Part shown: one piece after another, positions 1-64,000 of the stretch
Numbering within the stretch: position 1 is the first letter of the stretch
Layout: every line of letters begins with the position of its first letter
Virus record (IMG/VR): IMGVR_UViG_3300036766_000988
Span: 124,001-188,000 of that record
Length of the DNA stretch: 64,000 nucleotides
Source: a virus
Direction: 5' to 3' (one strand)
Program-made: the position numbers and the translations under genes
Notes under the pieces: model-generated
Database searches by the model: none
The model's input: only the letters and a program-made list of their open reading frames with translations
Told to the model about the DNA's origin: nothing

Positions 1-33
1 TTCAGCGGTGACGGTAACGTACGTGGACTTCAT
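1..33 (-). CDS. start of a CDS cut by the window edge
   Basis: An ATG at 33-31 overlaps the TGA of the preceding gene (32-30), the same ATGA junction used by its neighbours. Eleven codons (MKSTYVTVTAE) are open to the edge. Nothing can be said about function. Confidence 0.45.
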   Translation of the reverse strand, partial: MKSTYVTVTAE

Positions 34-254
34 CGAAGTACCTGCTGACGCCGTTGGTAGGGGGTGGGGAAAAGCAGCTCAAGCTTCCGCGCCTCCGAGA
101 GGGGCATCAGGAGCGTGCCGCTCTCGGCAAAGTCTTCATCACCCGGGCCGGTTCTGATGTAGATGCGGATGACCGTGGGGGTCGAAGGTGCCTGTTGGCC
201 ACCATCAGGGTAGAGGGTGGCCACGAAGTCCTTCGTGAGATCGAGCAGCATCAC
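30..254 (-). CDS. small hypothetical protein, 74 aa
   Basis: Not recognised. The start overlaps the stop of the upstream gene and its own TGA overlaps the next ATG, so it is a link in a translationally coupled leftward chain. Composition is that of a small globular protein with an acidic stretch (GPGDEDFAES) in the middle. No signal peptide, membrane segment or Cys cluster is visible. Confidence 0.75.
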   Translation of the reverse strand: MMLLDLTKDFVATLYPDGGQQAPSTPTVIRIYIRTGPGDEDFAESGTLLMPLSEARKLELLFPTPYQRRQQVLR

Positions 255-949
255 CCCTCCGGGTTCTGGTGCCGGGGGCAGTTACGCATCGAGGTCTCGG
301 CGCAGTAACAGGGGATCTTCAACAATGCTCGTGCTTCTTCACCGAGGCGCTGACACCATCCGCATTCCGGAGCCTGAGACGACATATGCAGCGGACAGGA
401 CGGGTTCTGAAGCTCGCCCCGTACCTCGAAGCCACACAGCGACAGGCAGTATCGATACCTGGGGGTGCCGACAGGGTGTGTGCCATCGCCCAGGATACCG
501 CCGCACTTGGGACACGGGTCCGCAGGCTTGGGAGGTTCTTGCTGGCCCGTTCCACGGCAGACGGTGCATGGATACGATTTGAAGTCATGCAGCTCGCCGG
601 AGCCTTCACATTCAGGACAAGGACGAGGTGACTGAGCGAGACGCCGGTTTTTGGTGTTCACGAGGTCGTTGAGCCGCAGGGCAGCCCTGCACGCCACCTC
701 AATGTCCGGCACGGAGCCTGTCGCCAGCATCTCCTTCGATGTTGGAGCGATCGACAACAGGCTCTCGACAGCATGCTGTTCTGCTTCCGTCAGCCCCTCG
801 TACCCGGGTGGAGCAGCTTGCTTCTCTTGTGCCGCCAAGGCCTTGTTGATCGAGCACGAAGCCCGCATTGCACAGGCCTCGGGATCGGCGCACATGTACG
901 GTTTGTCGTTGGCCTTGAGTGGAGCGTGGCATTTACGACACTGGTTCAT
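251..949 (-). CDS. zinc-motif protein with DnaJ-type CxxCxGxG repeats
   Basis: 232 aa with about 20 Cys. The N-terminus has CRKC and CADPEAC pairs. The middle has CPECEGSG and CTVCRGTG, the pattern of the DnaJ central zinc domain, followed by CPKCGG and further pairs. There is no J domain. This suggests a structural zinc protein or an adaptor; no enzymatic motif is seen. It overlaps both neighbours by 4 nt. Cys-rich small proteins of unknown role recur in this phage. Confidence 0.8.
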   Translation of the reverse strand: MNQCRKCHAPLKANDKPYMCADPEACAMRASCSINKALAAQEKQAAPPGYEGLTEAEQHAVESLLSIAPTSKEMLATGSVPDIEVACRAALRLNDLVNTKNRRLAQSPRPCPECEGSGELHDFKSYPCTVCRGTGQQEPPKPADPCPKCGGILGDGTHPVGTPRYRYCLSLCGFEVRGELQNPSCPLHMSSQAPECGWCQRLGEEARALLKIPCYCAETSMRNCPRHQNPEG

Positions 950-1884
950 CCCGGGTTCCCGCTCCCCTCCGGCTTACGATCTCGTTCAGGGCCCCCAGTC
1001 CGCAGCTCACTGCATCGGGTACTCTGACACCAACCTTGACGAGCATCTGGACCGTCCACGTTGTTCAGGAAGGCACAGACCCAGCACCGCCACGGAACGA
1101 ACTTGGGGGTCTCCTTCTCAACCATGGCAGGCGCGTAGTCGCAAACATCGTGGCGCTCTCCATCCGCGCAGTCGTAGCAGATGGTACCTGGAGGGGGCTT
1201 TCTTGCCTGAACCAGAGCCGCGAGCTTTCCCCGCAGCACGTACGCGACCTCCTGACCGGTCTGGCGGCTGAGCATCTTGCTGTCCTCAGCCCATCGGGCG
1301 CAGTCCTCGACCAGAGCTTCCAGCTCATCCACCCGGGTGCGCTCGACCGTGAGGTTGGCTTCGAGGTCGTTGCGCCATGCCTGGAAGTCGTCGTCTAGTT
1401 GGGACCAGCGCTCGATGATGGGCTGATGCCGTTCGAGGATGTCCTCAACGTGCTTGAGCTTCTCCTGGGTCTCTTCCAGGGCGTTCTCGGCCACCTGACG
1501 GGCGTTGCGTTCCAGCCACAACAGGGCCGACGGAGGATGAGGCCCCATCGCCGCCCTGACGGCCTCGATGCCAGCTCGCCACTCCGGGTTCAGCGCCATC
1601 GACTGGCGGATGTACTCCCCGAGGCTGGTCAGCAGGGCCTCGCAGGCTTCCATGGCCAGGTCAGCTCGGGCCTGCTCGACACGGGGGGCAGCGGCCTGTG
1701 TCCTTCGCATCTCATCGATGATCCGAAGCAGTGTATCCCGGTCGACATGAGCCTCATGGATCTCGGTCTCGGTGCGGGACTCGGCCCACCCCCGACTCTC
1801 GACCTTGAGACTCCAGTTCTTGCGGATGCGCTCCTGTTCCGCGTGTCGCTTGCGGATCTCAGCTTCAGACTCGGGCGTTGTCAT
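946..1884 (-). CDS. coiled-coil protein with C-terminal Cys cluster
   Basis: 312 aa. Residues 1-230 are Glu/Gln/Arg-rich and helical with heptad-like spacing. The C-terminal 80 aa hold CYDCADGERHDVC, CWVC and CQSTRC, so one or two zinc sites. The architecture resembles Ead/Ea22-type accessory proteins of temperate phages, but I cannot assign it to that family. The stop overlaps the next gene by 4 nt. Confidence 0.8.
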   Translation of the reverse strand: MTTPESEAEIRKRHAEQERIRKNWSLKVESRGWAESRTETEIHEAHVDRDTLLRIIDEMRRTQAAAPRVEQARADLAMEACEALLTSLGEYIRQSMALNPEWRAGIEAVRAAMGPHPPSALLWLERNARQVAENALEETQEKLKHVEDILERHQPIIERWSQLDDDFQAWRNDLEANLTVERTRVDELEALVEDCARWAEDSKMLSRQTGQEVAYVLRGKLAALVQARKPPPGTICYDCADGERHDVCDYAPAMVEKETPKFVPWRCWVCAFLNNVDGPDARQGWCQSTRCSELRTGGPERDRKPEGSGNPG

Positions 1885-2176
1885 GGGCTTTCGTTCGATA
1901 GGAGCTGTTTCGCACCGCCTCCATCATCATCAGGAAGTTCCAGCGCGTCTGCATGTACCCGTTCCATCGAGAAAGAGCCGCCCCACACCCACCCAAACCA
2001 CTGACCACCATCCATCCGCACTTGGGGGTGTACTTCATCGCCCACTGATCTGCGCCGTTGATCAGATCAGGATTGAATCCGAGCGACTGCTTGCCCAACA
2101 CAGCGCACATGTGATTGAACACCCCGAGGAGTTCGGTCTTCGTCACCGTCGGGACTGTAACGCGTACGCGTTTCAT
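1865..2176 (-). CDS. hypothetical protein, 103 aa
   Basis: Not recognised. It overlaps the downstream gene by 20 nt and begins inside the last codons of clpX (stop 2173), so it is probably co-translated with both. A Gly/Trp-rich middle (CGWMVVSGLGGCG) suggests a compact fold. No membrane segment. Confidence 0.75.
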   Translation of the reverse strand: MKRVRVTVPTVTKTELLGVFNHMCAVLGKQSLGFNPDLINGADQWAMKYTPKCGWMVVSGLGGCGAALSRWNGYMQTRWNFLMMMEAVRNSSYRTKAHDNARV

Positions 2177-3450
2177 CCCGATGCCTGTTTGACGGTCTTC
2201 GGCTCCTTCGTGACGATCACGGCCTTGCCCTTCTTCTCGACGACTTCCTCGGTGATCCGGATGGCCTTGATGTTGGGCTGGCTGCGGCTCTCGAACGAGT
2301 ATGGCTGCAAAATCGACTCGACGATGCTCCGGAGCGCACGAGCCCCAGTGGGGCGCTTCTTGGCTTCACGCCCGATTGCCTTGAGGGCAGCCTCGTCGAA
2401 CTGGAGGTCGATGCCATCGAGGCCGAAGAGCGCCTTGAACTGACGGATGATCGCGTTCTTGGGCTCGGTCAGGATCTGGACCATCTCGCCTTCGGTCAGG
2501 TCGATGGTGGTGGTCAGGACGGGCAAACGGCCCATCACTTCGGGAATGAGCCCGAACTCCAAGACGTCTTCCTCGGTAACCGAGAGGTAGGTCTCCGAAC
2601 CCGAGAGCTTCACGCGCTCGACCGACCCGAACCCAAGGCTCGTATGCCGGTTCACACGCTTGCTGATGACCTCTTCGATGCCCGCAAACGAGCCCGCGCA
2701 GATGAAGAGCACGTTGGTCGTGTCCATCACGTCTACGGCGCCCCCCATCCCGACCCGCATGCCGTTGCCGCGAGGGACAGGTACCTTCGAGCCTTCGAGA
2801 AGCTTCAAGATGGCTTGCTGCACCATCTCGCCGCCAACGTCACGGTAGCCCGTGGCTCCGCGTCCCGACTTGCGGGCGATCTTGTCGAACTCGTCGATCA
2901 GGACGATGCCCCACTGGGCACGCTCCATGTCTCCCCCGGCTTCCTGCATGAGGCCTTGGAGCAAGCTCTCGACGTCATCCCCAACATAGCCCGCCGCCGT
3001 CAGCTTCGTCGCATCACCGACGAAGAACGGGACGTTGAGCATCTTGGCCAGAGCCCGGGCGATGTGGGTCTTGCCCGTGCCGCTCGGCCCCATCAGCAGG
3101 ATGTTCGACTTCTCGATCTCGACATCTCCGAGATCGACGCCCTGTCGGAGAGCTTCACGCCGCCGGTAGTGGTTGTAGATCGCGATGCTGACGTCGGTCT
3201 TGGCCTTGTCCTGCGCGATGACCCGCTCGTCCAGGTAGCTCTTGATCTCGACCGGCTTCTTGAGCGGTGCCTCGTTCTCCTTGGCCGCCTGCTCCTTCTT
3301 CTGCTCTGCCGTGAAGGCCTTGAACCCCTGATCGATGCAGCGGTTGCAGATGAAAGGCCCCTCATCCGATGCGGAAATGAGGCCTTTTACTTCGTTCCGC
3401 GGACGCTTGCAGAACGAGCACTGGGCGATCGTGCTCTTGGGAGGGCTCAT
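2173..3450 (-). CDS. clpX: phage ClpX-type AAA+ unfoldase
   Basis: 425 aa, the usual ClpX length. A C4 zinc domain (CSFC 11-14, C35/C38) is followed by Walker A GPSGTGKT (121-128), pore loop GYVG (154-157), Walker B VLIDEFDK (183-190), an LGF loop at 272-274 where cellular ClpX has IGF, and the sensor-2 motif GARALR (369-374). Cellular ClpX unfolds substrates and feeds them to ClpP; the IGF loop is the ClpP contact. No clpP gene is in the window, so this copy may borrow the host peptidase or work alone as a remodeller. GGTGTAAGGT (3465-3456) ends 5 nt before the ATG. Confidence 0.95.
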   Translation of the reverse strand: MSPPKSTIAQCSFCKRPRNEVKGLISASDEGPFICNRCIDQGFKAFTAEQKKEQAAKENEAPLKKPVEIKSYLDERVIAQDKAKTDVSIAIYNHYRRREALRQGVDLGDVEIEKSNILLMGPSGTGKTHIARALAKMLNVPFFVGDATKLTAAGYVGDDVESLLQGLMQEAGGDMERAQWGIVLIDEFDKIARKSGRGATGYRDVGGEMVQQAILKLLEGSKVPVPRGNGMRVGMGGAVDVMDTTNVLFICAGSFAGIEEVISKRVNRHTSLGFGSVERVKLSGSETYLSVTEEDVLEFGLIPEVMGRLPVLTTTIDLTEGEMVQILTEPKNAIIRQFKALFGLDGIDLQFDEAALKAIGREAKKRPTGARALRSIVESILQPYSFESRSQPNIKAIRITEEVVEKKGKAVIVTKEPKTVKQASG

Positions 3451-3455
3451 GTCTT

Positions 3456-3465
3456 ACCTTACACC
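3456..3465 (-). promoter_or_regulatory. GGTGTA-type promoter of clpX
   Basis: GGTG followed by TAAGGT, ending 5 nt before the clpX ATG. It matches the extended -10 form seen before many genes here. No clear CTGAAC -35 lies at 17 bp. Confidence 0.6.
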
Positions 3466-3487
3466 AACTAAGGAGGGTCGTCCGCCG

Positions 3488-3694
3488 CTAGTATTCGCCT
3501 GGGTGGGACGGGGATCCCAAGCCGTGGGTGTACTCCCCACAGGTCGAACCCGGAAGCTGCTGGCTGACCTGCCGGGCGTCCTCAGCGGAGTCACAGTAAA
3601 TGACCTGAACGTCCCCGAGGCGGCGTATCCGGTGGCCTTGAACTACCACAAGGTCTGCATCCGGATGCAGAGGCAGGTAACAGCAGTGGGGCAT
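3488..3694 (-). CDS. hypothetical protein, 68 aa
   Basis: Not recognised. The start is supported by GGTGTAAGAG (3710-3701), which ends 6 nt before the ATG. His/Cys near the N-terminus, then VQVIYCDSAEDARQ, compatible with a small alpha/beta protein. It sits between clpX and the next leftward gene. Confidence 0.65.
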   Translation of the reverse strand: MPHCCYLPLHPDADLVVVQGHRIRRLGDVQVIYCDSAEDARQVSQQLPGSTCGEYTHGLGSPSHPGEY

Positions 3695-3710
3695 GGGGCC
3701 CTCTTACACC

Positions 3711-4010
3711 CTAGGGCTTCAAGAACGTGAGGCCACTCCGGGCCAAGGCTGCTTGAAGCGACGGCGGATCTTCCTCGCCCGGCTCGTCATCGAGAAAGCC
3801 CTGACGGACTTTGGCGAAGGCATCCTTGTTCTTCTTCCAGCCATCGACCACATCCCCGAAGGCCTTGGTTACCTGATCCTGCTCTTCCGTGGTTTTGCAC
3901 CGGCGGTACATCACCTCGAAGGCATCCGTGGCGAACTGGGTGAGGCCGTAGGCTTTCGCCCGTGCCTTCATGAGCCCAATCAGGGTGTGCTTGCGATCTC
4001 GGATCCCCAC
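3711..4010 (-). CDS. hypothetical helical protein, 99 aa, GTG start
   Basis: Not recognised. The frame is open further upstream, but that extension lies antiphase over the next gene and is low in coding quality. The GTG at 4010 follows GGTGTAAAGG (4025-4016) by 5 nt, so I chose it. Mostly helical and charged (FEVMYRRCKTTEEQDQV), ending with an acidic tail. Confidence 0.7.
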   Translation of the reverse strand: MGIRDRKHTLIGLMKARAKAYGLTQFATDAFEVMYRRCKTTEEQDQVTKAFGDVVDGWKKNKDAFAKVRQGFLDDEPGEEDPPSLQAALARSGLTFLKP

Positions 4011-4018
4011 AAGATCCT

Positions 4019-4252
4019 TTACACCGAGCAGTACCCTTGGCGAATGTCCGCTCGACGGCACTCTTCCTTGGTGGCTTGTCGAAGGGTTCCGTCGTGGACC
4101 ATCTCGTCGAGGAGTTCCTCGGTGCCCCGTAAGGTAGACCACCATCCAAACATGAGCGACACGGCACCACTTAGGATCGGCATCGGCTGCTGCTTCCGGG
4201 CGTAATCCAGGACGAGCTGCTTCTGCACATCCCGGGGCGGGATCGGCATCAT
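4019..4252 (-). CDS. hypothetical protein, 77 aa
   Basis: Not recognised. The ATG overlaps the stop of the upstream gene (4249). The reading EELLDEMVHDGTLRQATKEECRR looks like a winged-helix-like helical end. Its stop region carries the promoter for the following gene. Larger overlapping frames here are shadows. Confidence 0.7.
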   Translation of the reverse strand: MMPIPPRDVQKQLVLDYARKQQPMPILSGAVSLMFGWWSTLRGTEELLDEMVHDGTLRQATKEECRRADIRQGYCSV

Positions 4253-4467
4253 TCGAGCTGCTTGGGGGGATCGACCGACTCGAACTCATCGAGACAGTTC
4301 ATCTGAACGATCCTCACCCCCTCCTCTCGAAGGGCCTTCACGAACAGATCGGGGTTCTCGATTTGGGTGTTGAAGACGTTCTGTCCTGTGTCGAGGACAA
4401 GATAGTGCTCGGGGATCATGACGACATCCCCAGACTGGTTGTCCACGATGAGGCTGTAGAAGCCCAT
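4249..4467 (-). CDS. hypothetical protein, 72 aa
   Basis: Not recognised. A small alpha/beta protein (FYSLIVDNQSGDVVMIPEHY) with an acidic C-terminus. It overlaps the next gene by 4 nt and lies 2 nt from the previous stop, so it is in the same leftward unit as the IPT/TIG protein. Confidence 0.75.
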   Translation of the reverse strand: MGFYSLIVDNQSGDVVMIPEHYLVLDTGQNVFNTQIENPDLFVKALREEGVRIVQMNCLDEFESVDPPKQLE

Positions 4468-4469
4468 GG

Positions 4470-4709
4470 TCAGATGTTGTTGGGGTCTGGGTAGCCGAGC
4501 GCCATGATGGCCGCCCGGGCTCCGGAGCCCATCAGGGTGGCCTTCGTAGGGTCCACGGTGTCAAAAGCCGCAGAGGTCCAAAATCCCCCTGTCGAGGGTG
4601 GAACCGCAACACGCACTGAAACCGTGACACCTGGGGCCGTGATCTTGCCGAAAGGAGCAGTAAAAGGGGGCAACAGAGGGAGAGGTTGCGGACCGCCGAT
4701 GATGGGCAT
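4470..4709 (-). CDS. hypothetical Pro/Gly-rich protein, 79 aa
   Basis: Not recognised. An N-terminal Pro-rich segment (PLPLLPPF) precedes a beta-type sequence (GVTVSVRVAVPPSTGG). It is placed directly after the IPT/TIG protein, so it may be a virion decoration or small structural protein; this is inference from position only. Confidence 0.7.
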   Translation of the reverse strand: MPIIGGPQPLPLLPPFTAPFGKITAPGVTVSVRVAVPPSTGGFWTSAAFDTVDPTKATLMGSGARAAIMALGYPDPNNI

Positions 4710-4711
4710 GA

Positions 4712-5086
4712 TCAGCCTCGTAGGGGGGTGCCAAGGGTCCCAGGTTGAAAGAAGACAGGCAAATTCGTGAGAGCAGCCACCGTAGCCGCCCCCGGCTGGC
4801 CGATCACGAACGGAGCTGACCGAACTCCTGCGGGGTCTCCCGCAAGAAGGATGAAGAAGAAGCCGTTGGCTCCCACCTGGGCATCCGCCGGAATGGTCAC
4901 GACAATCGCGGTATCAGACCACGACGTTACAGAAAAAGAGAGGTCGACGAAGGCCCCTCCTGCTGGGTAGAACAGGAACTTGGTGGTGCCTTGAACGGCT
5001 CCAAACCCTGTCCCATTGACGGTGGCCGGGAGATTTGGGCGGCCGGTCGGAGTGACCCCAGAGACGCTAGAGATGGTGGCAGGCAT
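4712..5086 (-). CDS. IPT/TIG (Ig-like) domain protein
   Basis: 124 aa, essentially one IPT/TIG domain. It opens ISSVSGVTPTG, then VNGTGFGAVQG, a SWSDTAIVVTIPADAQ strand and a final FVIGQ strand, which is the family pattern. In phages such Ig-like domains decorate capsids or tails and bind carbohydrate weakly. No enzyme motif. The neighbours (385-aa and 79-aa proteins) are probably structural too. Confidence 0.75.
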   Translation of the reverse strand: MPATISSVSGVTPTGRPNLPATVNGTGFGAVQGTTKFLFYPAGGAFVDLSFSVTSWSDTAIVVTIPADAQVGANGFFFILLAGDPAGVRSAPFVIGQPGAATVAALTNLPVFFQPGTLGTPLRG

Positions 5087-5110
5087 CGCTTCTGCGATGC
5101 TATCAAAGGC

Positions 5111-6268
5111 CTAAACGATCTCCGTAGGAGGTTCGAACGGGAGGTCTGGCACCTGGAGGCCGACGATCTGCTGGGGATCAACGTAGAGCGTGTAGCTCAA
5201 GGTGGCCTCGACTTCCCACCGGCTAAATACCTCCCGAGCTTGAACCGAATACCCTTCGGGCCCGATTTCGATAGCCCCCACGTGCCCAAGAAGACCTGTG
5301 GGCTCAACGTTCTCGACAGGCAGCAGTCCATCCGTGAACGGGGAGAACGTCGAGTAGGCATGGGGCGGGAGAATCCAGAAGTCTGCGTATTCGAGGGTCT
5401 TCCAGTTGAGGTCCGCCATGTTGATGGGCTTGCGGGGTTCTGCTGCCGACGCTACCCGGCGGGCGATCTCGCGCACCCAAGAGGTTCCAATCCTGGCGGC
5501 AAGAGCCCGGAGGCCGTCATGCCGAAGACTGAACGTAAGAGGATCCCCAATTGACTGTTGACTTCGAGCGACCGCCACCGAGGGAGGGAGCTGCATGAAC
5601 CCCTTTGGGGGTGTATCCCGGACCTCGAAGTGGTCGAGGAACAGCTTGGCTGCCCCCTTGGTCGCATCGAGCAGTCCTGGGAGACTGGTTCGGAGGTCGT
5701 CGATCATGCTGGCGCGTCCCGAGCGGGTGATGACCCGCAATCGGGGATCGCCTCCATCTCGAAGAGCCAGTGTTTGGGGGTACCTGGCTTGAACCCGGGC
5801 GAGCCGCTCGACGTCCTTCGCTTGGTCGAAGTAGTGAGAGACCAGGAAGCCTTCGAGGTCTGGACGCAACCGGGGGAGCGGTTGGGCCATCGAGCCGTCT
5901 TCTCTGGGGACAGGCGCTGGGGTCCAGATGTCGTGATCGGTAAACCGCGCAACGGCCCGACCCGTGACCCGGTTGATGACCAACATCGCGTCCCCAAGCT
6001 GGAAGTACTCGTCCGCCAAGTACTGAGCGACCTGGATGGCTTCCTCGGGGGTGCATTCGAGCACCCGCTCTAGCTCAGGTGTGATGGCGCCAGCAAGCTG
6101 CTCTGGCGTGCTGTTTTGCTGCCTGGCTTGCTCGAAAGAAGCACGCAAGGCCTGGTTCCGTTGAACCTCCCCACGAGCAGCCAACAGAGGGCCGGAGGCC
6201 GGTTGCGCAAGCGTCCTGACCTCGGGGGTGAACCGAGCCAACTCTTGGGAGGGAGGATTGGGCATCAT
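5111..6268 (-). CDS. hypothetical 385-aa protein, possibly structural
   Basis: Not recognised. Helical N-terminal half (NQALRASFEQARQQN; EEAIQVAQYLADEYFQLG) and a more beta-rich C-terminal half that ends in Pro-rich PFEPPTEIV. No nucleotide-binding motif or signal. Its place upstream of the IPT/TIG protein in one unit suggests a virion or assembly role. It overlaps the upstream gene by 4 nt. Confidence 0.75.
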   Translation of the reverse strand: MMPNPPSQELARFTPEVRTLAQPASGPLLAARGEVQRNQALRASFEQARQQNSTPEQLAGAITPELERVLECTPEEAIQVAQYLADEYFQLGDAMLVINRVTGRAVARFTDHDIWTPAPVPREDGSMAQPLPRLRPDLEGFLVSHYFDQAKDVERLARVQARYPQTLALRDGGDPRLRVITRSGRASMIDDLRTSLPGLLDATKGAAKLFLDHFEVRDTPPKGFMQLPPSVAVARSQQSIGDPLTFSLRHDGLRALAARIGTSWVREIARRVASAAEPRKPINMADLNWKTLEYADFWILPPHAYSTFSPFTDGLLPVENVEPTGLLGHVGAIEIGPEGYSVQAREVFSRWEVEATLSYTLYVDPQQIVGLQVPDLPFEPPTEIV

Positions 6269-6758
6269 TTGAGAATATGGTCCCAGGCCGAGAGACGATC
6301 ATGGTTATCGAACTCTTGTTGGTTGGTGTCTGCCTCGGCCTTCACAGCAGGCTCAGCAACTCTACCCCCATCCCCACCAATATAGGCCGCTGTGGGTGTG
6401 TAAACTCGACGCCGAAGGATTGCTTCGATGGCCCGCAACATGGCCTCAGCCTCAGCTTCCCCAGCAAAATGGATTTCGACTCCCTGATCTGTCATCCGAG
6501 CGAAAGGGATGAAAGAAGAACCCTGCTCTAGGACTTCGAAATGTAGGACAACACCCCCACGATCCTCGACACCATTGGATGTGAAGAGTATCGCGCTTGC
6601 GGTGCCTACAGCTCCCGAAGCGTATTCAACATGTTCAACATCGATGAACGTTGTTGTAGCACGATTTTCCCATTGATCCTCACCCTTGCGAGGTGGTCGA
6701 AATAGTTGTCCCCCAGGTTATTACATCCTGGTAGACGGTCGATGCTGATGATGTCCAT
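6265..6758 (-). pseudogene. frameshifted hypothetical gene
   Basis: Two abutting frames form one plausible protein. Frame A starts at the ATG 6758-6756, preceded by a GGAGG site and GGTGTAAGCC (6783-6774), and reads MDIISIDRLPGCNNLGDNYF and on to about 6670. Frame B has no start codon before 6495 yet is open and protein-like from 6717 to 6265 (TTTFIDVEHVEYASGAVGTA; then FAGEAEAEAMLRAIEAI). The switch lies near GGGAAAATC (about 6675-6664) and needs a -1 change. It could be a sequencing indel, programmed frameshifting or decay. If only the internal ATG at 6495 were used, the product would be 76 aa. Confidence 0.6.
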
Positions 6759-7659
6759 GTGTACCTCCGTCCTGGCTTACACCATCCAAGACGAGTCCTA
6801 GTTGCCTTTCCATGAAGGCCTCTACCGGACACGCATGGTAGGGCACCACCAAGAGCCGTACGCCATGGGCAGCGCACTTGACGACCTTCTCGGCGTCTCG
6901 CTGCTGCTGAGCCTCGAAGTCGGCCGTGGATTTGCCGAACCACAAGGCAGGACGGTAATGCTGGGGGCCTTGGTACTCGAAGGCCAGCCTCAGCTCCTCG
7001 TTGTACCCATCAAGCTGTAGCCTGGTGCCACTGCTTCTGCGCAACCATTCCGGATTAGCCTTGGGGAACGGCTTGCCGAAACGTTGCTCCAACCACGCTC
7101 TGCACGAAGCTTCACCGACCAGGTCGCGACAATAAGGGCACCATCGTTTGTTGTTCCGTACGTTGTTGGGCACAGCCTCCCAGGTGTGGCCCTTGGCACA
7201 CTGCCACTGAAGCTTCGTCTCACCGTTGATGTAGGTCTCGGAGAGGCACTTTCCTCCATGGGAGGCAGCCATCTCTTGCATGAGCCCGATGGTGAGCCGG
7301 GCCTTCCCGCTACAGTGGGGGCACCAGTGCTTCTGAATCGTGTTGGGCACTGCTTCCCAGACGTGCCCCTCAGCACACTGCCATCGTAGCTTGGTAGCAG
7401 TGTTGACGTACGTGGTTGAGAGACACTTCCCGCCATGCGCAGCAGCCCGAGCTTGCATGTCCTCCAGGGTGAGAGGAGCGTTGCCGCTACAGAAAGGACA
7501 CCACTGCCGTGGGACCATACTCGGTCGAGCCTCCCAAGTGTGTCCTTCGGAGCACTGCCACGTCAGGTTGGAATGAGCCTCGACGAAGACGATAGAGAGA
7601 CACAGGCCGCCCCGGAGAGCGGCACGAGCGTGCATGTCTTGGAGCGTAAGACGACCCAT
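6721..7659 (-). CDS. zinc-ribbon repeat protein with nuclease-like C-terminus
   Basis: 312 aa. Three repeats of about 65 aa each carry CxxGHxWEA...CPxC (for example QCSEGHTWEARPSM...WCPFCSG), the treble-clef zinc-ribbon type found in NCLDV and phage proteins. After the third ribbon comes EASCRAWLEQRFGKPF and LDGYNEELRLAFEYQGPQHY, resembling the catalytic core of Vsr/PD-(D/E)xK nucleases. It is probably a site-specific DNA nuclease, perhaps a homing type. The last 20 codons overlap the promoter and start of the next gene. Confidence 0.75.
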   Translation of the reverse strand: MGRLTLQDMHARAALRGGLCLSIVFVEAHSNLTWQCSEGHTWEARPSMVPRQWCPFCSGNAPLTLEDMQARAAAHGGKCLSTTYVNTATKLRWQCAEGHVWEAVPNTIQKHWCPHCSGKARLTIGLMQEMAASHGGKCLSETYINGETKLQWQCAKGHTWEAVPNNVRNNKRWCPYCRDLVGEASCRAWLEQRFGKPFPKANPEWLRRSSGTRLQLDGYNEELRLAFEYQGPQHYRPALWFGKSTADFEAQQQRDAEKVVKCAAHGVRLLVVPYHACPVEAFMERQLGLVLDGVSQDGGTHGHHQHRPSTRM

Positions 7660-7691
7660 ACCCTACGTCATTCTACCCTATCCCCGAACGA

Positions 7692-7725
7692 AAAGAGGCC
7701 CGAATCTTTCGATCCAGGCCTCTTT
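7692..7725 (-). terminator. intrinsic terminator after the AAA ATPase gene
   Basis: Perfect 9-bp stem AAAGAGGCC/GGCCTCTTT with a 16-nt loop. On the minus strand it is followed by TTTTCGTT. It lies 20 nt past the stop at 7745. Confidence 0.75.
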
Positions 7726-7744
7726 GGGGCTACAGGAAAAACCT

Positions 7745-9328
7745 TCAGTCCTCGGTCTTGACGAGCTTCAAAGCGCCGCTCTTGTTGGGGTCCGCAGCGA
7801 ACCGAGCCCGAACTCCCTCGTTCAGATCCGGATCGTACCCAACCCAGTCGATCACTTCCTTGACCTCGTCGACCATGGTCTTGAGGATGCGGGGCTTCGA
7901 CTCCAGCTCATCCGCGAGGATCGCCTCATCGAGCGTGGCCTTACCCGCCGCGAAGCTTTCGATCATCGCAGCTTTGATGCTCTGCTCGATCTCACGTCCG
8001 ACCATGCCCTGAGCCTTCTCGGAGAGCATCGCAAGATTGAAGTCCTCGATCCTCTGACCGACCTTGACGATGTGGATCTTGAGGATGTCGATGCGGTCTT
8101 CCTCCGACGGGAGGTCGAAGAAGAAACGCTGATCCATGCGGTTGACGAACTCGACCGGCAGGGTCTTGAGGCTGTTCGCCGTCATGGCGAGGCACACGGG
8201 AGCCTTGGTCTCCTGAAGCCACGTGCTCAGGATCCCGATGGTGCGGCTCGTCGTACCGGCGTCCGAGGCCCCACTCGACTGGCCGCCCGAGAGGGACTTC
8301 TCCGCTTCGTCGATCCAGACGATGCAGGGAGCGACCGCTTCGATGATCTTGAGCGCACGGTAGACGTTCGCCTCCGAATCACCGACGCCCGAGCTGCGGA
8401 GCCGACCCATCTCCAGCCCGACCACCGGGAGCCCCCAGGCGTTGCCCAGGGCCTTCGTGGTGAGGCTCTTGCCGGTACCCCAGATGCCGACGCACAGGAT
8501 GCCCTTCGGAGGCACGAGCCCGAACTGACGACCCTTCTCGCTCCACGAAAGAGCCGACTTCCGCGCCCAGTCCTTGAACCGGCCGACGCCGCCGACCGTA
8601 TCGAACGAGCACTCGTCCGTGTTGATGTACTGCACGAGGTCCGTCTTGCGGAGCTGCCGACGACGGAACTCCGAGATGTAGTCGGGGTCGATCCGCTTCG
8701 GGTTCACCGCATCCTTGCGGGTCTTCACGATGCTCTGGGCGATCGACATGTCGATTTCGTAGCTCGTGAGCCCCTTGAAGTGCTTGGCGGAGTCCTTCGG
8801 AGGCGTCATCCCGAGGTAACCGCAGGCCTCTTCGACGGTCGAGAGGATCTCTTCCGAGGAAAGCCCGTTGTCGTGAACGACCTCGATGTAGCGCGAGAGC
8901 TTCTCGGGCACGACCTTGCGGGCGCCGACGAAGATCAGAAGCTTGATCGTCCGGATGTCGTTGTGGACTTGGTGGATGATGTTGAGGATGCGCCGCTGGA
9001 CGTGGGGATCGTTGAGGTAGCGCTCTGGGTCCGTGATGACGTAGAAGTTCTGGTCGTCCTTCGGGTCGTCCTTGTAGACCTGGATGAGCGCAGTGTGGAT
9101 GTCCGCCGCGTCACGGTTCTCCTGGTGGAGACGCGAACCCCAATCCTTGATGAGCTGGTTGAGCGGGACCAGACCGAGCGCCGCATTGAAGACCCACACG
9201 CGATCGGCGAGCTTCTTCAAGGTGTCGCGAAGCGTGATCAAGAAGCGGTCTTCCTCGTCGGTGACGAAGTAGATGCACCGCGACAGGCTTCGGAGGTGGA
9301 ACAGCAGCTCTTCGTTCGTCTTGGCCAT
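7745..9328 (-). CDS. Ycf46-type AAA ATPase
   Basis: 527 aa. A non-catalytic N-terminal half (about 1-240) precedes an AAA domain: Walker A GIWGTGKS (281-288), Walker B IVWIDEAEKS (336-345), then NRMDQRFFFDLPS and a helical lid. This is the layout of Ycf46-like ATPases. In cyanobacteria and many phages the family travels with DUF1257 (Ycf35) and DUF2997, and both follow here upstream on the same strand. The biochemical role is unknown; an RNA or protein remodelling function is inferred. A promoter at 9353-9381 reads into it. Confidence 0.85.
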   Translation of the reverse strand: MAKTNEELLFHLRSLSRCIYFVTDEEDRFLITLRDTLKKLADRVWVFNAALGLVPLNQLIKDWGSRLHQENRDAADIHTALIQVYKDDPKDDQNFYVITDPERYLNDPHVQRRILNIIHQVHNDIRTIKLLIFVGARKVVPEKLSRYIEVVHDNGLSSEEILSTVEEACGYLGMTPPKDSAKHFKGLTSYEIDMSIAQSIVKTRKDAVNPKRIDPDYISEFRRRQLRKTDLVQYINTDECSFDTVGGVGRFKDWARKSALSWSEKGRQFGLVPPKGILCVGIWGTGKSLTTKALGNAWGLPVVGLEMGRLRSSGVGDSEANVYRALKIIEAVAPCIVWIDEAEKSLSGGQSSGASDAGTTSRTIGILSTWLQETKAPVCLAMTANSLKTLPVEFVNRMDQRFFFDLPSEEDRIDILKIHIVKVGQRIEDFNLAMLSEKAQGMVGREIEQSIKAAMIESFAAGKATLDEAILADELESKPRILKTMVDEVKEVIDWVGYDPDLNEGVRARFAADPNKSGALKLVKTED

Positions 9329-9352
9329 GATCGTTTCTGTATCCTCGTGATC

Positions 9353-9381
9353 CTAGTACACCGCTTGAGGCTTGTTTTCAG
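9353..9381 (-). promoter_or_regulatory. promoter of the AAA ATPase gene
   Basis: CTGAAA (9381-9376), 17-bp spacer ending GGTG, TACTAG (9358-9353). Unlike most copies it leaves a 24-nt leader before the ATG. Confidence 0.65.
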
Positions 9382-9406
9382 CCAGCTTTTGCCGCTACAA
9401 ACACGA

Positions 9407-9432
9407 ACGCCCGGCCCATGTGGACCGGGCGT
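9407..9432 (-). terminator. hairpin terminator after the DUF1257 gene
   Basis: Perfect 8-bp stem ACGCCCGG/CCGGGCGT with a 10-nt loop, followed on the minus strand by TCGTGTTTG. It separates the DUF1257 gene from the ATPase promoter. The U-run is weak. Confidence 0.55.
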
Positions 9433-9475
9433 CGAGTCCGGGGATCAAGGGCTGATCGTCAGCCCATCACGCACC

Positions 9476-9805
9476 TCAGCCCATCGCGCACATCAGCACG
9501 ATGTTGCCCTGCTGATCGACGACGCGGCTCTCGATGGAGATGCCCTGCTTCATGCACTCCTGGCGGTACTTGCTCTCGCCGTACGCCTGCTTGAGGACGC
9601 CGAGCGCCTCCGACGTGTGGCCGTAGTCGGAATCACCCGTGATGCGGCCCGACCGGAGGTCGAGCGTCGCGTTGTTGAGCTTGCCCGACGTGAAGCGGAG
9701 GCTGTCGTTCCCCTGCTCGACGTAGGAGATGCCCGCCGTCTTGCACGCCTGAATGGCGAGCGTCTTGTCCTTGATCTCGGTGTCGGTGGTTACTCGGTGG
9801 CTCAT
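9476..9805 (-). CDS. DUF1257 (Ycf35-like) protein
   Basis: 109 aa beginning MSHRVTTDTEIKDKTLAIQA, the typical DUF1257 opening (MSHf..i.T.ikD...l..a), then an alternating strand/helix pattern to CMKQGISIESRVV. Usual family length. It pairs with the DUF2997 protein upstream and the Ycf46-type ATPase downstream; the three probably act together. Function unknown in any organism I can name. Confidence 0.75.
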   Translation of the reverse strand: MSHRVTTDTEIKDKTLAIQACKTAGISYVEQGNDSLRFTSGKLNNATLDLRSGRITGDSDYGHTSEALGVLKQAYGESKYRQECMKQGISIESRVVDQQGNIVLMCAMG

Positions 9806-9847
9806 GTCTCGTGCCTCTTCCTCTGTGGTGGCCCGGAGGCCGGTTGG

Positions 9848-10030
9848 TCAGCCTTCCCCGGAGATTTCGTGAACGGTGTCGCCCTCGGGCCCGATGTGCT
9901 CATCCGACTCCTGGCGCCCGACCGCGTTCGTCACCTTGTAGATCGACGAGCACAGATGCTCTCCTCGATCGAGAACCTCGGTGACGATCTTGCCGTTCTT
10001 GTCGATGACTGCTTTGAACTTCATGGCCAT
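9848..10030 (-). CDS. DUF2997-like protein, 60 aa
   Basis: Reads MAMKFKAVIDKNGKIVTEVL, the DUF2997 pattern (short strand, iDpdGk, strand, then an acid/Gly-rich end). An AGGAGA site lies 11 nt before the ATG at 10030, so I prefer this start to the upstream GTG. GGTGTATAGG (10082-10073) with CTGAAG upstream supplies a promoter and leaves a leader of about 35 nt. First gene of the DUF2997-DUF1257-AAA set. Confidence 0.7.
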   Translation of the reverse strand: MAMKFKAVIDKNGKIVTEVLDRGEHLCSSIYKVTNAVGRQESDEHIGPEGDTVHEISGEG

Positions 10031-10108
10031 GGCGCTTGGGTCTCCTGTGGATGTTTGCGTCCTTGCCCCTAACCTATACACCGGTTCCGCGTCCAGACTT
10101 CAGAACGT

Positions 10109-10726
10109 CTAGCTGCTTTTGCGAAATTGCACCGTGGTACCAGGAGAGACAATCTGCTCGGTTGTGTCAGACGGCAAGGGGGTTGTCCAAGGATCTCGCT
10201 TAGGAATAGACGCAGACGGAGGAGATGGCAAGGTCTTCCCCGACTGATCGGGGGCATTGCCGAGCGCTAACCGGGCTGCGGTCGCAGTACTTCGAGTGGA
10301 AGCTGTGTTCTTTTGTGGGCTTGCCGTCCGATCCTCCGGCGACGTTGGTACGTCATTTTTCGTCGCAGGAGCCTGCATTGCAAGAGGGGCGGGCGGGGCA
10401 GGAATTGGGGATAGAGCTGCGGGCTCGACGAGATCCCGTGGATCGTTCCATGCCGAACGGATCTCGGGAGTCCGCCCCACATCGATCGTGATAAACTTCT
10501 GCGCGGTGATCTGCGGGAAACGAGGGTCGTCGGGCGTCATGCGGGAGGGGTTGTTGAAGAGCCTGTCCTCCCAGTTCGACACCCGTACCTCAAACCTCGA
10601 CTTGCCCCCAATGCTCCGGGTGCAGTCGAGGTTGAAGCACCGGGCACACCACTGCTCCTGGAACGTGTCGAGCGCTGTCCCACTCTCTGCGCACTCCGGC
10701 AGTAGATCTCGACGTGTCCCGGCCAT
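10109..10726 (-). CDS. hypothetical protein with Cys motif and disordered tail
   Basis: 205 aa. The N-terminal 90 aa look folded and contain CARCFNLDC, a possible zinc site. The rest is Pro/Ser/Thr/Ala-rich and probably disordered. Not recognised. Start: GTG and ATG are adjacent (10729, 10726). TATAAT lies about 7-12 nt upstream, so the transcript is nearly leaderless. Confidence 0.7.
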   Translation of the reverse strand: MAGTRRDLLPECAESGTALDTFQEQWCARCFNLDCTRSIGGKSRFEVRVSNWEDRLFNNPSRMTPDDPRFPQITAQKFITIDVGRTPEIRSAWNDPRDLVEPAALSPIPAPPAPLAMQAPATKNDVPTSPEDRTASPQKNTASTRSTATAARLALGNAPDQSGKTLPSPPSASIPKRDPWTTPLPSDTTEQIVSPGTTVQFRKSS

Positions 10727-10764
10727 CACCTAGGGAATTATATCAAAGTTTCAGGCTCGAAGGG

Positions 10765-10914
10765 CTACAAAGTGTACCCGAGGAAGCGCGGCTTCTTCGG
10801 CGCATCCTCGGGATCCCTCTTGGCAGCTCGTCGGATCGAGCGGTTCACCAACCGCTTCAAGTAACGACGCGACAGCGTATGATCGTGCCTACTGATCTGC
10901 TCGGCTCTCTTCAC
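10765..10914 (-). CDS. small basic protein, 49 aa, GTG start
   Basis: Reads VKRAEQISRHDHTLSRRYLK and continues Arg/Lys-rich to ...KKPRFLGYTL. Third codon positions are GC-rich, as in neighbouring genes. Likely a nucleic-acid-binding or structural peptide; not recognised. It lies just past an intrinsic terminator, with no obvious promoter of its own. Confidence 0.6.
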   Translation of the reverse strand: MKRAEQISRHDHTLSRRYLKRLVNRSIRRAAKRDPEDAPKKPRFLGYTL

Positions 10915-10947
10915 GGAAAAACACCTCCAGCGCCCGTTGGAGCGCTG
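10915..10947 (-). terminator. intrinsic terminator after the sigma-like gene
   Basis: Stem CAGCGC/GCGCTG with an 8-nt loop, then GAGGTGTTTTTCC on the minus strand. It lies about 55 nt past the stop at 11002 and immediately before the 49-aa gene. Confidence 0.6.
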
Positions 10948-11001
10948 GGTGTGGAATCCATGAGGGCATAAGCATCCCCGTACCCTAGCAGGGAGGCCGG
11001 G

Positions 11002-11874
11002 CTAGAGGAAGGCGCGGATGCAGATCCGCTTCTTGGCCGGAGTCAGGCTGGACTTGTTGATCGCCTCGGTGAGCGTGTAGCCGTCCGTGAGGAGCGTGAA
11101 GATCTCCTTCTGGGCCGACTCGTCGACACCCTTGGACGAGAGCTTGTCGAGAGCCCTCGACAAGGCGACCTGAGCCTCGATGCGCGTCTCGGCGACGTCA
11201 TCGCGGATCGTGTCCTCCCAGTAGTTGTTGTAGCCGCCCGCTGCCGTGTGGAACTGCGGGACGTTGTCCCCAAGAAGGTTCTTGCCGGGCATGGAATCCC
11301 CCGTGCGATCCTTCCACTTGCGCGAGCGGGTACGGCAGAAGTTCGCGAAATGATGGCGAACGCTGGTCCCGAGGTAGTTGAGAAACTGGTACGGCGTTGC
11401 CTTCGGAGCCGAGATCGTGATCTCCCCCTGATCCTTCCACTTCATCTCGTCGTTCCGCGTGGACAGCTCGACGATATCCTCACCACGGTAGGTGGCCTTC
11501 GGCGACGCATAGCCACCCGTGATCGGATCCGGCATCCACTTGCAGATGACCCGAGCGCCGTCCTTCTTCTTCCCCTGCTTGTGCCCCTTGCGGTAGCTCC
11601 ACTGACGAGATCGCCACTGCGTGAAGCGGATGCCGCCGAGGAACGCGCAGGCTTCGAGAGCCGTCATGGTCTCCGGAACAGAGCACGAGACGCGCTCGTG
11701 GAACTTCTCGATCACCTGCGCCTGGAGAAGCTTCTCCCACACATCCTGGCAAGCGTCTTCGAAGTTGGTGACGACCGTGTTCAGCTTGCGAATCTCGTTC
11801 GCAACGAACGGAGCGAAATCCCGGTACAGCTCGGTGTTGTCGCGGGGAATACCCGGACGCACGCGCATCGTCAT
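11002..11874 (-). CDS. sigma-70/ECF-like RNA polymerase sigma factor
   Basis: 290 aa. The segment ELYRDFAPFVANEIRKLN...NFEDACQDVWEKLLQ matches sigma region 2 of ECF factors (helix, then a D/E-A-x-Q-D-v-w motif). A long basic insert follows. The C-terminus (ALDKLSS...FTLLTDGYTLTEAINKSSL) could be a divergent region 4. A phage sigma could recognise the CTGAAC/TAGTAG promoters. The ATG at 11874 follows a GAGAGGA site; the promoter at 11903-11931 leaves a leader of about 24 nt, unlike the leaderless genes. The longer frame to 11922 crosses the promoter and was rejected. Confidence 0.7.
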   Translation of the reverse strand: MTMRVRPGIPRDNTELYRDFAPFVANEIRKLNTVVTNFEDACQDVWEKLLQAQVIEKFHERVSCSVPETMTALEACAFLGGIRFTQWRSRQWSYRKGHKQGKKKDGARVICKWMPDPITGGYASPKATYRGEDIVELSTRNDEMKWKDQGEITISAPKATPYQFLNYLGTSVRHHFANFCRTRSRKWKDRTGDSMPGKNLLGDNVPQFHTAAGGYNNYWEDTIRDDVAETRIEAQVALSRALDKLSSKGVDESAQKEIFTLLTDGYTLTEAINKSSLTPAKKRICIRAFL

Positions 11875-11902
11875 GATGATCGTCCTCTCTCGTAGGTTGA
11901 GG

Positions 11903-11931
11903 CTACTACGCGGGCGACCCATGCCGTTCAG
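11903..11931 (-). promoter_or_regulatory. CTGAAC/TAGTAG promoter of the sigma-like gene
   Basis: CTGAAC, 17-bp spacer, TAGTAG. If the sigma-like protein reads this class of promoter, this is an autoregulatory loop. Confidence 0.7.
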
Positions 11932-12111
11932 CCGCCCCCGTACCCAAAACGCCGTGCCCAGCTTTTTGGGAGCCCACTTCGTACCGCTTTCCTGATCTTC
12001 CTGTCAACCTCTACGGAGACGAAAGTAGTAAAAATTAAGGCAGTCCCGTATAGGAACTTTCCTGTGGGCTACGTACCGGTACTTCCTCTCTAGCTGGACT
12101 GTACGTTAGGG

Positions 12112-12140
12112 TTGAACCTGAGCGATTCCCGGTGTATGGG
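12112..12140 (+). promoter_or_regulatory. TTGAAC/TATGGG promoter, rightward
   Basis: TTGAAC (12112-12117), 17 bp ending GGTG, TATGGG (12135-12140). It links the CTGAAC and GGTGTA forms in one site. The first ATG, 5 nt on (12146), opens a 13-codon frame ending in TGA. Confidence 0.65.
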
Positions 12141-12215
12141 TGTCGATGTCTCTCGTGCCTCCTTCGGCGATCCCGCTGTCGAAGTGAGTCGTGCCAAGGC
12201 GGGGGCCGCTCCTTC

Positions 12216-12842
12216 ATGCACCGCAAAATGAGGGAGCGGCAGCTCTTTCCGCGACACATCTTTTCCTACATGGACGAACAATTCGGCGAAGGAGATCCCG
12301 AGGTAAAGCGCATCATCGCCGAGATGAACGCGCTCAACACGGCGCTCCAAGCCCTCGACAATCCACAAGAAGTCCCCAACGCACTGCGTCTCGTGCGTCA
12401 AGTCCGAGAGACCCATCTCGAACCGGAGACCTTCGAGGGCTTCGTCATCCTGGTCGCCATGTCGAAAATCGTAGCCGCTCAAGCTCCTACGAATCCCCCC
12501 CGACTTCTTCTGGGGCACCCCTGGACGACCCACGTCTTCGAGCAGGTCGGGTTGGCTTGGGTAGCCTGGACGGCCCAACGCAGCCCCGAAGCCTTGAGGT
12601 GCATCTACCGACTGCGTGATGTCCAGAAGGAGCGCGAGCTGGGGGAAGACCGCTCGGGAGCAATCCAGCTCCTGGCCCTCTACGACTGGGCCCGGGCTGT
12701 CGAGGCCCTGGCCAACGAAATGCCGACAGAGGCCGAACGCTTCTTCAAGCGGGCCACAGCGATCGGGGCAAGTTTCGGTACGGAGAGCCATCCCGTTGTC
12801 CTGTGGACGATGGCGGCGAGTCTTTTCCCACCCACCATCTGA
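12216..12842 (+). CDS. hypothetical helical-repeat protein, about 208 aa
   Basis: Not recognised. All-helical, with segments like IQLLALYDWARAVEALANEM and AERFFKRATAIG that resemble TPR helices. The start is uncertain: 12216 and 12228 are candidates, or the short frame from 12146 could join it by a +1 shift at AAG TGA. A large frame on the opposite strand is a shadow. It is convergent with the next gene, 2 nt between stops. Confidence 0.7.
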   Translation: MHRKMRERQLFPRHIFSYMDEQFGEGDPEVKRIIAEMNALNTALQALDNPQEVPNALRLVRQVRETHLEPETFEGFVILVAMSKIVAAQAPTNPPRLLLGHPWTTHVFEQVGLAWVAWTAQRSPEALRCIYRLRDVQKERELGEDRSGAIQLLALYDWARAVEALANEMPTEAERFFKRATAIGASFGTESHPVVLWTMAASLFPPTI

Positions 12843-12844
12843 GG

Positions 12845-13285
12845 TCACTTCGGGAGGTTCACCCGGGGCGTCGAACGGACCATCTCGACGTAGTTCGAGA
12901 GCACCGCCTTCTGGGCGGGGTTCAACCTGGGAAGCTTGCTTTCGTAATCGGCTGCGATGTCGATCATGACAACGGGCCTTTTCACGAAGAGGCTGTGGAA
13001 GACCTCGGGAGGCAACGAAGTCTCCAAGCTGGCGAGGTTCATCCCCTTCTTGGCCGTCGGAACGGGCTTCACGCCCACGATCGTGGCCACCCCGAGGTTG
13101 CCCTCGATCTCCACGGAGTTCTCCCCCGAGAGCGCCTGTCGAGCCACCCCCTCAGCACGGAGGTGGGGCTTCACAGCTTCCAGCTCCTGGGTGAGCTGCA
13201 CGATCTCTCGGTGGGTTTCGATGGCGAAGTCGACCACCGAGGCCAGATTCCCTGAAGCCAAGACGTCCTTGGAGGACTTGAGCAT
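12845..13285 (-). CDS. hypothetical protein, 146 aa
   Basis: Not recognised. Helical N-terminus (VVDFAIETHREIVQLTQELE), a middle with beta character, and a C-terminal LNPAQKAVLSNYVEMV. An AGGAGAG site precedes the ATG at 13285. GTGTAGAGT near 13350, with TTGTCC 17 bp upstream, is the likely promoter. Confidence 0.7.
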   Translation of the reverse strand: MLKSSKDVLASGNLASVVDFAIETHREIVQLTQELEAVKPHLRAEGVARQALSGENSVEIEGNLGVATIVGVKPVPTAKKGMNLASLETSLPPEVFHSLFVKRPVVMIDIAADYESKLPRLNPAQKAVLSNYVEMVRSTPRVNLPK

Positions 13286-13495
13286 CGTTCTCTCCTGCCA
13301 GGAGACGATCCGCTCGATGGTCGAGCTTGGATGGCCTACAAGGCTTCGAGCCCACTCTACACGGGATCTTCGTCGAGGACAAACCCGCCACATCTGAGGC
13401 GCTTCGGCTACCGCTTTTTGCGTCTCTTACCTGGCCTTTTGCAGCAGCTCTCGTTCGAGCTGTCGTACTTCCGCTACCTTACACAGCAGCTCTAG

Positions 13496-13645
13496 ATGGA
13501 CTCAGAGTTGCTCTGCTCGGATCCCGACCGTCTGCCGTACATGCCGTACGAAGACTCGCTCTGGTTGTTGCTACTCTACGTGCCATCACTGCTGTCGCTA
13601 CTGCTGTGCCGCTTGAGAAACCACTCGAAGCAGAGCTTCTCGTGA
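13496..13645 (+). CDS. candidate small membrane protein, 49 aa
   Basis: MDSELLCSDPDRLPYMPYED is followed by a hydrophobic stretch SLWLLLLYVPSLLSLLLCRL, one plausible membrane helix, then a short basic tail. About 80 percent of codons end in G or C, as in the surrounding genes, whereas the longer overlapping frame (13327-13704) is poor by that measure. TCTAG directly precedes the ATG. No homologue recognised. Confidence 0.45.
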   Translation: MDSELLCSDPDRLPYMPYEDSLWLLLLYVPSLLSLLLCRLRNHSKQSFS

Positions 13646-13717
13646 GAATCTTTGAACAGAGAATGGGGTCTCAGGTTTCACTCAGTATCTTCTTCAAGGA
13701 GTGATCCAAGGAGAAGA

Positions 13718-13988
13718 GTGAAGGATCAGATAGTTTCGGGATGATCCTTCTGCGAGCTACTTCGAAGCCTCTCAGGGGATCCCGACCCTTGAGAGGCTCT
13801 TCCTCGATGTGCAGCTTGAAGTGGCCTTCCTCCAAGCGAGAGATCGAGGTCCGTTGGCAGGTTCTTCCGAGGAAGAGGCTCTCCTGCCACCTGAGCAGTT
13901 GGATTTTTCAGCAGCTTGGGTCCTCGAAGGAAAACCTGAGCTGGCTGTCCCTCCAAAGAGGGTACGGAACCTGGTAACCGTTGGCTGA
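13718..13988 (+). pseudogene. candidate gene with a +1 shift after eight codons
   Basis: GTG at 13718 has a strong AAGGAG site but meets TGA at 13742. The +1 frame then reads on to 13988 as a well-composed acidic protein (DPSASYFEASQGIPTLERLF; LLPPEQLDFSAAWVLEG). That frame has no start of its own after the TAG at 13731. Either programmed +1 shifting at GGA TGA, an indel, or a coincidence. A 78-codon frame from 13741 has a Ser/Arg/Trp-rich, shadow-like product. Confidence 0.35.
13767..13797. repeat. inverted repeat GCCTCTCA/TGAGAGGC
   Basis: Perfect 8-bp arms with a 15-nt loop inside the uncertain region 13394-14107. No U-run follows on either strand. The rest of that region holds only the two candidate small genes listed. 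Confidence 0.4.
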
Positions 13989-14107
13989 GCCTCGGAGGGG
14001 ATACACCTCGGTTCCGGGCTTCGCAAGGAAGAAAGAAGAGACCGAAAGAACGCGTCTCATAAGGGATTTCTCAAGCGCAGAATCTTCGATGAAAGCGCTC
14101 TAGTAAG

Positions 14108-14440
14108 ATGAAAATGAACCCCGCTACCCTCGTCGAGATGAGCGATGTCGTTGGCCGTCCGAAGGTGAAGATGACGCTCCCTGTTCCTTTGCGGATCGGA
14201 GACCGCATTCACCTGGCGTTTCAGCTTCGTCGTGTAAACGGAGGCCGGTCCGAAGTCTTGGACATCTCAGGGGACTTCCGAATCACAGCCGTCTCGTTCG
14301 ACGCCTCCAACGGCCCCACCCGGCAGATCCTCGCGGTCGAAAGCGCTGGGAAAGCTCCCACCTGGCGTGCCGTGAAGACGGTCCCGGCTCCTGAGCGCAA
14401 GCTCGGGCCGACCCGCTTCCCGCGCACCTCTGTCGTATGA
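14108..14440 (+). CDS. hypothetical beta-rich protein, 110 aa
   Basis: Not recognised. Strands alternate (KVKMTLPVPLRIGDRIHLAF; GDFRITAVSFDAS), suggesting a small beta barrel, with a basic Pro-containing tail. TAGTAA ends 1 nt before the ATG, but no -35 is clear. The ATGA junction couples it to the next gene. Confidence 0.75.
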   Translation: MKMNPATLVEMSDVVGRPKVKMTLPVPLRIGDRIHLAFQLRRVNGGRSEVLDISGDFRITAVSFDASNGPTRQILAVESAGKAPTWRAVKTVPAPERKLGPTRFPRTSVV

Positions 14441-14709
14441 CGTCGGCACTTCCCGAGGCCATTTGGATTCCCGGGCGGAGTCCGTCGGTCTACGTCGGCA
14501 CGCCTTTCGAGATGGTGCGGTCGATGGCCGCCGAGATGGGCGAAGACGTGACGGTACGGGATGCCGTGGAGCTGCTGCTCCACGCGCTGGCCGAGAACCG
14601 ACGCCTCATCATCGGCCTTCCAGCCAACGTGCCGGTGGAAGACCTCACCCGGCTATTCGTCACGGCCTTGCTCGACACAGGGCTCGCCAAGACGATGGCC
14701 GCCGCCTAG
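14437..14709 (+). CDS. hypothetical helical protein, 90 aa
   Basis: Not recognised. Amphipathic helices (FEMVRSMAAEMG; AVELLLHALAENRRL) and a hydrophobic C-terminal half. It overlaps the upstream gene by 4 nt and the convergent gene by 4 nt. Confidence 0.7.
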   Translation: MTSALPEAIWIPGRSPSVYVGTPFEMVRSMAAEMGEDVTVRDAVELLLHALAENRRLIIGLPANVPVEDLTRLFVTALLDTGLAKTMAAA

Positions 14710-15137
14710 CTCAAGAGCGCCTTGGCTCGCGTCCAGAGAGCCCGCCAGAAGTCGACCTCGGGTTCGGACGCCCTACCGGCGCCTCGGTACGGGTGGGGCC
14801 CTGGAATGGGCAGCACGACGGCAGGGAGGTCGTTCTCCGAGCGGTCCTTGGCCCAGGACTCTTGCAGAGCAGCAAGTCCTATCGGGTAGGGTTTCTGCAC
14901 CTCGTTCAACAGGGAGGGCCTGATGGATGGCTGTCGGGCGGTTTCATTTTCGGCAGCCCACGGGGGACCGGGGATCACCTGGCCGCCGCCCGTGACGCCT
15001 CCTTGAGCTTGGCGCATCTCCGTCATCAGCCGCTGGGACCAGGCCGGAGACGAAGTTCGTTGCGATAGCCGCTTGTCTTGCTCGCGGAGTTCCTTGATCG
15101 TCTCGACCACTTCGTCCGACCACTGTTTTCCCGACAT
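14706..15137 (-). CDS. hypothetical protein, 143 aa
   Basis: Not recognised. A helical N-terminus (WSDEVVETIKELREQDKRLS), a Gly/Pro-rich middle, and a C-terminal VDFWRALWTRAKALL helix. It is divergent from the 15167 gene; the 29-bp gap contains CTACACC, a minus-strand GGTGTAG site. Confidence 0.65.
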   Translation of the reverse strand: MSGKQWSDEVVETIKELREQDKRLSQRTSSPAWSQRLMTEMRQAQGGVTGGGQVIPGPPWAAENETARQPSIRPSLLNEVQKPYPIGLAALQESWAKDRSENDLPAVVLPIPGPHPYRGAGRASEPEVDFWRALWTRAKALLS

Positions 15138-15166
15138 CGTGGTTCTTCTTCTACACCTGGAAGGGC

Positions 15167-15892
15167 ATGGATCGTCTCGCCCAGCGGGTGTTGACCCGCT
15201 TCATGACCCGGGTGGCCTTCGAAAAGGGCCTGGTCTCCTTCGGGATCAAGGATCTCGAACAGCTTTCGAAGATGGGGCGCCAGTTCGCGGTCATCTCCGC
15301 CTACCGGCCGCCGGATGAGCACGGCAAGCACGAGAACAAGCAACGCCACGGGGACTTGATGGCTGACCTCCAGCGCATGGGGTACCGCAAGTTCGAGACG
15401 CTCCGCAGCTCCTGGGAGGACATGGCCTCGGGCACCCGCCACGGTGAGCGCTCTATCCTGGTTCCCGGGATGAGCTTCAAGGACGCTACCCACCTGATGA
15501 AGAAGTACAACCAGGACGGGATCCTCTACAAAGATCCCTCCGGGTCGGTCGGCATCTACAAGAAGGACGGCAAGGCCGAGATGGCGTACGACCCCAAGAC
15601 CGGCGATCCCGCCATCTCGAAGGCGCTCGACAAGAGCGAGTACTCGAAGGGCCGTTCGATGAGCTTCGGCCTCCAGCTCGTCGAGGGAGAGATCCCCTGG
15701 TCCGACGGGCCGGTCACCGGCGAGCAGATCAAGAAGCACGTCGAGGCTACGGCCGCGAAAGCAGAGAAAAAGACGCCCAAGGAGTCCCCCAAAGAGGAAG
15801 CTCCCGAATCCTCGAAGTGGTGGGAATCCCAGACCCCCGCCTTCAAGCGGAAGTACATCGAAGAGCACCCGCAGAGCGTGTACGCGCCTTAA
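15167..15892 (+). CDS. DUF3293-like protein, 241 aa
   Basis: The core FAVISAYRPPDE...NKQRHGDLMADLQRMGY...SWEDM...ERSILVPGMS...YNQDGILYKD follows the DUF3293 pattern (structured alpha/beta, function unknown; common in phages). The last 60 aa are Lys/Glu/Pro-rich and end with WWESQTPAFKRKYIEEHPQS, a separate short motif. Its stop overlaps the convergent gene. Confidence 0.65.
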   Translation: MDRLAQRVLTRFMTRVAFEKGLVSFGIKDLEQLSKMGRQFAVISAYRPPDEHGKHENKQRHGDLMADLQRMGYRKFETLRSSWEDMASGTRHGERSILVPGMSFKDATHLMKKYNQDGILYKDPSGSVGIYKKDGKAEMAYDPKTGDPAISKALDKSEYSKGRSMSFGLQLVEGEIPWSDGPVTGEQIKKHVEATAAKAEKKTPKESPKEEAPESSKWWESQTPAFKRKYIEEHPQSVYAP

Positions 15893-16116
15893 TTCTCCGG
15901 CTGCTTCTTGGTCAGCTCCACCAGCATGGCCTCGGTCTTCTCCAGCAGCTCCTCGGGCGATGCAGCCTCGACCACGATTCCACTCGGGACGAGATCCTGA
16001 AGCACCGGACACCGTCTGCTGGTCAGACTCCCAAGGGTCTGCCGCAGACGGCTCTCGTTGATGGGCTTGTCCGGCGCTTCCGTCCTGGCCCTCTTCTTCG
16101 ATCTCCGATTGCCCAT
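15889..16116 (-). CDS. small basic protein, 75 aa
   Basis: Begins MGNRRSKKRARTEAPDKPIN, a basic disordered head, followed by a helical acidic tail (SPEELLEKTEAMLVELTK). The ATG at 16116 follows GGTGTAGGTG (16132-16123) by 6 nt; the upstream GTG lies inside that element and was rejected. Confidence 0.65.
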   Translation of the reverse strand: MGNRRSKKRARTEAPDKPINESRLRQTLGSLTSRRCPVLQDLVPSGIVVEAASPEELLEKTEAMLVELTKKQPEN

Positions 16117-16132
16117 CTCGCTCACCTACACC

Positions 16133-16564
16133 TTACAGCACTCTGGACACAGAATGGACCCAGGTGGCGAACGCGTCTTCCGGGGTGATCTCATGGTACG
16201 TCCCGAAGTGGAAGTTCCACTTGTGGTGGTTTGCCGGGAATCCCACCGGGAACGGCCGTTGCGTCGGCTTGCCCCAGTCCTCTTGCTGCTGACGCAGGAT
16301 GTCTTCGAAACTCCCGAAAACGGTCATGTACCCATCGTTGGCGAGCAGCCCCTTCTCACCCTCCCGGTAGTGGATGGTGATGCCGTACGGACCGAACTTG
16401 GTGGGCAGCGTCCAGGTGTACCCGGAAGAAGGGATGTCCTTCACGTAGCCGTCGTTCTTCTTCCCACCGTGGGCCAGCACGAACTCACCGACGAGGGAGA
16501 ACAGCTTGCTGAGCGCAGCATCCGCCTTCTTCTGGGAGAAACGGGGCTTGGGTGAGGTCTTCAT
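16133..16564 (-). CDS. hypothetical protein, 143 aa
   Basis: Not recognised. Lys-rich head, then an aromatic/Gly-rich alpha-beta body (TWTLPTKFGPYGITIHY; HHKWNFHFGTYHEITPEDAF). It starts 4 nt after a TTGAAC/TAGTAC promoter. Divergent from the GIY-YIG gene. Confidence 0.7.
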   Translation of the reverse strand: MKTSPKPRFSQKKADAALSKLFSLVGEFVLAHGGKKNDGYVKDIPSSGYTWTLPTKFGPYGITIHYREGEKGLLANDGYMTVFGSFEDILRQQQEDWGKPTQRPFPVGFPANHHKWNFHFGTYHEITPEDAFATWVHSVSRVL

Positions 16565-16568
16565 GACG

Positions 16569-16598
16569 GTACTACGTCGGGTGAGGGGAAGCGTTCAA
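16569..16598 (-). promoter_or_regulatory. TTGAAC/TAGTAC promoter, 18-bp spacer
   Basis: Reads into the 143-aa gene; the -10 ends 4 nt before its ATG. Confidence 0.7.
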
Positions 16599-16644
16599 CT
16601 TCAAACTGACTTGACTTCTTTGTAGACAACCTGGATGATAAAGG

Positions 16645-17589
16645 ATGCGCAAAGTCCTCTTACAAGGAATCTACCAGATTCGGAACACTACCAACGGGCA
16701 CTCCTACATCGGAAGCTCAGTCAACATTCACAGCCGATGGTCCGGGCACAAGTGCGACTTACGACGGGGCACCCACGACAACCCCATCGTGCAGGCGGCT
16801 TGGTTGAAGTATGGGGAAGACGCCTTCGAATGGCTCGTGCTTGAGACCGTAGAAAACAGGCTGAAGCTGCTTGAGCGTGAAGCTCAACACATGCTCGTTC
16901 TGAAACCCGAGTACAACCTGTCAAACCCCAACGAAGAGACCCTTAACATCGGACATCCCATGTCTGATGAGGCAAAGGCTCGAATCAGCAAGGCCAATAA
17001 GGGACGGAAGCGCACTGAAAAGACCCGCGACTTGATGAGTCGGCTCGCGAAGGTTCGAGGCATGCCTCAAGAAGCACAGGCACGTCAACGAGAGGCGGTG
17101 ACAGGAAGGCATCGTTCTCCCGAAGTGCGGGCGAAGATTGCTGCATCGCATCTCGGGATACGTCCTTCGGAAGAAACGAAGGCGAAGATCAGTCAAGCGT
17201 TGACGGGACAACCTGGTCGAAAGCACTCAGAAGAAGCTAAAGCTAAAATCGGTGCTGGTCGGAGGGGGAAGAAGCACACCCCAGAATCTCGGGCAAAGAT
17301 GTCAGAAGCACACAAAGGACATGAAGTCACCCCCATACATCGGGCCAACATGTCTGCTGGACAGAGGGGTCGAAAACACTCTGAAGAAACGAAAGCCAAA
17401 ATCGGAACTGGGCGAAAGGGAAAACGACACACGGCCGGGGCCAAAGCCAAGATCGCGGCTGCTCGACGTGCCCGATCTACCAGCGGTGTCGCTGCTGTTG
17501 CGCTCGTTGAGCAAGCAGAGTGTCTCGCTGCCAGGAATCCATCCATCCATCCGACGTCTTGTACTGGCCGAACCGACGATGCAGCTTGA
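16645..17589 (+). CDS. GIY-YIG homing endonuclease with NUMOD3 repeats
   Basis: 314 aa. The N-terminal GIY-YIG domain has GIYQIRNTTNGHSYIGSSVN and a downstream WLKYGEDAFEW. From about residue 105 come six or more NUMOD3-type DNA-binding repeats (KAKISQALTGQPGRKHSEEA; SRAKMSEAHKGHEVTP). Such enzymes cut DNA near their own insertion site. The last 37 codons run antisense over the end of the methyltransferase gene, so the element probably landed at the end of that gene. TTCAAA, 17 bp, TAGACA lies upstream; AAAGG directly precedes the ATG. Confidence 0.9.
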   Translation: MRKVLLQGIYQIRNTTNGHSYIGSSVNIHSRWSGHKCDLRRGTHDNPIVQAAWLKYGEDAFEWLVLETVENRLKLLEREAQHMLVLKPEYNLSNPNEETLNIGHPMSDEAKARISKANKGRKRTEKTRDLMSRLAKVRGMPQEAQARQREAVTGRHRSPEVRAKIAASHLGIRPSEETKAKISQALTGQPGRKHSEEAKAKIGAGRRGKKHTPESRAKMSEAHKGHEVTPIHRANMSAGQRGRKHSEETKAKIGTGRKGKRHTAGAKAKIAAARRARSTSGVAAVALVEQAECLAARNPSIHPTSCTGRTDDAA

Positions 17590-18088
17590 TCATCTCCGGT
17601 AAATTGTCGAGGGTAACGTACGGCCAGATGTCGTGGTAGATGGTCGAGAACTTGGTACCCTTCACCGGCTTCCACTCGAAGATGTCGGCTTCGACGACCT
17701 CGACCTTCTTGGGGAGGTAGGGTCCGACGAGCTTCACGACGTCGGGGCTCATCTCGACAACCGTCACCTTGGTGACCTCGGGCTTTGCCGCGATGGGGTG
17801 CAGGATCATCCCGAGGCCGAGTCCGGCGATCAGGACGTGACCGTGCGCCTGTCGGATGACCTGACGGTTGGTCCGCTGCTCCATCGGGGTGTCGCTCATC
17901 ATGAGGGTCCCGTTGACGAGCAGGTGCGCGTACACACCTGCCGGAACGTAGTCGTCCATGCGGCGGTGAATCGCGGCTCGGAGCTGCGTCATGTCGGCCG
18001 CCTGCGGGGTGACCTCGACGTGTCGGATCTCCACCTTGCCCGAGATACCCTCGGGGATGATCTTGGCGAGGCTGGGGAACTGGATCAC
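17477..18088 (-). CDS. class I SAM-dependent methyltransferase-like protein
   Basis: 203 aa. Motif I VLIAGLGLGMIL, then the acidic VTVVEMSPDVVKLV and the motif KVEVVEADIFEW followed by YDTIWPY-like FSTIYHDIWPYVTL. This is a Rossmann methyltransferase of the kind found as orphan genes in phages; the substrate is unknown. The 3' 113 bases overlap the convergent GIY-YIG gene. It overlaps the upstream gene by 4 nt. Confidence 0.85.
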   Translation of the reverse strand: MIQFPSLAKIIPEGISGKVEIRHVEVTPQAADMTQLRAAIHRRMDDYVPAGVYAHLLVNGTLMMSDTPMEQRTNRQVIRQAHGHVLIAGLGLGMILHPIAAKPEVTKVTVVEMSPDVVKLVGPYLPKKVEVVEADIFEWKPVKGTKFSTIYHDIWPYVTLDNLPEMIKLHRRFGQYKTSDGWMDSWQRDTLLAQRAQQQRHRW

Positions 18089-18600
18089 GACTCGTCTCCG
18101 AGGTCGGGGAGGATGCCGGGATTTCGGCGTTCGATGGCCCGGATGGCGGCGGTGATGTCCTTGACCGTCGTGGCAGCGGGAGTCTTGGGAAGCGCTTCGT
18201 AGTAGGCCTTCATCTTGTCGAGGATGTACTCGACTGCGAGATCGACCCTGCCGTAGTTGACGGTGTGCCGACCCTTGTAGGCCTTATCGTTGTAGTCCTT
18301 GAGGGTCGGCGGGTTCATGAAGTGACCCTTGTGGACCCAGCAGTCGATGAAGATGCCGTCGGTGTTTCGGTGCTCCCCAAACGTGATGAGGAGACAGGTC
18401 TTGTCCGAGAAGCTCCGACGGACGTTCAAGCAGACGCCGCGCTCCCGACCGTTGTACCAGGGGGACGTCTCGATCTCGATCTTGTACGTACCAAGATCCT
18501 TGTCGTACTCGGCGAAGGCGGGCTCCCGACGCGAGAGCATCGCCAAGACCGCCAAGGCCTGGGGGTTGAGGTTGAAGGTGGGGTCGCCGATGGTGTTCAT
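18085..18600 (-). CDS. hypothetical protein, 171 aa
   Basis: Not recognised. Beta-rich core (YKIEIETSPWYNGRERGVCL; TCLLITFGEHRNTDGIFID) and a helical C-terminus. It is translationally coupled to the methyltransferase downstream, so the two may function together. Confidence 0.75.
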   Translation of the reverse strand: MNTIGDPTFNLNPQALAVLAMLSRREPAFAEYDKDLGTYKIEIETSPWYNGRERGVCLNVRRSFSDKTCLLITFGEHRNTDGIFIDCWVHKGHFMNPPTLKDYNDKAYKGRHTVNYGRVDLAVEYILDKMKAYYEALPKTPAATTVKDITAAIRAIERRNPGILPDLGDES

Positions 18601-18604
18601 GGTT

Positions 18605-18634
18605 GTGCTACGCCGGGCAGGTCTCTTCGATCAA
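18605..18634 (-). promoter_or_regulatory. TTGATC/TAGCAC promoter, 18-bp spacer
   Basis: A divergent member of the class. It overlaps the last codon of the CheY-like gene and ends 4 nt before the ATG at 18600. Confidence 0.55.
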
Positions 18635-18970
18635 CCGGCGAAGATCGTCCGGCCGCATCGGTTTCAGGAACACCTTGGTGGCCCCACAGGCGGTCCCGAT
18701 TCGGAAGACCTCCATGTTCCCCGAAATGAGCACCACGGGGATCTCGGGGTATCGAGCCCGCACGATCTCACAGAACTCGTCGCCGTCCATCCTGGGCATT
18801 TCGAGGTCCGACAGGATGAGGTCCGGCCTGAAGCCCCCTTCGAGAAGCGGTAACGCCTCCCCAGGGCACATGCACAGGGTGGAGTCGCAGTTCAGCATCG
18901 AGAGCATCCGGCCGTACGCGGAACGTATCTGCCGATCGTCTTCGACGACGAGAACCTTGGGAGCTGCCAT
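18608..18970 (-). CDS. single-domain response regulator (CheY-like receiver)
   Basis: 120 aa, one receiver domain and nothing else. All hallmark residues are present: acidic pair D11/D12 (VLVVEDD), phosphoacceptor D55 (LILSDLEMP), S83 (VVLISGN) and K103 (KVFLKPM). It should accept a phosphoryl group from a histidine kinase or small donor. No kinase gene is near, so it may tap host signalling. The ATG at 18970 begins the domain exactly; the longer frame upstream is not domain-like. Confidence 0.9.
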   Translation of the reverse strand: MAAPKVLVVEDDRQIRSAYGRMLSMLNCDSTLCMCPGEALPLLEGGFRPDLILSDLEMPRMDGDEFCEIVRARYPEIPVVLISGNMEVFRIGTACGATKVFLKPMRPDDLRRLIEETCPA

Positions 18971-18995
18971 GGGGGCCTTCTTGGGGGTGAGGGGT

Positions 18996-19451
18996 TCAGG
19001 CGGTGTGGCGGGCGAAGTCGAGCTTCTTCGAGGTGAGCGCCGCCGCAGCCAGCTCGGCCGCGTTGGGGGCACCAGCCGCCACAGCTTCGAGGACGGCTTC
19101 GAAGAGCTTGTCTTCGAGCCCGTGGGCGGCATCGAAGTCGCCAGCACAGGCCATGATCTCGGCGACCTTCTGGGTCACGTCCTTGACCGTCAGGCTGAGA
19201 TGGGCGGCGAGGTACCACTGGCCCTTGTCGAACTTGATGAGCCCGCCCTTGCGGAGGCTCTGAAGGGCGCGGTCGACGACGCGCTCGACGGGCAGCCCGT
19301 GATCGCCATCGACGAAGCGGGTCGTGAAGCCGCACACCACGACGAAGTGGCCCGACGTGCGACCCTGGGTCGGGTTCTTGAGGTACTCCAAGATCTTCGT
19401 CTTGGTGGTCTCGACCGCGAGCTTCTCGGTGCTGCCTTCGGGGGTCTTCAT
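18996..19451 (-). CDS. winged-helix-like protein, 151 aa
   Basis: The N-terminal half (TKILEYLKNP...VERVVDRALQSLRKGGLIKFDKGQWYL) has the helix, helix, wing order of a small DNA-binding domain. The C-terminal half is Ala-rich and helical. A CCCAGGAGACCCCC site precedes the ATG at 19451, although an in-frame ATG at 19493 lies 6 nt after the -10; both starts are possible. It lies next to the CheY-like gene, so a two-gene regulatory pair is possible. Confidence 0.65.
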   Translation of the reverse strand: MKTPEGSTEKLAVETTKTKILEYLKNPTQGRTSGHFVVVCGFTTRFVDGDHGLPVERVVDRALQSLRKGGLIKFDKGQWYLAAHLSLTVKDVTQKVAEIMACAGDFDAAHGLEDKLFEAVLEAVAAGAPNAAELAAAALTSKKLDFARHTA

Positions 19452-19499
19452 GGGGGTCTCCTGGGGGACGTGAAAGACGGGGAGAGCCCCCATCTAGCA

Positions 19500-19528
19500 G
19501 TACTACGCCGTGGGGGCCCTTGGTTCAG
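19500..19528 (-). promoter_or_regulatory. CTGAAC/TAGTAC promoter
   Basis: 17-bp spacer ending GGCG. It leaves a leader of about 40 nt with a strong ribosome site for the winged-helix gene. Confidence 0.7.
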
Positions 19529-19534
19529 CAGCTT

Positions 19535-19876
19535 CTAGAAGCTGGGATCGCGGTAGGCCGAGTACTCGCCGAGCGAGAGGAAGCCGCTGCGCTTGTTGCC
19601 CTTCGAGACGTAACGGCCGTTCTTGCGGCGCGTGAAGACGCGGACGGCGCCCTCGGGGTCGGCGACGAACAGGTAGCGCTGCTGCTCCGAGAAGATCGAG
19701 CCCGATGCCAAGCGGCTCTTGGCATCGCGTGTGGTGACCTCGTGGCCGCTCTTCGAGACGGCGACGACCGTCACGGCGTAGCGGTCACTGCCGACCTGGT
19801 AGGAGGCGGGCAGCCCGACGACGGGGACGACGGGGGTTTCTTCGGACGAGAGATTCGAGGCGGTCGAGGTGGGCAT
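19535..19876 (-). CDS. hypothetical protein, 113 aa
   Basis: Not recognised. A beta-rich middle (DRYAVTVVAVSKSGHEVTTR; RYLFVADPEGAVRVF) resembles a small SH3-like fold. The ATG at 19876 is 4 nt past the -10; the frame upstream of it lies in the promoter. Confidence 0.65.
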   Translation of the reverse strand: MPTSTASNLSSEETPVVPVVGLPASYQVGSDRYAVTVVAVSKSGHEVTTRDAKSRLASGSIFSEQQRYLFVADPEGAVRVFTRRKNGRYVSKGNKRSGFLSLGEYSAYRDPSF

Positions 19877-19880
19877 GAGG

Positions 19881-19909
19881 CTACTACGCTCCTTGAAGAT
19901 TTGGTTCAA
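19881..19909 (-). promoter_or_regulatory. TTGAAC/TAGTAG promoter
   Basis: 17-bp spacer; overlaps the end of the upstream gene (stop 19906). ATG 4 nt downstream. Confidence 0.7.
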
Positions 19910-20187
19910 CCCTGGATCGGATCCCGCGTGTAGGTCGCCAGGATCTCGCCCGTCCGCTGGTCCTTGATTCGAGCCGTCAGGATGTGGGTCAGCCCGATGT
20001 GGCTGTTGACGCCCCCTGGGGAGGTCGAGGCCTCGTACCCAAGAGCGTACTTCTTGAGGTTCTCGGTCGTGGCCTTGCCGTCAGCCGGGATCAGGCCCCG
20101 CTTGCGCATCCTCCACTCGGAGGGAGTCCAGTGCCCACGATCCGTGGTGACCTCGACGACGAACGGGATGAGTCGGCTGTGTCCCAT
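19906..20187 (-). CDS. hypothetical protein, 93 aa
   Basis: Not recognised. Begins MGHSRLIPFVVEVTTDRGHW, strand-rich, ending EILATYTRDPIQG. One gene per promoter, as in its neighbours. Confidence 0.7.
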   Translation of the reverse strand: MGHSRLIPFVVEVTTDRGHWTPSEWRMRKRGLIPADGKATTENLKKYALGYEASTSPGGVNSHIGLTHILTARIKDQRTGEILATYTRDPIQG

Positions 20188-20191
20188 GAAG

Positions 20192-20221
20192 TTACTACGC
20201 CGTCGATCCCTTTGGGTTCAG
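20192..20221 (-). promoter_or_regulatory. CTGAAC/TAGTAA promoter, 18-bp spacer
   Basis: The upstream gene's TGA is part of CTGAAC. ATG 4 nt past the -10. Confidence 0.7.
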
Positions 20222-20517
20222 CCGAGAAGATGCAGCACTTCTCGGACGTCGCTGTCGGTCAGCCCACAGGACTCTCCCTCCGCGTCCGCCTTGCAGACGA
20301 AGAAAGTACCCACGATGTGGGTATCGCCGACCACCCGGTTGAACGGCAGCCGTTGGAGGAGCCCTTCCTCGTTGCAGAAGAGGTCGAACCGGCCCAGCCG
20401 GACCAGCTCGATCAAGCCGCCCACGACCGCCTGCATCCCTTCCAAGGACGACGGAATCTCCTGGATCATGGGAAATCCGCCCGGCTTGCAGATGACGACC
20501 TGCATGGTTTTCGGCAT
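20218..20517 (-). CDS. DUF3846-like protein, 99 aa
   Basis: Reads MQVVICKPGGFPMIQEI..LEGMQAVVGGLIELVR..FDLFCNEEGLLQRLPFNRVV..IVGTFFVCK, the DUF3846 pattern (a small alpha/beta domain common in phages and mobile elements, role unknown). The ATG at 20517 has a GGGAG site; the frame upstream belongs to the adjacent gene. It shares a transcript with the DUF4314-like gene. Confidence 0.8.
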   Translation of the reverse strand: MPKTMQVVICKPGGFPMIQEIPSSLEGMQAVVGGLIELVRLGRFDLFCNEEGLLQRLPFNRVVGDTHIVGTFFVCKADAEGESCGLTDSDVREVLHLLG

Positions 20518-20528
20518 GAAAGTCTCCC

Positions 20529-20732
20529 TCAGATCTTTCGGATGCGGTCCGGCGGACAGACGACCATCAGGGTGCGGCCGTTGTCCCACAGGACATCGAT
20601 TTGGGTGAAGTTGTCGCCGGGCCCGAGCCGCACAGGTTCGACGTGACGAACCGTGCCCTTGGTACCCGGCGCAATCGGATTGGGGTCGTCGCTCATGCGG
20701 ATCATCTCGATCCGGTCACCGGTGGCGAACAT
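20529..20732 (-). CDS. DUF4314-like protein, 67 aa
   Basis: GDRIEMIRMSDDPNPIAPGT, then GTVRHV..and IDVLWDNGRTLMVVCPPD. This is the short beta-barrel domain DUF4314, often found beside DUF3846 in phages, as here. The TGATG junction with the upstream small gene suggests coupled translation. Confidence 0.8.
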   Translation of the reverse strand: MFATGDRIEMIRMSDDPNPIAPGTKGTVRHVEPVRLGPGDNFTQIDVLWDNGRTLMVVCPPDRIRKI

Positions 20733-20893
20733 CACTCCGCCCCCATGTAGGTGTAGGCGAAGAGCGCACGACGAACCTCTGCCACAGCCGCCTTCTCCTC
20801 GTTCGCACGAGCCACCTTGTCCGCCGCCGGAGCGGGGACAACGACGAACCGGATGACGACAGGGGTAACAGGGGTGAGGACCATCGAAACCAT
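20732..20893 (-). CDS. small protein, 53 aa
   Basis: MVSMVLTPVTPVVIRFVVVP, then a charged helix KVARANEEKAAVAEVRRALF. A short hydrophobic beta-type head, not a clear membrane helix. It starts 4 nt after a CTGAAC/TAGTAG promoter and is followed by the DUF4314 and DUF3846-like genes in one unit. Not recognised. Confidence 0.7.
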   Translation of the reverse strand: MVSMVLTPVTPVVIRFVVVPAPAADKVARANEEKAAVAEVRRALFAYTYMGAE

Positions 20894-20897
20894 ACAG

Positions 20898-20926
20898 CTA
20901 CTACACCTCGGGATCCCTTAGTTCAG
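20898..20926 (-). promoter_or_regulatory. CTGAAC/TAGTAG promoter
   Basis: 17-bp spacer ending GGTG; drives the three-gene unit 20893-20218. Confidence 0.75.
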
Positions 20927-20946
20927 CCAGGATTCGTTCTTGGGTG

Positions 20947-21246
20947 TTACTTGATCAGCTCGACGAAGTCCTCGAAGTAGATGATGACCTCGTGCTTCCC
21001 TTCGGCGTGACCGTGCTCCCAGGCCAGCTCGAAACAGCGCTGTGCCTTCGGGTTTCCGGTGACCCCGTGCTCCTCGAAGAGATCTTGCTTGAATTGCTCG
21101 CGGAGCTGCTGCACCTCGTCCCGGTAGGCCTTCTTGAGGGCCTCTTCCTGGGCGTTGATCTTGGTGGGCCAGGGGCTCTTGGGGGCATAGCAGCCCTGCT
21201 TCAACCTCTCCAACACGGTACGGGTATCCACGATGGTTTTGGGCAT
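20947..21246 (-). CDS. hypothetical helical protein, 99 aa
   Basis: Not recognised. A long charged helix (AQEEALKKAYRDEVQQLREQ) followed by CFELAWEHGHAEGKHEVIIYF. It has its own promoter 4 nt before the ATG. Confidence 0.7.
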   Translation of the reverse strand: MPKTIVDTRTVLERLKQGCYAPKSPWPTKINAQEEALKKAYRDEVQQLREQFKQDLFEEHGVTGNPKAQRCFELAWEHGHAEGKHEVIIYFEDFVELIK

Positions 21247-21250
21247 GCTG

Positions 21251-21279
21251 CTACTACGCCGCCAAGAGGCTGCGTTCAG
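21251..21279 (-). promoter_or_regulatory. CTGAAC/TAGTAG promoter
   Basis: 17-bp spacer ending GGCG; CTGAAC contains the TGA stop of the 21276 gene. Confidence 0.75.
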
Positions 21280-21608
21280 CGAGCTTCGGGAATGTCGTTG
21301 AGGTCTGCCTCGAACCAGTAGCCGCCCGTCCCCGCCCAGCGAACGCTCGGGTTCGTCAGGGGCACCTTGGTGACGATGAAGTGGTACGGAGGCTCCGTCG
21401 CCTGCTCGTGTTTGGTATCCGTCGAACCAGGGAGGATGTGGTCGACTTTGACCCGGTAGGTACGAGCGGCGACGCGATCCTTCATCTGGGGATGCGTCGT
21501 TCGAAGGTGCGTACCCTTCGGGATCGTCACCGTGTCGCCTCGCTTGACGGGCAGATCCGCGTCCTCGTGGAAGCCGACGTACTTCGGGGTGTTAACAGAA
21601 GGGGCCAT
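21276..21608 (-). CDS. hypothetical beta-rich protein, 110 aa
   Basis: Not recognised. DLPVKRGDTVTIPKGTHLRT and TYRVKVDHILPG suggest an SH3-like barrel; ends GGYWFEADLNDIPEAR. Its -35 is TTCAAC rather than CTGAAC. Confidence 0.7.
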   Translation of the reverse strand: MAPSVNTPKYVGFHEDADLPVKRGDTVTIPKGTHLRTTHPQMKDRVAARTYRVKVDHILPGSTDTKHEQATEPPYHFIVTKVPLTNPSVRWAGTGGYWFEADLNDIPEAR

Positions 21609-21612
21609 GAAA

Positions 21613-21641
21613 GTACTAGGGTGTTGTATATACTTGTTGAA
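21613..21641 (-). promoter_or_regulatory. TTCAAC/TAGTAC promoter
   Basis: 17-bp spacer. It lies at the edge of a gene-free stretch (21609-21817) that is AT-richer than its surroundings and contains two copies of TCCGGAGCGG (21650 and 21780 regions). Confidence 0.65.
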
Positions 21642-21817
21642 CCAAAAAACGACTCCGGAGCGGCTATTTTTATTCAGGGTCTAGGCATCAAGGTAGGAAA
21701 TCTCACTTGATTTGAGCCGGGTTCTAGGACTTAGACCGAATAGGTCACCCCGTTAGTTCTGGGTTATTATGAAAAACGGTTCCGGAGCGGGGATTTGATC
21801 TTGTCCCTAAGTACGAC

Positions 21818-22087
21818 CTACTGATGCGTGCCCAGCTCGACGCCAGCCAGGAAGGCCCAGATGAGCTGCCACAGAGCCAGATCGGTGACTTCCTGGAAGT
21901 TCCCAAGCCAGGCATCGGCGAATCCATCCCGGCGACGAACCTGAAGGTCGTACCCACGCCCTCTTTGGATGAGGGTAAACGTCCAGCCTTCGACGACGAA
22001 CTTGGAAGTGCCGCCTTCCTGGTACCGGACCCAGAAGTCGTGAACCTCCGCAGGAACTGTTTCAGGCGTCAGCGTGGTCCTGGGCAT
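21818..22087 (-). CDS. hypothetical protein, 89 aa
   Basis: Not recognised. VPAEVHDFWVRYQEGGTSKF and VEGWTFTLIQRGRGYDLQVR give an alpha/beta body; C-terminal hydrophobic helix (LALWQLIWAFLAGVELG). The ATG at 22087 overlaps the upstream TGA. Confidence 0.7.
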   Translation of the reverse strand: MPRTTLTPETVPAEVHDFWVRYQEGGTSKFVVEGWTFTLIQRGRGYDLQVRRRDGFADAWLGNFQEVTDLALWQLIWAFLAGVELGTHQ

Positions 22088-22467
22088 CAGGTGTCGAGCC
22101 CCCAGTAGATCTGGAAGGTCTCCAGCTCTTCGAGCAGCTCCACCAGCCGGGTGTTGAGCCTCACGGCCTTGCGGGCTTGGTCGAGACGCGAGAGGGTTGT
22201 GCCGCACTGGATGCGGAGATTCACGGGCAGCAGGTGCTGCTCCACGGACGAAATCTCCGCCCTGATGAGGGCCTCGTCGCGATGGGCCTGGGGGAGCTTG
22301 GCGAGCTGCACGCATTCGAGCCCCACGCACCAGATGGTACCCACGGGATGATCGTCGCGAACGACGAGCTGCTCGACCGTTGCGTCTTCGGCATCGACCG
22401 CGATGATTTTCCCCAGGGTCTTTTGCCCGTGGAGACGTCCAAACAGCACCCGATCACCCTTCAACAT
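22087..22467 (-). CDS. KOW/SH3-like paralogue A, 126 aa
   Basis: Begins MLKGDRVLFGRLHGQKTLGK and has HPVGTIWCV. The N-terminal 55 aa closely resemble the gene at 23725-24174 (MVRGDKVYFGRAHGEKTLGE; FAVGTIWRV), so the two are paralogues with different helical C-terminal halves. The GD-V-FGR pattern suggests a small barrel that may bind nucleic acid. Function unknown. Confidence 0.75.
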   Translation of the reverse strand: MLKGDRVLFGRLHGQKTLGKIIAVDAEDATVEQLVVRDDHPVGTIWCVGLECVQLAKLPQAHRDEALIRAEISSVEQHLLPVNLRIQCGTTLSRLDQARKAVRLNTRLVELLEELETFQIYWGLDT

Positions 22468-22478
22468 GGCCTCTACCC

Positions 22479-22727
22479 TTACTTGGGGTCCCGCAGGATG
22501 GCCCCGAGATCTTGCATGGCCCCATCACCCGAGAGCCCGCTCTTGACGGGCTCCCACTCGTCGTAGAGGGCCTGGATGCGAGCGAGCTTCTGCTCGGCCT
22601 CAGCCAGCCGTTCCTTCGTGCCCTCGAAGCACGCCTCATCCGTGTGGGGCTCGGCCCACTGGCTCATCAAGACAAGGGCCTTGCAGTGCGGACAGAGGAC
22701 GAAGCCGGGGGGCAGCGGTTCAGCCAT
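22479..22727 (-). CDS. zinc-finger-like helical protein, 82 aa
   Basis: FVLCPHCKALVLMSQWAEPHTDEACF provides C-x2-C and H/C ligands for one zinc; a helical region (RLAEAEQKLARIQALYDEWE) follows. Not recognised. The frame upstream of 22727 is shadow. Confidence 0.7.
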   Translation of the reverse strand: MAEPLPPGFVLCPHCKALVLMSQWAEPHTDEACFEGTKERLAEAEQKLARIQALYDEWEPVKSGLSGDGAMQDLGAILRDPK

Positions 22728-22732
22728 GGGGA

Positions 22733-23140
22733 TTATACCTTCCGGCGTTTCGAGACGGGTTTCTTGGGCATCGGGGGCGGGTTGCAGCCATCGCAGTCGA
22801 TGCTGAGCGCCCCCACGGGGTGGTCGGGATTGTCCGATGCGACCTCGGCGAACCAGAAGCGCCCGTGGGGGCACTGGTCACCCGCCTTCGTGGGAGGCGG
22901 CGGCTTGTAGTCGACGATGGGAAGCAGATCGAGGGCCATGTTCCACCGGATGATGTCCTGGGTCAGCGAGTTCGCGTTGTGGATCAGGTGGTTGTTGAGC
23001 GGCTTGCCCTCGGCGATTTCCTTGAGGGCAACCTCGACCTCATACGCCAGGCTGCGGAGCCCGTTCTCTAGATGGAGGCGGGCCGAGTCCTGCGCGATCG
23101 TGAGGCGGCTGTGGAGTAGACGCTTGGCTGTGGAGTCCAT
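22733..23140 (-). CDS. hypothetical protein, 135 aa
   Basis: Not recognised. Long N-terminal helices (ARLHLENGLRSLAYEVEVAL), then a C-terminal CPHGRFW and CDGCNPPP that may bind a metal, and a basic end. ATG at 23140, 4 nt past the -10. Confidence 0.7.
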   Translation of the reverse strand: MDSTAKRLLHSRLTIAQDSARLHLENGLRSLAYEVEVALKEIAEGKPLNNHLIHNANSLTQDIIRWNMALDLLPIVDYKPPPPTKAGDQCPHGRFWFAEVASDNPDHPVGALSIDCDGCNPPPMPKKPVSKRRKV

Positions 23141-23144
23141 GGCG

Positions 23145-23173
23145 GTACTACGTTGCCAGAAGCCAGGGTTCAG
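23145..23173 (-). promoter_or_regulatory. CTGAAC/TAGTAC promoter
   Basis: 17-bp spacer; CTGAAC contains the TGA stop of the HNH gene. Confidence 0.75.
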
Positions 23174-23679
23174 CGAGCGTTCAACTCTTCTTGGGTAGGT
23201 GGTAGGAGATACGGACGAAGCTCGTGTTTGTCGTGTCGCTTGATCCATTGACAGTTCATACAGAGGGTCTGGAATCCTACTGGAAACCCTTGCCGCACAA
23301 GCCATCGGTAGAAGTTGATGCCCCCAAGGGTTCGGCGATGATCCGCACCACCGCTGTCTACGTGGTCGATGGAGAGCGCACGCATGTCAGGGAAACCACA
23401 CCCAACGCATATGACTCCATAGTGCGCAAAGACCCTCTCTTTGGCGCGGTAGTACGAGCTTCGACACGCAACGAGATGCCTGTCGTGGTACCGCTCGCGT
23501 TCGGTCGCGTAATGACCTGTTTTGGCTTTACGAGCCGCCTGGCGACGCTTGTTGTGGCATGTCTTACACTCGGTTTGAAGGCGGTCCCTAGTGGTCCGGT
23601 GGGGATGAAACTCGCTTACAGCGATTGGGCCCCGTTCTGGACCACACATAGCGCATCGTTTCAGTCGTTCTTCACTCAT
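23170..23679 (-). CDS. HNH endonuclease
   Basis: 169 aa. Zinc pairs CAMCG and CKTCHNKRR, then CVGCG...LSIDHVDSGG...LCMNCQ, an HNH core with both Cys pairs of the zinc-bound subgroup. Probably a free-standing homing nuclease inserted in the promoter-gene array. Its promoter lies inside a perfect 13-bp inverted repeat, listed separately. Confidence 0.85.
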   Translation of the reverse strand: MSEERLKRCAMCGPERGPIAVSEFHPHRTTRDRLQTECKTCHNKRRQAARKAKTGHYATERERYHDRHLVACRSSYYRAKERVFAHYGVICVGCGFPDMRALSIDHVDSGGADHRRTLGGINFYRWLVRQGFPVGFQTLCMNCQWIKRHDKHELRPYLLPPTQEELNAR

Positions 23680-23686
23680 GCTTTAC

Positions 23687-23728
23687 GTTCGCCATCGAAA
23701 AACTATTCGATGGCGAACGGGTGTTCAG
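23687..23728 (-). promoter_or_regulatory. HNH promoter flanked by a perfect 13-bp inverted repeat
   Basis: CTGAAC (23728-23723), 17 bp, TAGTTT (23705-23700). The arms GTTCGCCATCGAA and TTCGATGGCGAAC (23687-23699 and 23706-23718) enclose the -10 exactly as a 6-nt centre. This looks like an operator for a dimeric repressor. A start site about 7 nt past the -10 would leave only half the repeat in RNA. Confidence 0.7.
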
Positions 23729-24174
23729 AACGAGCCAGCAAGCCGGTATGCCTCTTCCTCGTCCACCCGACGGCCAATCTCGACGAACAATGTGTTGAGC
23801 TTGGCACGAAGAGCGACCCCATGACGACGAGCAGCCGAGGCTGAGATTTCCCCATCCTGGTGTAAATTCTCGGGACTGAGGTGGCTGTAGACCCCCAGGA
23901 TGTCCTTCAGGATGGCAGCCTCGGGCCTGCGGACCGCCGGGGCCTGAGGAGCCTGCGGGAGGCTCTTGGGCTCGCTGGGGACCGACACGGCACCCGTCAC
24001 CGGGCTCACGAGCGAGAGAGCCACGCGCCAGATGGTGCCCACCGCGAAGTTCTTCATGGTGCCGCGGCTTTCGAGCTGCTTCACCTTGACGGACTTGCCG
24101 TTGACCTTGACCACCTCGCCCAGAGTCTTCTCACCGTGGGCGCGACCGAAGTAGACTTTGTCGCCACGTACCAT
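23725..24174 (-). CDS. KOW/SH3-like paralogue B, 149 aa
   Basis: Shares its first 55 aa pattern with the 22087-22467 product (MVRGDKVYFGRAHGEKTLGE; AVGTIWRV). A Pro/Ala linker follows, then a helical C-terminal half (HGVALRAKLNTLFVEIGRRV). Leaderless start 4 nt past its promoter. Confidence 0.75.
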   Translation of the reverse strand: MVRGDKVYFGRAHGEKTLGEVVKVNGKSVKVKQLESRGTMKNFAVGTIWRVALSLVSPVTGAVSVPSEPKSLPQAPQAPAVRRPEAAILKDILGVYSHLSPENLHQDGEISASAARRHGVALRAKLNTLFVEIGRRVDEEEAYRLAGSF

Positions 24175-24178
24175 GTAG

Positions 24179-24207
24179 CTACTACGCCCGTGCCAGCCTC
24201 AGTTCAG
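24179..24207 (-). promoter_or_regulatory. CTGAAC/TAGTAG promoter
   Basis: 17-bp spacer ending GGCG; reads into paralogue B. Confidence 0.75.
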
Positions 24208-24270
24208 CAAGTTTTCGGACAGCGCCCCAGAGCTGTTCCCAGCGAATCTGTGATGTGCTACCCCCAACTT

Positions 24271-24388
24271 GGGCGAGTAGCTCAGAACCGATTCAGAAGC
24301 GCCGCGTCCAGGAAGCGCAGACGAATTGGGTCACGAGCAGCGGGCTGATAACCCGTCAGGACGCTGGTAGTCGTGACCAGCCTCGTCC
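24271..24388 (+). ncRNA. tRNA-Ile(GAU)-like structure with enlarged D-loop
   Basis: Every stem of a cloverleaf can be drawn with canonical joints: acceptor GGGCGAG/CTCGTCC (one G-U), TA, D-stem GCTC/GAGC, A, anticodon stem GCGGG/CCCGT with loop CTGATAA (anticodon GAT at 24347-24349), 6-nt variable loop, T-stem GCTGG/CCAGC. The D-loop is about 51 nt instead of 8-11. The T-loop is 9 nt without TTCRANY, the discriminator is T and CCA is not encoded. It could be a decayed tRNA, a tRNA mimic or chance. Confidence 0.35.
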
Positions 24389-24395
24389 TTTTGAA

Positions 24396-24563
24396 CTAGG
24401 GAACAACCCGATGAGGAGCCTCGTCGGGACAATCCCGATCCCAGAGCTTCACGTACTCACGAGCTTCCTTGCGAGTTGCACCGGCTTCGAACTTCTTGCC
24501 CGTGTTGTCCCGCACGTACCACCAGGGCTTCTTGGGGGTCTTGGTCGGCTTCTTGGGCTTCAT
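24396..24563 (-). CDS. small basic protein, 55 aa
   Basis: MKPKKPTKTPKKPWWYVRDN, then a charged helix (ATRKEAREYVKLWDRD). A Lys/Pro head typical of nucleic-acid contact. Not recognised. The ATG at 24563 is 4 nt past the -10; the longer frame crosses the promoter. Confidence 0.65.
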   Translation of the reverse strand: MKPKKPTKTPKKPWWYVRDNTGKKFEAGATRKEAREYVKLWDRDCPDEAPHRVVP

Positions 24564-24567
24564 CCAG

Positions 24568-24596
24568 CTACTACGCTGGCAGGAGTCCCAGCTCAG
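24568..24596 (-). promoter_or_regulatory. CTGAGC/TAGTAG promoter
   Basis: 17-bp spacer ending AGCG; CTGA contains the upstream TGA stop. Confidence 0.7.
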
Positions 24597-25306
24597 TCTG
24601 AAGTCCACCAAGCCGAACGAGCGGCCAATTTGACCTTGATCCGGTCGGCCTGCTCCTGGCCTTCCTGCCAGCGCGTCGGGTTGTTCTTCCGCTGGCTGTC
24701 ACAACCAGCCCAGGTCTCGGCAGCGCCCGCACAGGCGGCCTCGAAGGGCATCCCGCTCTTGAGACTGCGGAGGAAGTCCAGAGCCGAAGCCACGCAACCT
24801 CCGGCTCCTGGCACAGCGGTCGCCCCAAGAGCAGCGGCCCAGTTGGACTCCGTGATCGCAAACGCGTCCTCGAAGGTGCGGTAGGTCTCGACGATGCAGT
24901 ACGCGATCGTCACTGGATGGCCGGGGTAGACCGCGAACTCGCCGAGGATGTCCAGGTCGTGCCGGGTATCCTCCCCAGGGTAACGGGGCAGCCTCATGCG
25001 GATGTTGCGAGGAAGCTTCCCCGCCACATCGTAGGTGTCCATGGTGCCCGTGCGGTCGTAGCAGTACCAGCCGTGCAGCTCCGAAGAGTACTCGCTGTCG
25101 TGCTGCCGCCCGTAGAGCTTCGTCAGGCTGTTCGCCGTGTTGATGGCGTCCGCTCGGTTGAGCCAGAGCCGCAGGACGTAGTTTCCCCGAGTCACCCGCA
25201 CTTCCTGGGGCGGTCCCTTGGGAATATCCCGCACCGGCACACGCTTCTTGGCTGCCTTCTTGGGGGTCTTGGCTGCCTTCTTGGATGCGGGGCTCCCGGT
25301 CTTCAT
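24593..25306 (-). CDS. hypothetical protein, 237 aa
   Basis: Not recognised. A Lys/Ala-rich head (KKAAKTPKKAAKKR) precedes an alpha/beta body with GNYVLRLWLNRADAINTANS and a C-terminal region with CVASALDFL and CAGAAETWAGC. No membrane helix. One of the longer products of the array, again with its own promoter. Confidence 0.75.
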   Translation of the reverse strand: MKTGSPASKKAAKTPKKAAKKRVPVRDIPKGPPQEVRVTRGNYVLRLWLNRADAINTANSLTKLYGRQHDSEYSSELHGWYCYDRTGTMDTYDVAGKLPRNIRMRLPRYPGEDTRHDLDILGEFAVYPGHPVTIAYCIVETYRTFEDAFAITESNWAAALGATAVPGAGGCVASALDFLRSLKSGMPFEAACAGAAETWAGCDSQRKNNPTRWQEGQEQADRIKVKLAARSAWWTSD

Positions 25307-25311
25307 GGTGG

Positions 25312-25340
25312 GTACTACACCTCAGAGGCCCCTGGTTCAG
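25312..25340 (-). promoter_or_regulatory. CTGAAC/TAGTAC promoter
   Basis: 17-bp spacer ending GGTG; -10 ends 5 nt before the ATG at 25306. Confidence 0.75.
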
Positions 25341-25341
25341 C

Positions 25342-25818
25342 CTACTTGCGTTCGTAAGGCTGGTAGCAGAACAGGCACGAGTCCATGGCGGGGTCGTTCT
25401 CCTGATCGTAACAGCAGTACGTCGTGGGGCTCTTGGGACATTCGTGAACGTGCTCGATCCACAAGTCCTTGGAGTCGAGAGTCCCCTCCGGAGCCCATTC
25501 GGAGTTGTAGATGCCCGTCACGATGCCCCGCAGCAGATCCTGTTGAACCCCGATCTCCTCCATGATCTCGGAGATCTTCTCCCGCATGCCGTCCATTGCG
25601 TTCAGGACCCCAGCAACCCTAGGGTCCGGTTCACGCGGGATGGGCTTCGGGTTCTTTTCCTGACGAGCCTTGTTGCGGCGAGCGTACTGGATGTCGCGAC
25701 AGGGCTTGCATCGAACGATCTGGTGGGTGCGCTTCTTCCTCGCGTGCTCTTCCTGCTCGGCCGCCGTCCAACAGAAGGGTTTTTGACAGTCCCGACAGGT
25801 GAGGTTGAGATCTTCCAT
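25342..25818 (-). CDS. zinc-ribbon protein, 158 aa
   Basis: Opens DLNLTCRDCQKPFCWTAAEQ, then QIVRCKPCRD, matching the short probable zinc-ribbon domain (zf-trcl type: L.C.dC...F..t..EQ......rC..CR). A helical middle follows, and a C-terminal HECPKSPTTYCCYD and CLFCYQ, a second possible metal site. The start at 25818 is fixed by the domain; upstream sequence is shadow. Confidence 0.75.
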   Translation of the reverse strand: MEDLNLTCRDCQKPFCWTAAEQEEHARKKRTHQIVRCKPCRDIQYARRNKARQEKNPKPIPREPDPRVAGVLNAMDGMREKISEIMEEIGVQQDLLRGIVTGIYNSEWAPEGTLDSKDLWIEHVHECPKSPTTYCCYDQENDPAMDSCLFCYQPYERK

Positions 25819-25820
25819 GG

Positions 25821-26033
25821 TTACTCGGCGAGGATCCTGTCCCAAGCAGTTCTGGGCGGAGCTTTGTAGACGTAGATGAGCAGCACCCGCTGGTTGATCT
25901 CCTTGCCCAAAAGATTGTGGCGGATCCAACAGCTCTTCTTGTTGACCTTCGTGACTACGCCGAAACGCCGTCGTCCGTAGGCGTACGGGTAGAACGAAAC
26001 CCGCACCCCCACAGCGAGCCAGAGCAAGTCCAT
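25821..26033 (-). CDS. small SH3/KOW-like protein, 70 aa
   Basis: VGVRVSFYPYAYGRRRFGVV then KVNKKSCWIRHNLLG: alternating strands with a KOW-like turn. Not recognised. Separated by 2 nt from the zinc-ribbon gene and 3 nt from the upstream gene, so one transcript. Confidence 0.65.
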   Translation of the reverse strand: MDLLWLAVGVRVSFYPYAYGRRRFGVVTKVNKKSCWIRHNLLGKEINQRVLLIYVYKAPPRTAWDRILAE

Positions 26034-26036
26034 GGC

Positions 26037-26483
26037 TCAGTCGTGCGTTCCGATGTGCATGGTGCCGTGCTCGGGACAGGTGAACGAGTACATGCAGACG
26101 CAGGGAGAAGGCGTCGCCTTCGAGCAACAGGCGTGCTGCCGGATGTGTTCTTTGCGGCGGCACTCGTCCGAGCAGAGCTGCTGCTCGAAGCGCTTCACCG
26201 CCCACCGGAAAACCTCGTCCGCCACGGGTTGGCCGCAGCAGCGGCACGTGCCGTACTCCTGCATCGCCCTGACAAGCCAGAAGAAGCTCCTGTTCTCCGC
26301 CCGATACTCACCCCTGAACAGGTACTGGTAGGTGGCCAGGTCCGAACGGAGCTTCTTCACGTCGCCTTCGAGCATGCTGAGAAGAAGCAGCACCCGCTCG
26401 TGCATCTCCCCCTTCTTGATCTGCACGGTGACGCGCTTCGGCTTGCTGGAACGCTTCTTGGGAGTGGGCTTCTTGGGGGTCAT
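26037..26483 (-). CDS. zinc-binding protein with basic head, 148 aa
   Basis: MTPKKPTPKKRSSKPKRVTV head, a helical middle, then CRCCGQPV..LCSDECRRKEHIRQHACC..CVCMYSFTCPEHG: two or more zinc sites. Not recognised. GGTGTAATGT lies upstream; the ATG at 26483 with AGGAAG is preferred to the one at 26498 that lies inside the -10. Confidence 0.7.
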   Translation of the reverse strand: MTPKKPTPKKRSSKPKRVTVQIKKGEMHERVLLLLSMLEGDVKKLRSDLATYQYLFRGEYRAENRSFFWLVRAMQEYGTCRCCGQPVADEVFRWAVKRFEQQLCSDECRRKEHIRQHACCSKATPSPCVCMYSFTCPEHGTMHIGTHD

Positions 26484-26524
26484 GGTCTTCCTAGACATTA
26501 CACCTCTACTCCTCGTGTCAGCCG

Positions 26525-26926
26525 TTACCAGCTTGAGACGGCCCAGTTGAGCAGCGCACGGAGCTTCTCGGGAGCCACCAACACACGGTCACCGCCGTAG
26601 ACCTGAATCGCAAGATGAAGCCCCGACCTGGGAGCATTCACCGTGGTCCGGTACACGAACACTGTCGGGGACTCGCCCAGGAGGTCGTAGGTGGCGTCCG
26701 GCTTCTCCCACCAGAGAAGTAGGCGCTCCACGAGCGCCACGGGTAGCCTGACGTGGTGATGATCGACAGCGATGTGCAGCACCTTCTCGTCCGTCCCCCA
26801 CTCGATGGAGGCCGACTCGCCGGTCTCGAAACAGCAGGCCGAGCCCAAAGGCTGCTGGATCTCGGGGGTCCCCACCGGCTTCGGAGCCGTGTACCCACCC
26901 AAAATCGTGTGGTTGAGGTCGTTCAT
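26525..26926 (-). CDS. hypothetical protein, 133 aa
   Basis: Not recognised. Strand-rich (EKVLHIAVDHHHVRLPVALV; GLHLAIQVYGGDRVLV) with a C-terminal helix. Leaderless start. Confidence 0.7.
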   Translation of the reverse strand: MNDLNHTILGGYTAPKPVGTPEIQQPLGSACCFETGESASIEWGTDEKVLHIAVDHHHVRLPVALVERLLLWWEKPDATYDLLGESPTVFVYRTTVNAPRSGLHLAIQVYGGDRVLVAPEKLRALLNWAVSSW

Positions 26927-26930
26927 GACA

Positions 26931-26959
26931 GTACTACGCCTCCAAAAGTAGGAGTTCAG
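26931..26959 (-). promoter_or_regulatory. CTGAAC/TAGTAC promoter
   Basis: 17-bp spacer ending GGCG; CTGA is the stop of the next upstream gene. Confidence 0.75.
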
Positions 26960-27153
26960 CTAGGGAACGCCGCCGCCCGCTCCAAGAGCTGGAGAGCTTC
27001 CTCGCATTCGGCCGCCTTCGCCAGCAAAAGCTGGTCAACCTTGCTGCCGACCCCACGAGGAGCCGCTTCGCGGTAGATCTTGGCGTAGCTGCGGAGTAGG
27101 TCCAACGCAGCGTTGGGGCGAACGACGGGGGCAGCAACGGGCTTGGTGTCCAT
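26956..27153 (-). CDS. hypothetical helical protein, 65 aa
   Basis: Not recognised. Almost entirely helical (ALDLLRSYAKIYREAA; QLLLAKAAECEEALQLLERA). Own promoter with -35 CTGAAT. Confidence 0.7.
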   Translation of the reverse strand: MDTKPVAAPVVRPNAALDLLRSYAKIYREAAPRGVGSKVDQLLLAKAAECEEALQLLERAAAFPS

Positions 27154-27157
27154 GAGG

Positions 27158-27186
27158 GTACTACGCCGCCACTTCTTGGGATTCAG
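27158..27186 (-). promoter_or_regulatory. CTGAAT/TAGTAC promoter
   Basis: 17-bp spacer ending GGCG, ATG 4 nt downstream; the TGA stop of the 27183 gene lies in the -35. Confidence 0.7.
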
Positions 27187-27383
27187 CCCGACTTCTTGCG
27201 CTCCCCAGGGAAGTGCCAGCTATCGAGGAGCTTCTGAGGCACCGGCTGGTCGCCAAACATCCGAAGGATCTCGGCCCTGGCCCGGTGACACCGAGCCTCC
27301 TCCCGGTAATACGCCTGACGCTCCCAGTCGGAGAAGATGGCAGCCGCTTCGGCACAGGTCTTGGGTAGGGACGGAGTGCCCAT
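27183..27383 (-). CDS. hypothetical helical protein, 66 aa
   Basis: Not recognised. EAAAIFSDWERQAYYREEAR, then RAEILRMFGDQPVP. Overlaps the upstream gene by 1 nt, so co-translated with it. Confidence 0.65.
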   Translation of the reverse strand: MGTPSLPKTCAEAAAIFSDWERQAYYREEARCHRARAEILRMFGDQPVPQKLLDSWHFPGERKKSG

Positions 27384-27568
27384 CAGGTGGCCTCTTGAGG
27401 GTTGGGGAGGTTGCTCACGATGTGCGAGACCAACCAGTCGGCCGCGTCGTACATCCCGAGCCGGGACGCCACGAGCCGCAAATCCTCCAACTGGTCGTTC
27501 AGCGAATCCTGACGTTGCGATTGCCGAGGCAGAGCGCGGACAAGAGCGAGAAAGTCTTCGCGGGCCAT
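27383..27568 (-). CDS. hypothetical protein, 61 aa
   Basis: Not recognised. Helical; QLEDLRLVASRLGMYDAADW. TAAATG junction with the 52-aa gene upstream. Part of a three-gene unit from the promoter at 27732-27760. Confidence 0.65.
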   Translation of the reverse strand: MAREDFLALVRALPRQSQRQDSLNDQLEDLRLVASRLGMYDAADWLVSHIVSNLPNPQEAT

Positions 27569-27727
27569 TTACGCCGCCTTCCTGAGCGCATGGTAGCGCT
27601 GCTGGATCTGGCCGTTCCGGTGCGTCATGCGGGGACTCACCGACCCCAACATGTCGAGCAGGTCTTCACGGGGCCAGCTCCGTAGCTCGGGGAACTCGGC
27701 AAGTAGACGATCGAGGGCGGTGTCCAT
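27569..27727 (-). CDS. hypothetical helical protein, 52 aa
   Basis: MDTALDRLLAEFPELRSWPR, then PRMTHRNGQIQQRYHALRKA, a basic helix that could contact nucleic acid. It starts 4 nt past its promoter. Not recognised. Confidence 0.7.
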   Translation of the reverse strand: MDTALDRLLAEFPELRSWPREDLLDMLGSVSPRMTHRNGQIQQRYHALRKAA

Positions 27728-27731
27728 GAAA

Positions 27732-27760
27732 CTACTACGCCGCCTGGAAGCCCGGTTCAG
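27732..27760 (-). promoter_or_regulatory. CTGAAC/TAGTAG promoter (best consensus copy)
   Basis: CTGAAC, 17 bp ending GGCG, TAGTAG, then 4 nt to ATG. CTGA is the stop of the 27757 gene. Confidence 0.8.
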
Positions 27761-28200
27761 CGGGCCTTCGCGAGCTTGACGAAGAGCTTGAGCGCCTCGT
27801 CGAACGGAAGGGTGTTGAGAACCACCATCTGGGGATCGAACGGGACAGAGTGTCCGGGCAGGTTCGCCTGGAAAAGCTTTCCGTCACGAACGAAGACGAG
27901 CTTCTTCTTGAAGAGCCTCTTGAGGTCGCGCTCCGCCAGCCAGGTGTCCAGAAGCTCACCGAAAAGAAGCTCGGGGGACTGGGGGAGCGGCCCGAAGGCG
28001 TGATCGACCGGAGGCAGCGTCTTGCAGTAGACCCTGATCTCGTCGGCAAGACTTCCAGGACGAATCAGGTCCGCCCCACCGTGACCGTCGTTCTCGACCG
28101 TCCCGCGCTTCACCCCATCAACCCAGACATCCGCTGCAAAAGCAGACGTCTCGTGGGAAAGTCGCGCGTTGTAGGAGATGCGACGAAGTTCGATCTTCAT
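27757..28200 (-). CDS. hypothetical protein, 147 aa
   Basis: Not recognised. MKIELRRISYNARLSHETSA then ADVWVDGVKRGTVENDGHGG, a strand-rich head often seen in phage proteins that read ..v.VdGv..G.. .GhGG. A helical LGELLDTWLAERDLKRLF-type middle and LPFDEALKLFVKLA end. Start fixed by the promoter. Confidence 0.75.
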   Translation of the reverse strand: MKIELRRISYNARLSHETSAFAADVWVDGVKRGTVENDGHGGADLIRPGSLADEIRVYCKTLPPVDHAFGPLPQSPELLFGELLDTWLAERDLKRLFKKKLVFVRDGKLFQANLPGHSVPFDPQMVVLNTLPFDEALKLFVKLAKAR

Positions 28201-28204
28201 AGGG

Positions 28205-28233
28205 GTACTACGTCTTGGGTACTGCCGGTTCAG
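28205..28233 (-). promoter_or_regulatory. CTGAAC/TAGTAC promoter
   Basis: 17-bp spacer. Here the TAG of the -10 is also the in-frame stop of the upstream 28208-28675 frame. Confidence 0.75.
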
Positions 28234-28414
28234 CCAAAATGTTGACCAGTAACGTAGGGTCGCCCGCCTGGGTCCGATGATGCCTGTACTCCCCCGCAGC
28301 CACGGAACGCGTCGAGCCAGACTCCTGCCACCCACAACAGCAGATGGCCGTCCAGCAACGTTCCGCAAGCGACCGCTCGCCGTTTGATTCCAGCGACACC
28401 AACCGGTGCTTCAC
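28208..28414 (-). CDS. alternative internal gene, 68 aa, GTG start
   Basis: A GTG at 28414 overlaps the TGA of the 43-aa gene (GTGA) and opens VKHRLVSLESNGERSLAERC, with CWTAICCCGW downstream. If the three-gene reading is correct this is the third gene. Same frame as the 155-codon ORF. Not recognised. Confidence 0.4.
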   Translation of the reverse strand: MKHRLVSLESNGERSLAERCWTAICCCGWQESGSTRSVAAGEYRHHRTQAGDPTLLVNILAEPAVPKT

Positions 28415-28675
28415 GCGATGGCCTGAGCCCAGAGGTCGAGCTTGAGTACCAGATCCAAGGTCGCCTGCTCGAACGTGTCCCCCGAGCCCGTGATGTTCGA
28501 CGCTTTGCAGCGGCTCCCACGAAGCTTCACCGGAATACTCATTGTGCAGCCCCAGGCGGCTCACCCGGAACTCGGGCTCACCCAACGGGCCAGGCACCGG
28601 CAGAAGCCGAGGATGAAGACGTACGGCTTCCTCGATCTTGAGGAACAGCGGTTCCAGTTCAGCAGCGGTGGCCAT
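28208..28675 (-). CDS. hypothetical 155-codon frame with an out-of-phase middle
   Basis: Open from a leaderless ATG to a stop at the next -10. The first 50 codons (AAELEPLFLKIEEAVRLHPR) and last 68 (VKHRLVSLESNGERSLAERC onward) look genuine. Between them, codons are poor in third-position G/C and the product is Gly/His-rich, while another frame (28542-28411) is strongly coding. It may be one long protein, two coupled proteins plus an inserted one, or a single protein broken by two compensating indels. Confidence 0.5.
   Translation of the reverse strand: MATAAELEPLFLKIEEAVRLHPRLLPVPGPLGEPEFRVSRLGLHNEYSGEASWEPLQSVEHHGLGGHVRAGDLGSGTQARPLGSGHRVKHRLVSLESNGERSLAERCWTAICCCGWQESGSTRSVAAGEYRHHRTQAGDPTLLVNILAEPAVPKT
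28411..28542 (-). CDS. small protein within the 28208-28675 frame, 43 aa
   Basis: MSIPVKLRGSRCKASNITGS then DTFEQATLDLVLKLDLWAQA. About 80 percent of its codons end in G/C against under half for the overlapping frame, so this frame is the one under coding selection in this stretch. Ends GTGA-coupled to the next start. Not recognised. Confidence 0.55.
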   Translation of the reverse strand: MSIPVKLRGSRCKASNITGSGDTFEQATLDLVLKLDLWAQAIA

Positions 28676-28679
28676 GCAG

Positions 28680-28708
28680 CTACTACGTCACCATGACCCA
28701 CAGTTCAG
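28680..28708 (-). promoter_or_regulatory. CTGAAC/TAGTAG promoter
   Basis: 17-bp spacer, 4 nt to the ATG at 28675. Confidence 0.75.
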
Positions 28709-28731
28709 CTCGTCCAGCAAGGGTGGAATCC

Positions 28732-28818
28732 CTACCGCCGGGCGGACAACCAGATGAGGCCGACCGCCAGAAGCCCCACCAGCAAGAGCCCGAAGTCGAC
28801 CGCGTCCCAGATGCCCAT
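28732..28818 (-). CDS. small membrane protein, 28 aa
   Basis: MGIWDAVDFGLLLVGLLAVG then LIWLSARR: one membrane helix with a basic C-terminal flank, so probably N-out/C-in. GGTGTAGGGC (28833-28824) ends 5 nt before the ATG, which makes this very short frame credible. Possible holin-like or signalling peptide; unproven. Confidence 0.6.
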   Translation of the reverse strand: MGIWDAVDFGLLLVGLLAVGLIWLSARR

Positions 28819-28826
28819 TCTGGGCC

Positions 28827-29078
28827 CTACACCGAAGGGGAGAAGTACCTGGAAGCCCGGAGCTGCTTGGCGGCTTCCTCGACCGTGTACCGCACCATGA
28901 GGGTCTGCTCCCGCCTGGCTTGCCGCTTCCGCTCCTGTCGATTCAGCTCAAGCTTCACGAGACGCTGAGTCCAATACCCGATCCGGGCAAGATAGCGATC
29001 CCCCAGCCACCGACGATTCGCCCGAGCTGCTTCTTGGCTCAGCCGCTGCTGCTTTCGCTCTCGTCGGGTCTGCTTCAC
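28827..29078 (-). CDS. small basic helical protein, 83 aa, GTG start
   Basis: VKQTRRERKQQRLSQEAARA then RLVKLELNRQERKRQARREQ: Arg/Gln-rich helices, likely nucleic-acid binding. The GTG overlaps the TGA of the upstream gene (ACGTGAAG). The longer frame to 29183 is shadow. Not recognised. Confidence 0.65.
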   Translation of the reverse strand: MKQTRRERKQQRLSQEAARANRRWLGDRYLARIGYWTQRLVKLELNRQERKRQARREQTLMVRYTVEEAAKQLRASRYFSPSV

Positions 29079-29407
29079 GTCTTGTCTTCCTGAGCGTCCC
29101 CTGGCAGGTCTTCGAGCGGCGTGCGGGTCCCGTCCTCGGCTTCGTACTCGGGCCTGGTGAGCTTCGAGCCCGGCCCAAAACACTTGCTCACGTCGGGATG
29201 ATGCACGATGCGGGTCAGCGGCTTCGCCGTCCTATCGTGATCGACCCGAGCGTACCCCGCCTTCTTCTCGGCCTCGTACTCGGACAACAGCTTCAGGGGG
29301 ACGCCCGGCCAATCACGGCGAAAGCATTCCTCACATCGGGCGCTCTCCCCCATGTGCGAATAGCCCCCGTTCGGCAGCTCCGTCCCGCAGTCTGCACAGT
29401 CTTCCAT
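29075..29407 (-). CDS. zinc-ribbon protein, 110 aa
   Basis: MEDCADCGTELPNGGYSHMG then ARCEECFRRDWP: a compact C4 zinc ribbon at the N-terminus, then a charged body. GGTGTACTGG (29428-29419) and GGAGGGG precede the ATG. It is divergent from the ribbon-helix-helix gene across a palindrome. Confidence 0.7.
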   Translation of the reverse strand: MEDCADCGTELPNGGYSHMGESARCEECFRRDWPGVPLKLLSEYEAEKKAGYARVDHDRTAKPLTRIVHHPDVSKCFGPGSKLTRPEYEAEDGTRTPLEDLPGDAQEDKT

Positions 29408-29429
29408 ACGGTACCCCTCCAGTACACCG

Positions 29430-29470
29430 ACTTTCGTTGCACGAAAGTAACATCCGTTGTACGAATGTAA
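29430..29470. promoter_or_regulatory. operator-like palindrome ACTTTCGT/ACGAAAGT and half copy
   Basis: Perfect 8-bp arms with a 3-nt centre at 29430-29448, followed by a degenerate second copy to 29470. It lies between divergent genes, one of which encodes a ribbon-helix-helix protein. CGTTGCACGAAAGT recurs exactly at 31156-31169 beside the second such gene. Confidence 0.7.
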
Positions 29471-29471
29471 C

Positions 29472-29777
29472 GTGGCCCTGGGACGACCTCGCCGAAACCC
29501 CTCCCAAGCAGCTACCGAGTTCGTTGCTTTCCGGCTGACCAAGGACGAGCTGCGGGCCCTCGATGGCTTCGTGGAGCTGAAGAACCAGGAGCTTGCCGCT
29601 TTGGGTAGCTCGATGACCCGAGCTTCGTTCCTGCGAGCCCTGGTGACCCGCAACATCCAGCCCCAGCCGAAGCCAGCCAAACGAAAGCCCGCCCCCGCCC
29701 CAGAGCCGGAGCCCGAGCCCGAAGAAGAAGCTCCCGAACCCGACACCAGCGACATCTTCGAGAACTCACCGCTCTAA
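29472..29777 (+). CDS. ribbon-helix-helix type regulator, 101 aa
   Basis: After a basic head (GRPRRNPSQA) comes TEFVAFRLTKDELRALDGFV, a strand plus helix, then SMTRASFLRALV, the second helix of an Arc/MetJ-like fold. The last 40 aa are Pro/Glu-rich and probably disordered. GTG at 29472 chosen; TTG at 29457 is in frame but inside the palindrome. Likely represses its own and the divergent promoter through the adjacent operator. Confidence 0.7.
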   Translation: MALGRPRRNPSQAATEFVAFRLTKDELRALDGFVELKNQELAALGSSMTRASFLRALVTRNIQPQPKPAKRKPAPAPEPEPEPEEEAPEPDTSDIFENSPL

Positions 29778-29843
29778 ATGGCTTCGACCCCGGCCTGCTC
29801 TCCTCACCGAGGATAGAAGCAGGACAGGGTCGAGGAAGAGCGG
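29769..29843 (-). ncRNA. 75-nt four-stem hairpin behind its own promoter
   Basis: Stacked arms, outside in: CCGCTCT/AGAGCGG (29769-29775/29837-29843), TCGACCC/GGGTCGA (29784-29790/29827-29833), CCTGCT/AGCAGG (29794-29799/29818-29823), CCTC/GAGG. A TTGAAC/TAGTAG promoter at 29893-29865 starts transcription about 15 nt upstream, and no start codon follows. Candidate small RNA, antisense to the end of the regulator gene. It could also be a bidirectional terminator, though no U-run is present. Confidence 0.5.
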
Positions 29844-29864
29844 AAAGAAACTGGCCCCTCAGAG

Positions 29865-29893
29865 CTACTACGCAGGGGCCCGCGGGAGTTCAA
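29865..29893 (-). promoter_or_regulatory. TTGAAC/TAGTAG promoter without a downstream start codon
   Basis: 17-bp spacer ending TGCG. Unlike the others it faces a structured, apparently untranslated segment. Confidence 0.7.
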
Positions 29894-29896
29894 CCG

Positions 29897-30130
29897 CTAG
29901 CGAGCAACCCACATGTGTGCGTCGCGATCGTAGGTGGCGAGCCCGTGAAGGACCCGAACCACACGGCGTTCCGACGCCTGGAAGCGCTCGGCGGCAGCCC
30001 AGAGGACGCGAGCCCTGGGGGCAGCGGCGGTGAAGTTGGCCGCACAAAGACGACGTGCCGCCAGGTCACGACGAAGAGCCGAGTGGAGCAGCATGTTCCG
30101 ACGGGCGTTGAGAGTCTTGATCGTGGACAT
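29897..30130 (-). CDS. small basic protein, 77 aa
   Basis: MSTIKTLNARRNMLLHSALR then RRLCAANFTAAAPRARVLWA: Arg/Ala-rich and helical. A CAGGAGA site precedes the ATG at 30130 and the promoter leaves a leader of about 17 nt. Not recognised. Confidence 0.65.
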   Translation of the reverse strand: MSTIKTLNARRNMLLHSALRRDLAARRLCAANFTAAAPRARVLWAAAERFQASERRVVRVLHGLATYDRDAHMWVAR

Positions 30131-30147
30131 GAAAGGGTCTCCTGGGC

Positions 30148-30176
30148 CTACTACGCCTCTCATTCAACAAGGTCAG
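30148..30176 (-). promoter_or_regulatory. CTGACC/TAGTAG promoter
   Basis: 17-bp spacer. From here to 30375 I see no gene, only GC-rich short inverted repeats such as CCCGA/TCGGG. Confidence 0.65.
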
Positions 30177-30375
30177 CCCCAAAAAACCTGGGCCGAAACC
30201 CCGACAAGACTACCCGACGAAGTTCGGGTCAATCCCATCGAAGCCTCGGCCCGCTCCCAAGGGAGCCGCCTCGGCAGCACAACCGGCCTCCCAATGAATG
30301 AAAGAGGCAGTTGCGAGGGGCTAGCTGTTCGCCCCTTACCGGAAAAGGTAGCCGGGTCCGCCAGAATCTTGAGCC

Positions 30376-30693
30376 TTAGTAGGCGCCGAGCTTGTCCCAC
30401 CAGACGCGGGGCTGCTTGCGGGACTTGCGGGGAGCGCGGATGGCCACCGGGGGCGGCGAGGTGCCCTGAACCGCCAGCACCTTGCCGGACAGCACGGTCT
30501 GCTGACGGAACGCTTCGAGGTGCTTGCACGAGCGGTTCATCGGATGGTTCTTCTGGAACCGCCAGCTTGGACACGTGCAGTAGATGTTGCCGTCCTTGCC
30601 CAGACGAACCTCGTGAACGTGCAGCGGGTTCGACTTCGAGGCGAAGGTGGCGAGGAGCGTGGGGCGAAAGACTGGAGTCGTCGTCTTGTCCAT
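30376..30693 (-). CDS. SWIM zinc-finger protein, 105 aa
   Basis: GNIYCTCPSWRFQKNH...RSCKHLEAF gives C-x-C-x(n)-C-x-H, the SWIM signature, at about residues 38-60. The rest is basic and Pro-rich. SWIM fingers bind DNA or proteins; the transposase at 42109 has one too. Leaderless start. Confidence 0.8.
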   Translation of the reverse strand: MDKTTTPVFRPTLLATFASKSNPLHVHEVRLGKDGNIYCTCPSWRFQKNHPMNRSCKHLEAFRQQTVLSGKVLAVQGTSPPPVAIRAPRKSRKQPRVWWDKLGAY

Positions 30694-30697
30694 ACAC

Positions 30698-30726
30698 CTA
30701 CTAGGTCGCTTGACCCCCGCGTTCAG
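30698..30726 (-). promoter_or_regulatory. CTGAAC/TAGTAG promoter
   Basis: 17-bp spacer; ATG 4 nt downstream. Confidence 0.75.
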
Positions 30727-30763
30727 CAGAAAATCGTAACTTTCATCTTAGTCCGTGCGGTCA

Positions 30764-30891
30764 CGGTGTACTGCGGGCCGCCCATGGCCCAAAAGGAAAA
30801 CGCCAGGAAGTACCCGACCACACCTGTGCCCGCAGGATGCGATCCGGTCTTCCTGGCGAAGTTGTTCGAGCCCAGGCCCGTGAGCAGGCGA
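30764..30891 (+). other. near-copy of the SNF2 helicase promoter with a gene start
   Basis: The 23 bases at 30764-30786 match 47173-47195 at 21 positions, including GGTGTA and the ATG. From that ATG (30784) about 36 good codons follow (MAQKENARKY, then CDPVFLAKLFEPRP). The frame then runs antisense through the regulator gene to 31269, so a complete product is doubtful. Possibly the remnant of a gene displaced by recombination. Confidence 0.4.
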
Positions 30892-31089
30892 TTACTCGAC
30901 CTCGCTCTGCATGTCCGCCAGAGCCGCCTTGAGGCGAGCCGGGACGTCCTTGCCCGCGGTGGACATGAGAAGGGCGGTCATGGTGATGCCCTCGATCTTG
31001 GCGAGCAGCCGCACCTGACGGGCGAGCTTCTCGGGAAGCGAGATCGAGAGGATGGTGACCTTGGAAGGGGAGCCGGTAGAGGTGTCCAT
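30892..31089 (-). CDS. ribbon-helix-helix type regulator, 65 aa
   Basis: KVTILSISLPEKLARQVRLL is the strand and first helix, EGITMTALLMSTAG the second, of an Arc/CopG-like fold. Usual family length. Leaderless start 4 nt past the promoter. The shared 14-mer CGTTGCACGAAAGT lies about 65 nt upstream, so this protein and the 29472 product may act on the same operators. Confidence 0.7.
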   Translation of the reverse strand: MDTSTGSPSKVTILSISLPEKLARQVRLLAKIEGITMTALLMSTAGKDVPARLKAALADMQSEVE

Positions 31090-31093
31090 GGCC

Positions 31094-31122
31094 CTACTAG
31101 GGCTCTGAACCCGAAGGTTCAG
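31094..31122 (-). promoter_or_regulatory. CTGAAC/TAGTAG promoter
   Basis: 17-bp spacer; ends 4 nt before the regulator ATG at 31089. Confidence 0.75.
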
Positions 31123-31140
31123 CCTCAAATCGACCCTGTT

Positions 31141-31169
31141 ACTTTCGTGACATTACGTTGCACGAAAGT
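31141..31169. promoter_or_regulatory. second operator-like site ACTTTCGT...ACGAAAGT
   Basis: 8-bp arms separated by 13 nt; the right half contains CGTTGCACGAAAGT, identical to 29435-29448. A further inverted repeat ATGGGCCG/CGGCCCAT (31220-31227/31243-31250) lies in the same gene-free stretch. Confidence 0.6.
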
Positions 31170-31316
31170 CGCTAAACTCCGGGCCCCGTTGGCACGGCGA
31201 TTTCCCAACGTTTTGGCACATGGGCCGAACCATTATGACGCACGGCCCATTCGGGCGCAGAGCCCTTAGCCCTCTAATTCCTGGGGGGTCCGGAGGCCGC
31301 ATAAGACTTTCGTCGG

Positions 31317-31955
31317 TCACTCCGAGGCAGCCCGTAGCTTCGCTCGCCGGGCGTAGATCTTCTGCCAACCGGGAGGCAGAGCTGCCCAAGCCTGACGCTC
31401 TTCGGATTCTGCCTGAGCCTGGGACTGCTTCTGAACCCGTAGTCGGTTTTGAGCGGCGACCAGCTTGGCCCTAGTCTCTTCCGAGACTACCCGTCCCATG
31501 CTGGCAGCTTCGCGTCGCTTTCGACCTTCTTCGGATAACCTGAACCTCTGTCGCGGTCTCGACAGCTTCGCTCGGGTTTCAGCGGACGGTCGGAGTCCCT
31601 GGTGAGCCTTCGACATCTTGGCTCGGGCTTCTGGGGTGAGCTTCCAACCGGCCATGGCCGACCATCCCCCTGGGCTCATGTTGAACCCGAGAGCAGGGTC
31701 AGTAGAGCCGAAGTGGGCAACCCACCACAGCTCGGCCTCGTTGGCTTCCTCCAACGTCTCGACCCTCTCTAGGACTTCGGCGGTGAAAGTCTCTGGACCG
31801 AACTCTCGGATCGCCTAGTGGAAGCGTCCTCGACTCCCTCGCTTGAGAGCATCCCCCTTATGCCGAGTCCACCGCTTCTTGGTTGTCTTGGAGGTCTGAC
31901 CAACGTAGCGACGCTGGCTAGCCTGGTGGACGTGGCAGTAGATCTCGAACGGCAT
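31317..31955 (-). pseudogene. GIY-YIG endonuclease gene interrupted by an amber codon
   Basis: MPFEIYCHVHQASQRRYVGQ opens a GIY-YIG domain; ...GRGRFH-type end meets TAG at 31817-31815. The same frame continues AIREFGPETFTAEVLERVET, the expected next element, then NUMOD3-like repeats (PEARAKMSKAHQGLRPSAET) to 31317. So a single nonsense codon interrupts an otherwise intact 212-codon gene. GGTGTAGAAC (31970-31961) ends 5 nt before the ATG. Confidence 0.8.
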
Positions 31956-31975
31956 CCCCCGTTCTACACCGCTCC

Positions 31976-32305
31976 CTAGTAGCCGAAGTCGTACGCCACG
32001 ATCCGGCCTGCACGGGTCAGCCCTACTTGCTGGCAGTCGACGTAGTCCGCCCACCTGGGTTGCGCCTCGTCAGGAACGCTGGTGTCGACCCGCTCCATGA
32101 CGAGCCAGCCGTTCTTCAACAACCTGCACCTAGCGTACAGGACCCCGTTCTGGTCCGGCCCACGACCCCACCGCCTTGAGAGCCGGGCTTCGCGGCTGTT
32201 GTCCGCCAGGCCGTAGTCATTGAGCGGCACCTTGATGACCCACCGGCCGTCTGCGTAACAGGCTCGGCTGTAACCACTGCCCAACAAGGTTCCCCTGGGT
32301 TCCAT
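31976..32305 (-). CDS. miniature kinase-fold protein A, 109 aa
   Basis: Order of elements: Gly loop LGSGYSRACYADG, Lys strand WVIKVPLND, Glu helix NSREARLSRRW, hinge-like GWLVMERV, and at the very end GRIVAYDFGY, a DFG motif. No HRD catalytic loop and no C-lobe are present, and the protein stops just after DFG. Paralogue of 32853-33245. Probably catalytically dead or a nucleotide-binding mini-domain. Confidence 0.65.
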   Translation of the reverse strand: MEPRGTLLGSGYSRACYADGRWVIKVPLNDYGLADNSREARLSRRWGRGPDQNGVLYARCRLLKNGWLVMERVDTSVPDEAQPRWADYVDCQQVGLTRAGRIVAYDFGY

Positions 32306-32309
32306 CCTG

Positions 32310-32338
32310 GGACTACTGCGCGAACTTGGGAAGTTCAA
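32310..32338 (-). promoter_or_regulatory. TTGAAC/TAGTCC promoter
   Basis: 17-bp spacer; 4 nt to the ATG at 32305. Confidence 0.65.
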
Positions 32339-32340
32339 CC

Positions 32341-32832
32341 TCATCCGTCTTCTCGGCGGATCGTGACCTGACCCTTTCGAATCACGACAGCTTCGAACCC
32401 GACCCCGTGGTCAAGGTACTCGTTGGCGGCGTCGATGCAGGCACAGCAGTAGGGCGCCAGGGCTTCGAAGCTCAGCGGGAAGTCCGCCTCCACCTGTGCC
32501 CCCTCGTGGAAGAACCGTTGGTCCTCTCGGACGAACGCCAACTGGGCACCCTCGATGGTATTATGGTACCGTTGGCTCCACAGAAGCTTCCTAGCTTCAT
32601 CTGCCTTCCAGCACTCGGGGCAAATCCAGTCCCAACACAGCCGTTGGTCGAACCGGGCCGGATCAGGTCTGAACAAGGTGGGCCGGTTGAACTGCCCACC
32701 AAACCTACCAGGGCAGTAGTGGCAATAGGGCGGCGGGTCGTCTTCGACATGATCGGAGCAACGGTAGTCTGGGCGAGGCCTGCCTGGGCTCTTGGGTTGT
32801 TCTCGCCACAAACTACGGAGCCACTCAAGCAT
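32341..32832 (-). CDS. Cys/His-rich protein, 163 aa
   Basis: YCHYCPGRF, then ICPECWKADEARKLLW and PYCCACIDAANEYL: several possible zinc ligands in an aromatic-rich sequence. It sits between the two kinase-fold paralogues. GGTGTACTGA (32847-32838) ends 5 nt before the ATG. Not recognised. Confidence 0.7.
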   Translation of the reverse strand: MLEWLRSLWREQPKSPGRPRPDYRCSDHVEDDPPPYCHYCPGRFGGQFNRPTLFRPDPARFDQRLCWDWICPECWKADEARKLLWSQRYHNTIEGAQLAFVREDQRFFHEGAQVEADFPLSFEALAPYCCACIDAANEYLDHGVGFEAVVIRKGQVTIRREDG

Positions 32833-32852
32833 CTAGTTCAGTACACCGCCCT

Positions 32853-33245
32853 TCACCCGAAGTCGTAGGCGACGATCCTGCCGTCTCGGGCTCTCCCTAC
32901 TTGAGCGCCTTCCACCGCCAAGGCCCACCAAGGAAGCTGCGACCTCTCCAGCATCCTCACCCGTTCCATCACGAGCCAGCCGCAAGGAAGCAACCGACAG
33001 CGGGCGTACCGGACTCCGTTGGAATCAGGGCGATCTCGGAACTCTCGTGACAGGTCAGCTTCCCTGCGGTTGTCTTGGAAGCCCAGCTCGTTCCCCAGTC
33101 CACGTTTGCTGTAGAGCCGACCCACAGGATCGCGTTCGATCCAAAAGTCGACGGAGGTCATCAACGGTACCTTGATGACCCAGGGGCCGTCCGCGTAGCA
33201 GGCTCGGGTGCAGCCTTGACCCAACAAGGTCCCGCGGGGTTCCAT
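32853..33245 (-). CDS. miniature kinase-fold protein B, 130 aa
   Basis: Same layout as the 31976 product: LGQGCTRACYADG, WVIKVP, NRREADLSREF, GWLVMERV and a terminal GRIVAYDFG. It differs by a 20-aa insert after the Lys strand. The shared first 11 residues (MEPRGTLLGxG) fix both starts. A duplication within a few genes. Confidence 0.65.
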   Translation of the reverse strand: MEPRGTLLGQGCTRACYADGPWVIKVPLMTSVDFWIERDPVGRLYSKRGLGNELGFQDNRREADLSREFRDRPDSNGVRYARCRLLPCGWLVMERVRMLERSQLPWWALAVEGAQVGRARDGRIVAYDFG

Positions 33246-33251
33246 GACCAG

Positions 33252-33617
33252 CTATTGGCCTGGCCTTTGAGTCCAAGCGGCTTCCAGGACGGCGACGTCC
33301 AGCTCAAAATCCTTCGCTACCTGCCGGAGCAAATGTGGGTAGGCCTCATTCCAGGCCTCAAGCCCCTCGCGGACAACGATGCAGAAAGTCGCGCTAGCCA
33401 TATACTGGACCGCCCGTTGCCGGTGTTCTTCGACGAAGGCAGTTCCGTACAGGAGGACGTGACGCGACCACCAACGTGGCTGGGGACGTTTCAGGTCACA
33501 ACCGCTACACGTCCACTGGTGCTCGTCATGGAGACGCCCGATGCAGCGACAAGCCCAGCGGGTGTCGGCCCACATTCCTCGTCCACGGGTCATCTTTGCA
33601 CGAGCTTCGATGGACAT
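33252..33617 (-). CDS. hypothetical protein, 121 aa
   Basis: Not recognised. WACRCIGRLHDEHQWTCSGC is a possible zinc site near residue 20-40; the remainder is helical (AFVEEHRQRAVQYMASATF). Lies 5 nt past the stop of the next leftward gene. Confidence 0.65.
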   Translation of the reverse strand: MSIEARAKMTRGRGMWADTRWACRCIGRLHDEHQWTCSGCDLKRPQPRWWSRHVLLYGTAFVEEHRQRAVQYMASATFCIVVREGLEAWNEAYPHLLRQVAKDFELDVAVLEAAWTQRPGQ

Positions 33618-33622
33618 GGGCT

Positions 33623-34102
33623 TCAGTTCAACAGGGTCGAATTGGGCTCCGGCTCACCCGGTTCTCCCAAGCAGGCCAGCATGCAGGCCACGATGGGGGT
33701 CATCCAAGGCCAGAGGTCCGGGATGTCGTCGATCGTATCGGGGTCGGGAAAGTGAACCAGGATCAGCGTGACCTCATGTCCTTCGAACGAGCCTTCGAAG
33801 GACAGCCGTCCTCTTTGCAGCAGAACGTAGGCACTTTCGAACAGCTCCTGGATCCCCGATACCTCGATGGTCTCGATGTCGACCAGATCGTAGTCACCGG
33901 GGTTCTCCTCAGTTGAGAACAGGGGCACCCAGCAAAAGATGGTCAGGCTTTCGTCCGGCGAGTCCCTACCCCAGGCCCAATCGCACGGCATCCCCAGGCA
34001 ATTCATCAGGGGTCCAATTTGGTTGACCAACCGGCCACACCACGGAGGGGCGTCCTTCGAGTTACCGAAGTAGCGGGGCTTCAGGATCGGGCTTTCCGAC
34101 AT
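33623..34102 (-). CDS. hypothetical protein, 159 aa
   Basis: Not recognised. Acidic, with SLTIFCWVPLFSTEENPGDY and EVTLILVHFPDPDTIDDIPD. GGTGTAAAGA (34120-34111) precedes the ATG by 8 nt. Confidence 0.7.
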   Translation of the reverse strand: MSESPILKPRYFGNSKDAPPWCGRLVNQIGPLMNCLGMPCDWAWGRDSPDESLTIFCWVPLFSTEENPGDYDLVDIETIEVSGIQELFESAYVLLQRGRLSFEGSFEGHEVTLILVHFPDPDTIDDIPDLWPWMTPIVACMLACLGEPGEPEPNSTLLN

Positions 34103-34129
34103 TGGGTTTGTCTTTACACCAACGGGGTC

Positions 34130-34429
34130 TCAGGCGTCGTCCTGGATCAACCGCTCCCAGCAGGTAGGGGCTCCCAAGTGGGCCAGGGTAGCTTCGGCCA
34201 ACTTCAGGACCCGGCGGGCCTCCTGGGGGCGTTCCAGGATGGCCAGTTCATCCGGGTAGGTGTAGATAGAATCTCGACCCTCAAGAGCTTCGATCAAGCG
34301 ACTGCATCGAAGTTCCGCCAACGCGACCCATTGTTGGCATTCCTCGACCCACAGACGGGCTAGCTCAAGTTGTTGAGCTGCCGTGGGGTCTTGCCCCAAT
34401 AGGCGGGTCAACAATTCATCCCGCTCCAT
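34130..34429 (-). CDS. hypothetical helical protein, 99 aa
   Basis: Not recognised. All-helical (QQLELARLWVEECQQWVALA; EARRVLKLAEATLAHLG). 4 nt from the upstream stop, so in its transcript. Confidence 0.7.
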   Translation of the reverse strand: MERDELLTRLLGQDPTAAQQLELARLWVEECQQWVALAELRCSRLIEALEGRDSIYTYPDELAILERPQEARRVLKLAEATLAHLGAPTCWERLIQDDA

Positions 34430-34433
34430 TGCG

Positions 34434-34838
34434 CTACCGTTTGACCAGCCGAGGAAGAACCTTCGGGTGCTCCACTGCGTACTCTTGGGGCAAATCCAGG
34501 ATGAGGGTCTGTTGATCGAGCAGGATCTTCACATCGTAGGAGAGCCCGTGCCCGACATTCCTTCGAAGGACCAGTTCGATGTGTTGGGGATCCCCGTCTT
34601 CATCCTCGGGCAAGATGGTCACCTGAAAGGGCCACTCGATGTGGAACCCATCAGGGTCCACCCGCAGAGGGGTGTTCTGAGGCGTGATGTCGAAGAGGCG
34701 CCGGAAACCCTTGGTGTGCCGGAGCTTTTCCCCCTGAAACTCGACGGTACCTACCTTGAAGTCGAACCCAACCTGAAGCTTCGTGGGCTCGTAGTAGGTC
34801 ACGCTCAAGACCCTATCTTCGTTGAAAAAGATTCTCAT
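34434..34838 (-). CDS. hypothetical beta-rich protein, 134 aa
   Basis: Not recognised. Regular strands (VLSVTYYEPTKLQVGFDFKV; LSYDVKILLDQQTLILDLP), likely a beta sandwich. Same leftward unit. Confidence 0.7.
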   Translation of the reverse strand: MRIFFNEDRVLSVTYYEPTKLQVGFDFKVGTVEFQGEKLRHTKGFRRLFDITPQNTPLRVDPDGFHIEWPFQVTILPEDEDGDPQHIELVLRRNVGHGLSYDVKILLDQQTLILDLPQEYAVEHPKVLPRLVKR

Positions 34839-34847
34839 GGGGGCTCG

Positions 34848-35612
34848 TCAGACGGCGATGAACAGTTGATCGAGGCTGCGGATCTTGCCCACGAAGGCTT
34901 CCCACGCTCTCACGTAGGCGTCGTGTTGGGCCTCCACTTCTCGGTAGAGCCGTGTGAAGTCCTCGGTCTTTGCCTGAAGCACGCTCTCCGCTGTCACGAG
35001 ATCTTGCGTTCCCTTCCCGACAGAGGTGGCGATTCTTGTCAGATGCGCCGTGAACCACGTGTGGGCCTCTTCTTTACGAGTCATTCCATACTGGTCGTCC
35101 GCATCACATTCGAGAGCGAGGGTGTGTCGCTGGAGACCGTCGTAGGGGCGACCTTCGAATGAACGATCCCATCCCGCTATCTTCATGGGGTCGCCGCTTC
35201 TTTGGTTCTTTTCCGGCCTGGCTCCATCGAGGAAGGCTCGCAGGATGGCGGCTTCCCCGAGTATGTGCATCGCATCCACGCGGTTCTTGAGGTACAGGTA
35301 ATGTTGACCGCCACACTCCCCGTAGTTGGCCTGATGGTTGAAGCACGTGCGCCGAAGCTCGTTCCCCTTCTGCCACACCAGATGCAGATGCCCGTTGCCC
35401 TCCATCCCGCATCCTTGCCAGAAGTAGTTGATGTGCCCCCAAGGCTCCCCCCGAGCCTTTCGTGCCTCGACGTCCCAGATGGGCTCGTTGATGAGCTGTC
35501 GGAAGACCGATTGGGTCATCTGCTTCCGGCCGATCTGCACGGCGTGGATGGTCACCGAGACGGTCCTGACCCCCGCATCCCCCACCTGAACCGCATCCTC
35601 GACGTTCGGCAT
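34848..35612 (-). CDS. hypothetical protein, 254 aa
   Basis: Not recognised. A Trp/Gly/His-rich middle (YFWQGCGMEGNGHLHLVWQK, then CFNHQANYGECGG) could hold a metal. The C-terminal third is helical. GGTGTACTGT (35627-35618) ends 5 nt before the ATG and starts a unit running to 34130. Confidence 0.75.
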   Translation of the reverse strand: MPNVEDAVQVGDAGVRTVSVTIHAVQIGRKQMTQSVFRQLINEPIWDVEARKARGEPWGHINYFWQGCGMEGNGHLHLVWQKGNELRRTCFNHQANYGECGGQHYLYLKNRVDAMHILGEAAILRAFLDGARPEKNQRSGDPMKIAGWDRSFEGRPYDGLQRHTLALECDADDQYGMTRKEEAHTWFTAHLTRIATSVGKGTQDLVTAESVLQAKTEDFTRLYREVEAQHDAYVRAWEAFVGKIRSLDQLFIAV

Positions 35613-35938
35613 GCCGTACAGTACACCGGGTCCGGAGGCCGTATAAAGAAAACAGCCGCCAGGGCGCTACAGCAGACGTAGCCGCCGAAGGAACCCGGAT
35701 CGGGTGCTTTTACGGCGTGGCCAGAGCCCCAAGCAGGTCTCGGTCGGCTTTGCACCTAAACCCGCCTGACGCCGCTGGTTTCGGTGGAGCCGCCCGCTCT
35801 ACACCGAAACCCAAATGACGCGCCCTCGGACGGGGCCTGAGAGCCGATCTAGACCGGGCCAGCCTCCGACCACCTGGGCCAACGGCCTTGGATTTCGAGC
35901 TGGACGATCCGGCGTAAGTGCGCGAGAATAGGCGCATC
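35613..35938. other. 326-base stretch without a convincing gene
   Basis: Contains a perfect 10-bp inverted repeat GGTTTCGGTG/CACCGAAACC (35777-35786/35802-35811). Its right arm is also a leftward GGTGTAGAGC site. GGGTCCGGAGGCCG at 35629 is repeated at 31286. Frames here are Arg/Pro-rich and shadow-like; the one starting GTG 35755 could be read but is weak. Confidence 0.5.
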
Positions 35939-36136
35939 ATGTCGTACGTTTCCCTCTCTGCGGCCCCGGTCTTCTGTACGCCCTGCCCTCCCTGTCTCGA
36001 CACTTTTTCCGCCCAGCATGACTGGCGACGGAACGTGAGCCGCATCGATGCGGGAGGTTCTCCGGCTCGTGTCCTTGGCTGGACGGCTGCGCTCTTGGCC
36101 GTCGCGGTCGTGGGCAAGAAGCTCCTCGACGGCTGA
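35939..36136 (+). CDS. small protein with C-terminal hydrophobic helix, 65 aa
   Basis: MSYVSLSAAPVFCTPCPPCL has three Cys; the C-terminus LGWTAALLAVAVVGKKLLDG is a short hydrophobic helix with a basic flank. Possibly membrane attached. The start is not supported by either promoter class. Not recognised. Confidence 0.45.
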   Translation: MSYVSLSAAPVFCTPCPPCLDTFSAQHDWRRNVSRIDAGGSPARVLGWTAALLAVAVVGKKLLDG

Positions 36137-36189
36137 ACCGCCATGGCCCCCCACCGCCGAGGCGGTTGACCCTTGGTGCCGGGACCGCC

Positions 36190-36199
36190 GGTGTAAGGA
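36190..36199 (+). promoter_or_regulatory. GGTGTA-type promoter
   Basis: GGTGTAAGGA ending 6 nt before the ATG at 36206. Confidence 0.6.
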
Positions 36200-36205
36200 T
36201 CAACC

Positions 36206-36571
36206 ATGAGCGACTCGATGTCGAAGAAGGTGGCTGATCGCTTCCTGAAGGAGGCGATGGCAAACATGCGCACGAGGCGAACCGGGATCGATGGGGTCGT
36301 CATCTGGGTCTCCCCCGGGGAGTTCAGCGGCGCGGATAGTCAGCACGGCCCCCGAATCAAGGTGATGCTCGGGGACAAGGTCACGACGGAAGGGCTGGAA
36401 GAGGCAGTCTCGGTGCGGCTCACGAACCCACCCAAGGTGCTTGGAACCCTGCCTGCCAAGGTGGAGAAGCAGGTCGTGAAGTTCATCAACCAGAACCGCA
36501 ATGTTTTGCTCGGTCACTGGAATGGTGAAACGGACACCGAGGAGATGCTGAAGCTCATCGTGAGCATCTAG
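36206..36571 (+). CDS. hypothetical protein, 121 aa
   Basis: Not recognised. A helical head (KKVADRFLKEAMANM), a strand-rich middle (RIKVMLGDKVTTEG) and a C-terminal helix ending EEMLKLIVSI. Start fixed by the promoter. Confidence 0.7.
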   Translation: MSDSMSKKVADRFLKEAMANMRTRRTGIDGVVIWVSPGEFSGADSQHGPRIKVMLGDKVTTEGLEEAVSVRLTNPPKVLGTLPAKVEKQVVKFINQNRNVLLGHWNGETDTEEMLKLIVSI

Positions 36572-36580
36572 ATCGGGGGC

Positions 36581-36697
36581 AGTGCTGCTCCGCTACTGGA
36601 AGAACGAGATCAGCACCGGCGAGATGCTGGACGCGCTGGCGGCGGGCACGGAGCCGCCCCTGGCTGGATTTGAGCCGTCAAGTCCGCCTGGCCGCTA
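36581..36697 (+). pseudogene. possible frameshifted small gene
   Basis: GTG at 36581 reads VLLRYWK and then must slip one base at GGAAAG (36597-36602) to continue NEISTGEMLDALAAGTEPPL and end at 36698. The second frame lacks a start before its internal ATG. Codon third positions are GC-rich across the join. An A-run miscall or a decayed gene. It converges with the beta-helix gene. Confidence 0.3.
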
Positions 36698-37722
36698 AGG
36701 TGTCGGAACGGGCAGGATCGCGAGCGGGTTGAGCACCAGGCCGGGAGACTGGAACTTGGCGTTCGTTGCGAAGACGTTGCTTGCGTGTGAAAGAACCCCG
36801 GTTCCCTTCGCTGCGTACCCAGCCCCCAGGGGGACGTTGAAGAAGCAGTAGATCAGAAGTCCCGTAGGGAACGGTGGGATGCCCGCCTGGATGATGCCGC
36901 TGTTCCCCGCCGTCCCCTGGGTGATCAAGACGTTGTCGAACTGGTAGGCGCCGCCCGAGGCCACGTTCACGACATCCGGCCCTCTCGCAACCAAGTTCAC
37001 GTTGAAGAACTTAGCGAGTCCGGCGGCGCCGATCTTCAGGCCACGGGCAGCCGCAGCGGCGGAGAGATCGCACGTGACCGCCTGGAGGGTGCCGCTCTCG
37101 ATGTCGTACGCAGTTCCTCCCGCAGCGAGGTTGCCGATGCAGTCCTGCAAGAAGAGCGTCGATCCTGCGTTCCCGTTGATCAGCACGTTTGGTGCGGTGT
37201 TCTCGGCCTTGGTTACGACGCAGTTCCGAACGTAGAGCTGACCGACGTTGGCGCCGAGAAGTTCTACGCAGGGCTTCCCGGCTGGGGCCTGGAGGTAGAG
37301 TCCCTCAACGTGAACTTGGTGAAACAACCCCACGGCGGGCGTGAACGAGATCTTGCCGTTGACGAGGATGCTGTACTCGTCGTTTCCCCAGATGCCTTGG
37401 ATGTGGACGCCCGCCGTCAGGATGATGTCCTCGTTCCAGCCGCCAGCTTTCGGGCTGATGAGGACGACAGCGGAGTTGCCGGAGTCCGTGTGCCCATCGG
37501 CTATTGCTTTTGCCTGAGCTGCGCCAATCGTCGCGAACGGTCCACCTGGGTACACGGGGTAGACAGCACCGGATAACGGGGGGGGGGGCCGCGCCCCCCC
37601 CCCCCCCCCGATTCCGCATCGATCTCATCTTCGACAGCGCGTAGAGCAGCGTCGAGATCTTCTCGGAGATCAGCTTTCCGAAGAAACTTGAAGAGCCGTC
37701 GGCTTCGCTGTTGGTAGCTCAT
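36695..37722 (-). CDS. beta-helix tail protein with a homopolymer frameshift
   Basis: The C-terminal 280 codons (from about 37555: YPGGPFATIGAAQAKAIADG, then repeated short strands such as GLYLQAP, QLYVRNCVV, TLQAVTCDLS) form a pectate-lyase-like beta helix typical of tail spikes. The natural N-terminus is in another frame from 37722: MSYQQRSRRLFKFLRKADLR, a helix, and EIDAES. The frames meet in a tract that on the coding strand is G16-CGCGG-C11. A one-base length change would join them, so expression may be phase-variable, or the tract is miscalled. Confidence 0.65.
37578..37609. repeat. G11-CCGCG-C16 homopolymer pair
   Basis: On the plus strand eleven G (37578-37588), CCGCG, then sixteen C (37594-37609). 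The only long homopolymers in the window. Located at the frame switch in the tail protein gene. Confidence 0.85.
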
Positions 37723-37771
37723 CAGTCAACGCGATCTTAAAAACAAAAACGGCCCGTGAAGGCTAGGGTAC

Positions 37772-37873
37772 CTACGTTCGCGGCTGCACCCGGCGACGTC
37801 GCCAGTAGGCACGTTCCCAAGCCCAGAAGATGGTGAAGCCGCCCGCGAGCGAGACCATGGTGGCGATGGCCAT
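37772..37873 (-). CDS. small membrane protein, 33 aa
   Basis: MAIATMVSLAGGFTIFWAWE then RAYWRRRRVQPRT: one membrane helix and a strongly basic C-terminal tail. A GAGG site lies about 14 nt before the ATG. It follows the lipoprotein gene directly, so the two could form an envelope pair (for example spanin-like); that is inference from order only. Confidence 0.55.
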   Translation of the reverse strand: MAIATMVSLAGGFTIFWAWERAYWRRRRVQPRT

Positions 37874-37893
37874 CAAGATCACGGGCGCCTCAG

Positions 37894-38445
37894 CTACTTC
37901 GGGCAGCAGTAGTTGTTGAAGCTCGGATCCGGCCCCGTTTGGGTGGAGACGTAATGGGCGTGAACGCAGCCTCGGGCGAGCGCCACCTGCTCGTTCTCGG
38001 CGTAGGTGCCGCCCGAGAACTCCAACCCCTTCGGCGGCTTCCCATCGGAGACGCACTTGTCGGACTCGTAGTCCAAGCGGGCGGGCAGGCTCGACGTGTG
38101 GACCTTGGCCTTCAGGACGGCGAGGACGGCTTCCTGCTGCACCGCCTCTGCCGCACGCCTCTCTGCGGCGGCCTTCGCCTTGGTGGCCTGCGCTTCCGCA
38201 TCGGCCCTGTCCTTCGCCGCGAGCTTCGTCTTCAAGCTGAGGAGCTTCTCGGCGGCGGCCTTGCCGCTCTTCGAGTTGGGGTCGAGCATCGTGGCTCCCT
38301 GACACGATTGAACCGCCAAGAGCCAATCTTCCTTCGCTTCCGCCGTCACGCACGCGTCGAACGAGGACTTCGCCTTGTCCTGGCAGCCCGACAGCAGAAC
38401 GAGCACCAGCACCGCGATCACCAAGACCCACGAGTTCTTCACCAT
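37894..38445 (-). CDS. phage lipoprotein with coiled-coil body, 183 aa
   Basis: MVKNSWVLVIAVLVLVLLSG then C21: a signal peptide with lipobox LSGC, so lipid-anchored and exported by the host Lol/Lsp path. Residues 60-115 are Ala/Lys-rich heptad-like helix (KAAAERRAAEAVQQEAVLAV); the C-terminal domain has four Cys including a terminal YCCPK. An AAGGAGG site lies 10 nt before the ATG. It could be a superinfection-exclusion protein or spanin component. Confidence 0.8.
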   Translation of the reverse strand: MVKNSWVLVIAVLVLVLLSGCQDKAKSSFDACVTAEAKEDWLLAVQSCQGATMLDPNSKSGKAAAEKLLSLKTKLAAKDRADAEAQATKAKAAAERRAAEAVQQEAVLAVLKAKVHTSSLPARLDYESDKCVSDGKPPKGLEFSGGTYAENEQVALARGCVHAHYVSTQTGPDPSFNNYCCPK

Positions 38446-38484
38446 CGGCCGAGCCTCCTTGGGTGACAACATATATGAAGGTAG

Positions 38485-38519
38485 ACCCCCAAGGGAAGGG
38501 CCTGTGAACCCTTGGGGGT
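38485..38519. promoter_or_regulatory. operator palindrome at the XRE gene
   Basis: Perfect 11-bp arms ACCCCCAAGGG/CCCTTGGGGGT with a 13-nt centre. The right arm covers the start codon region of the XRE gene, and TATATG (38472-38477) lies 8 nt to the left between the divergent genes. Most likely the binding site of the adjacent regulator. Confidence 0.7.
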
Positions 38520-38781
38520 GCCCGAGCATCCCAACGCCTTCGCTGCGAAGATCACCCGCAAGCTCGTCGAGCTGCGGAAGGCCGAAGGGATCACCGTTCA
38601 CGAACTCGCCGAACGCCTCGACACCACCCCGCAAAATATCCAGCGGATCGAGCGCGGTCAGAACATCACCCTCAAGACCCTCGCCAGGATCGCGATGGGG
38701 ATCGGCATGCGGGTCGAGGTGTCGTTCGTACGTGACCCCAAGGGCCCGCGAGCCCCGCCACCAGGACGACCGAAGAAGTGA
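38518..38781 (+). CDS. XRE-family HTH regulator, 87 aa
   Basis: KITRKLVELRKAEGITVHEL, then ERLDTTPQNIQRIERGQNITLKTLARIA, a standard Cro/CI-type helix-turn-helix; the tail is basic and Pro-rich. GTG 38518 chosen; TTG 38512 is in frame six bases earlier, both within the palindrome. Probably a repressor of itself and the divergent lipoprotein gene. Confidence 0.8.
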   Translation: MPEHPNAFAAKITRKLVELRKAEGITVHELAERLDTTPQNIQRIERGQNITLKTLARIAMGIGMRVEVSFVRDPKGPRAPPPGRPKK

Positions 38782-38950
38782 TCCCTCTACAGCTCTGACC
38801 TCGGGGTCTTCGCGGGGCCGCCGGGGAGCATCGGATCGCGGGGCAACCCTAGGGACGGTTCGAGCGCCGGACGATCTCGCCGTTCCGGGGATCGACTTCG
38901 GCGAAATACTCTCTCGATAAAATCCCTTCGTCAAAAACGGAGGGATCCCC

Positions 38951-39760
38951 TTGAGCGACAACCAGTACGCCCTCGCGTTCTACAAGCACAACTTCATTGG
39001 CGGGGACCTGGATCCCAACACTGCCCCTCCGGATCCCACCAGGATCTTGCGGACGCCGCACCTGGTGGAGACCTACGGGTACAGTGCGCTCCTGTCAGTG
39101 ATGGACGGGACAAGTCTCGTGGTCACCTGCTGGTTCAACGACCCGCTATCAGGCGTGTGGGTGCCGCTCACCAAGCCTTTGGTGGTGAATGCAGGCGAAC
39201 CCACCTATGTAGTCGTTCCAGCGGATGCCAACATCTTCACCCAGCTCGGGGCCAACGTTGGGGTGGTGACGAAGTTCGGAGTGGGCTGGATGGGGTTGGA
39301 TGCGGTCTCTTCGGAGATGATTGCGGCCCCCATCCCAGCAGGATCAGCAACGGCTGCGAATCAGACCAGCGAGATTGCCGACCTCGACATCATCAAGGCG
39401 CAGCTTGCTCCGAAGATTGCCTACCAGTCGGTGGCACTCGAAGCAGCGGCAGTCATCAAGGCAGGAGCTGGGACAGCGTTTACGGTGTTGGGCCGCGTGG
39501 ACTCCACTGCGGTGAGCGCAACGTACTACGTGCAGTTGGTCAACCGAACGGCGGCCGGAGCCGAAGGCGTCTATGCAGCAGGGGAGCTGCTCAGCGTCCT
39601 CAAGGTGATTCACATTCTCGGTACGGATGACGATTTCGACTTCAAGATCAGCATCGGCGGAATCGTGGCCAGTGTTGGGATCGTCTGCTTGATCTCTTCA
39701 ACCGAGTTCACCAAAACGATCTCAGGGGCTTCTCTGAACGTCTACGCGGAGCACTCATGA
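38951..39760 (+). CDS. virion-type hypothetical protein, 269 aa, TTG start
   Basis: Not recognised by family. Beta-rich, with Ala/Gly/Thr-rich stretches (AAPIPAGSATAANQTSEIAD) and a C-terminal strand pattern, as in phage tail or baseplate-associated proteins. TTG at 38951 follows a GGAGG site; TAAAAT upstream (about 38917) could be a host-type -10. Its stop overlaps the ATG of the tail-spike gene, so the two are co-expressed. Confidence 0.7.
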   Translation: MSDNQYALAFYKHNFIGGDLDPNTAPPDPTRILRTPHLVETYGYSALLSVMDGTSLVVTCWFNDPLSGVWVPLTKPLVVNAGEPTYVVVPADANIFTQLGANVGVVTKFGVGWMGLDAVSSEMIAAPIPAGSATAANQTSEIADLDIIKAQLAPKIAYQSVALEAAAVIKAGAGTAFTVLGRVDSTAVSATYYVQLVNRTAAGAEGVYAAGELLSVLKVIHILGTDDDFDFKISIGGIVASVGIVCLISSTEFTKTISGASLNVYAEHS

Positions 39761-41772
39761 GCGCCGGACGAGGAGGGTATCCGGGTAGGGTCGGACAACA
39801 GCCGAATCAGGTGGTGGCGGCGGCGCTGTCTGCGGTCCCGTTTACCGGTACCGGCGCAGGCGATTGGGCGCGGCTCCACACAATGCTGGTCGCCAATGCG
39901 TACCACCGCCCTGTACTCCTGCTCGGGACGATCACGGCCGACTCGAAGGAATGGATCCCATCCGGCTCTACGATATTGCTCGCCAGCGGCACGATCATCA
40001 ATTCGACGCTGACCAATGCCGTCGACCCGCACGGGGGGACGGGTCACTGGGGGCCGTTCTACGCCGACGACACGGACCTTGGCGCTCGCACTCACGCCAC
40101 TACGCTGGCCGCCGCGTCGCGACCTGGATTCCCCGCACTGGTACTGACCAGCGGCACAGGATACACGGCCGGTGCAGAGATCATCGTCGATGATGCTGGA
40201 CAGCGCGAAGGTGCATACACTGTCGCGAGCGTCGCCGCTGCGTGGCAGGCAGGATATGCGTACGCAGCTTACAATCTCGTCACGAACGATACCGGCAAGG
40301 TCTACGCCTGCATCGTAGCCGGTACGAGCGCTGGCGCTGGAGGTCCCACGGGCACTAGCGCCCAGATCCAAGACAACACCGCGTGGTGGACGTATCTCGG
40401 GACAGGCGCGGGGATCAAACTCGACCGCGCAACGATCAAAACGTTTGCGAACGGCTCTGCCACGGGCGTGTCGGCCGGATTCCCGAAGGACATCTCGATC
40501 ATCGCGGACAAGGGGGCGATCCTTCAGGGTACAGGTCCGCGAGGTATTCAGATCGCCTACGGGCAAAACTGCCTAGTTCGCGGACTGCATATCAAGTCGA
40601 GTTTTGACGCGGCGGCCGGTTCGTTCGACTGGGGAGGGTTCGGCAATACATGGCAGGACATGGCCGTCGAGTACGTGGCGAACAACGGAGGCTGGGGGCT
40701 CGCGCTGGAGGACAACGAAAACGGCGCGTTCGTCCGATGCAACGTCAAGGGGTTCCAGGTCGGGATCCACTTCGAGGGTGCAGTCAACTCGGTCGCCGAC
40801 AATTGCAATGTGGAAGGCTCGACTCAGGCTGGATACTCAGCGAATGAAGATGCTGGAGATACCACCGAGGGCCCGCGTAACATCACGTTCACGGCATGCA
40901 CCGCGACGCGCTGTGGGGTTGGCAGCTACGGAGGTTTCGCATTCGGCATCGGCGCAAACTCGCCAGGGTCCGGCATTCGGCTCATCGGTTGCACGGCGAG
41001 CTACAACTACGTCGGACTCTATAGCTACCTAAGTGGGATCGAGATTGTCGGAGGCCTGTTCGAGAAATCGCAGCAGCAGGCGATGTTTTTTGCGGCGAAC
41101 ACGACCGGACACGTGCTCACGTCGGTGCGCACGACGGGCAACAACACGCAGGTGGCGGCCGGGACGCTGACCGCCACGACGATTTACCTTGGATCCAACG
41201 CCGAGCTCCGGGCCACTGACCTGACCGCGAGCGAGGTGGTCCCCGTGTTCTCATTGCAGAGCGAGACGGGCGTCACGCTGACGCTCGACAATCTTCGAAT
41301 CAATTCGACGTACAGTGGCGGCAATTACTACGGGATCAACGTCGTCGCGACGGGGAGCAAGATCCGCGTCAATGGCTACTCGTTTAACTCTGCTGGCGTC
41401 GGCGGTGTGTACCCGATCGTCGCGACCGCGGCTGCAACGATCTGGCTCAATGGTCTTCGGTCGACGGGATCCGCGCTGACTGGCGCTACGCACGGTGCGG
41501 CTGGGGTCGTGTTCGCATACGGCCCAGACATGAGCGAGGTCACGACTCACGGCAGCGGGCAGACGTACAACTTTGGCACCGTGGTAGCGGCAGGTACGGG
41601 CAACGCGCAGACCGTACCTGCGTCGTGCGCTGCGGGGGGTAGGCCGCCGACGTTTACGCGCACGGTGACCGGAGGGAGCGTGTTCAACCCGCCGATCGTG
41701 GTGATGGGCGCTGGATCATTTACCGCGCAATTCTCGGCGACCGACACCAGCACATACGCGTGGCGGCTGTGA
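39757..41772 (+). CDS. right-handed beta-helix tail spike, 671 aa
   Basis: A head of about 230 aa includes AGYAYAAYNLVTNDTGKVYACIVAGTSAG, a carbohydrate-binding-like module seen in tail fibres (given here in part: YNLVTNDTGKVY). From about residue 240 parallel beta-helix rungs run (LVRGLHIKSS, VRCNVKGFQVGIHFEG, GIRLIGCTASYNYVGLY), then a C-terminal AAGGRPPTFTRTV cap. Likely binds or cleaves a surface polysaccharide. Codon choice differs from neighbours (many GCG, ACG, ATC/GTC mixes), and it abuts the transposon, so recent acquisition is plausible. Confidence 0.8.
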   Translation: MSAGRGGYPGRVGQQPNQVVAAALSAVPFTGTGAGDWARLHTMLVANAYHRPVLLLGTITADSKEWIPSGSTILLASGTIINSTLTNAVDPHGGTGHWGPFYADDTDLGARTHATTLAAASRPGFPALVLTSGTGYTAGAEIIVDDAGQREGAYTVASVAAAWQAGYAYAAYNLVTNDTGKVYACIVAGTSAGAGGPTGTSAQIQDNTAWWTYLGTGAGIKLDRATIKTFANGSATGVSAGFPKDISIIADKGAILQGTGPRGIQIAYGQNCLVRGLHIKSSFDAAAGSFDWGGFGNTWQDMAVEYVANNGGWGLALEDNENGAFVRCNVKGFQVGIHFEGAVNSVADNCNVEGSTQAGYSANEDAGDTTEGPRNITFTACTATRCGVGSYGGFAFGIGANSPGSGIRLIGCTASYNYVGLYSYLSGIEIVGGLFEKSQQQAMFFAANTTGHVLTSVRTTGNNTQVAAGTLTATTIYLGSNAELRATDLTASEVVPVFSLQSETGVTLTLDNLRINSTYSGGNYYGINVVATGSKIRVNGYSFNSAGVGGVYPIVATAAATIWLNGLRSTGSALTGATHGAAGVVFAYGPDMSEVTTHGSGQTYNFGTVVAAGTGNAQTVPASCAAGGRPPTFTRTVTGGSVFNPPIVVMGAGSFTAQFSATDTSTYAWRL

Positions 41773-41815
41773 CCCCCAGGAGCCCCGATGAGACGAAGCC
41801 CAACTTCAAGCTGCG

Positions 41816-42109
41816 TCATTTGGGCACTCCGTCGTCGGTCAACGACGCAGGGGCATGTCCGCAGTAGGGGCACGCTCCCACGGCCGGGAACCGTCCGGCG
41901 AGAAGGTCATCGAGCGACACGTTGACGAATCTCGACAGACGGAACGCGAGCAGCGGGGTGACCGTGCGGCCCTTCACGATGTTCGTGAGCGTCCTCGGCT
42001 GGAACCGCAGCGTCTCTGCGAGCGGGATCCAGCCGCCGAACCGCGTCCGAAGGAACCGCAAGGCGGCACGTACCCGCACTTGCTCTTCCCGCGTGAGATC
42101 AAGGTTCAT
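41816..42109 (-). CDS. HTH protein with zinc ribbon, transposase partner
   Basis: 97 aa. RFGGWIPLAETLRFQPRTLT then NIVKGRTVTPLLAFRLSRFV is an XRE-like helix-turn-helix; the end GACPYCGHAP gives a half zinc ribbon. The ATG overlaps the transposase stop (42109), so the two are co-translated. Probably a regulator carried by the element. Confidence 0.7.
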   Translation of the reverse strand: MNLDLTREEQVRVRAALRFLRTRFGGWIPLAETLRFQPRTLTNIVKGRTVTPLLAFRLSRFVNVSLDDLLAGRFPAVGACPYCGHAPASLTDDGVPK

Positions 42110-43356
42110 CACGAGCCTCCCGCCGCCATCAACGGCGGCTCGCCCCAGAACGACGCGTCGATCCCCAACTCGTAGATCGACTGCACCAGCACACGGATGT
42201 TGTGGCAGAGCACCTTCATGTAAATTTCGCTGACCTGCCCCTCGAAGGACTTCGCCCGTACCGAGGATCCGAGCACGCGCTTCACCGAACTGAACGTCGC
42301 CTCGGTCAAGCTGCGCTTGTGGTAGTGCTCCAAGAACGTCGGCCGGTTGTACGTGTAGAACGCGAACAAGCGGTTCCACAGGTCATCGTTGGCGCTCGCC
42401 TTCGAGTTCGACTTGAAGGGGACGAACGGCTCCGCGCCCGCCTTCACGATGGCCTTAAAGTTCTCCCGCGAAAGGTAGCCCATGTCGGCCGAGACCTCGC
42501 GCATCGCGAAGTTCTTCCCGGTCTGTTCGATGAGCCCAGGAAGGAACGGTGAGTCATGCGCGTTGCCTGGCGTGACCTCGGCGCCGGTGATGATCTGCGT
42601 CGTCACGCCGATCATCATGTGGAGCTTGAGCCACTTCTTCTCCCTACGATCCTTCCCCCACTTCTGATCGTGCCACCTGACGTAGCCCTTCGTGGCGATC
42701 CCGGTGCCATCGGCGGCGAAGTCCACCTCGACGGTGCGGAGCGGCTTTGCGCTTTCTTCGATCAGACGACGAAGCACCGGCACGGTCTCGGGCTCCCGCA
42801 TGATGCGGAAGACAGTGTTCGGATGCGGCACCACGTCGGTGAGGCCGCGCTCTTGACACGAACGGATGTCGCTCACGGCGCGGTCGCCGGAGAACAGCGT
42901 GAAGGTCTTGACCCCTGCGGCGAAGATCACGTCGGAAAGCGGGAGCGACGGGCGGCCGTTGCCCTTGTAGCAGGGCTGTTGGACGCCGTCGCAGAGCGCA
43001 CGGAGAAGCTTCTCGAAGATGTCCTTCTCGTTCATCCTCGCCTTGCGGTAGGCAGGCCAGTTCTGCGCGTACGTGATGCGCTTCTCTTCGGTCACGACGT
43101 TCCCGTCCGGCAACGTGATCTCACGGCGGACGATCAAGACCGCGTAGAGGTGCTTGCAGCGGTGCCCTGCCCCATGCTCTTCCGCGTCCGGGCACGAGCA
43201 GGTGCCCGCCACGGGATCCACGAAGTAGCTCCCCGAGTTCTTAGACTGCGAGGGAACGAGGTATTTGCCTTCGAGAACCTGCCGGATCTGCTTGCCCTTA
43301 CCTTGCACGATGGCGAGGCCGCGTTGCGCTCGGTAGTCGATGGCTGCGGTATCCAT
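42109..43356 (-). CDS. DDE transposase with SWIM zinc finger, 415 aa
   Basis: The N-terminal SWIM motif CSCPDAEEHGAGHRCKHLYA (about residues 54-73) precedes an RNase H-like core with acidic triad candidates: VDFAADGTGI, REVSADMGYLS and SLTEATFSSVKR. This is the IS4/IS1182-like DDE layout. ATG 43356 chosen over GTG 43374, which lies in the operator repeat. It catalyses cut-and-paste or copy transposition of the unit. Confidence 0.85.
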   Translation of the reverse strand: MDTAAIDYRAQRGLAIVQGKGKQIRQVLEGKYLVPSQSKNSGSYFVDPVAGTCSCPDAEEHGAGHRCKHLYAVLIVRREITLPDGNVVTEEKRITYAQNWPAYRKARMNEKDIFEKLLRALCDGVQQPCYKGNGRPSLPLSDVIFAAGVKTFTLFSGDRAVSDIRSCQERGLTDVVPHPNTVFRIMREPETVPVLRRLIEESAKPLRTVEVDFAADGTGIATKGYVRWHDQKWGKDRREKKWLKLHMMIGVTTQIITGAEVTPGNAHDSPFLPGLIEQTGKNFAMREVSADMGYLSRENFKAIVKAGAEPFVPFKSNSKASANDDLWNRLFAFYTYNRPTFLEHYHKRSLTEATFSSVKRVLGSSVRAKSFEGQVSEIYMKVLCHNIRVLVQSIYELGIDASFWGEPPLMAAGGS

Positions 43357-43361
43357 GTGGA

Positions 43362-43429
43362 CTAATGTTGCCACAACGTAGCAACAGTCAAGACCCGCTT
43401 GACATGTTCCTACGTTGTGGCAACATTAG
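43362..43429. promoter_or_regulatory. divergent promoter in a perfect 20-bp inverted repeat
   Basis: Arms CTAATGTTGCCACAACGTAG (43362-43381) and its exact reverse complement (43410-43429). The 28-nt centre holds back-to-back -35 boxes TTGACT and TTGACA (GTCAAG...CTTGAC). Each -10 would fall in the far end of an arm, 17-18 bp away. A repressor binding the arms would shut off both the transposase and the RHH gene. Confidence 0.75.
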
Positions 43430-43435
43430 CCACGC

Positions 43436-43615
43436 ATGGCACAGAAGAAGACCCGAAAGCCGAAAGCGCTTCGTAAGGAGGACTCGATCCGCATCAGGGT
43501 CACGGAAGAGCAGAAGGAAGGGCTGACCGAAGCGGCTACACGGGCCGGGCTCGGGGTGTCGTCCTGGCTGCTGATGCTCGGGCTGCGCGAAATGAAGAAG
43601 GCCGAAAAGACATAG
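43436..43615 (+). CDS. ribbon-helix-helix-like repressor, 59 aa
   Basis: MAQKKTRKPKALRKEDSIRI then RVTEEQKEGLTEAATRAGLG and SSWLLMLGLREM: a basic head, a strand and two helices, as in plasmid and antitoxin RHH proteins. It starts 6 nt past the right operator arm, opposite the transposase, and is the likely repressor of both. Confidence 0.65.
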   Translation: MAQKKTRKPKALRKEDSIRIRVTEEQKEGLTEAATRAGLGVSSWLLMLGLREMKKAEKT

Positions 43616-43772
43616 ATTTTGGTCACTTGAGAGAGCACGGCTACCTCCGAACACACGTGTACCTTGCGTCCGACGGAGGTGTGGTTAGCTTCGCGCTACC
43701 TTCGACACACACACACACACCGTTTGTGGGGTGAGACAAAGGAAAGCGTGCGGCTTCACCGCCGAACGTGAT

Positions 43773-43796
43773 GAAACCCGGTTGCCACCGGGTTTC
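43773..43796. terminator. bidirectional hairpin between convergent genes
   Basis: Perfect 9-bp stem GAAACCCGG/CCGGGTTTC with a 6-nt loop, followed by GTCGTTTG on the plus strand. It separates the RHH gene from the leftward winged-helix gene. A (CA)8 run lies at 43704-43720. Confidence 0.65.
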
Positions 43797-43819
43797 GTCG
43801 TTTGTGGGGTGTAAAGACT

Positions 43820-44470
43820 TCAGACTGCGGGCTGAGCACCTCCGTTCGCGAGCACGAAGAGGCCGCCGTTGTTGGCCCCGACGCCCTTCTGCACGAGCAG
43901 CTTGTCGTGGCGCATCCTGACGAGTTCGGCGTCCACGCTGGGCCGCTTGGCGTCAGGCTTGAGCCGAACGAGACCGTTGAAGATGTCGGTGGCCCCGAGG
44001 GGCGTGTTGGCGGTTGTCAGCACCTCCGTGATCAGGCCTCGCAAAGTCTTCGCCTTGGGCTTGGCGCCTACTACGGGGGCCGAAGAGACAGAGACGGGGT
44101 ACCACTTGCCATCACGGCGTTCGACAGTACCGCGCTTCAGGAGCTGACGAAGCGTACCGTCGGCGTTCGTGGGAGCCTGGCCGATGGCCCTAGCGATCTC
44201 GGTCGTGGTGAGGCCGTTCGGGCTCGCCAAGATGAGCGCCTCGGCCCGATCCACGTAGGTGCGCCGCTTCTGACCGGCCGACGCAGACGTGGGGGGTTCC
44301 TGGGGCTTGGGGGCCGTGACGGGCTGTTCCTCGGCCTCGGCAAGCATGATCAGGTCGGCCAAGACATCGCGGCGCTCATCGAGGGGTAGCCCCATGACGG
44401 CAGCGATGGCTGCCTCCCGACGGGCCTTCTTCTCACGTGCCTGCTGAACGATCTGGTTGACGAGGCTCAA
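43820..44470 (-). CDS. double winged-helix DNA-binding protein, 216 aa
   Basis: A helical N-terminus, then two helix-turn-helix units: YVDRAEALILASPNGLTTTE IARAIGQ...GTLRQLLKRGTVERRDGKWYPV and LRGLITEVLTTANTPLGATD...LVRMRHDKLLVQKG. Probably a transcriptional regulator. A short palindrome AGGTTCG-T-CGAACCT at 44470-44484 overlaps its start and may be its operator. Confidence 0.7.
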   Translation of the reverse strand: MSLVNQIVQQAREKKARREAAIAAVMGLPLDERRDVLADLIMLAEAEEQPVTAPKPQEPPTSASAGQKRRTYVDRAEALILASPNGLTTTEIARAIGQAPTNADGTLRQLLKRGTVERRDGKWYPVSVSSAPVVGAKPKAKTLRGLITEVLTTANTPLGATDIFNGLVRLKPDAKRPSVDAELVRMRHDKLLVQKGVGANNGGLFVLANGGAQPAV

Positions 44471-44606
44471 GGTTCGTCGAACCTAGCCAACCTTTCAGGT
44501 CTAGCAACCTCTCCGGACCGAAATTCGTACATGACCCTGATGGCTACGCGCTGCGTCAGGTTCTCATGGTTTTGTTACAGCCGATCAGGTTTCGGTGTAG
44601 CGGGGA

Positions 44607-44945
44607 CTAGAACTGCAAAGCCGTCTCGGTCTTGGGCGCCACCTCCGTGTGCCCGAGGTCGACGACCAGAAAGTGGTCGGGCTCTTCTGTCTTGACTCTC
44701 TCGAACTCGGCGTCCGACGCCGCCAAAACGATCTTGCCGTGTTCGCCCGCTTGCCAGAAGCCGAAGTCAGAGAGCCGTAGGGCCTCCAGCTCCGTAGGGA
44801 CAACCGGGTGAACACGCTGACGAAGCCGCACAACTTCGCGGTACAAGTAGTCGACCGCATGGCCGCACTGAGCCCCGACCTTACCCGCGCTGAGATGCAG
44901 GCCAGTACGTACCACGATATACATGACGAAGGGATCGGGATCCAT
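44607..44945 (-). CDS. Pth2-like peptidyl-tRNA hydrolase family protein, 112 aa
   Basis: MYIVVRTGLHLSAGKVGAQC GHA near the start, a central EHGKIVLAASDAEFERVK, and FLVVDLGHTEVAPKTETAL at the end match the Pth2 fold (K.V.lvRtDL.m..GK.aAQ.aHA; vvDaG.Tqv.p.T.T). Pth2 frees tRNA from stalled peptidyl-tRNA, so it could support heavy or frequently aborted phage translation. Length is right for the family. GGTGTAGACC (44961-44952) ends 6 nt before the ATG. Confidence 0.8.
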   Translation of the reverse strand: MDPDPFVMYIVVRTGLHLSAGKVGAQCGHAVDYLYREVVRLRQRVHPVVPTELEALRLSDFGFWQAGEHGKIVLAASDAEFERVKTEEPDHFLVVDLGHTEVAPKTETALQF

Positions 44946-44993
44946 GCGGTTGGTCTACACCAAGATCTCGATAGGGATACGGTTCTTCGGGTT

Positions 44994-45003
44994 GGTGTAC
45001 TGA
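44994..45003 (+). promoter_or_regulatory. GGTGTA-type promoter
   Basis: GGTGTACTGA ending 5 nt before the ATG at 45009; 33 bp from the divergent Pth2 site. Confidence 0.6.
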
Positions 45004-45008
45004 TCCCC

Positions 45009-45344
45009 ATGGATCTCGAAGCTCGTGCCCGGCAGGTGATCGACGATCACTTGTTCGAGGCGTTCTGGGAGAGCGTCGATCACCTTGGGACGACCGATCT
45101 GGTGCTTTGTCTCGACACCACGGTACCCGAGAAAACGCTTCAAGTGTTCGTGCGTGAGCAGCTCATCCAGGATCCCGAAGCTCCCGCGTTCTTGAAGCGA
45201 AAGTTCGCCCGGCCCGCCCGAGAGGTTGCCAGGAAGATGAAGGACGCCTCGACATCCTTCTGGCTCATGATCGCGTTCCCTGACGAACAAGTGCTGGTCC
45301 TGGCTCTCCATGCTCGCCAGATGAGCCCCGGTGGGCAGGCGTAG
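45009..45344 (+). CDS. hypothetical protein, 111 aa
   Basis: Not recognised. VIDDHLFEAFWESVDHLGTT then DLVLCLDTTVPEKTLQVFVR: alternating helix and strand. A C-terminal WLMIAFPDEQVLVLALH strand pair. Start fixed by the promoter; the open frame upstream overlaps Pth2 antisense and is rejected. Confidence 0.7.
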   Translation: MDLEARARQVIDDHLFEAFWESVDHLGTTDLVLCLDTTVPEKTLQVFVREQLIQDPEAPAFLKRKFARPAREVARKMKDASTSFWLMIAFPDEQVLVLALHARQMSPGGQA

Positions 45345-45348
45345 CCCC

Positions 45349-45358
45349 GGTGTAGAGT
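45349..45358 (+). promoter_or_regulatory. GGTGTAGAGT promoter
   Basis: Ends 5 nt before the ATG at 45364. Confidence 0.6.
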
Positions 45359-45363
45359 CTTTC

Positions 45364-45771
45364 ATGAACCTGTGGAAGCGTCTGGTCATGCTGTGGCACG
45401 GGGCGGAAGAGAAGCCCAAGGCTGTCTCCAGTGCATTTGGGGAGGGCCTTCAAAGGTTCGCAGGTCGCCAAGTAGCGGAGGCCAAGGCGGCTCAAGCTAG
45501 GGCCCTGGCTGCAAAAGCCAACTCTCCTGACGGCCAAAATCCCTACACGTTCGAGATCGACTGGGAAGAGCACCAAAAGGTGAAGGCCTTCATGAAGGAG
45601 CACGAGCATCGGGGTCAGTACATGGGGGCCATCGGGGGCCACATCTCGTTCACCTTCTGCCCCACCAGCATCGGGACCGTCGCTAGCGTCCACTGCTCGG
45701 CGTGCGGAGAGCAGTGCTGCAAGAAAGGTTACCGCAAGGGGGCCTCGACCGATTGCTCGGGGATGCTGTAG
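45364..45771 (+). CDS. Cys-cluster protein, 135 aa
   Basis: Helical Ala-rich N-terminal half (RQVAEAKAAQARALAAKANS), then an alpha/beta part, and near the end VHCSACGEQCCKKGYRKGAS: a four-Cys metal site. Not recognised. Confidence 0.7.
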   Translation: MNLWKRLVMLWHGAEEKPKAVSSAFGEGLQRFAGRQVAEAKAAQARALAAKANSPDGQNPYTFEIDWEEHQKVKAFMKEHEHRGQYMGAIGGHISFTFCPTSIGTVASVHCSACGEQCCKKGYRKGASTDCSGML

Positions 45772-45800
45772 AGCTTTAGTCCTTCTCTTGAGGGTCGGGT

Positions 45801-46343
45801 ATGACACTCGACGATTTCAACCGGACTACGCTCCAAGAGTTCCCTGGCTTCAAGCTCGTCTACAAGGAAGAGAGCTTGCTGATGCGCTTTCTGGCGAAGC
45901 TCCTGTGGATCGTGACGTTCGGCCAACAGAAGCTCTTCATGACCCACTTCACCACCACGGTGGGCCAGACGATCTACGTCCCCCTCGGGTGGGATCTGAA
46001 GAATCCTCTCCAACAGCTCCAAGTCTTGCGGCACGAACGCATCCACATGAGGCAGGCAGCCCGCTTGACCTTCCCGCTCTTCATGTTCCTCTACTTGGTG
46101 CCTTTCTTCCCCCTCGGGCTCGCCTACGGGAGGGCCCGGCTCGAATGGGAGGCCTACACAGAGTCGATGCGGGCCATCCGTGATCAGTACGGGGATGAGG
46201 CGCTTCACGATGCCCGGTTCCGGCAGAGCATCGTAGACATGTTCACCACGGGTCAGTACGGCTGGATGTGGCCGTTCCCCACCACGGTCGACCGCTGGTA
46301 CACCGAGACCATGATGCTGATCCTGGCCGAGCCCAAGGGATGA
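45801..46343 (+). CDS. HERIH-motif protein with hydrophobic segment, 180 aa
   Basis: VLRHERIHMRQAARLTFPLF contains H-E-x-x-H, and EWEAYTESMRA about 35 residues later offers the third ligand, as in zincin metallopeptidases. Between them LFMFLYLVPFFPLGLAY is hydrophobic and could sit in the membrane. Family members of this layout are known in phages as uncharacterised zincin-like proteins. Proteolytic activity is inferred only. Confidence 0.65.
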   Translation: MTLDDFNRTTLQEFPGFKLVYKEESLLMRFLAKLLWIVTFGQQKLFMTHFTTTVGQTIYVPLGWDLKNPLQQLQVLRHERIHMRQAARLTFPLFMFLYLVPFFPLGLAYGRARLEWEAYTESMRAIRDQYGDEALHDARFRQSIVDMFTTGQYGWMWPFPTTVDRWYTETMMLILAEPKG

Positions 46344-46344
46344 A

Positions 46345-46385
46345 GCCCGCCTAGTTTAAGCTCCCGGCGGACAGAGAACAGGTTC
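46345..46385. repeat. intergenic hairpin repeat, copy 1
   Basis: GCCCGCCTAGTTTAAGCTCC then CGGCGGACAGAGAACAGG; about 80 percent like copies at 56886 and 57361. The stem is imperfect here (one mismatch). The rest of 46386-46538 holds no gene that I can support. Confidence 0.6.
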
Positions 46386-46538
46386 TGGTGGGGCTCACTC
46401 CCAAGAACCCTTCTAATCAAGTTGATAACAGCGAGCTTTTGCCCTCAACTTCTAAAAGGACTGTCCCAACATCGGTCCGTCATGAGACCTAGAAGGGCCA
46501 ATCGAGGACTTGACCAGCCGTCAGAGGCGAGCCCAGAT

Positions 46539-46561
46539 CTCTACACCGGCCGGTGTAGAGT
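46539..46561 (+). promoter_or_regulatory. 22-bp perfect palindrome over a GGTGTAGAGT promoter
   Basis: CTCTACACCGG is followed by its exact reverse complement (46539-46560). The right half is the promoter of the 46568 gene; the left half is the same promoter facing left, with no obvious gene after it. Confidence 0.65.
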
Positions 46562-46567
46562 CCCCGC

Positions 46568-46891
46568 ATGAAGCTGACTCGACACCAACACTTCTGGGAG
46601 ATGGCTCGCGAGATCCGAGCCTATTGTCGCGCACAAGGTCTCCAGGTGCTCGTCAAGGACAGCCTCGACAACATGACGTGCGGGTTCGTGACGGACTGCG
46701 CAGAGAACGACCCTCGGCATCGGGAATGGCGCATGCGGCTCGCCGACGTGTCGCTCACGGCCAATGATCGTCGAGGGGGCTTTGATGGGTTGTCCGAAGA
46801 GGACATGATCAAGATCACGCACCCCCACCTGATGGGCTCGACGGGTCGTGAGAAGGTCGCCCAGGCTCTATCTCTCTTGCCCTCCGGGTAG
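46568..46891 (+). CDS. hypothetical protein, 107 aa
   Basis: Not recognised. Helical start (QHFWEMAREIRAYCRAQGLQ), strands with CGFVTDCAEN, and a C-terminal helix. Start fixed by the promoter 6 nt upstream. Its TAG stop overlaps the next promoter-like GGGTAGAGC. Confidence 0.7.
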   Translation: MKLTRHQHFWEMAREIRAYCRAQGLQVLVKDSLDNMTCGFVTDCAENDPRHREWRMRLADVSLTANDRRGGFDGLSEEDMIKITHPHLMGSTGREKVAQALSLLPSG

Positions 46892-46898
46892 AGCCCCC

Positions 46899-47141
46899 AT
46901 GGATTACGGAGACCGCCAGGCAAGGGCCGAGATGTTGGTCAAGGCCTTCCGTGCCCGAGGCTCAAAAACGATACGCAGTCCGAGGGGCCAGATCCTTACC
47001 TGCGAGGCGGTCGCCGTCGAGATTGAAGGCATGACGGACCTCGGTCGGGATCTGGTGGCCGTTGCGGGGTTGGTTCTTCATGCCATGCAGGCGACCCCCG
47101 AATTCTTCGAAAACCAGGCAGCTCTCGACAAGAGTCCCTGA
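46899..47141 (+). CDS. hypothetical protein, 80 aa
   Basis: Not recognised. MDYGDRQARAEMLVKAFRAR then TCEAVAVEIEGMTDLGRDLV: alpha/beta. GGGTAGAGC ends 6 nt before the ATG. Just upstream of the helicase block. Confidence 0.65.
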   Translation: MDYGDRQARAEMLVKAFRARGSKTIRSPRGQILTCEAVAVEIEGMTDLGRDLVAVAGLVLHAMQATPEFFENQAALDKSP

Positions 47142-47173
47142 CGCTACGGTGAGCCGGGCAAAGCCGTCCCTTC

Positions 47174-47183
47174 GGTGTAATGC
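47174..47183 (+). promoter_or_regulatory. GGTGTA-type promoter of the helicase block
   Basis: GGTGTAATGC, 9 nt before the ATG at 47193. The 23 bases around it recur at 30764-30786. Confidence 0.6.
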
Positions 47184-47192
47184 GGGCGGCCC

Positions 47193-48950
47193 ATGACCCA
47201 ATCCGCCCCGGATCGCCAAGCCCTCGTCTATGAGCAACTGAAGAGCATCCGCGTCTCGAAGACGTGTGCTCTCAAGCCGAGTCCACGGCTCAAACAGGAG
47301 ATCCGCGACCTATCCGGCACGCCGATCCAGTTTCGCCTACGCTACTACCAGGTGCAGGGGATCTACCATCTCTTGCTGATGAAGCGGATGGTGCTCGGGG
47401 ACGGTACCGGGCTCGGCAAGACCGTCGAGATGTTGGGGGCCCTTTGCTACCAGTGGCAAAAGGAGCCAACCAACAAGGTGTTGATCGTCGCCCCGAAGTC
47501 GGCTCTACGGCAGTGGGCTAGCGAGATCGACCGCTTCACGACCGACGTGAAGGTCTTCGTCGTTTCTGGCAAGCTCGATGAACGACGCGAGGTCTGGGAG
47601 GCCTGGGCAGCACACCCGGCGGACTCCGAAACCAAAGCTGTCCTGATCATCAACTACCACTTGCTCATTCGCGACTGGAACGAAGGGGCAGCCCTCCAGA
47701 AGGGAAAGGACGGCAAGCCTGATCCCAAGCTACCGATCATCCCCGGCATGGTCGACAAGATCACTCAGGGGATGAAGGACGTAGTGGTCGTCTACGACGA
47801 GGCTACAGCGTTCAAGAATACGCAGACCAAGACCTGGCAAGTCTGCCGGTTCCTCTCGGACCGGGCTCATCGCTGCTACGGCCTGACGGCGACGCTCCTC
47901 AAGAACAACCTGATGGAGGGCTTCGCGATCTACAAGGTGATCTGCCCGCCTGTCTTCGGGAACAAGACCTCCTTCCTCAAGGAGTACTGCGTCACCAAGA
48001 TGCAGCCTGTGGGGGGCGGTCGAAAGGTACCCATTGTCGTTGGGTATCGGAACCTACAGCACTTCAGGGACCGCATCGATCCGTACTTCCTGGGTCGAGC
48101 GAAGCATATCGTCTCCGATGAGCTACCGACGCTCATCACCAAAGAGATCATCTGCGAGCTGAGCGCCGCCGAGGACGCGAAGTACACGGAAGCTCTCTCG
48201 GGGGTGTTGGAACTCGGGGACGGTGAGGTCAGGGACTTCGAGGAGCACAAGGCATTCGTCAGCCTCATCTATTGCCAGCAGGTCTGCGATTCGATCTCGC
48301 TTTTGCGGTACCAAGATGGCGATGAGGTGCTGACCGGGATCTTCAAGGACGAGGGTCTCAAGGTCAAAGCCACCGGAGCGAAAGAGCAGCAGCTTCTCGA
48401 CATGTTGGCAGACGAACTCGATGGCGAGAAGACCATCATCTACACGCGGTTTGCGAGCCTTGTTCCCCGCCTCCAGAACATCCTCAAGGAGAACGGGATC
48501 AAGTCGGTCGCCATCACCGGCAAGGTGAAGGACACCGCCAAGGATCCCGCACGCCTCCGGGCACAGGAAGCATTCCAGGACATGAACTCCGATGTGAAGG
48601 TCATCTTCATCACGGACGCTGGCAGCGAGGCCATCAACCTACAGGCGGCCTCCGCGATGGTCTTCTACGACGCCCCTTGGTCGTGGGGAAACTACGTGCA
48701 GCTATTGGGGCGTCCTATTCGGATTGGGAGTCCTCATCAGCACGTCGTGGTCTACCATCTGGTGGCCGAGCGGCCCCGAGACAAGGCGAAGGATCGCAAG
48801 ACGATCGACCACCATGTGCTCGCCATGTTGGGCAAGAAGAAAGACCTTGTGGATAAGGTCTTGGGCGAAGCCGCTGTGGGGGCGCTCGATTTCGAGAAAG
48901 AGGGTTCCGGAACCAAGGAACTCGTACGGAAACTACAAGGCAAGGCATGA
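47193..48950 (+). CDS. SNF2-type superfamily II helicase, 585 aa
   Basis: Motif I GDGTGLGKTVEML (about 72-84), motif II VVYDEATAFKN, motif III GLTATLLKN, motif V ITDAGSEAINLQAA and motif VI QLLGRPIRIG give a complete two-domain SNF2-like ATPase. DEAT replaces DEAH. It moves on duplex DNA or remodels protein-DNA complexes; phage relatives sit in replication modules, as here, ahead of DnaB, primase and polymerase. Ends with a Lys-rich tail and overlaps the next gene by 4 nt. Confidence 0.9.
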   Translation: MTQSAPDRQALVYEQLKSIRVSKTCALKPSPRLKQEIRDLSGTPIQFRLRYYQVQGIYHLLLMKRMVLGDGTGLGKTVEMLGALCYQWQKEPTNKVLIVAPKSALRQWASEIDRFTTDVKVFVVSGKLDERREVWEAWAAHPADSETKAVLIINYHLLIRDWNEGAALQKGKDGKPDPKLPIIPGMVDKITQGMKDVVVVYDEATAFKNTQTKTWQVCRFLSDRAHRCYGLTATLLKNNLMEGFAIYKVICPPVFGNKTSFLKEYCVTKMQPVGGGRKVPIVVGYRNLQHFRDRIDPYFLGRAKHIVSDELPTLITKEIICELSAAEDAKYTEALSGVLELGDGEVRDFEEHKAFVSLIYCQQVCDSISLLRYQDGDEVLTGIFKDEGLKVKATGAKEQQLLDMLADELDGEKTIIYTRFASLVPRLQNILKENGIKSVAITGKVKDTAKDPARLRAQEAFQDMNSDVKVIFITDAGSEAINLQAASAMVFYDAPWSWGNYVQLLGRPIRIGSPHQHVVVYHLVAERPRDKAKDRKTIDHHVLAMLGKKKDLVDKVLGEAAVGALDFEKEGSGTKELVRKLQGKA

Positions 48951-49261
48951 TCATGAACGCGATCCATCCCAACTCCTACTGGCTCGATGGTACAGTGCAT
49001 CAGTTCGTCGAGAAGCCCACGGTCGTTGACGCAAATGCTTCGACCGCAATCGAGGTCACGAAGGACGAAGCGGAGTCCGTCAACAAGGCCTCCGAACAGG
49101 ACAATTGCCAACCAATGGCGACCGACGCCGAGCAATCCCGGTGGGCCCGAGATACCGCCCGTAAGGAGCATGCTGCTTCCGAGATCGGTCGTCGGAAGCT
49201 CGCCAGGAAACGTCAGCTCGCCAAGGCCGCCCGCAAGGCCCGTAAGGAGAACCGTCGATGA
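48947..49261 (+). CDS. hypothetical protein with basic tail, 104 aa
   Basis: Not recognised. An acidic first half (VVDANASTAIEVTKDEAESV) and a Lys/Arg/Ala-rich helix at the end (KLARKRQLAKAARKARKENR) that may bind DNA. Overlaps both neighbours by 4 nt. Confidence 0.7.
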   Translation: MIMNAIHPNSYWLDGTVHQFVEKPTVVDANASTAIEVTKDEAESVNKASEQDNCQPMATDAEQSRWARDTARKEHAASEIGRRKLARKRQLAKAARKARKENRR

Positions 49262-49518
49262 ATCACGCCGCTGTCTTCAAGGAAATCGAGATCGAACGTG
49301 AGAAACAAGACCGTATCTGGGGTGGTCAGGACCACGACCGTATTCACACGAGTCACGACTGGATCTCGTACCTCACGAAGCACGTCGGCCGTGCAGTACA
49401 CTGGCCGTGGACGCCCGAGCGTTTTCGGCAGCAGATGATTGTCGTGGCAGCCCTGGCGGTGGCGGCAATCGACTGGTGTGACACGAAGACAGCAACGGTC
49501 GCCAAGCCCTCGGTGTAG
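49258..49518 (+). CDS. conserved phage protein, 86 aa
   Basis: EIEIEREKQDRIWGGQDHDR then HDWISYLTKHVGRAV...FRQQMIVVAALAVAAIDW. This layout (EREkQd..WG...D......dW..yl.kh.g.a......f..qmi.vAAla.Aaiew) is common in phage proteins, some annotated as MazG-like or DUF550-like; which of these applies I cannot tell. Confidence 0.65.
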   Translation: MNHAAVFKEIEIEREKQDRIWGGQDHDRIHTSHDWISYLTKHVGRAVHWPWTPERFRQQMIVVAALAVAAIDWCDTKTATVAKPSV

Positions 49519-49521
49519 AGG
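49512..49521 (+). promoter_or_regulatory. GGTGTAGAGG promoter
   Basis: Ends 6 nt before the ATG at 49528; an internal promoter of the replication block. Confidence 0.6.
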
Positions 49522-49527
49522 CCCCCG

Positions 49528-50403
49528 ATGGCCGAAGCCGAGAAGCCACCCTGCCCTCTTTGTGGGGGCGCCGAGGTCATTTACGTCAATGACTTCGATG
49601 TCGACACGTGCCGTTGTCTCAAGGCTCGGCTGATCAAGCAACATCTAGGATCCGAGATTGCATCGGCTCCCACGATTCTACGAAGCCCTGTGTTCGTCGT
49701 AAAAGACGACGAGGTACGGGTCGACCGCACCAAGGACAACCTCTTCATCAAGGCACCTTGGCAGGACGTGTTACCGCACCTCAAATGGGTGTTCTACTGC
49801 AAGGGGACGCGGTTCCGCTTTCGGATCGTGACCGACGAGAAGATCCGCACGGTCTTCGTAGGGAACGAGAGCTACAGGGCCCGCTCGAAGAGCACCCGAG
49901 ATGACGTCACGACGTTCAATTCTCTTGGGGATCTAGTGGGCTCGGACTTCGACCTCATCATCATCCGGCTAGGGCTCTTGGGACACAAGAACGTGGCCGC
50001 CCCTGGGGCCTTGAAGGAAGCCCTCATGCTCCGTGAGGTCGCATGTCTACCGACCTGGATTGTCGAACAGCCCAACAACCCATTCGGTCCTGGATGCCAT
50101 ACGTACTCTGAGGATGTGGCGGACTACATCGAGCGTCTTTTCGAGGTCGTCAATCTCACCCGAAAAGATCGTCCTGCCCCTGTTCCTCGTCCCCCGGAGA
50201 CCGATGCGGATGAGGTCACGGGGAACGAAGACCCCGCTGCGATGGAATCCCCTGTGGCGGCCGAACCTGTCGAATCCCATTTCGAGACCCCTCCGAGCGC
50301 GATTGACGATGACATGATGTCTCAGCTTGTGGGCAGTGGCGGCAAGAAAAAGTACTCGGGGTCGAGCTGGAAAAAGAAGTCCGGCGGAGGGGGCCCAGTA
50401 TGA
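49528..50403 (+). CDS. zinc-finger protein preceding DnaB, possible loader
   Basis: 291 aa. CPLCGGAEVIYVNDFDVDTC RC is an N-terminal zinc finger. The middle has SDFDLIIIRLGLLGHKNVAA and PTWIVEQPNNPFGPGCHTYS, reminiscent of the C-terminal part of DnaC/IstB-type loaders, but no Walker A is seen. The last 80 aa are disordered and end Gly/Lys-rich. Its stop overlaps the helicase start, which suggests a helicase-loading or adaptor role. Confidence 0.6.
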   Translation: MAEAEKPPCPLCGGAEVIYVNDFDVDTCRCLKARLIKQHLGSEIASAPTILRSPVFVVKDDEVRVDRTKDNLFIKAPWQDVLPHLKWVFYCKGTRFRFRIVTDEKIRTVFVGNESYRARSKSTRDDVTTFNSLGDLVGSDFDLIIIRLGLLGHKNVAAPGALKEALMLREVACLPTWIVEQPNNPFGPGCHTYSEDVADYIERLFEVVNLTRKDRPAPVPRPPETDADEVTGNEDPAAMESPVAAEPVESHFETPPSAIDDDMMSQLVGSGGKKKYSGSSWKKKSGGGGPV

Positions 50404-51878
50404 AGCGCCTTCTTCGTTCGATCCTCGACTTCGGCGGGATCTCTCAGGAGAACCTCGTTCAGAACTTCCAGAAGCTCTTGGGCGCCCATATCGACTGGAC
50501 GCAGCCTCCGGATCAGAAGATCTACGAATACACGCTCTCGTATTTCCAGCAGCGTTTGGAAATGCCGTCCGGTCAGACGGTGCTCGACTACTACATGACC
50601 GTCGGGGAGTCCGGAGACATCGAGGTCATCGAGCGTCTCAAGGACATCGGGGCGGCTCCTGCGTACATCCGAACGAACTACGTTCAGCTTCTGACCAACC
50701 TGCTCGAAGAGCAGAGCAAAGCGAAGGCAGTCGCTCTCATCAAGGAGACACACGAGATCGTGACTCGTGGTCTCGACGTGCTCGACGGTCGGGAGAAGGT
50801 TCGTCGACAAGGCGTTCGAGATGGGCTCTTGCATTTCGCAGGACGTGCTCACGACCTTCTCTTGCCTGAGTCCAACGCTCGTACGGCCGGGGACATCCGT
50901 CTCGACGGCACTTCCGTGTGGAAGGAGTACGAGCAAGCCAAGATCAACAAGGACAAGGTCTGGGGCAAGTTCACAGGCATCAACGAGATCGACAAGATCT
51001 GTCACGGAATCAAGAAGGGCGAGCTATGGGTACACGCCGCCTTCCCAGGTGAGCTGAAGACCACATTCGCCCTTAATTGGTGCTACAACCTCGTCACCCG
51101 CTACAAGTCGAATGTCCTCTACTTCTCGATGGAGATGCCTTACGAGCAGCTTCGGTTGCAGACGTACGTCATTCACAGCGCCAACGCGAAATGGAAGCAG
51201 TATGGGTACAAGCCTCTCGACTACCGCAAGGTGCGTGACGGTGAGCTGACGCCCGCCGAGGAGGCCTTCTACCAGAAGGTCATCGAGGACTTCTGCACCA
51301 ACCCCGACTACTGTCACTTCGAGATTCGTGCGCCGGATCGAGACTTCACGATTGACGACATCCGGCTCGAAGCCGAGCTGACCCACAAGCAACTCGAAGT
51401 CGGATTGGTTGTTGTGGACCACGGGCAGTTGGTCGAGGCTCGCAAGACGAAGCGGTCGAAGGACTACGTCATCGAGCTGAACTCGGTGGTCCGCGACATG
51501 AAGAAGTTCGCTCTGCACTTCAACCATGGGGAGAAGATCCCTGTCCTAATGCTCTTCCAGATCAACCGTCAGGGGAAGGAAGACGCAGCGAAAAACGAAG
51601 GCCGCTACAAGGCCAGTGCGCTCGCGTACGCCAACGAAGTCGAGAAGTCGGCCGACACGATCACCACATCATATCTCGATGACGACCACCGGCGGAACGG
51701 GACGTCTCTCTTCTGCAACCTCAAGAACAGAGACAATCCGATCTTCGATCCCTTCATGTGCCGGGTCGAGTTTCAATGTCGCCGGATCTACAACCTCAAC
51801 GCGCTCGATGCCCCAATCGGCCGTGGTATGGGGGTCGAGGAACACCAGAGCGTTCTGGATGCGATGGCGAATCTCTAG
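50400..51878 (+). CDS. DnaB-type replicative helicase, 492 aa
   Basis: A helical N-terminal half, then a RecA-like core: GINEIDKICHGIKKGELWVHAAFP, a variant P-loop FPGELKTT (L in place of the Gly before Lys), SMEMPYEQLRLQ, and Walker B GLVVVDHGQLVEA, with VLMLFQINRQGK as the H4-like segment (each given in part). Hexameric 5'-3' helicases of this family unwind the fork. The PGELKTT variant occurs in some phage DnaB/KaiC-like proteins. Flanked by loader candidate and primase-type zinc protein. Confidence 0.85.
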   Translation: MKRLLRSILDFGGISQENLVQNFQKLLGAHIDWTQPPDQKIYEYTLSYFQQRLEMPSGQTVLDYYMTVGESGDIEVIERLKDIGAAPAYIRTNYVQLLTNLLEEQSKAKAVALIKETHEIVTRGLDVLDGREKVRRQGVRDGLLHFAGRAHDLLLPESNARTAGDIRLDGTSVWKEYEQAKINKDKVWGKFTGINEIDKICHGIKKGELWVHAAFPGELKTTFALNWCYNLVTRYKSNVLYFSMEMPYEQLRLQTYVIHSANAKWKQYGYKPLDYRKVRDGELTPAEEAFYQKVIEDFCTNPDYCHFEIRAPDRDFTIDDIRLEAELTHKQLEVGLVVVDHGQLVEARKTKRSKDYVIELNSVVRDMKKFALHFNHGEKIPVLMLFQINRQGKEDAAKNEGRYKASALAYANEVEKSADTITTSYLDDDHRRNGTSLFCNLKNRDNPIFDPFMCRVEFQCRRIYNLNALDAPIGRGMGVEEHQSVLDAMANL

Positions 51879-51887
51879 GGGGTTTCG

Positions 51888-52154
51888 ATGGCCAAGCGCA
51901 CCCTTTTGGAACGCATTGAGACCGAGCGGGATCAGTGGATGGAGACAGCCGCTGCCGAATCGCGGAACACTGCCTACTACCGAGGGTTGCTTGACGAGGT
52001 TGCTGCCTATCTGGGTCCCGAAGTATTCATTTCGGACGATGGTACCGTAAATGAGAACCCTCTGCGGTCCAAGATCCCCGAGCTGGTCGCAAGGCTAGCT
52101 GCCTCCAATGTCACATGCACGGTAGAGGTGAACGTGACTCGCCATGGCAAGTAA
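51888..52154 (+). CDS. hypothetical protein, 88 aa
   Basis: Not recognised. Helical head (LLERIETERDQWMETAAAES) and a strand at the end (TCTVEVNVTRHG). Lies between helicase and primase-type genes and overlaps the latter by 11 nt. Confidence 0.65.
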   Translation: MAKRTLLERIETERDQWMETAAAESRNTAYYRGLLDEVAAYLGPEVFISDDGTVNENPLRSKIPELVARLAASNVTCTVEVNVTRHGK

Positions 52155-52779
52155 ATACGAAGAAGAAGCTCGGCGAGAGATCGCGCAGCAAGAGGGCTTT
52201 CGACGGTGGATCGCTGAGCGGATCACAATGATCCACGCCACAGCGTCTGCGGCCGATGTCCTGCGACGTAATGGGGTGAGCCTACGGTACGGCGGCCAGC
52301 GGGCGGAGCAGATCTTCTGCCCTTTCCATGGGAACTCGAAGACACCTGCGGCGAGGTTCCACCCCCCGGACGCGAAAAGATCCGACCACGTGTGGTGTTT
52401 CGTCTGCAACGAGCAGTGGGATGCCATCACACTTTTCAAGAAGTTCGCGAACTACACGGGCAAGTTCTCGGGCTTACTCCGGCTCATCGAGCGGGATTAC
52501 GGGATCACGCCGCCCGAAGCCCCTTCGGCTGTACCTGACGACGAACCGGCTGAGCATGAGCTGGCTGAAGCGCATGTCATGCTCGATGTGTGCGAGCGCC
52601 GTCTCGTAAGCTCTCGACGGGCTTTCGAGATGAAGGGCTATTTGGTCCTAGGCTCCGTGCTCGACCGAATAACCCATGGTCTCGACGCTGGTACGCTGCC
52701 TCTGCCAACAGCACGAGAAACCATGCAACGAGTGCTTGACAAGATCGGTGAGAAGAGGCGGGTGTGCCCCGACGGTTGA
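52144..52779 (+). CDS. DnaG-type CHC2 zinc-binding protein, 211 aa
   Basis: QIFCPFHGNSKTPAARFHPP then HVWCFVCNEQWDAITLFKKF: the C-H...C-C zinc domain by which DnaG primases recognise start sites, with the usual WDAI.F. No TOPRIM catalytic domain follows; the rest is helical. So this is either the recognition half of a split primase or a regulator. The catalytic part is not in this window. Confidence 0.8.
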   Translation: MASKYEEEARREIAQQEGFRRWIAERITMIHATASAADVLRRNGVSLRYGGQRAEQIFCPFHGNSKTPAARFHPPDAKRSDHVWCFVCNEQWDAITLFKKFANYTGKFSGLLRLIERDYGITPPEAPSAVPDDEPAEHELAEAHVMLDVCERRLVSSRRAFEMKGYLVLGSVLDRITHGLDAGTLPLPTARETMQRVLDKIGEKRRVCPDG

Positions 52780-53231
52780 AGCTCTCCACCCGAGAGATGG
52801 GCAATGTTGAGTTGCAGCTCATCTACCAGGTGGGGGAGCTGTGGGAGCCAACGTGGAGGCCTTTACAGGGGTCGACTTTCGCGGCCATTCTGCCGGTGGT
52901 CTCTGACGAGACGATGAACCATGCGCTCCGGGGATGGACGAAGCCTCTCGTGTCGTCGCTCGGGCTGCCTCCCCAGGGCTCTCTACGGAAGCTGCCCAAG
53001 GAGTACCAGCAGTGTGAGCACCGGAATCACTGTCCGTTTTATGCGCCGCACAACTGTGTCCCGATCGCTAAGAAATTGCAGGACTGTTTTCAGCCGGAAA
53101 ACCTAGCAGGAGACGACGCTCGAACTCTTGCCTACGATGCCATTCGGCTTTGGCGAGAAGGGGTGTATATCGTGGTCGTCCAGGAGGCTTCTGATGCCCA
53201 TCGATCCTACCCAAGATCCGACCGAACTTGA
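52764..53231 (+). CDS. hypothetical Cys-motif protein, 155 aa, GTG start
   Basis: GTG 52764 overlaps the end of the zinc-protein gene. A beta-rich head, then QQCEHRNHCPFYAPHNCVPI, a C-x5-C-x6-C cluster that may bind zinc or iron-sulfur. Its 3' end overlaps the polymerase start by 38 nt. Not recognised. Confidence 0.65.
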   Translation: MPRRLKLSTREMGNVELQLIYQVGELWEPTWRPLQGSTFAAILPVVSDETMNHALRGWTKPLVSSLGLPPQGSLRKLPKEYQQCEHRNHCPFYAPHNCVPIAKKLQDCFQPENLAGDDARTLAYDAIRLWREGVYIVVVQEASDAHRSYPRSDRT

Positions 53232-56088
53232 TGAAGATGGTCTAAACGAAGTCTTCGACCTGATGCACGAGAACAGGGACGTGGCGAAGCCTGTGCCCAA
53301 TCTTGATGCTGACGACGATGACGGAACCTCAGCGACTGACTTCCTCGACAACAACGTCTTGCAGGAGCGCGAAGTTCCTGACATCACGAAGCCGTGGATG
53401 AAGCACCACAACTTCGTCCTCGTCCGGACCCTCGAAGAGGTCAACGGCATCGTGGATGCAGCTCTGGCGAACGGGCATTGCTCGCTCGACCTAGAGTGTG
53501 AGGGACTCGACAACCGTATCTTCTACACGGAGATGCCGCCGGATATCGATCCGGTGAGTGGTGTCGAACGAAAGGTGCATGGCAAGCCCTATACGAAGCA
53601 CAAGGTCGTAGGCTTTTGCCTGGCGGTCGGAGACGCCAAGACCGGTTACTACATCCCAATCCGGCACACTCCGCTCGATGGAGGGGTCGATCTCAATGTC
53701 AAGCCTGTCGAGGAGGTCGAGGCGGCTATCAAGCGTCTATGCTTGGCGGCGCAGCCTATCCCTAAACCTGGGGTGAAAGATCCTCTCGCCTTTCGGGAGT
53801 TCGAGAAACCGCCGCAGGTCATCATCGATTTCTGGCACTCGGCGTTCGATCAGGAGTTCCTATTCCCCATCACGGGTATCGACTTCTGGCATCCGGATGG
53901 CTTCGAAGACGGCAACCTGGCAGCCTTCGTGAAGTACTCAGGAGACCGAAATCTCGGGCTCAAGGCGAAGTCCGCTGAGATGCTCCGTGACCCGGATGGG
54001 CACCCCTACGAAATGATCGAGCTGAAAGAACTCTTCCCCCATCGTGGGAGCAAGATCGAGTTCCATCTTCTGGCGCCGGATGAACCCGGCGTCATCAAGT
54101 ACGGCTGCTCGGACGGCATCTGCACGCGGCTCATCTGCGCCCATAAGGATCTCGTCCCGCTGGTGAAGGAGAAGTACAACTTCACGTACCGTCTCGAAAA
54201 GCAGGTCGCTCAGGTGAAGCGGGCGATGGAGCGGCACCGGGTCAAGATCAACCGAACCCGCATCATCGAGCTGCGAGCCCAGCACGAGAAAGCTCGGGAT
54301 GAGATTCGAGCGAAGATCCAGGAGTTCGCTCAGTCGAAGGGGTTCAACAGCTTCGAGCCAGGCTCGCCGAAGCAGCTCTCCGACATGCTCTTCGGAAAAG
54401 ATCCTGGGCTCGACATCACGCTCCCAGGACGCGGCCCTGACGATGCGGACTTCCCCAACGGGAAGCCCCCGATGAACGAGAAGTCGAAGCAGTACAAGAC
54501 GGGCGCCGACGTTCTCGACGAGATGGCGAAGATCATGGGGGACAATGCGCCCCCGATTCTCAAGTGGATCGTTGCCTTCCGTGAGGAAGACAAGATGCTG
54601 GGCACGTACCTCGATAGCCTGGCCAACCATCCGGATGCGGGGACCGACGAGCTTCGGTTCCAGTTCAAGCAGACCGGGGCCGCCACCGGTCGTTTCTCAG
54701 CTCCGGCAGGGGACAACGCCCATGGATACTCGGGCGTTCCGATCCACGGAATCCCGGCGACGTCGGACATCCGGACGTGCTTCGTGGCCCGCGAGGGCTA
54801 CACGATGGTCAAGTGCGACTACTCGGGTGAAGAGCTGCGCATCGTCACCAACCTCTCCAACGAGCGGGTGTGGATCAAGGAGTTCCATGAAGGAACTGGT
54901 GATCTTCACAGCATCACGGCCCGAGCGTTCTTCGGCAAGCAAGAGGTCTCGAAGGACGAGCGCAAGATGGGCAAGATTGCCAACTTCGCGCTCGTCTACG
55001 GTGGGGGTCCCGCAGCCGTCATGCGTGCCACCGGGTGCGACCGTATGGAAGGTCAGCGCCGGAAGCAGGCCTTCGATAAGGCCGTGCCTGACTTCGCCAA
55101 ATGGGTGAAGGTTCAACACGCAAAGGTGAAGAAAGAGTTGGGGGTCTGGACGGCATTCGGTCGTTGGATTCAGATCCCCGATGCGTGCTCTCCGGATAAC
55201 GCGATCAAGGCTGCCTGCGAGCGTCACGCGACCAACTACCCGATTCAGGGTTCGGGCGCGGACATCATGAAGATCGCGATGGTTCTCGTCCACAAGGAGA
55301 TGTGGCGCCGTGGGTGGCTACAGGACGACTCCGTTCGGTTGCTCTTGACGGTACACGACGAGTTGGTCTTCGAGATCAAGCACGCCAGGGTGGTGGAAGC
55401 TGTGCCGCTCATCGTCGAGCAAATGGAGCTGCCGACCATGATGGCTCGACCTCCCTACTCCCCTCAGTGGCAGGTGCCGCTGGTGACCGAGCCGCTGGTG
55501 GGCCCTACGTGGGGGACCGGCTATCCGTGTGAGCGAGCGACGGAGGCCCACAAGCTCAAGGAGGGCGAGGTCGTCGTCAACGGTTTCGTCTACGGCGCGA
55601 TCCGAACCGTCGATCTGGGCAAGGAGATTCCAGGGGTAGGGGAAGTCGAGCATCACCGCGACGAGAAGAACAAGAAGGTCAAGATCCGCATCCTCGAACC
55701 GCAGTGGCTCGTGGGGGTCTCGGACATGAAGTTTGAGCCTGCGCCCCCTCCTAAGAAGGACGAGTCCGGTGGCGGTGGGGGAGGAAGCAACGGAGCTGGG
55801 GGTCCTGGTGAGCCCCAGCGAGCTTCGGCCACCGAGTCCACCAAGAACGGGGCGTCCAAGACAGCTACGTTGAAGTTGAAGCTGCTCACGAAGCAGTCGG
55901 TACAGCAGGTTCGAGGTCTGTGTATGGAGTGGATCGATCCCGACCATGGGGTTCTGCTCAAGCTCATCGATCCGGTGAGCGGACAGATCCTCATCGACCC
56001 CAAGCACGGGGTGCGGATCAACGCCGAGAAGTTCAGGCAGGCGATGTTCGAGAAGAACCTCAGCGACGGGAAAATGGTCGTTTCTTAG
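53194..56088 (+). CDS. family A DNA polymerase with 3'-5' exonuclease, 964 aa
   Basis: Exo I LDLECEGLD (about 98), Exo II WHSAFDQEFLF; polymerase motif A CDYSGEELR (about 540), motif B RKMGKIANFALVYGGG (about 590) and motif C VHDELVFEI (about 720). No 5'-3' exonuclease domain is fused; that activity is encoded at 61760. About 200 residues follow motif C, with a Gly-rich linker (DESGGGGGGSNGAGG) and a distinct C-terminal domain, longer than usual. ATG 53194 has an AGGAGG site 7 nt upstream; the frame before it overlaps the previous gene. Confidence 0.95.
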   Translation: MPIDPTQDPTELDEDGLNEVFDLMHENRDVAKPVPNLDADDDDGTSATDFLDNNVLQEREVPDITKPWMKHHNFVLVRTLEEVNGIVDAALANGHCSLDLECEGLDNRIFYTEMPPDIDPVSGVERKVHGKPYTKHKVVGFCLAVGDAKTGYYIPIRHTPLDGGVDLNVKPVEEVEAAIKRLCLAAQPIPKPGVKDPLAFREFEKPPQVIIDFWHSAFDQEFLFPITGIDFWHPDGFEDGNLAAFVKYSGDRNLGLKAKSAEMLRDPDGHPYEMIELKELFPHRGSKIEFHLLAPDEPGVIKYGCSDGICTRLICAHKDLVPLVKEKYNFTYRLEKQVAQVKRAMERHRVKINRTRIIELRAQHEKARDEIRAKIQEFAQSKGFNSFEPGSPKQLSDMLFGKDPGLDITLPGRGPDDADFPNGKPPMNEKSKQYKTGADVLDEMAKIMGDNAPPILKWIVAFREEDKMLGTYLDSLANHPDAGTDELRFQFKQTGAATGRFSAPAGDNAHGYSGVPIHGIPATSDIRTCFVAREGYTMVKCDYSGEELRIVTNLSNERVWIKEFHEGTGDLHSITARAFFGKQEVSKDERKMGKIANFALVYGGGPAAVMRATGCDRMEGQRRKQAFDKAVPDFAKWVKVQHAKVKKELGVWTAFGRWIQIPDACSPDNAIKAACERHATNYPIQGSGADIMKIAMVLVHKEMWRRGWLQDDSVRLLLTVHDELVFEIKHARVVEAVPLIVEQMELPTMMARPPYSPQWQVPLVTEPLVGPTWGTGYPCERATEAHKLKEGEVVVNGFVYGAIRTVDLGKEIPGVGEVEHHRDEKNKKVKIRILEPQWLVGVSDMKFEPAPPPKKDESGGGGGGSNGAGGPGEPQRASATESTKNGASKTATLKLKLLTKQSVQQVRGLCMEWIDPDHGVLLKLIDPVSGQILIDPKHGVRINAEKFRQAMFEKNLSDGKMVVS

Positions 56089-56099
56089 GGGGCAACCCC

Positions 56100-56109
56100 G
56101 GTGTAGGGC
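56100..56109 (+). promoter_or_regulatory. GGTGTAGGGC promoter
   Basis: Ends 5 nt before the ATG at 56115, just past the polymerase stop. Confidence 0.6.
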
Positions 56110-56114
56110 GAGCC

Positions 56115-56570
56115 ATGCCCTCAGCTCTCTCATGCTTTCGAGTCGACACCCTGGTGTTGGCCGAGTCCAGGCCTTGGTACGCAATGGAACAAGGCAGCTT
56201 GGTTGTCGTCGCGCTCGACGGGCAAAACCTAGCTACTTGTCGTATCAGCTCGAATCGAGTGCTGATCCCCATGTGGGAGGTCGGGGATGTGGAGCTGGTA
56301 GCGGGGGAGCTGCTCTACTGCGCCGGATTACAGCAAGGAGTCCGGCGCGCAACGGCCAAGCAAGCGGCTCTAGGGCACCGTCAAGTCCTCACTCATCAAG
56401 ACCATCCAGCGATCCCTCTCGGGATGGCGTTGGGTCTCGATTCACCGGAATATGTAGGAATCCACGTGGTGCGCGGTTCCCAGAAGGGGCTCGTGGTCTT
56501 CCCCGAGGGGGGTGATAACGGCAGGACTGTCGTGCTTTACGATGGTCACGACATGAACGAGTCTGACTGA
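56115..56570 (+). CDS. hypothetical protein, 151 aa
   Basis: Not recognised. Strand-rich (RPWYAMEQGSLVVVALDGQN; YVGIHVVRGSQKGLVVFPEG). Last gene of the rightward block, convergent with the next. Confidence 0.7.
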   Translation: MPSALSCFRVDTLVLAESRPWYAMEQGSLVVVALDGQNLATCRISSNRVLIPMWEVGDVELVAGELLYCAGLQQGVRRATAKQAALGHRQVLTHQDHPAIPLGMALGLDSPEYVGIHVVRGSQKGLVVFPEGGDNGRTVVLYDGHDMNESD

Positions 56571-56572
56571 CG

Positions 56573-56875
56573 CTAGACGGCGGGCCGCTGCACCCGAGCC
56601 CAACAGGTCTGGGCTCGACGGGCTTCGATACGTTCTTGGTAGAAGCCGATGCTCTTTTGGAGCTTCACCACGTGCTGCCTGAGCAAGGCCCGGATGTGGT
56701 AGTTGCATCCGAGTTGGGTCCTCAGTCGACGTCGAGTCGACCCTCGATGAAGCTTGCTGGCCGAGGCCTCTTGTCGGGAGATCCGCTGTTCGAGGTCGCG
56801 GAGTTCGTTCGAGCGCTTCCGCAACAGATCGTGCGCAGCGTTGAGCTTCTGCTCCCAGAACGTGAGATCTCGCAT
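56573..56875 (-). CDS. coiled-coil paralogue A, 100 aa
   Basis: MRDLTFWEQKLNAAHDLLRK, then heptad-like helix and IGFYQERIEARRAQTCWARV. Clear paralogue of 57048-57350 (same length, same ends MRDxTFWEQKL and CWxxVQRP-like). Basic, helical; perhaps an RNA or DNA-packing peptide. Confidence 0.75.
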   Translation of the reverse strand: MRDLTFWEQKLNAAHDLLRKRSNELRDLEQRISRQEASASKLHRGSTRRRLRTQLGCNYHIRALLRQHVVKLQKSIGFYQERIEARRAQTCWARVQRPAV

Positions 56876-56885
56876 CGGAGTTGAA

Positions 56886-56924
56886 GCCCGCCTAGTTTAG
56901 CGTTCCCGGCGGGCAAGAGAACAG
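56886..56924. repeat. intergenic hairpin repeat, copy 2
   Basis: GCCCGCC/GGCGGGC arms (56886-56892, 56908-56914) around TAGTTTAGCGTTCCC, then AAGAGAACAGG. Lies 11 nt upstream of paralogue A, so it may be its leader or promoter. Confidence 0.65.
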
Positions 56925-57047
56925 GGCCGATGTCCCGCTCACCAGCACCCACGTATTTTAGGCAACCGACCGTCTGGTTCAGCCAAGGAGGCCTTTATCC
57001 TGACGGAGGCGGCGGGCGTAGTTTCTCTACACCAGTCGGGCAGGCCG

Positions 57048-57350
57048 CTACAACATCGGCCGCTGGATCACGTTCCAACAGCTCCGTCGCATCCGGGTTT
57101 CGATGCGCTCTTGGTAGAACACAGCCTGCTGCTCAAGACGTGCGATCTCACGCCGCTGCCGGGCCCGCATGCGGTACGCCACGACGAGCTGCGCCCGTAA
57201 CCGACGCTTCTCCGAACCCTTCGGAAGCTTGAGTGCGGCAGCCTCATGACGTTGAATGACGTTGTGAAGGGTTTTCTGGTTTTCGTGAAACCGCTTCAAG
57301 CGACCCTGACAGTCCTTGAGCTTCTGCTCCCAGAAGGTGCGGTCTCGCAT
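57048..57350 (-). CDS. coiled-coil paralogue B, 100 aa
   Basis: MRDRTFWEQKLKDCQGRLKR then VIQRHEAAALKLPKGSEKRR and AVFYQERIETRMRRSCWNVI. Tandem duplicate of the 56573 gene; each copy carries the same hairpin repeat just upstream, so gene and repeat were duplicated together. Confidence 0.75.
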   Translation of the reverse strand: MRDRTFWEQKLKDCQGRLKRFHENQKTLHNVIQRHEAAALKLPKGSEKRRLRAQLVVAYRMRARQRREIARLEQQAVFYQERIETRMRRSCWNVIQRPML

Positions 57351-57360
57351 GGTAGTAGGG

Positions 57361-57400
57361 GCCCGCCTAGTTTACGGTTCCCAGCGGGCGGAGAACAGAT
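57361..57400. repeat. intergenic hairpin repeat, copy 3
   Basis: GCCCGC/GCGGGC arms (57361-57366, 57384-57389) around CTAGTTTACGGTTCCCA, then GGAGAACAG. 10 nt upstream of paralogue B. Confidence 0.65.
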
Positions 57401-57413
57401 GCTTGTGCCCCGC

Positions 57414-57557
57414 TCACAAGCGATCCCAACAATAGCGGCTCCCGATGTCCAGGTCGGCCCCCGATACCCTTCCACAAGAGATGTCTTGCCAAATGATGGG
57501 GTAAGACAATTTGCACCGAGGCATCAGAAAGCTTCCCCGACCACCAGTGGCGGGCAT
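57414..57557 (-). CDS. small protein, 47 aa
   Basis: MPATGGRGSFLMPRCKLSYP then IIWQDISCGRVSGADLDIGS. GGTGTAGAGA (57571-57562) ends 4 nt before the ATG, which makes this short frame credible. Not recognised. Confidence 0.55.
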   Translation of the reverse strand: MPATGGRGSFLMPRCKLSYPIIWQDISCGRVSGADLDIGSRYCWDRL

Positions 57558-57602
57558 CTCTTCTCTACACCGGTTGTCCGAGAAACCCTACGAAGGACGG
57601 GC

Positions 57603-57818
57603 TCAATTTGGTTTGTTCAAGGTCTCGAAAGTAACCGGTTGTCCATCCCATACTTTCGGAATGTGCCTCTGCTCATCGAACAGAAGTACAGAGCGCACGA
57701 CGTGGATTCCTGAGCGGGAATCCACACTTATCCTTGTCCACTTCCAGTCTCGGGGGATGATCTTCATGAGATAGCGTAACAAGCGTGCGGCAGAGGATCC
57801 CGTAAGTTTCACCGCCAT
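57603..57818 (-). CDS. hypothetical protein, 71 aa
   Basis: Not recognised. MAVKLTGSSAARLLRYLMKI then WTRISVDSRSGIHVVRSVLL: helix then strands. ATG 57818 overlaps the upstream TGA; the frame beyond it is shadow. Confidence 0.65.
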   Translation of the reverse strand: MAVKLTGSSAARLLRYLMKIIPRDWKWTRISVDSRSGIHVVRSVLLFDEQRHIPKVWDGQPVTFETLNKPN

Positions 57819-58039
57819 CAACCCTTCCTTGGGTATCTGAGCCTGATGTGCCTCAGCACCCCCAACCAGTAGGTGGTGGTGAGCCGCCCGCTGGCCGAAC
57901 TCTCGTGGTACAATCCCCCATCGTCGGGGTCGAAGTGGATCCAGTCCCCGTGGTCGACGGGCAGCCGATGCTCCCGCACACCAGACATCCCATGGGGTCT
58001 GCGAAGGCTGCGGGCAGCTTCCAGTCTGGACATCGGCAT
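57818..58039 (-). CDS. hypothetical protein, 73 aa
   Basis: Not recognised. Arg-rich head, then HGDWIHFDPDDGGLYHESSA and TTTYWLGVLRHIRLRY. Coupled to the next gene by 1-nt overlap. Confidence 0.65.
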   Translation of the reverse strand: MPMSRLEAARSLRRPHGMSGVREHRLPVDHGDWIHFDPDDGGLYHESSASGRLTTTYWLGVLRHIRLRYPRKG

Positions 58040-58051
58040 GGGGCTCCTTGC

Positions 58052-58237
58052 TCACCGGTAGGGCGTTGGGGGCTGGGGTCTCAAGACCGCTTCGAGGATA
58101 GCGCGGAAATCAGCCGTCTCTCGGATGTAGGTGATCGCCAAGCGAAGCTCGTCCACGGACAAGCTCATAAAGCCGCCTTGCTTCGCTTTCCAGTAGAGTT
58201 CTTCGCGATGGGATCTAGGTTGGGTTGAACTGGGCAT
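58052..58237 (-). CDS. hypothetical protein, 61 aa
   Basis: Not recognised. SVDELRLAITYIRETADFRA is a clean helix pair; Pro-rich end. ATG 58237 lies inside the upstream gene (23-nt overlap). Confidence 0.6.
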   Translation of the reverse strand: MPSSTQPRSHREELYWKAKQGGFMSLSVDELRLAITYIRETADFRAILEAVLRPQPPTPYR

Positions 58238-58445
58238 GTTCCCACTCTTCGTGGACAGCATTGATGAAATGAGACTTGGACAGCCCTGCGGCCTTGAAAA
58301 GAAGAGTCGTGGCGTGAACGGCGGCTGTGGCCAGGAGTAAGCCTGCATCGGGCTCATTCTCTGGAATGGCCTGAGCCGCTTCGTTCATGACGCCATCGAA
58401 AAAAGCTGTGGCAACTCGCTTAACGATCTTAGCGTCGTAGGGCAT
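58215..58445 (-). CDS. hypothetical helical protein, 76 aa
   Basis: Not recognised. KIVKRVATAFFDGVMNEAAQ and GLLLATAAVHATTLLFKAAG. GGTGTAGAGA (58460-58451) ends 5 nt before the ATG. Confidence 0.7.
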   Translation of the reverse strand: MPYDAKIVKRVATAFFDGVMNEAAQAIPENEPDAGLLLATAAVHATTLLFKAAGLSKSHFINAVHEEWEHAQFNPT

Positions 58446-58516
58446 GAAAGTCTCTACACCAACGGCGTCAGATGGCTTTGGGTGCCAGTCCTAAACCTCT
58501 TATCCAGCATGTCAGC

Positions 58517-58816
58517 ATGACCCTCTCGTACGACCGCCGCGTAGCTGCCCGTCCTGCCCCGGACCAGGATGACCGCCAGCCCTACTACGTCGAGGTCAAG
58601 GTGGGGGTTGCAGTCTTGGCCTCCAACAAGGAAGAGGCGAAGCAGATCGCCCTCCAGAAAACGTTCACGACCTTGGGGTTGACCATGGAGCCCGAAGCTC
58701 AGGCGCGGCGGGCCTCCAAGCTTTCCGACTTCCCTCGGGACTGGCACTCCGGTACCTTCGTCACGGACAAGTCGCGTGAGATGATCGAGCTGAAGGACTA
58801 CTTCACGGACAAGTAG
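58517..58816 (+). CDS. hypothetical protein, 99 aa
   Basis: Not recognised. PYYVEVKVGVAVLASNKEEA then KQIALQKTFTTLG is a strand-helix unit like a small RRM or ferredoxin-like fold. ATG 58517 chosen for composition. Its last 19 bases overlap the convergent gene. Confidence 0.65.
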   Translation: MTLSYDRRVAARPAPDQDDRQPYYVEVKVGVAVLASNKEEAKQIALQKTFTTLGLTMEPEAQARRASKLSDFPRDWHSGTFVTDKSREMIELKDYFTDK

Positions 58817-58989
58817 CCGGGCCCTACTGGGCTTTTCTCGACCAGATCACTGAGGGCGTCCCAGTAGCAGTCACTACAGGACGGGCTGCTCTCGTGAAGC
58901 TCTGCCGAGCATGCCTTGCATCGTTGCCTCTTGGACACCCGATGGGCTGTCAGATCGAGACGGGCGAACTGATCGAGGGTGTAGGCCAT
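58798..58989 (-). CDS. small zinc-ribbon protein, 63 aa
   Basis: RCKACSAELHESSPSCSDCY gives a C4 ribbon; the remainder is a short helix. ATG 58989; the longer frame is out of register with the upstream stop at 58994. Confidence 0.65.
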   Translation of the reverse strand: MAYTLDQFARLDLTAHRVSKRQRCKACSAELHESSPSCSDCYWDALSDLVEKSPVGPGYLSVK

Positions 58990-58993
58990 CGAT

Positions 58994-59458
58994 CTACCCG
59001 GATTGAGGCACTTCGGATGTGTAGACCACGCGGACCGCATGCAACTCGCTCCACATCATGACCAACTCGTCGTACTCCATCCTGCAAATCGACTCGATAG
59101 TCTCACCAAGCCTGTAGGGTAGCTTGTCTGTGAGTTCGAATTTGTGCTCATCGGGGTGAATCAGCCTGTAGGGTTCGGCCCAAGCGGATCCATCAGCTTG
59201 CTCAAGGTGGATTGTCATTGACTCGCGAAGGTCTGGACGAGCCACACCCGACAGGTCCCCAGACAGAAACCTACGGAAAAACGCATCCACCTCGGGCATA
59301 CACCCGAGACAGGCACAGAAACCCTTCGTACGCCGGTGCAAACAGAATCCCTCAAGTCTGAAGCTCCACGTCGCCTGGGTCTGCCGTGCTAGGGCTACGC
59401 CCGGCACAAAGTACACGAGCCCAGCAGCGATCGTCTTGAGTGATGTTCGTCGATTCAT
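58994..59458 (-). CDS. secreted protein with twin-arginine-like signal, 154 aa
   Basis: MNRRTSLKTIAAGLVYFVPG then VALARQ: R-R-x-S-L-K in the n-region, a moderate hydrophobic core and an A-x-A cleavage site near residue 24, the pattern of Tat substrates. The mature part has four Cys in CLHRRTKGFCACLGC, possibly a metal site folded before export, which would explain use of Tat. Function unknown. Overlaps the upstream gene by 4 nt. Confidence 0.7.
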   Translation of the reverse strand: MNRRTSLKTIAAGLVYFVPGVALARQTQATWSFRLEGFCLHRRTKGFCACLGCMPEVDAFFRRFLSGDLSGVARPDLRESMTIHLEQADGSAWAEPYRLIHPDEHKFELTDKLPYRLGETIESICRMEYDELVMMWSELHAVRVVYTSEVPQSG

Positions 59459-59715
59459 GGTGGAGTAGGGTCCTTCTTTGCGGCCTTCCTAGCCCTCTCA
59501 GCTTCCAAGAGCCCCAGCACCTCTTCTACGATGAGGGCGGCGTCTTTCTGGAAGTCTTGCTCGTCAAGCAGGGCACTGTACCAACTCCCATCCGCTTGAA
59601 CGGTCAGCAAGAGCCCTGCAACACCTGGGGGCGGGAGCGTGAACCCATGGTGCTGACCCGAGGGGGGCTGGATCTTGGTGGTCAGGAGCTGGAGAACTTC
59701 GTAGGCGGTCTTCAT
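59455..59715 (-). CDS. hypothetical protein, 86 aa
   Basis: Not recognised. A strand-rich middle (AGLLLTVQADGSWYSALLDE) and a charged helix at the end (VEEVLGLLEAERARKAAKK). ATGA coupling on both sides. Confidence 0.7.
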   Translation of the reverse strand: MKTAYEVLQLLTTKIQPPSGQHHGFTLPPPGVAGLLLTVQADGSWYSALLDEQDFQKDAALIVEEVLGLLEAERARKAAKKDPTPP

Positions 59716-59900
59716 GGTCTTGATTTCAGCCGCCTGGGCTTCCAGTTCTCCGGTACCCCACACGCCAACACGGCTCGCCACGCATCCCAAAGGGAGTTGT
59801 AGCGAGCGGCCTTCCCTGGGCGGTTGGATCGAGCGGTACCGGCACCGGTCTTCGCATCGAGGTACCACTTCGCTCGGTCACTGCGTCGAACGACCCACAT
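59712..59900 (-). CDS. small basic protein, 62 aa
   Basis: Not recognised. MWVVRRSDRAKWYLDAKTGA, then NSLWDAWRAVLACGVPENW. Trp-rich and basic. Confidence 0.65.
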   Translation of the reverse strand: MWVVRRSDRAKWYLDAKTGAGTARSNRPGKAARYNSLWDAWRAVLACGVPENWKPRRLKSRP

Positions 59901-59903
59901 CGA

Positions 59904-60071
59904 TCAGCCTCTGAGGTACGGCGGTCGAATGCTGAGGTATCCCAGCAGATACGGGCCTGCTACCGCAGCCGGGGGCCAGCCATGCTCTGCATCTATCCAG
60001 CCCCGTTCGAACTCCAACTGCCGAATCCGATCCGAATCGGGCGGGGTGTTCTGCGGATCTTTGGCGTCCAT
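59904..60071 (-). CDS. hypothetical protein, 55 aa
   Basis: Not recognised. MDAKDPQNTPPDSDRIRQLE then FERGWIDAEHGWPPAAVAGP. GGTGTAGAAG (60106-60097) starts a transcript with a leader of about 25 nt; first gene of the unit down to 58798. Confidence 0.6.
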   Translation of the reverse strand: MDAKDPQNTPPDSDRIRQLEFERGWIDAEHGWPPAAVAGPYLLGYLSIRPPYLRG

Positions 60072-60135
60072 AGGCTTCACCAAGTTAGCACGAGGGCTTC
60101 TACACCGGAAGAGTCCAGACCTCGCCGCGTTCGGG

Positions 60136-61008
60136 TTAGGCGGCAACCCGGCGCTCATCCAGGTAGCCCACGGCACTTTCAAGGGTTTGAAGCCCCTCCC
60201 GTGAGTGCCCGAGCCCGAGGTTGCAGGAACGGCAGAGGAGCCCCCGCAGACCGGCCTTCTTGCCGACCGTGTGATCGTGGTCGATGTGGGTGCCTGCCCC
60301 TGGCTTCAACGGGTCACGACAGATGCCGCAGGCCCCACCCTGACGGTCGAGCAGCACCTGGAAGGACTCCAGCGTGAGCCCGTAGCCGTACCAGAGGTTG
60401 GAGACTCGGGTACCGGTCTTCTCGGCCCCCTGCGGCCTCTCGGCAGGGATGGGTAACCCCACCACGAATCCTTGGCTGAGGTAGACGAGGGCGTTCTTGA
60501 GCAGCGCAGGATCATCTCGGAAGTGTCCGAGCATCACGTTGCACAGACCGCAAAGCAGCCCCCGTACCTTCCCGGTCGTGTGGTCGTGGTCGAGATGTGT
60601 TCCGGTGCGGCCTGGCTTCAAGAGGTCGGAACAGACGGCGCACTTCCCATCCTGCTTCTCGAACAGAGCTTGCTTGTCCTCGGGGGTGAGGCCGTACCGA
60701 CAGAGAAGCTGCCAGGCCCGTACTTTTTCAGGGTTCTTGGTTTGGTAAGCAAATACCCGGGCTTTTTCACCTTCGGGGTTTGCGGCATAGCGAGCGGCGT
60801 CCTTGGCTTTCAAGTGCTCAGCATTCGAGGCAGCCCAGTTCACCCAAGTCTCGGGGTGCTTTGCTCTGTAGGCCGTTTGCTTCTCGGCGCAGCACTTCTT
60901 GCAGTGGCTCTTGAGCCCATCCTTGGCGACTTTGGATCGTCCGAACGGGCCAGGCCCTTCGCAATTTGAACAAGTCTTCTTGGGTACTACCAACTCGGAA
61001 TCACCCAT
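60136..61008 (-). CDS. tandem endonuclease VII-like HNH protein, 290 aa
   Basis: An N-terminal CSNCEGPGPF...CKKCC zinc pair, then two copies of a recombination endonuclease VII-like domain. Copy 1: CAVCSDLL...HLDHDHTTGKVRGLLCGLCN (in part) at about 120-165. Copy 2: CGICRDPL...HIDHDHTVG...GLLCRSCNLGLGHS at about 225-280. Single-domain Endo VII homologues resolve branched DNA; a two-domain chain would be a ready-made dimer, or a homing nuclease. Confidence 0.85.
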   Translation of the reverse strand: MGDSELVVPKKTCSNCEGPGPFGRSKVAKDGLKSHCKKCCAEKQTAYRAKHPETWVNWAASNAEHLKAKDAARYAANPEGEKARVFAYQTKNPEKVRAWQLLCRYGLTPEDKQALFEKQDGKCAVCSDLLKPGRTGTHLDHDHTTGKVRGLLCGLCNVMLGHFRDDPALLKNALVYLSQGFVVGLPIPAERPQGAEKTGTRVSNLWYGYGLTLESFQVLLDRQGGACGICRDPLKPGAGTHIDHDHTVGKKAGLRGLLCRSCNLGLGHSREGLQTLESAVGYLDERRVAA

Positions 61009-61118
61009 GACAACAGAGTAGATCCGACCTAATAATAGTCAAGTATCCCGAGGATTTAGCCACCTATGGCAACTTGACTTCAAAATATCTCCAAAAGAGT
61101 TTGGAGCCTCGTAAGTGC

Positions 61119-61745
61119 CTATACGCACTCATCTCCGCCACGATTGGCCCATTGCGGCAACTTAACCTCGCGAAGAATGTTGAACTTTTTGCCGCCTGAG
61201 AGTGCTGAGAAGACCTTGTGGTAGGGCTCGAACTTCGGGTCACGGGCGGAGGCCTCTTTGAGCACCTTGACGGCCTTGAAGAAGCGATGCCGAACGCGTC
61301 CCTGGGTGAGCTTGAGCTGATTGGCGACTTCGCTTTGGCATGTTGTCTTCCACATGCCGACCAGGATTGAGACGTCGATTGGCTTGAAGATGTCAGGTAG
61401 GTCGCGCCGGATGTCCTCTTCCTGGATTTGGGGGATCGATAGGAGGAACTTGATCCTCTTGAGCCCACGGTCGAGTCGATAGCTGATGGCCGCTTGGGTC
61501 ACGTTGAAGATGACTGCGATGTCGGCCTGACGCTTCTTTTCGACGAAGTAGAGGTAGATGAGGTCTGCTTCCCGTTGGGGAATCCGGTCGAGTAGAGGAG
61601 CAATGCGCTCTTCGTAACTCATCCCGCCGGATAGGAGGGACTGGACCTCTTCGGTATCGTCGTCCTCCTCGGCGTCCTGATCGGGAACTTGGAAGCGGTT
61701 CGAAAGCTGTGCAGGATCGATAGGGATGACATACCCAGTGCTCAT
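61119..61745 (-). CDS. sigma region 4-like protein, 208 aa
   Basis: LDRIPQREADLIYLYFVEKK then RQADIAVIFNVTQAAISYRL and DRGLKRIKFLL: the helix-turn-helix of sigma-70 region 4, preceded by an acidic head. The C-terminal half repeats a helix-rich pattern (SEVANQLKLTQGRVRHRFFK), possibly a second HTH. ATG 61745 with GGAGGG is preferred to 61757. Candidate recogniser, with the 11002 protein, of the phage promoters. Confidence 0.75.
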   Translation of the reverse strand: MSTGYVIPIDPAQLSNRFQVPDQDAEEDDDTEEVQSLLSGGMSYEERIAPLLDRIPQREADLIYLYFVEKKRQADIAVIFNVTQAAISYRLDRGLKRIKFLLSIPQIQEEDIRRDLPDIFKPIDVSILVGMWKTTCQSEVANQLKLTQGRVRHRFFKAVKVLKEASARDPKFEPYHKVFSALSGGKKFNILREVKLPQWANRGGDECV

Positions 61746-61759
61746 CGTGCCCTCCATCG

Positions 61760-63691
61760 TTAGGCTCCGTCCCCAGCCGGGAAGAATACCGGGAGGATCG
61801 ATTCGACTTTCACATCTACATCTAGGAGCCGCTGGGAAGCGACATTTTGATCTGGGTCTGGCGTAGTGATGGTGAGCTGAAGGTCTTGCTGGAGGGTCAT
61901 CAGCTCCACATTGAGTCGAACCTGTTGCTCGGCTGCACGAAGCTTCTGGTACTGCACCGGAGTCAGTCCCGCCAGGTTCGACGAGAAGATGCCGTCCACC
62001 GTACCATAGAGTTTCAGGAGCTTCGAGGCCATTTTCGGGCCGAAGCCGGGGACACCGGGGATGTTGTCAGACGTATCACCGTCGATGGCTCGGAAATGGA
62101 CCATCCTGTCCGGCGTCGTCCCGTATTCCTTCTCGACCAGTGCGGCGTTGTAGAGCTTCTCTTTGCCCGCCCCCACGGCAGGAACCCACACCTGATCTGT
62201 GGCTGAAACGAGCTGCAAAAAGTCCCGATCTGTCGAGATAACGACGTTTTGCTGACCTCGGTACGCCCCTCGGACGAGCGTCGCCACGACGTCATCGGCC
62301 TCTTCCTCGACGTTCCACGCCTGCTTGATCCCGAGCAAGGGGAGGGTTTCGCGAAGCCAGTGGAACTGATCCCACTCGTCGTGAGCTGGGTAGAACGTCC
62401 GCCCCCGAAGACGATTCGCCTTATAGGACGTAAACATTCGGGTCCGCCGCTGGCTCGACCCGTCCCATACGACGGTGATCTTTCCCCCTGGGAAGCGTTT
62501 GAGGAACGAGCCGAGGCTCCGGAGAAAGCCGACGATGGCCCCCGTAGGACGGCCCTTCGAGTCCTTGAGCGTATCCAATCCAGGGCTCATGGAGCATCGA
62601 ACTGCGAGGTTGTGGCCGTCGATGATGATGTTGTCGGTCATGGTCTTTCCCAAAAGGGTCCTCTCGATGGCCTCTACTTCATCATTCAGCACGGCAACTT
62701 TGCCGAGCATCTCCTCAAACCACATCCACTTGAGGTACTGCGCTTCGATCGTCGCAAGCCTGTAGGAGGGCGGCGTGAAGAGAGGCAGGATTCCCAGTAG
62801 ACGGTCTGCCCACCGGTGAAGCACCTCGAAGGATCGGAAGTTTTCTCGTATCGGGGTGGGGTCGAGCTGCTTTTCGGCAGCCTTCACCATCCCCACCAAT
62901 TGGGTACCTCGCTGGTACCATCCGTGAAGCTTGTGCGCTGCTACGAAGGCACGAGCCACGGGGCGTGCATCCAAAGGTTCCCGCTCGACCACCTGTAGCT
63001 CGGCTTGCAACCCCAGCTCTTTGGCGATCCACCCGTCAAACTGATCCACGATCTGGAACCGTTGTCGGATCGGAACGATGCGGGCGTCGTCGAAGAGCAC
63101 GAAGGGCTTGACCTTCTTGAGCCAATCCCGGAGCGCCGCCAGCCTGGGCAGGAAGCTCGTTCGAGGAGCCTTCTCGACGAGCCGTAGGAATGACCTCGGT
63201 AGGGTGACGATCGACTCCTTGGAACGGAGTTTCACGTGGATCTGAACGCTTAGGTTCTCGGGGATGTCCTCGATGACCACCGCTCGGATTTGACGGTAGG
63301 GCCCGCTGGTGACTAGCACCGTATCGCCGACGTCAATTCCTTGGTCTTCCTTGTCGTGGATCTGGGACTTGAACCGGTCGATATCGGCATCGGTCGCGCA
63401 CGCAAGCTTCCTGACGGCACGGTAGCCTGAGCGGTCGATCTTGGTGATGACCGATTGCACGTAGCGGGAGCCTTCGAGCTTGTAGTACTTCTCGTCCGGC
63501 TGGGCGCGCTTGATGAAGGCGTACCCATCCACGAGGTAGTTGATCAGCCGATCCTCTCCCACGTTGGTCACCGACACGGGGAGGTAGATCTCGGCGTCCC
63601 GTATCTGATGCCGAATCGAGGCCCGAATGAAGTCGGGATCTTCGCCCTCAGCCTTCGGACTCAGCTCAAGAACAACCCATTCGTTCGCCAC
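61760..63691 (-). CDS. fusion of NusG-like (NGN-KOW) and 5'-3' exonuclease, 643 aa
   Basis: Residues 1-110 read like the NusG N-terminal domain (NEWVVLELSPKAEGEDPDF; YLVDGYAFIKRA). Residues 125-180 are KOW-like (GIDVGDTVLVTSGPYRQIRA). A 150-aa helical linker follows. Residues 351-643 are a FEN/5'-3' exonuclease: IIIDGHNLAVRC, VVWDGSSQRRTRMF, EEEADDVVATLV, STDRDFLQLV, IDGDTSDNIPGVPGFGPKMA. It supplies the RNA-primer removal activity missing from the polymerase. GTG 63691 follows the upstream TAA. An internal ATG at 62641 would give the nuclease alone. Confidence 0.8.
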   Translation of the reverse strand: MANEWVVLELSPKAEGEDPDFIRASIRHQIRDAEIYLPVSVTNVGEDRLINYLVDGYAFIKRAQPDEKYYKLEGSRYVQSVITKIDRSGYRAVRKLACATDADIDRFKSQIHDKEDQGIDVGDTVLVTSGPYRQIRAVVIEDIPENLSVQIHVKLRSKESIVTLPRSFLRLVEKAPRTSFLPRLAALRDWLKKVKPFVLFDDARIVPIRQRFQIVDQFDGWIAKELGLQAELQVVEREPLDARPVARAFVAAHKLHGWYQRGTQLVGMVKAAEKQLDPTPIRENFRSFEVLHRWADRLLGILPLFTPPSYRLATIEAQYLKWMWFEEMLGKVAVLNDEVEAIERTLLGKTMTDNIIIDGHNLAVRCSMSPGLDTLKDSKGRPTGAIVGFLRSLGSFLKRFPGGKITVVWDGSSQRRTRMFTSYKANRLRGRTFYPAHDEWDQFHWLRETLPLLGIKQAWNVEEEADDVVATLVRGAYRGQQNVVISTDRDFLQLVSATDQVWVPAVGAGKEKLYNAALVEKEYGTTPDRMVHFRAIDGDTSDNIPGVPGFGPKMASKLLKLYGTVDGIFSSNLAGLTPVQYQKLRAAEQQVRLNVELMTLQQDLQLTITTPDPDQNVASQRLLDVDVKVESILPVFFPAGDGA

Positions 63692-63692
63692 G

Positions 63693-64000
63693 TTACCCCC
63701 GTCCTGGCCAGGTACGCTCGAACTCCCGACGCCATTCGTCTGGCATGAGTACCCTGAGATCTGCATCTTGGTTTGGATCCGAGGTGAAGATCACCTGGGT
63801 CGGCTGATTGCTTCGTCCCCGAGCCTTCTCCAACGGGACGGTCTTGTGGTCAAGTTCTGTGAGCGCTTCGACATCACTGGACCCGAGAGAACCAATGCCG
63901 TCGGGGCGCAAACCCCGTCCAACGGGCTTCGGAGGCTGAACCGGTGCAGCCGTTACCACGGGGGGAGTAGCAGGAGCAGAGGCCACAGGAGCAGTTTGCA
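63693..64000 (-). CDS. partial hypothetical protein, C-terminal 100 aa
   Basis: Open through the window edge. Ala/Pro/Val-rich linker (PATPPVVTAAPVQPPKPVGR), then SDVEALTELDHKTVPLEKAR and VLMPDEWRREFERTWPGRG. Its TAA lies 1 nt before the GTG of the NusG-exonuclease gene, so the two are coupled. Not recognised. Confidence 0.65.
   Translation of the reverse strand, partial: QTAPVASAPATPPVVTAAPVQPPKPVGRGLRPDGIGSLGSSDVEALTELDHKTVPLEKARGRSNQPTQVIFTSDPNQDADLRVLMPDEWRREFERTWPGRG

Follow-up and report, generated by a model that had tools for sequence, protein, structure and literature searches.

Why should so many genes of a huge phage carry a promoter-like motif at a fixed, very short distance from their start codon? 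The question arises from a window of 64,000 nucleotides (the whole stretch of DNA that was analysed) belonging to a 252-kb virus record, hereafter G000. At positions 18605–32338, the interval analysed here, the initial annotation had described more than 20 leftward copies of a two-part motif with a 17–18 bp spacer, exactly 4 nt from ATG. If a promoter lies directly against the start codon, the mRNA is expected to begin at the first codon and to have no ribosome-binding leader. Six phages were compared (G000, G001, G003, G004, G005, and G008). A megablast search of phage records for direct DNA relatives gave no matches. Members of this clade carry about 40–55 tRNAs and a tmRNA, and G000 has matches to EF-Tu and L7/L12. 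The reading best supported by computation is that the motif represents dedicated promoters that would produce leaderless or nearly leaderless transcripts.

A Probable Bipartite Promoter Array

The motif, termed class A, has the bipartite consensus GGCTGAAC-N15-CGTAGTAS, also written GG[CT]TGAAC-N15-CGTAGTAS. A weight-matrix (PWM) scan of the interval found 21 sites, all on the minus strand, with a spacer of 17 bp in 19 and of 18 bp in two. This matches the number and spacing first described, and at 17 of the 21 sites exactly 4 nt separate TAGTAN from the ATG. The −35 element is packed into the 3′ end of the preceding gene: as had been noticed for CTGAAC, its TGA doubles as that gene's stop codon in 17 copies; within the interval, this holds for nine of the 21 sites (called genes). 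These nine, all 4 nt from ATG, lie at 19881–19909, 20192–20221, 21251–21279, 23145–23173, 24568–24596 (CTGAGC), 26931–26959, 27158–27186 (CTGAAT), 27732–27760, and 30698–30726. The 4-nt distance is also found at 18605–18634 (TTGATC-18-TAGCAC, 20.0 bits, ATG at 18600), 20898–20926 (32.5 bits), 21613–21641 (a weak site, TTCAAC, 17.9 bits), 24179–24207, 28205–28233 (31.7 bits), 28680–28708, 31094–31122, and 32310–32338 (TTGAAC-17-TAGTCC, 19.5 bits), while one site (25312–25340) stands 5 nt away.

The remaining three interval sites are of another kind. Two have longer leaders with a Shine–Dalgarno (SD) sequence: 19500–19528, with the start at 19451 and the SD CAGGAG, and 30148–30176, with a 17-nt leader and the SD GGAGA. 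The third (29865–29893, 28.7 bits) has no ORF downstream and is followed by a strong hairpin (fold z −3.7), a candidate small RNA or terminator. Beyond the interval, the window holds two more strong sites on the same strand, at 16569–16598 (4 nt to ATG) and at 11903–11931 (28.1 bits), the latter in front of a sigma-like gene with a 28-nt leader and the SD GAGAGGA.

Across the genome, the exact pattern TGAACN15-20GTAGTA occurs 28 times, against once for the reversed pattern. A genome scan of the kind that had been proposed as a check, run against simulated sequence, gave 60 PWM matches of at least 14 bits versus 0–3 in first-order Markov sequence. ATG follows at +4/+5 in 35 of these 60 sites, compared with 2.4% expected (binomial p = 6e-41), a mechanical count made without reliance on the gene caller. 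The idea that each promoter serves a single gene has to be narrowed. When a unit is taken to end at the next promoter or strand switch, 18 units (about a third) hold one gene, but many hold two to four (12 units with two, nine with three, and six with four), and seven hold more.

Signatures of Probable Leaderless Expression

SD sequences are absent where the leader is about 4 nt, a distance at which the −10 element occupies the SD position, and present in 12 of the 13 G000 sites with a leader of 14–39 nt. Among leaders of at least 10 nt, the related phages follow suit (G005 5/5, G001 4/5, G003 11/15; G000 12/13). The start codon at the leaderless position (+4/+5) is ATG in 36 cases and GTG or TTG in none. 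It is preceded by C at 30 of 38 sites in G000, 54 of 64 in G005, and 18 of 18 in G003, whereas over the full set of starts the share is 48–54% (G005 and G000); class A sites thus have the start-site pattern of a pyrimidine (C) at −1 and A at +1.

These features bear on what kind of signal the motif is. TAGTAG reads as two stop codons and the GGTG or GGAG letters before it resemble an SD, so that a translation signal or tandem stop could be imagined. That reading is scarcely credible: the upstream gene often ends some 20 nt earlier, at the TGA of the −35; the conserved −35 lies beyond ribosome contact distance; copies with long leaders have a separate SD; and one class A copy has no ORF at all. 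Class A looks like a transcription promoter rather than a translation signal.

Where the transcript begins is a finer question. We infer the exact start site, as well as leaderless translation and the pairing of sigma factors with promoter classes discussed below. Transcription would begin at the A of the ATG 4–5 nt downstream or 1–2 nt from it. Initiation at this A, as first suggested, falls at the usual distance if CGTAGT is taken as the −10 core, but not if TAGTAG is. Starts a few nucleotides upstream, or downstream in some genes, would instead leave leaders of 1–5 nt. ATG distances spread over 4–7 nt, most of all in G005 with 13 sites at 7 nt, which fits such short leaders, but the C/A pattern at −1/+1 and the sharp 4-nt peak make them unlikely, and functionally a leader of 1–5 nt has no space for an SD. 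In the preferred leaderless reading, ribosomes would bind these mRNAs at the 5′ AUG, and a start codon farther off would give a transcript with an SD-bearing leader. The restriction of SD sequences to long leaders, the exclusive use of ATG, the C at −1, and the diverged motifs of related phages all favor the original proposal of leaderless promoters, with 5′ ends deduced from these patterns.

Diverged Versions in Related Phages

Four relatives (155–407 kb) each have their own diverged version of class A at an equal distance before ATG. In G005 it reads GGTTGATC-N16-TGTAGGA (97 sites, null 2), in G001 GGTTGATT-N16-TGTAGT, in G003 TTGAAC-N16-TGTACT (46 sites, null 5), and in G008 CTTAACT-N14-CCGTTCTA (eight sites, null 1). 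A two-block search of G004 gave nothing convincing, only tRNA T-loop letters, although this phage has a homologue of the sigma-like protein. The strict G005 form was found elsewhere only in four related contigs, and one G005 match abutting tRNA-Leu is probably due to chance because the start would sit within the tRNA. The strict G000 form was found in no other viral contig. Genes with class A promoters are rarely common to two phages; for conservation of the class A regulon, orthologue pairs were too few and the comparisons mostly not significant.

Bacterial promoters of the ECF type carry AAC in the −35 and CGT in the −10, 15–16 bp apart; an example is the Bacillus sigma-W promoter, TGAAAC-N16-CGTA. 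The G000 motif has these letters (AAC-N15/16-CGTA); the versions of the relatives have ATC or ATT in place of AAC, and TGT in place of CGT.

A Probable Second Promoter Class

All six phages share another motif, class B, a single element (YGGTGTA) located 9–11 nt before ATG. In the window, GGTGTA stands at 44956–44961 (minus strand, 10 nt before ATG) with a divergent partner at 44994–44999 (plus strand, 9 nt before the ATG at 45009), and at 31965–31970 (minus strand), 9 nt before a GIY-YIG ORF. Class B also precedes the tmRNA genes in three phages and is retained at orthologous genes (odds 9–51). It is best explained as a second, conserved single-element promoter for another gene set. Class B promoters, the sigma-like gene, and the related phages are all absent from the initial annotation.

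Candidate Sigma Factors

The protein proposed as the class A specificity factor is P0001 (also S1; 11002–11874, minus strand), a putative diverged ECF-like sigma. Its assignment is weak: it matches Sigma70_r2 (PF04542) with E 0.0014 and 18.8 bits, under the curated cut-off of 24, and four relatives' homologues have sub-threshold matches at the same residues (E 0.015–0.05). Its C-terminus contains a predicted four-helix segment without a profile match to the region 4 HTH. In fold searches with the structure model (pLDDT 68), the early ranks are mostly sigma factors and the top PDB match in two models is R. sphaeroides SigE, though with a nonsignificant E of about 0.5; the sequence itself has no match in the PDB. 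A single-sequence search of viral contigs and phages with P0001 also returned nothing, and its homologues, 30–37% identical, were reached only via relatives of P0002, a second candidate. All six phages appear to encode such a diverged ECF-like sigma protein.

P0002 (61119–61757, minus strand) is a sigma-70 region 4 protein (PF04545, E 3.9e-14), 60–70% identical across 22 relatives; the uncultured huge phage LR745208 has relatives of P0002 and of the DNA polymerase. A second sigma-like protein, S2, is encoded at 94721–95485 of G000, and in five relatives it adjoins S1, to whose 2.3/2.4-like segment it aligns weakly (E 0.0023, single comparison). The ORF at 10112–10726, beside P0001, had been considered as this second sigma and was rejected, as it is not homologous to S2.

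On this evidence, host RNA polymerase core carrying P0001 probably reads the class A array as phage-specific promoters and yields leaderless mRNAs, with related phages having their own promoter versions and their own diverged sigmas. An exploited host alternative sigma of the ECF type could read equally real, leaderless promoters, given the resemblance of the AAC-N15/16-CGTA core to bacterial ECF promoters and the weak assignment of P0001. This is unlikely: 257 Gb of bacterial genomes yielded a single copy of the strict motif (Roseateles, L149), which is at chance level with about 7 expected by our own estimate, and relatives with P0001 homologues differ in their −35 and −10 letters. In addition, two of the six phages have their own class A version in front of the sigma-like gene (G000, with an SD leader, and G005, leaderless). 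A different phage protein (P0002, S2, or a split sigma of P0001 and P0002) is an unlikely reader. The clear region 4 of P0002 and the association of S2 with S1 speak for it, but P0002 is strongly conserved while the class A letters vary, and the universal class B would suit it better.

A broader picture can also be drawn, to which we give an about even chance. The clade would rely for much of its gene expression on two phage-specific promoter codes that set the mRNA start at the AUG: a conserved single-element code common to all members, and a fast-diverging bipartite code that changes with the phage sigma and gives each phage private, mostly accessory leaderless genes.

Comparison with Known Systems and Outlook

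Highly diverged phage sigma factors that redirect host RNA polymerase are known from phiEco32 (gp36) and phage 7-11 (gp47), whose promoters are, respectively, a single element (tAATGTAtA) and bipartite (GTAAtg-16-aCTA), with start sites 6–9 nt past the element and 6–8 promoters per phage (PMC8948821). The present phages share a diverged, here proposed, phage-encoded sigma and promoters that differ between relatives, but have about 60–100 sites against ATG and two promoter classes in one phage; the word “leaderless” is absent from the phiEco32/7-11 paper. In the large Thermus phage phiYS40, middle and late mRNAs are mostly leaderless, and its host, which is known, reportedly increases IF2 and reduces IF3 (PMC3594737). 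The giant phage AR9 likewise has phage-specific promoters genome-wide, with two RNA polymerases and UTRs of 26–491 nt (PMC5312081). Unlike AR9, the six phage records contain no recognizable β or β′ (controls positive in 14/14), and a phage multisubunit polymerase was therefore rejected as class A reader. Huge-phage clades described by Al-Shayeb et al. in 2020 resemble these phages in genome size, large tRNA sets, EF-Tu, and L7/L12, and possible rpS1 genes were linked there to missing SD sites (PMC7162821). The term “leaderless” does not appear there, and a search of the phage for an S1 or IF3 domain that might promote leaderless initiation found none.

Translation of leaderless mRNAs requires a permissive host, and in bacteria it is usually regarded as a minor or ancestral route. 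This phage lineage appears to use it genome-wide, with promoter letters that would have re-evolved repeatedly while the distance to the AUG stayed fixed. Such an arrangement would account for the missing SD at many genes of these genomes, and the position of class A may help gene finders to locate true starts. Five phages offer a natural series of sigma–promoter pairs for studying how specificity co-evolves. Given the tRNAs and tmRNA of the clade and the EF-Tu and L7/L12 of G000, adaptation of the host ribosome to leaderless mRNAs becomes a direct question.

Genome and Setting

The window lies at bases 124001–188000 of the 252,183-bp IMG/VR virus record G000. Among the products of G000 are a family A DNA polymerase, a DnaB-like helicase, a UvsX-like recombinase, RtcB, and endonuclease VII, together with numerous small proteins of unassigned kind. 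No close DNA relative of G000 was found among 50,697 phage records; the nearest match to its DNA polymerase and to its sigma region 4 protein P0002 (window 61119–61757, minus strand) is the uncultured 485-kb phage LR745208. Since the single terminase family searched gave no match in G000, the label "phage" leans on the IMG/VR classification, the replication genes, and the relatives.

G000 carries 54 tRNAs and a tmRNA, almost all within 62–88 kb (L012, L013), and each relative has about 40–55 tRNAs. EF-Tu and L7/L12 Pfam matches are also present. A lone tRNA with the amber-reading anticodon CUA lies at G000:36908–36981 (L010:16908–16981, minus strand). CUA tRNAs also occur in the related phages G001 and G008, while G005 has a solitary UCA tRNA that is preceded by promoter letters. 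A GIY-YIG/NUMOD3-like ORF (window 31317–31955, minus strand) has a single in-frame TAG after ...RGRFH and is otherwise open to its end; it could be a broken gene or, in view of the CUA tRNA, a case of amber readthrough. A stand-alone response-regulator receiver domain is encoded at window 18611–18970 (minus strand; PF00072, E = 1.3e-18).

A Bipartite Motif Set against the Start Codon

The initial annotation described more than 20 one-gene leaderless transcripts at window 18605–32338, with CTGAAC, a 17–18 bp spacer, and TAGTAG 4 nt before ATG. Following inspection of the minus strand, a weight matrix was iterated across the whole G000 record, giving the class A consensus GG[CT]TGAAC-N15-CGTAGTAS (CTGAAC-17-TAGTAG in the initial notation). 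The genome-wide scan bore out the array: 60 sites score at least 14 bits, compared with 0–3 in composition-matched Markov sequence. The interval itself holds 21 class A sites, all leftward, with ATG exactly 4 nt away in 17 and 5 nt away in one. Across G000, sites cluster at 95–120 kb and 140–156 kb, with a few elsewhere.

Because the simple in-house gene caller used for G000 gave a bonus to starts preceded by TAGTA, the ATG tests were redone mechanically. ATG occupies +4/+5 in 35 of the 60 sites (2.4% expected); GTG or TTG never does, against 17% of called G000 starts (p = 0.002). Bacterial transcription start sites usually have a pyrimidine at −1 and a purine at +1, a pattern fitted by the C that precedes ATG at 30 of 38 class A sites in G000 (54% of all starts, p = 6e-4) and 54 of 64 in G005 (48% of starts, p = 1e-10). 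An SD sequence is present in 12 of the 13 copies with leaders of 14–39 nt, among which is that of the sigma-like protein P0001. The copy at window 29893 precedes no ORF and is directly followed by a strong hairpin (window 29770–29866, minus strand, z −3.7), a candidate small RNA. The TGA of the −35 element was initially noted to double as the stop codon of the preceding gene in many copies, and it does so in 17 copies in G000; stop-fused copies also number 23 in G005, 4 in G001, and 4 in G003. Together, the ATG position, the C at −1, the SD pattern, the ORF-less copy, and the stop fusion point to class A as a putative promoter for leaderless mRNA.

Two parts of the original description need qualification. 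A start at the A of ATG would have normal spacing with CGTAGT, which we read as the −10 core (the A lies 7 nt past it, the usual distance); with TAGTAG the distance is 5 nt, slightly short. When each unit is ended at the first class A or B element or change of strand that follows it, 18 contain one gene, 12 two, 9 three, 6 four, and 7 more than four. The array is dense without being strictly monocistronic.

Diversification of Class A among Relatives

The exact G000 motif is absent, save one stray match, from the 22 related contigs found via P0002. The strict form occurs in no other viral contig, and bacterial and archaeal genomes totalling 257 Gb contain it once, which is at chance level. Position-specific k-mer counts upstream of starts, which were called with no motif built into the gene caller, revealed that the relatives have their own versions at the same place before starts: GGTTGATC-N16-TGTAGGA in G005 (97 sites, null 2), GGTTGATT-N16-TGTAGT in G001 (37 sites against a null of 3, of which about 10 lie ahead of an ATG and many are scattered), TTGAAC-N15/16-TGTACT in G003 (46 sites, null 5), and CTTAACT-N14-CCGTTCTA in G008 (8 sites, null 1). 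No class A version was found in G004. Among 2.9 million contigs, the strict form of the G005 motif is confined to four, all of them related.

A Second, Single-Element Class

The class B element YGGTGTA, located 9–11 nt before the start and lacking a −35 element, is common to all six phages (44, 55, 38, 27, 93, and 12 genes), in some cases in divergent pairs. Genes that are reciprocal best hits in different phages tend to keep the element (odds 9–51, p from 0.02 to 4e-9). A role as a ribosome signal was ruled out because in three phages (G000, G001, and G004) the element also stands 15–20 nt ahead of the gene for tmRNA. In form and spacing it resembles the phiEco32 gp36 promoter, a single element tAATGTAtA with the start 6–8 nt downstream (PMC8948821); with such spacing, class B transcription would begin at or next to the ATG. 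A run of large leftward genes at G000 1–20 kb, of which those tested have no PHROG match, lacks strong class A or B sites, and a further promoter type may operate there.

Candidate Factors for Promoter Recognition

As no beta or beta' subunit is recognizable in any of the six records, the host core RNA polymerase is the likely enzyme. P0001 (window 11002–11874) matches sigma region 2 weakly, and the same model aligns to the corresponding residues in four relatives; none of these matches reaches the curated cut-off. For two AlphaFold models (pLDDT 67–68), the top PDB neighbor is SigE of R. sphaeroides and the early ranks are mostly sigma factors, in both cases without significance. In two phages the gene is preceded by that phage's version of the class A promoter: in G000 at window 11931, with an SD-bearing leader, and in G005 as TTGATC...TGTAGGTGGAATATG, predicted to be leaderless. 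Identity of P0001 among relatives is about 30–37%, diverging alongside the class A letters; P0002 (60–70% identity) and class B are constant. The sigma-like matches, the class A promoters ahead of the gene, and the co-divergence patterns make it reasonably probable that P0001 reads class A. A second sigma-like protein, S2, adjoins the P0001 homologue in relatives and is encoded separately in G000 (94721–95485, minus strand).

Relation to Known Phage Systems

Leaderless phage mRNAs have been reported on a large scale from phiYS40 (PMC3594737), and diverged phage sigmas with promoters differing between relatives from phiEco32/7-11 (PMC8948821). AR9, in contrast to the present phages, has two RNA polymerases and leaders of 26–491 nt (PMC5312081). 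A survey of huge phages reported some genomes missing SD sites, as well as many translation genes, without using the term "leaderless" (PMC7162821). No published report of such a promoter–ATG arrangement was found in the limited literature searched. The components are of known kinds; their combination and its diversification across the clade appear to be new.
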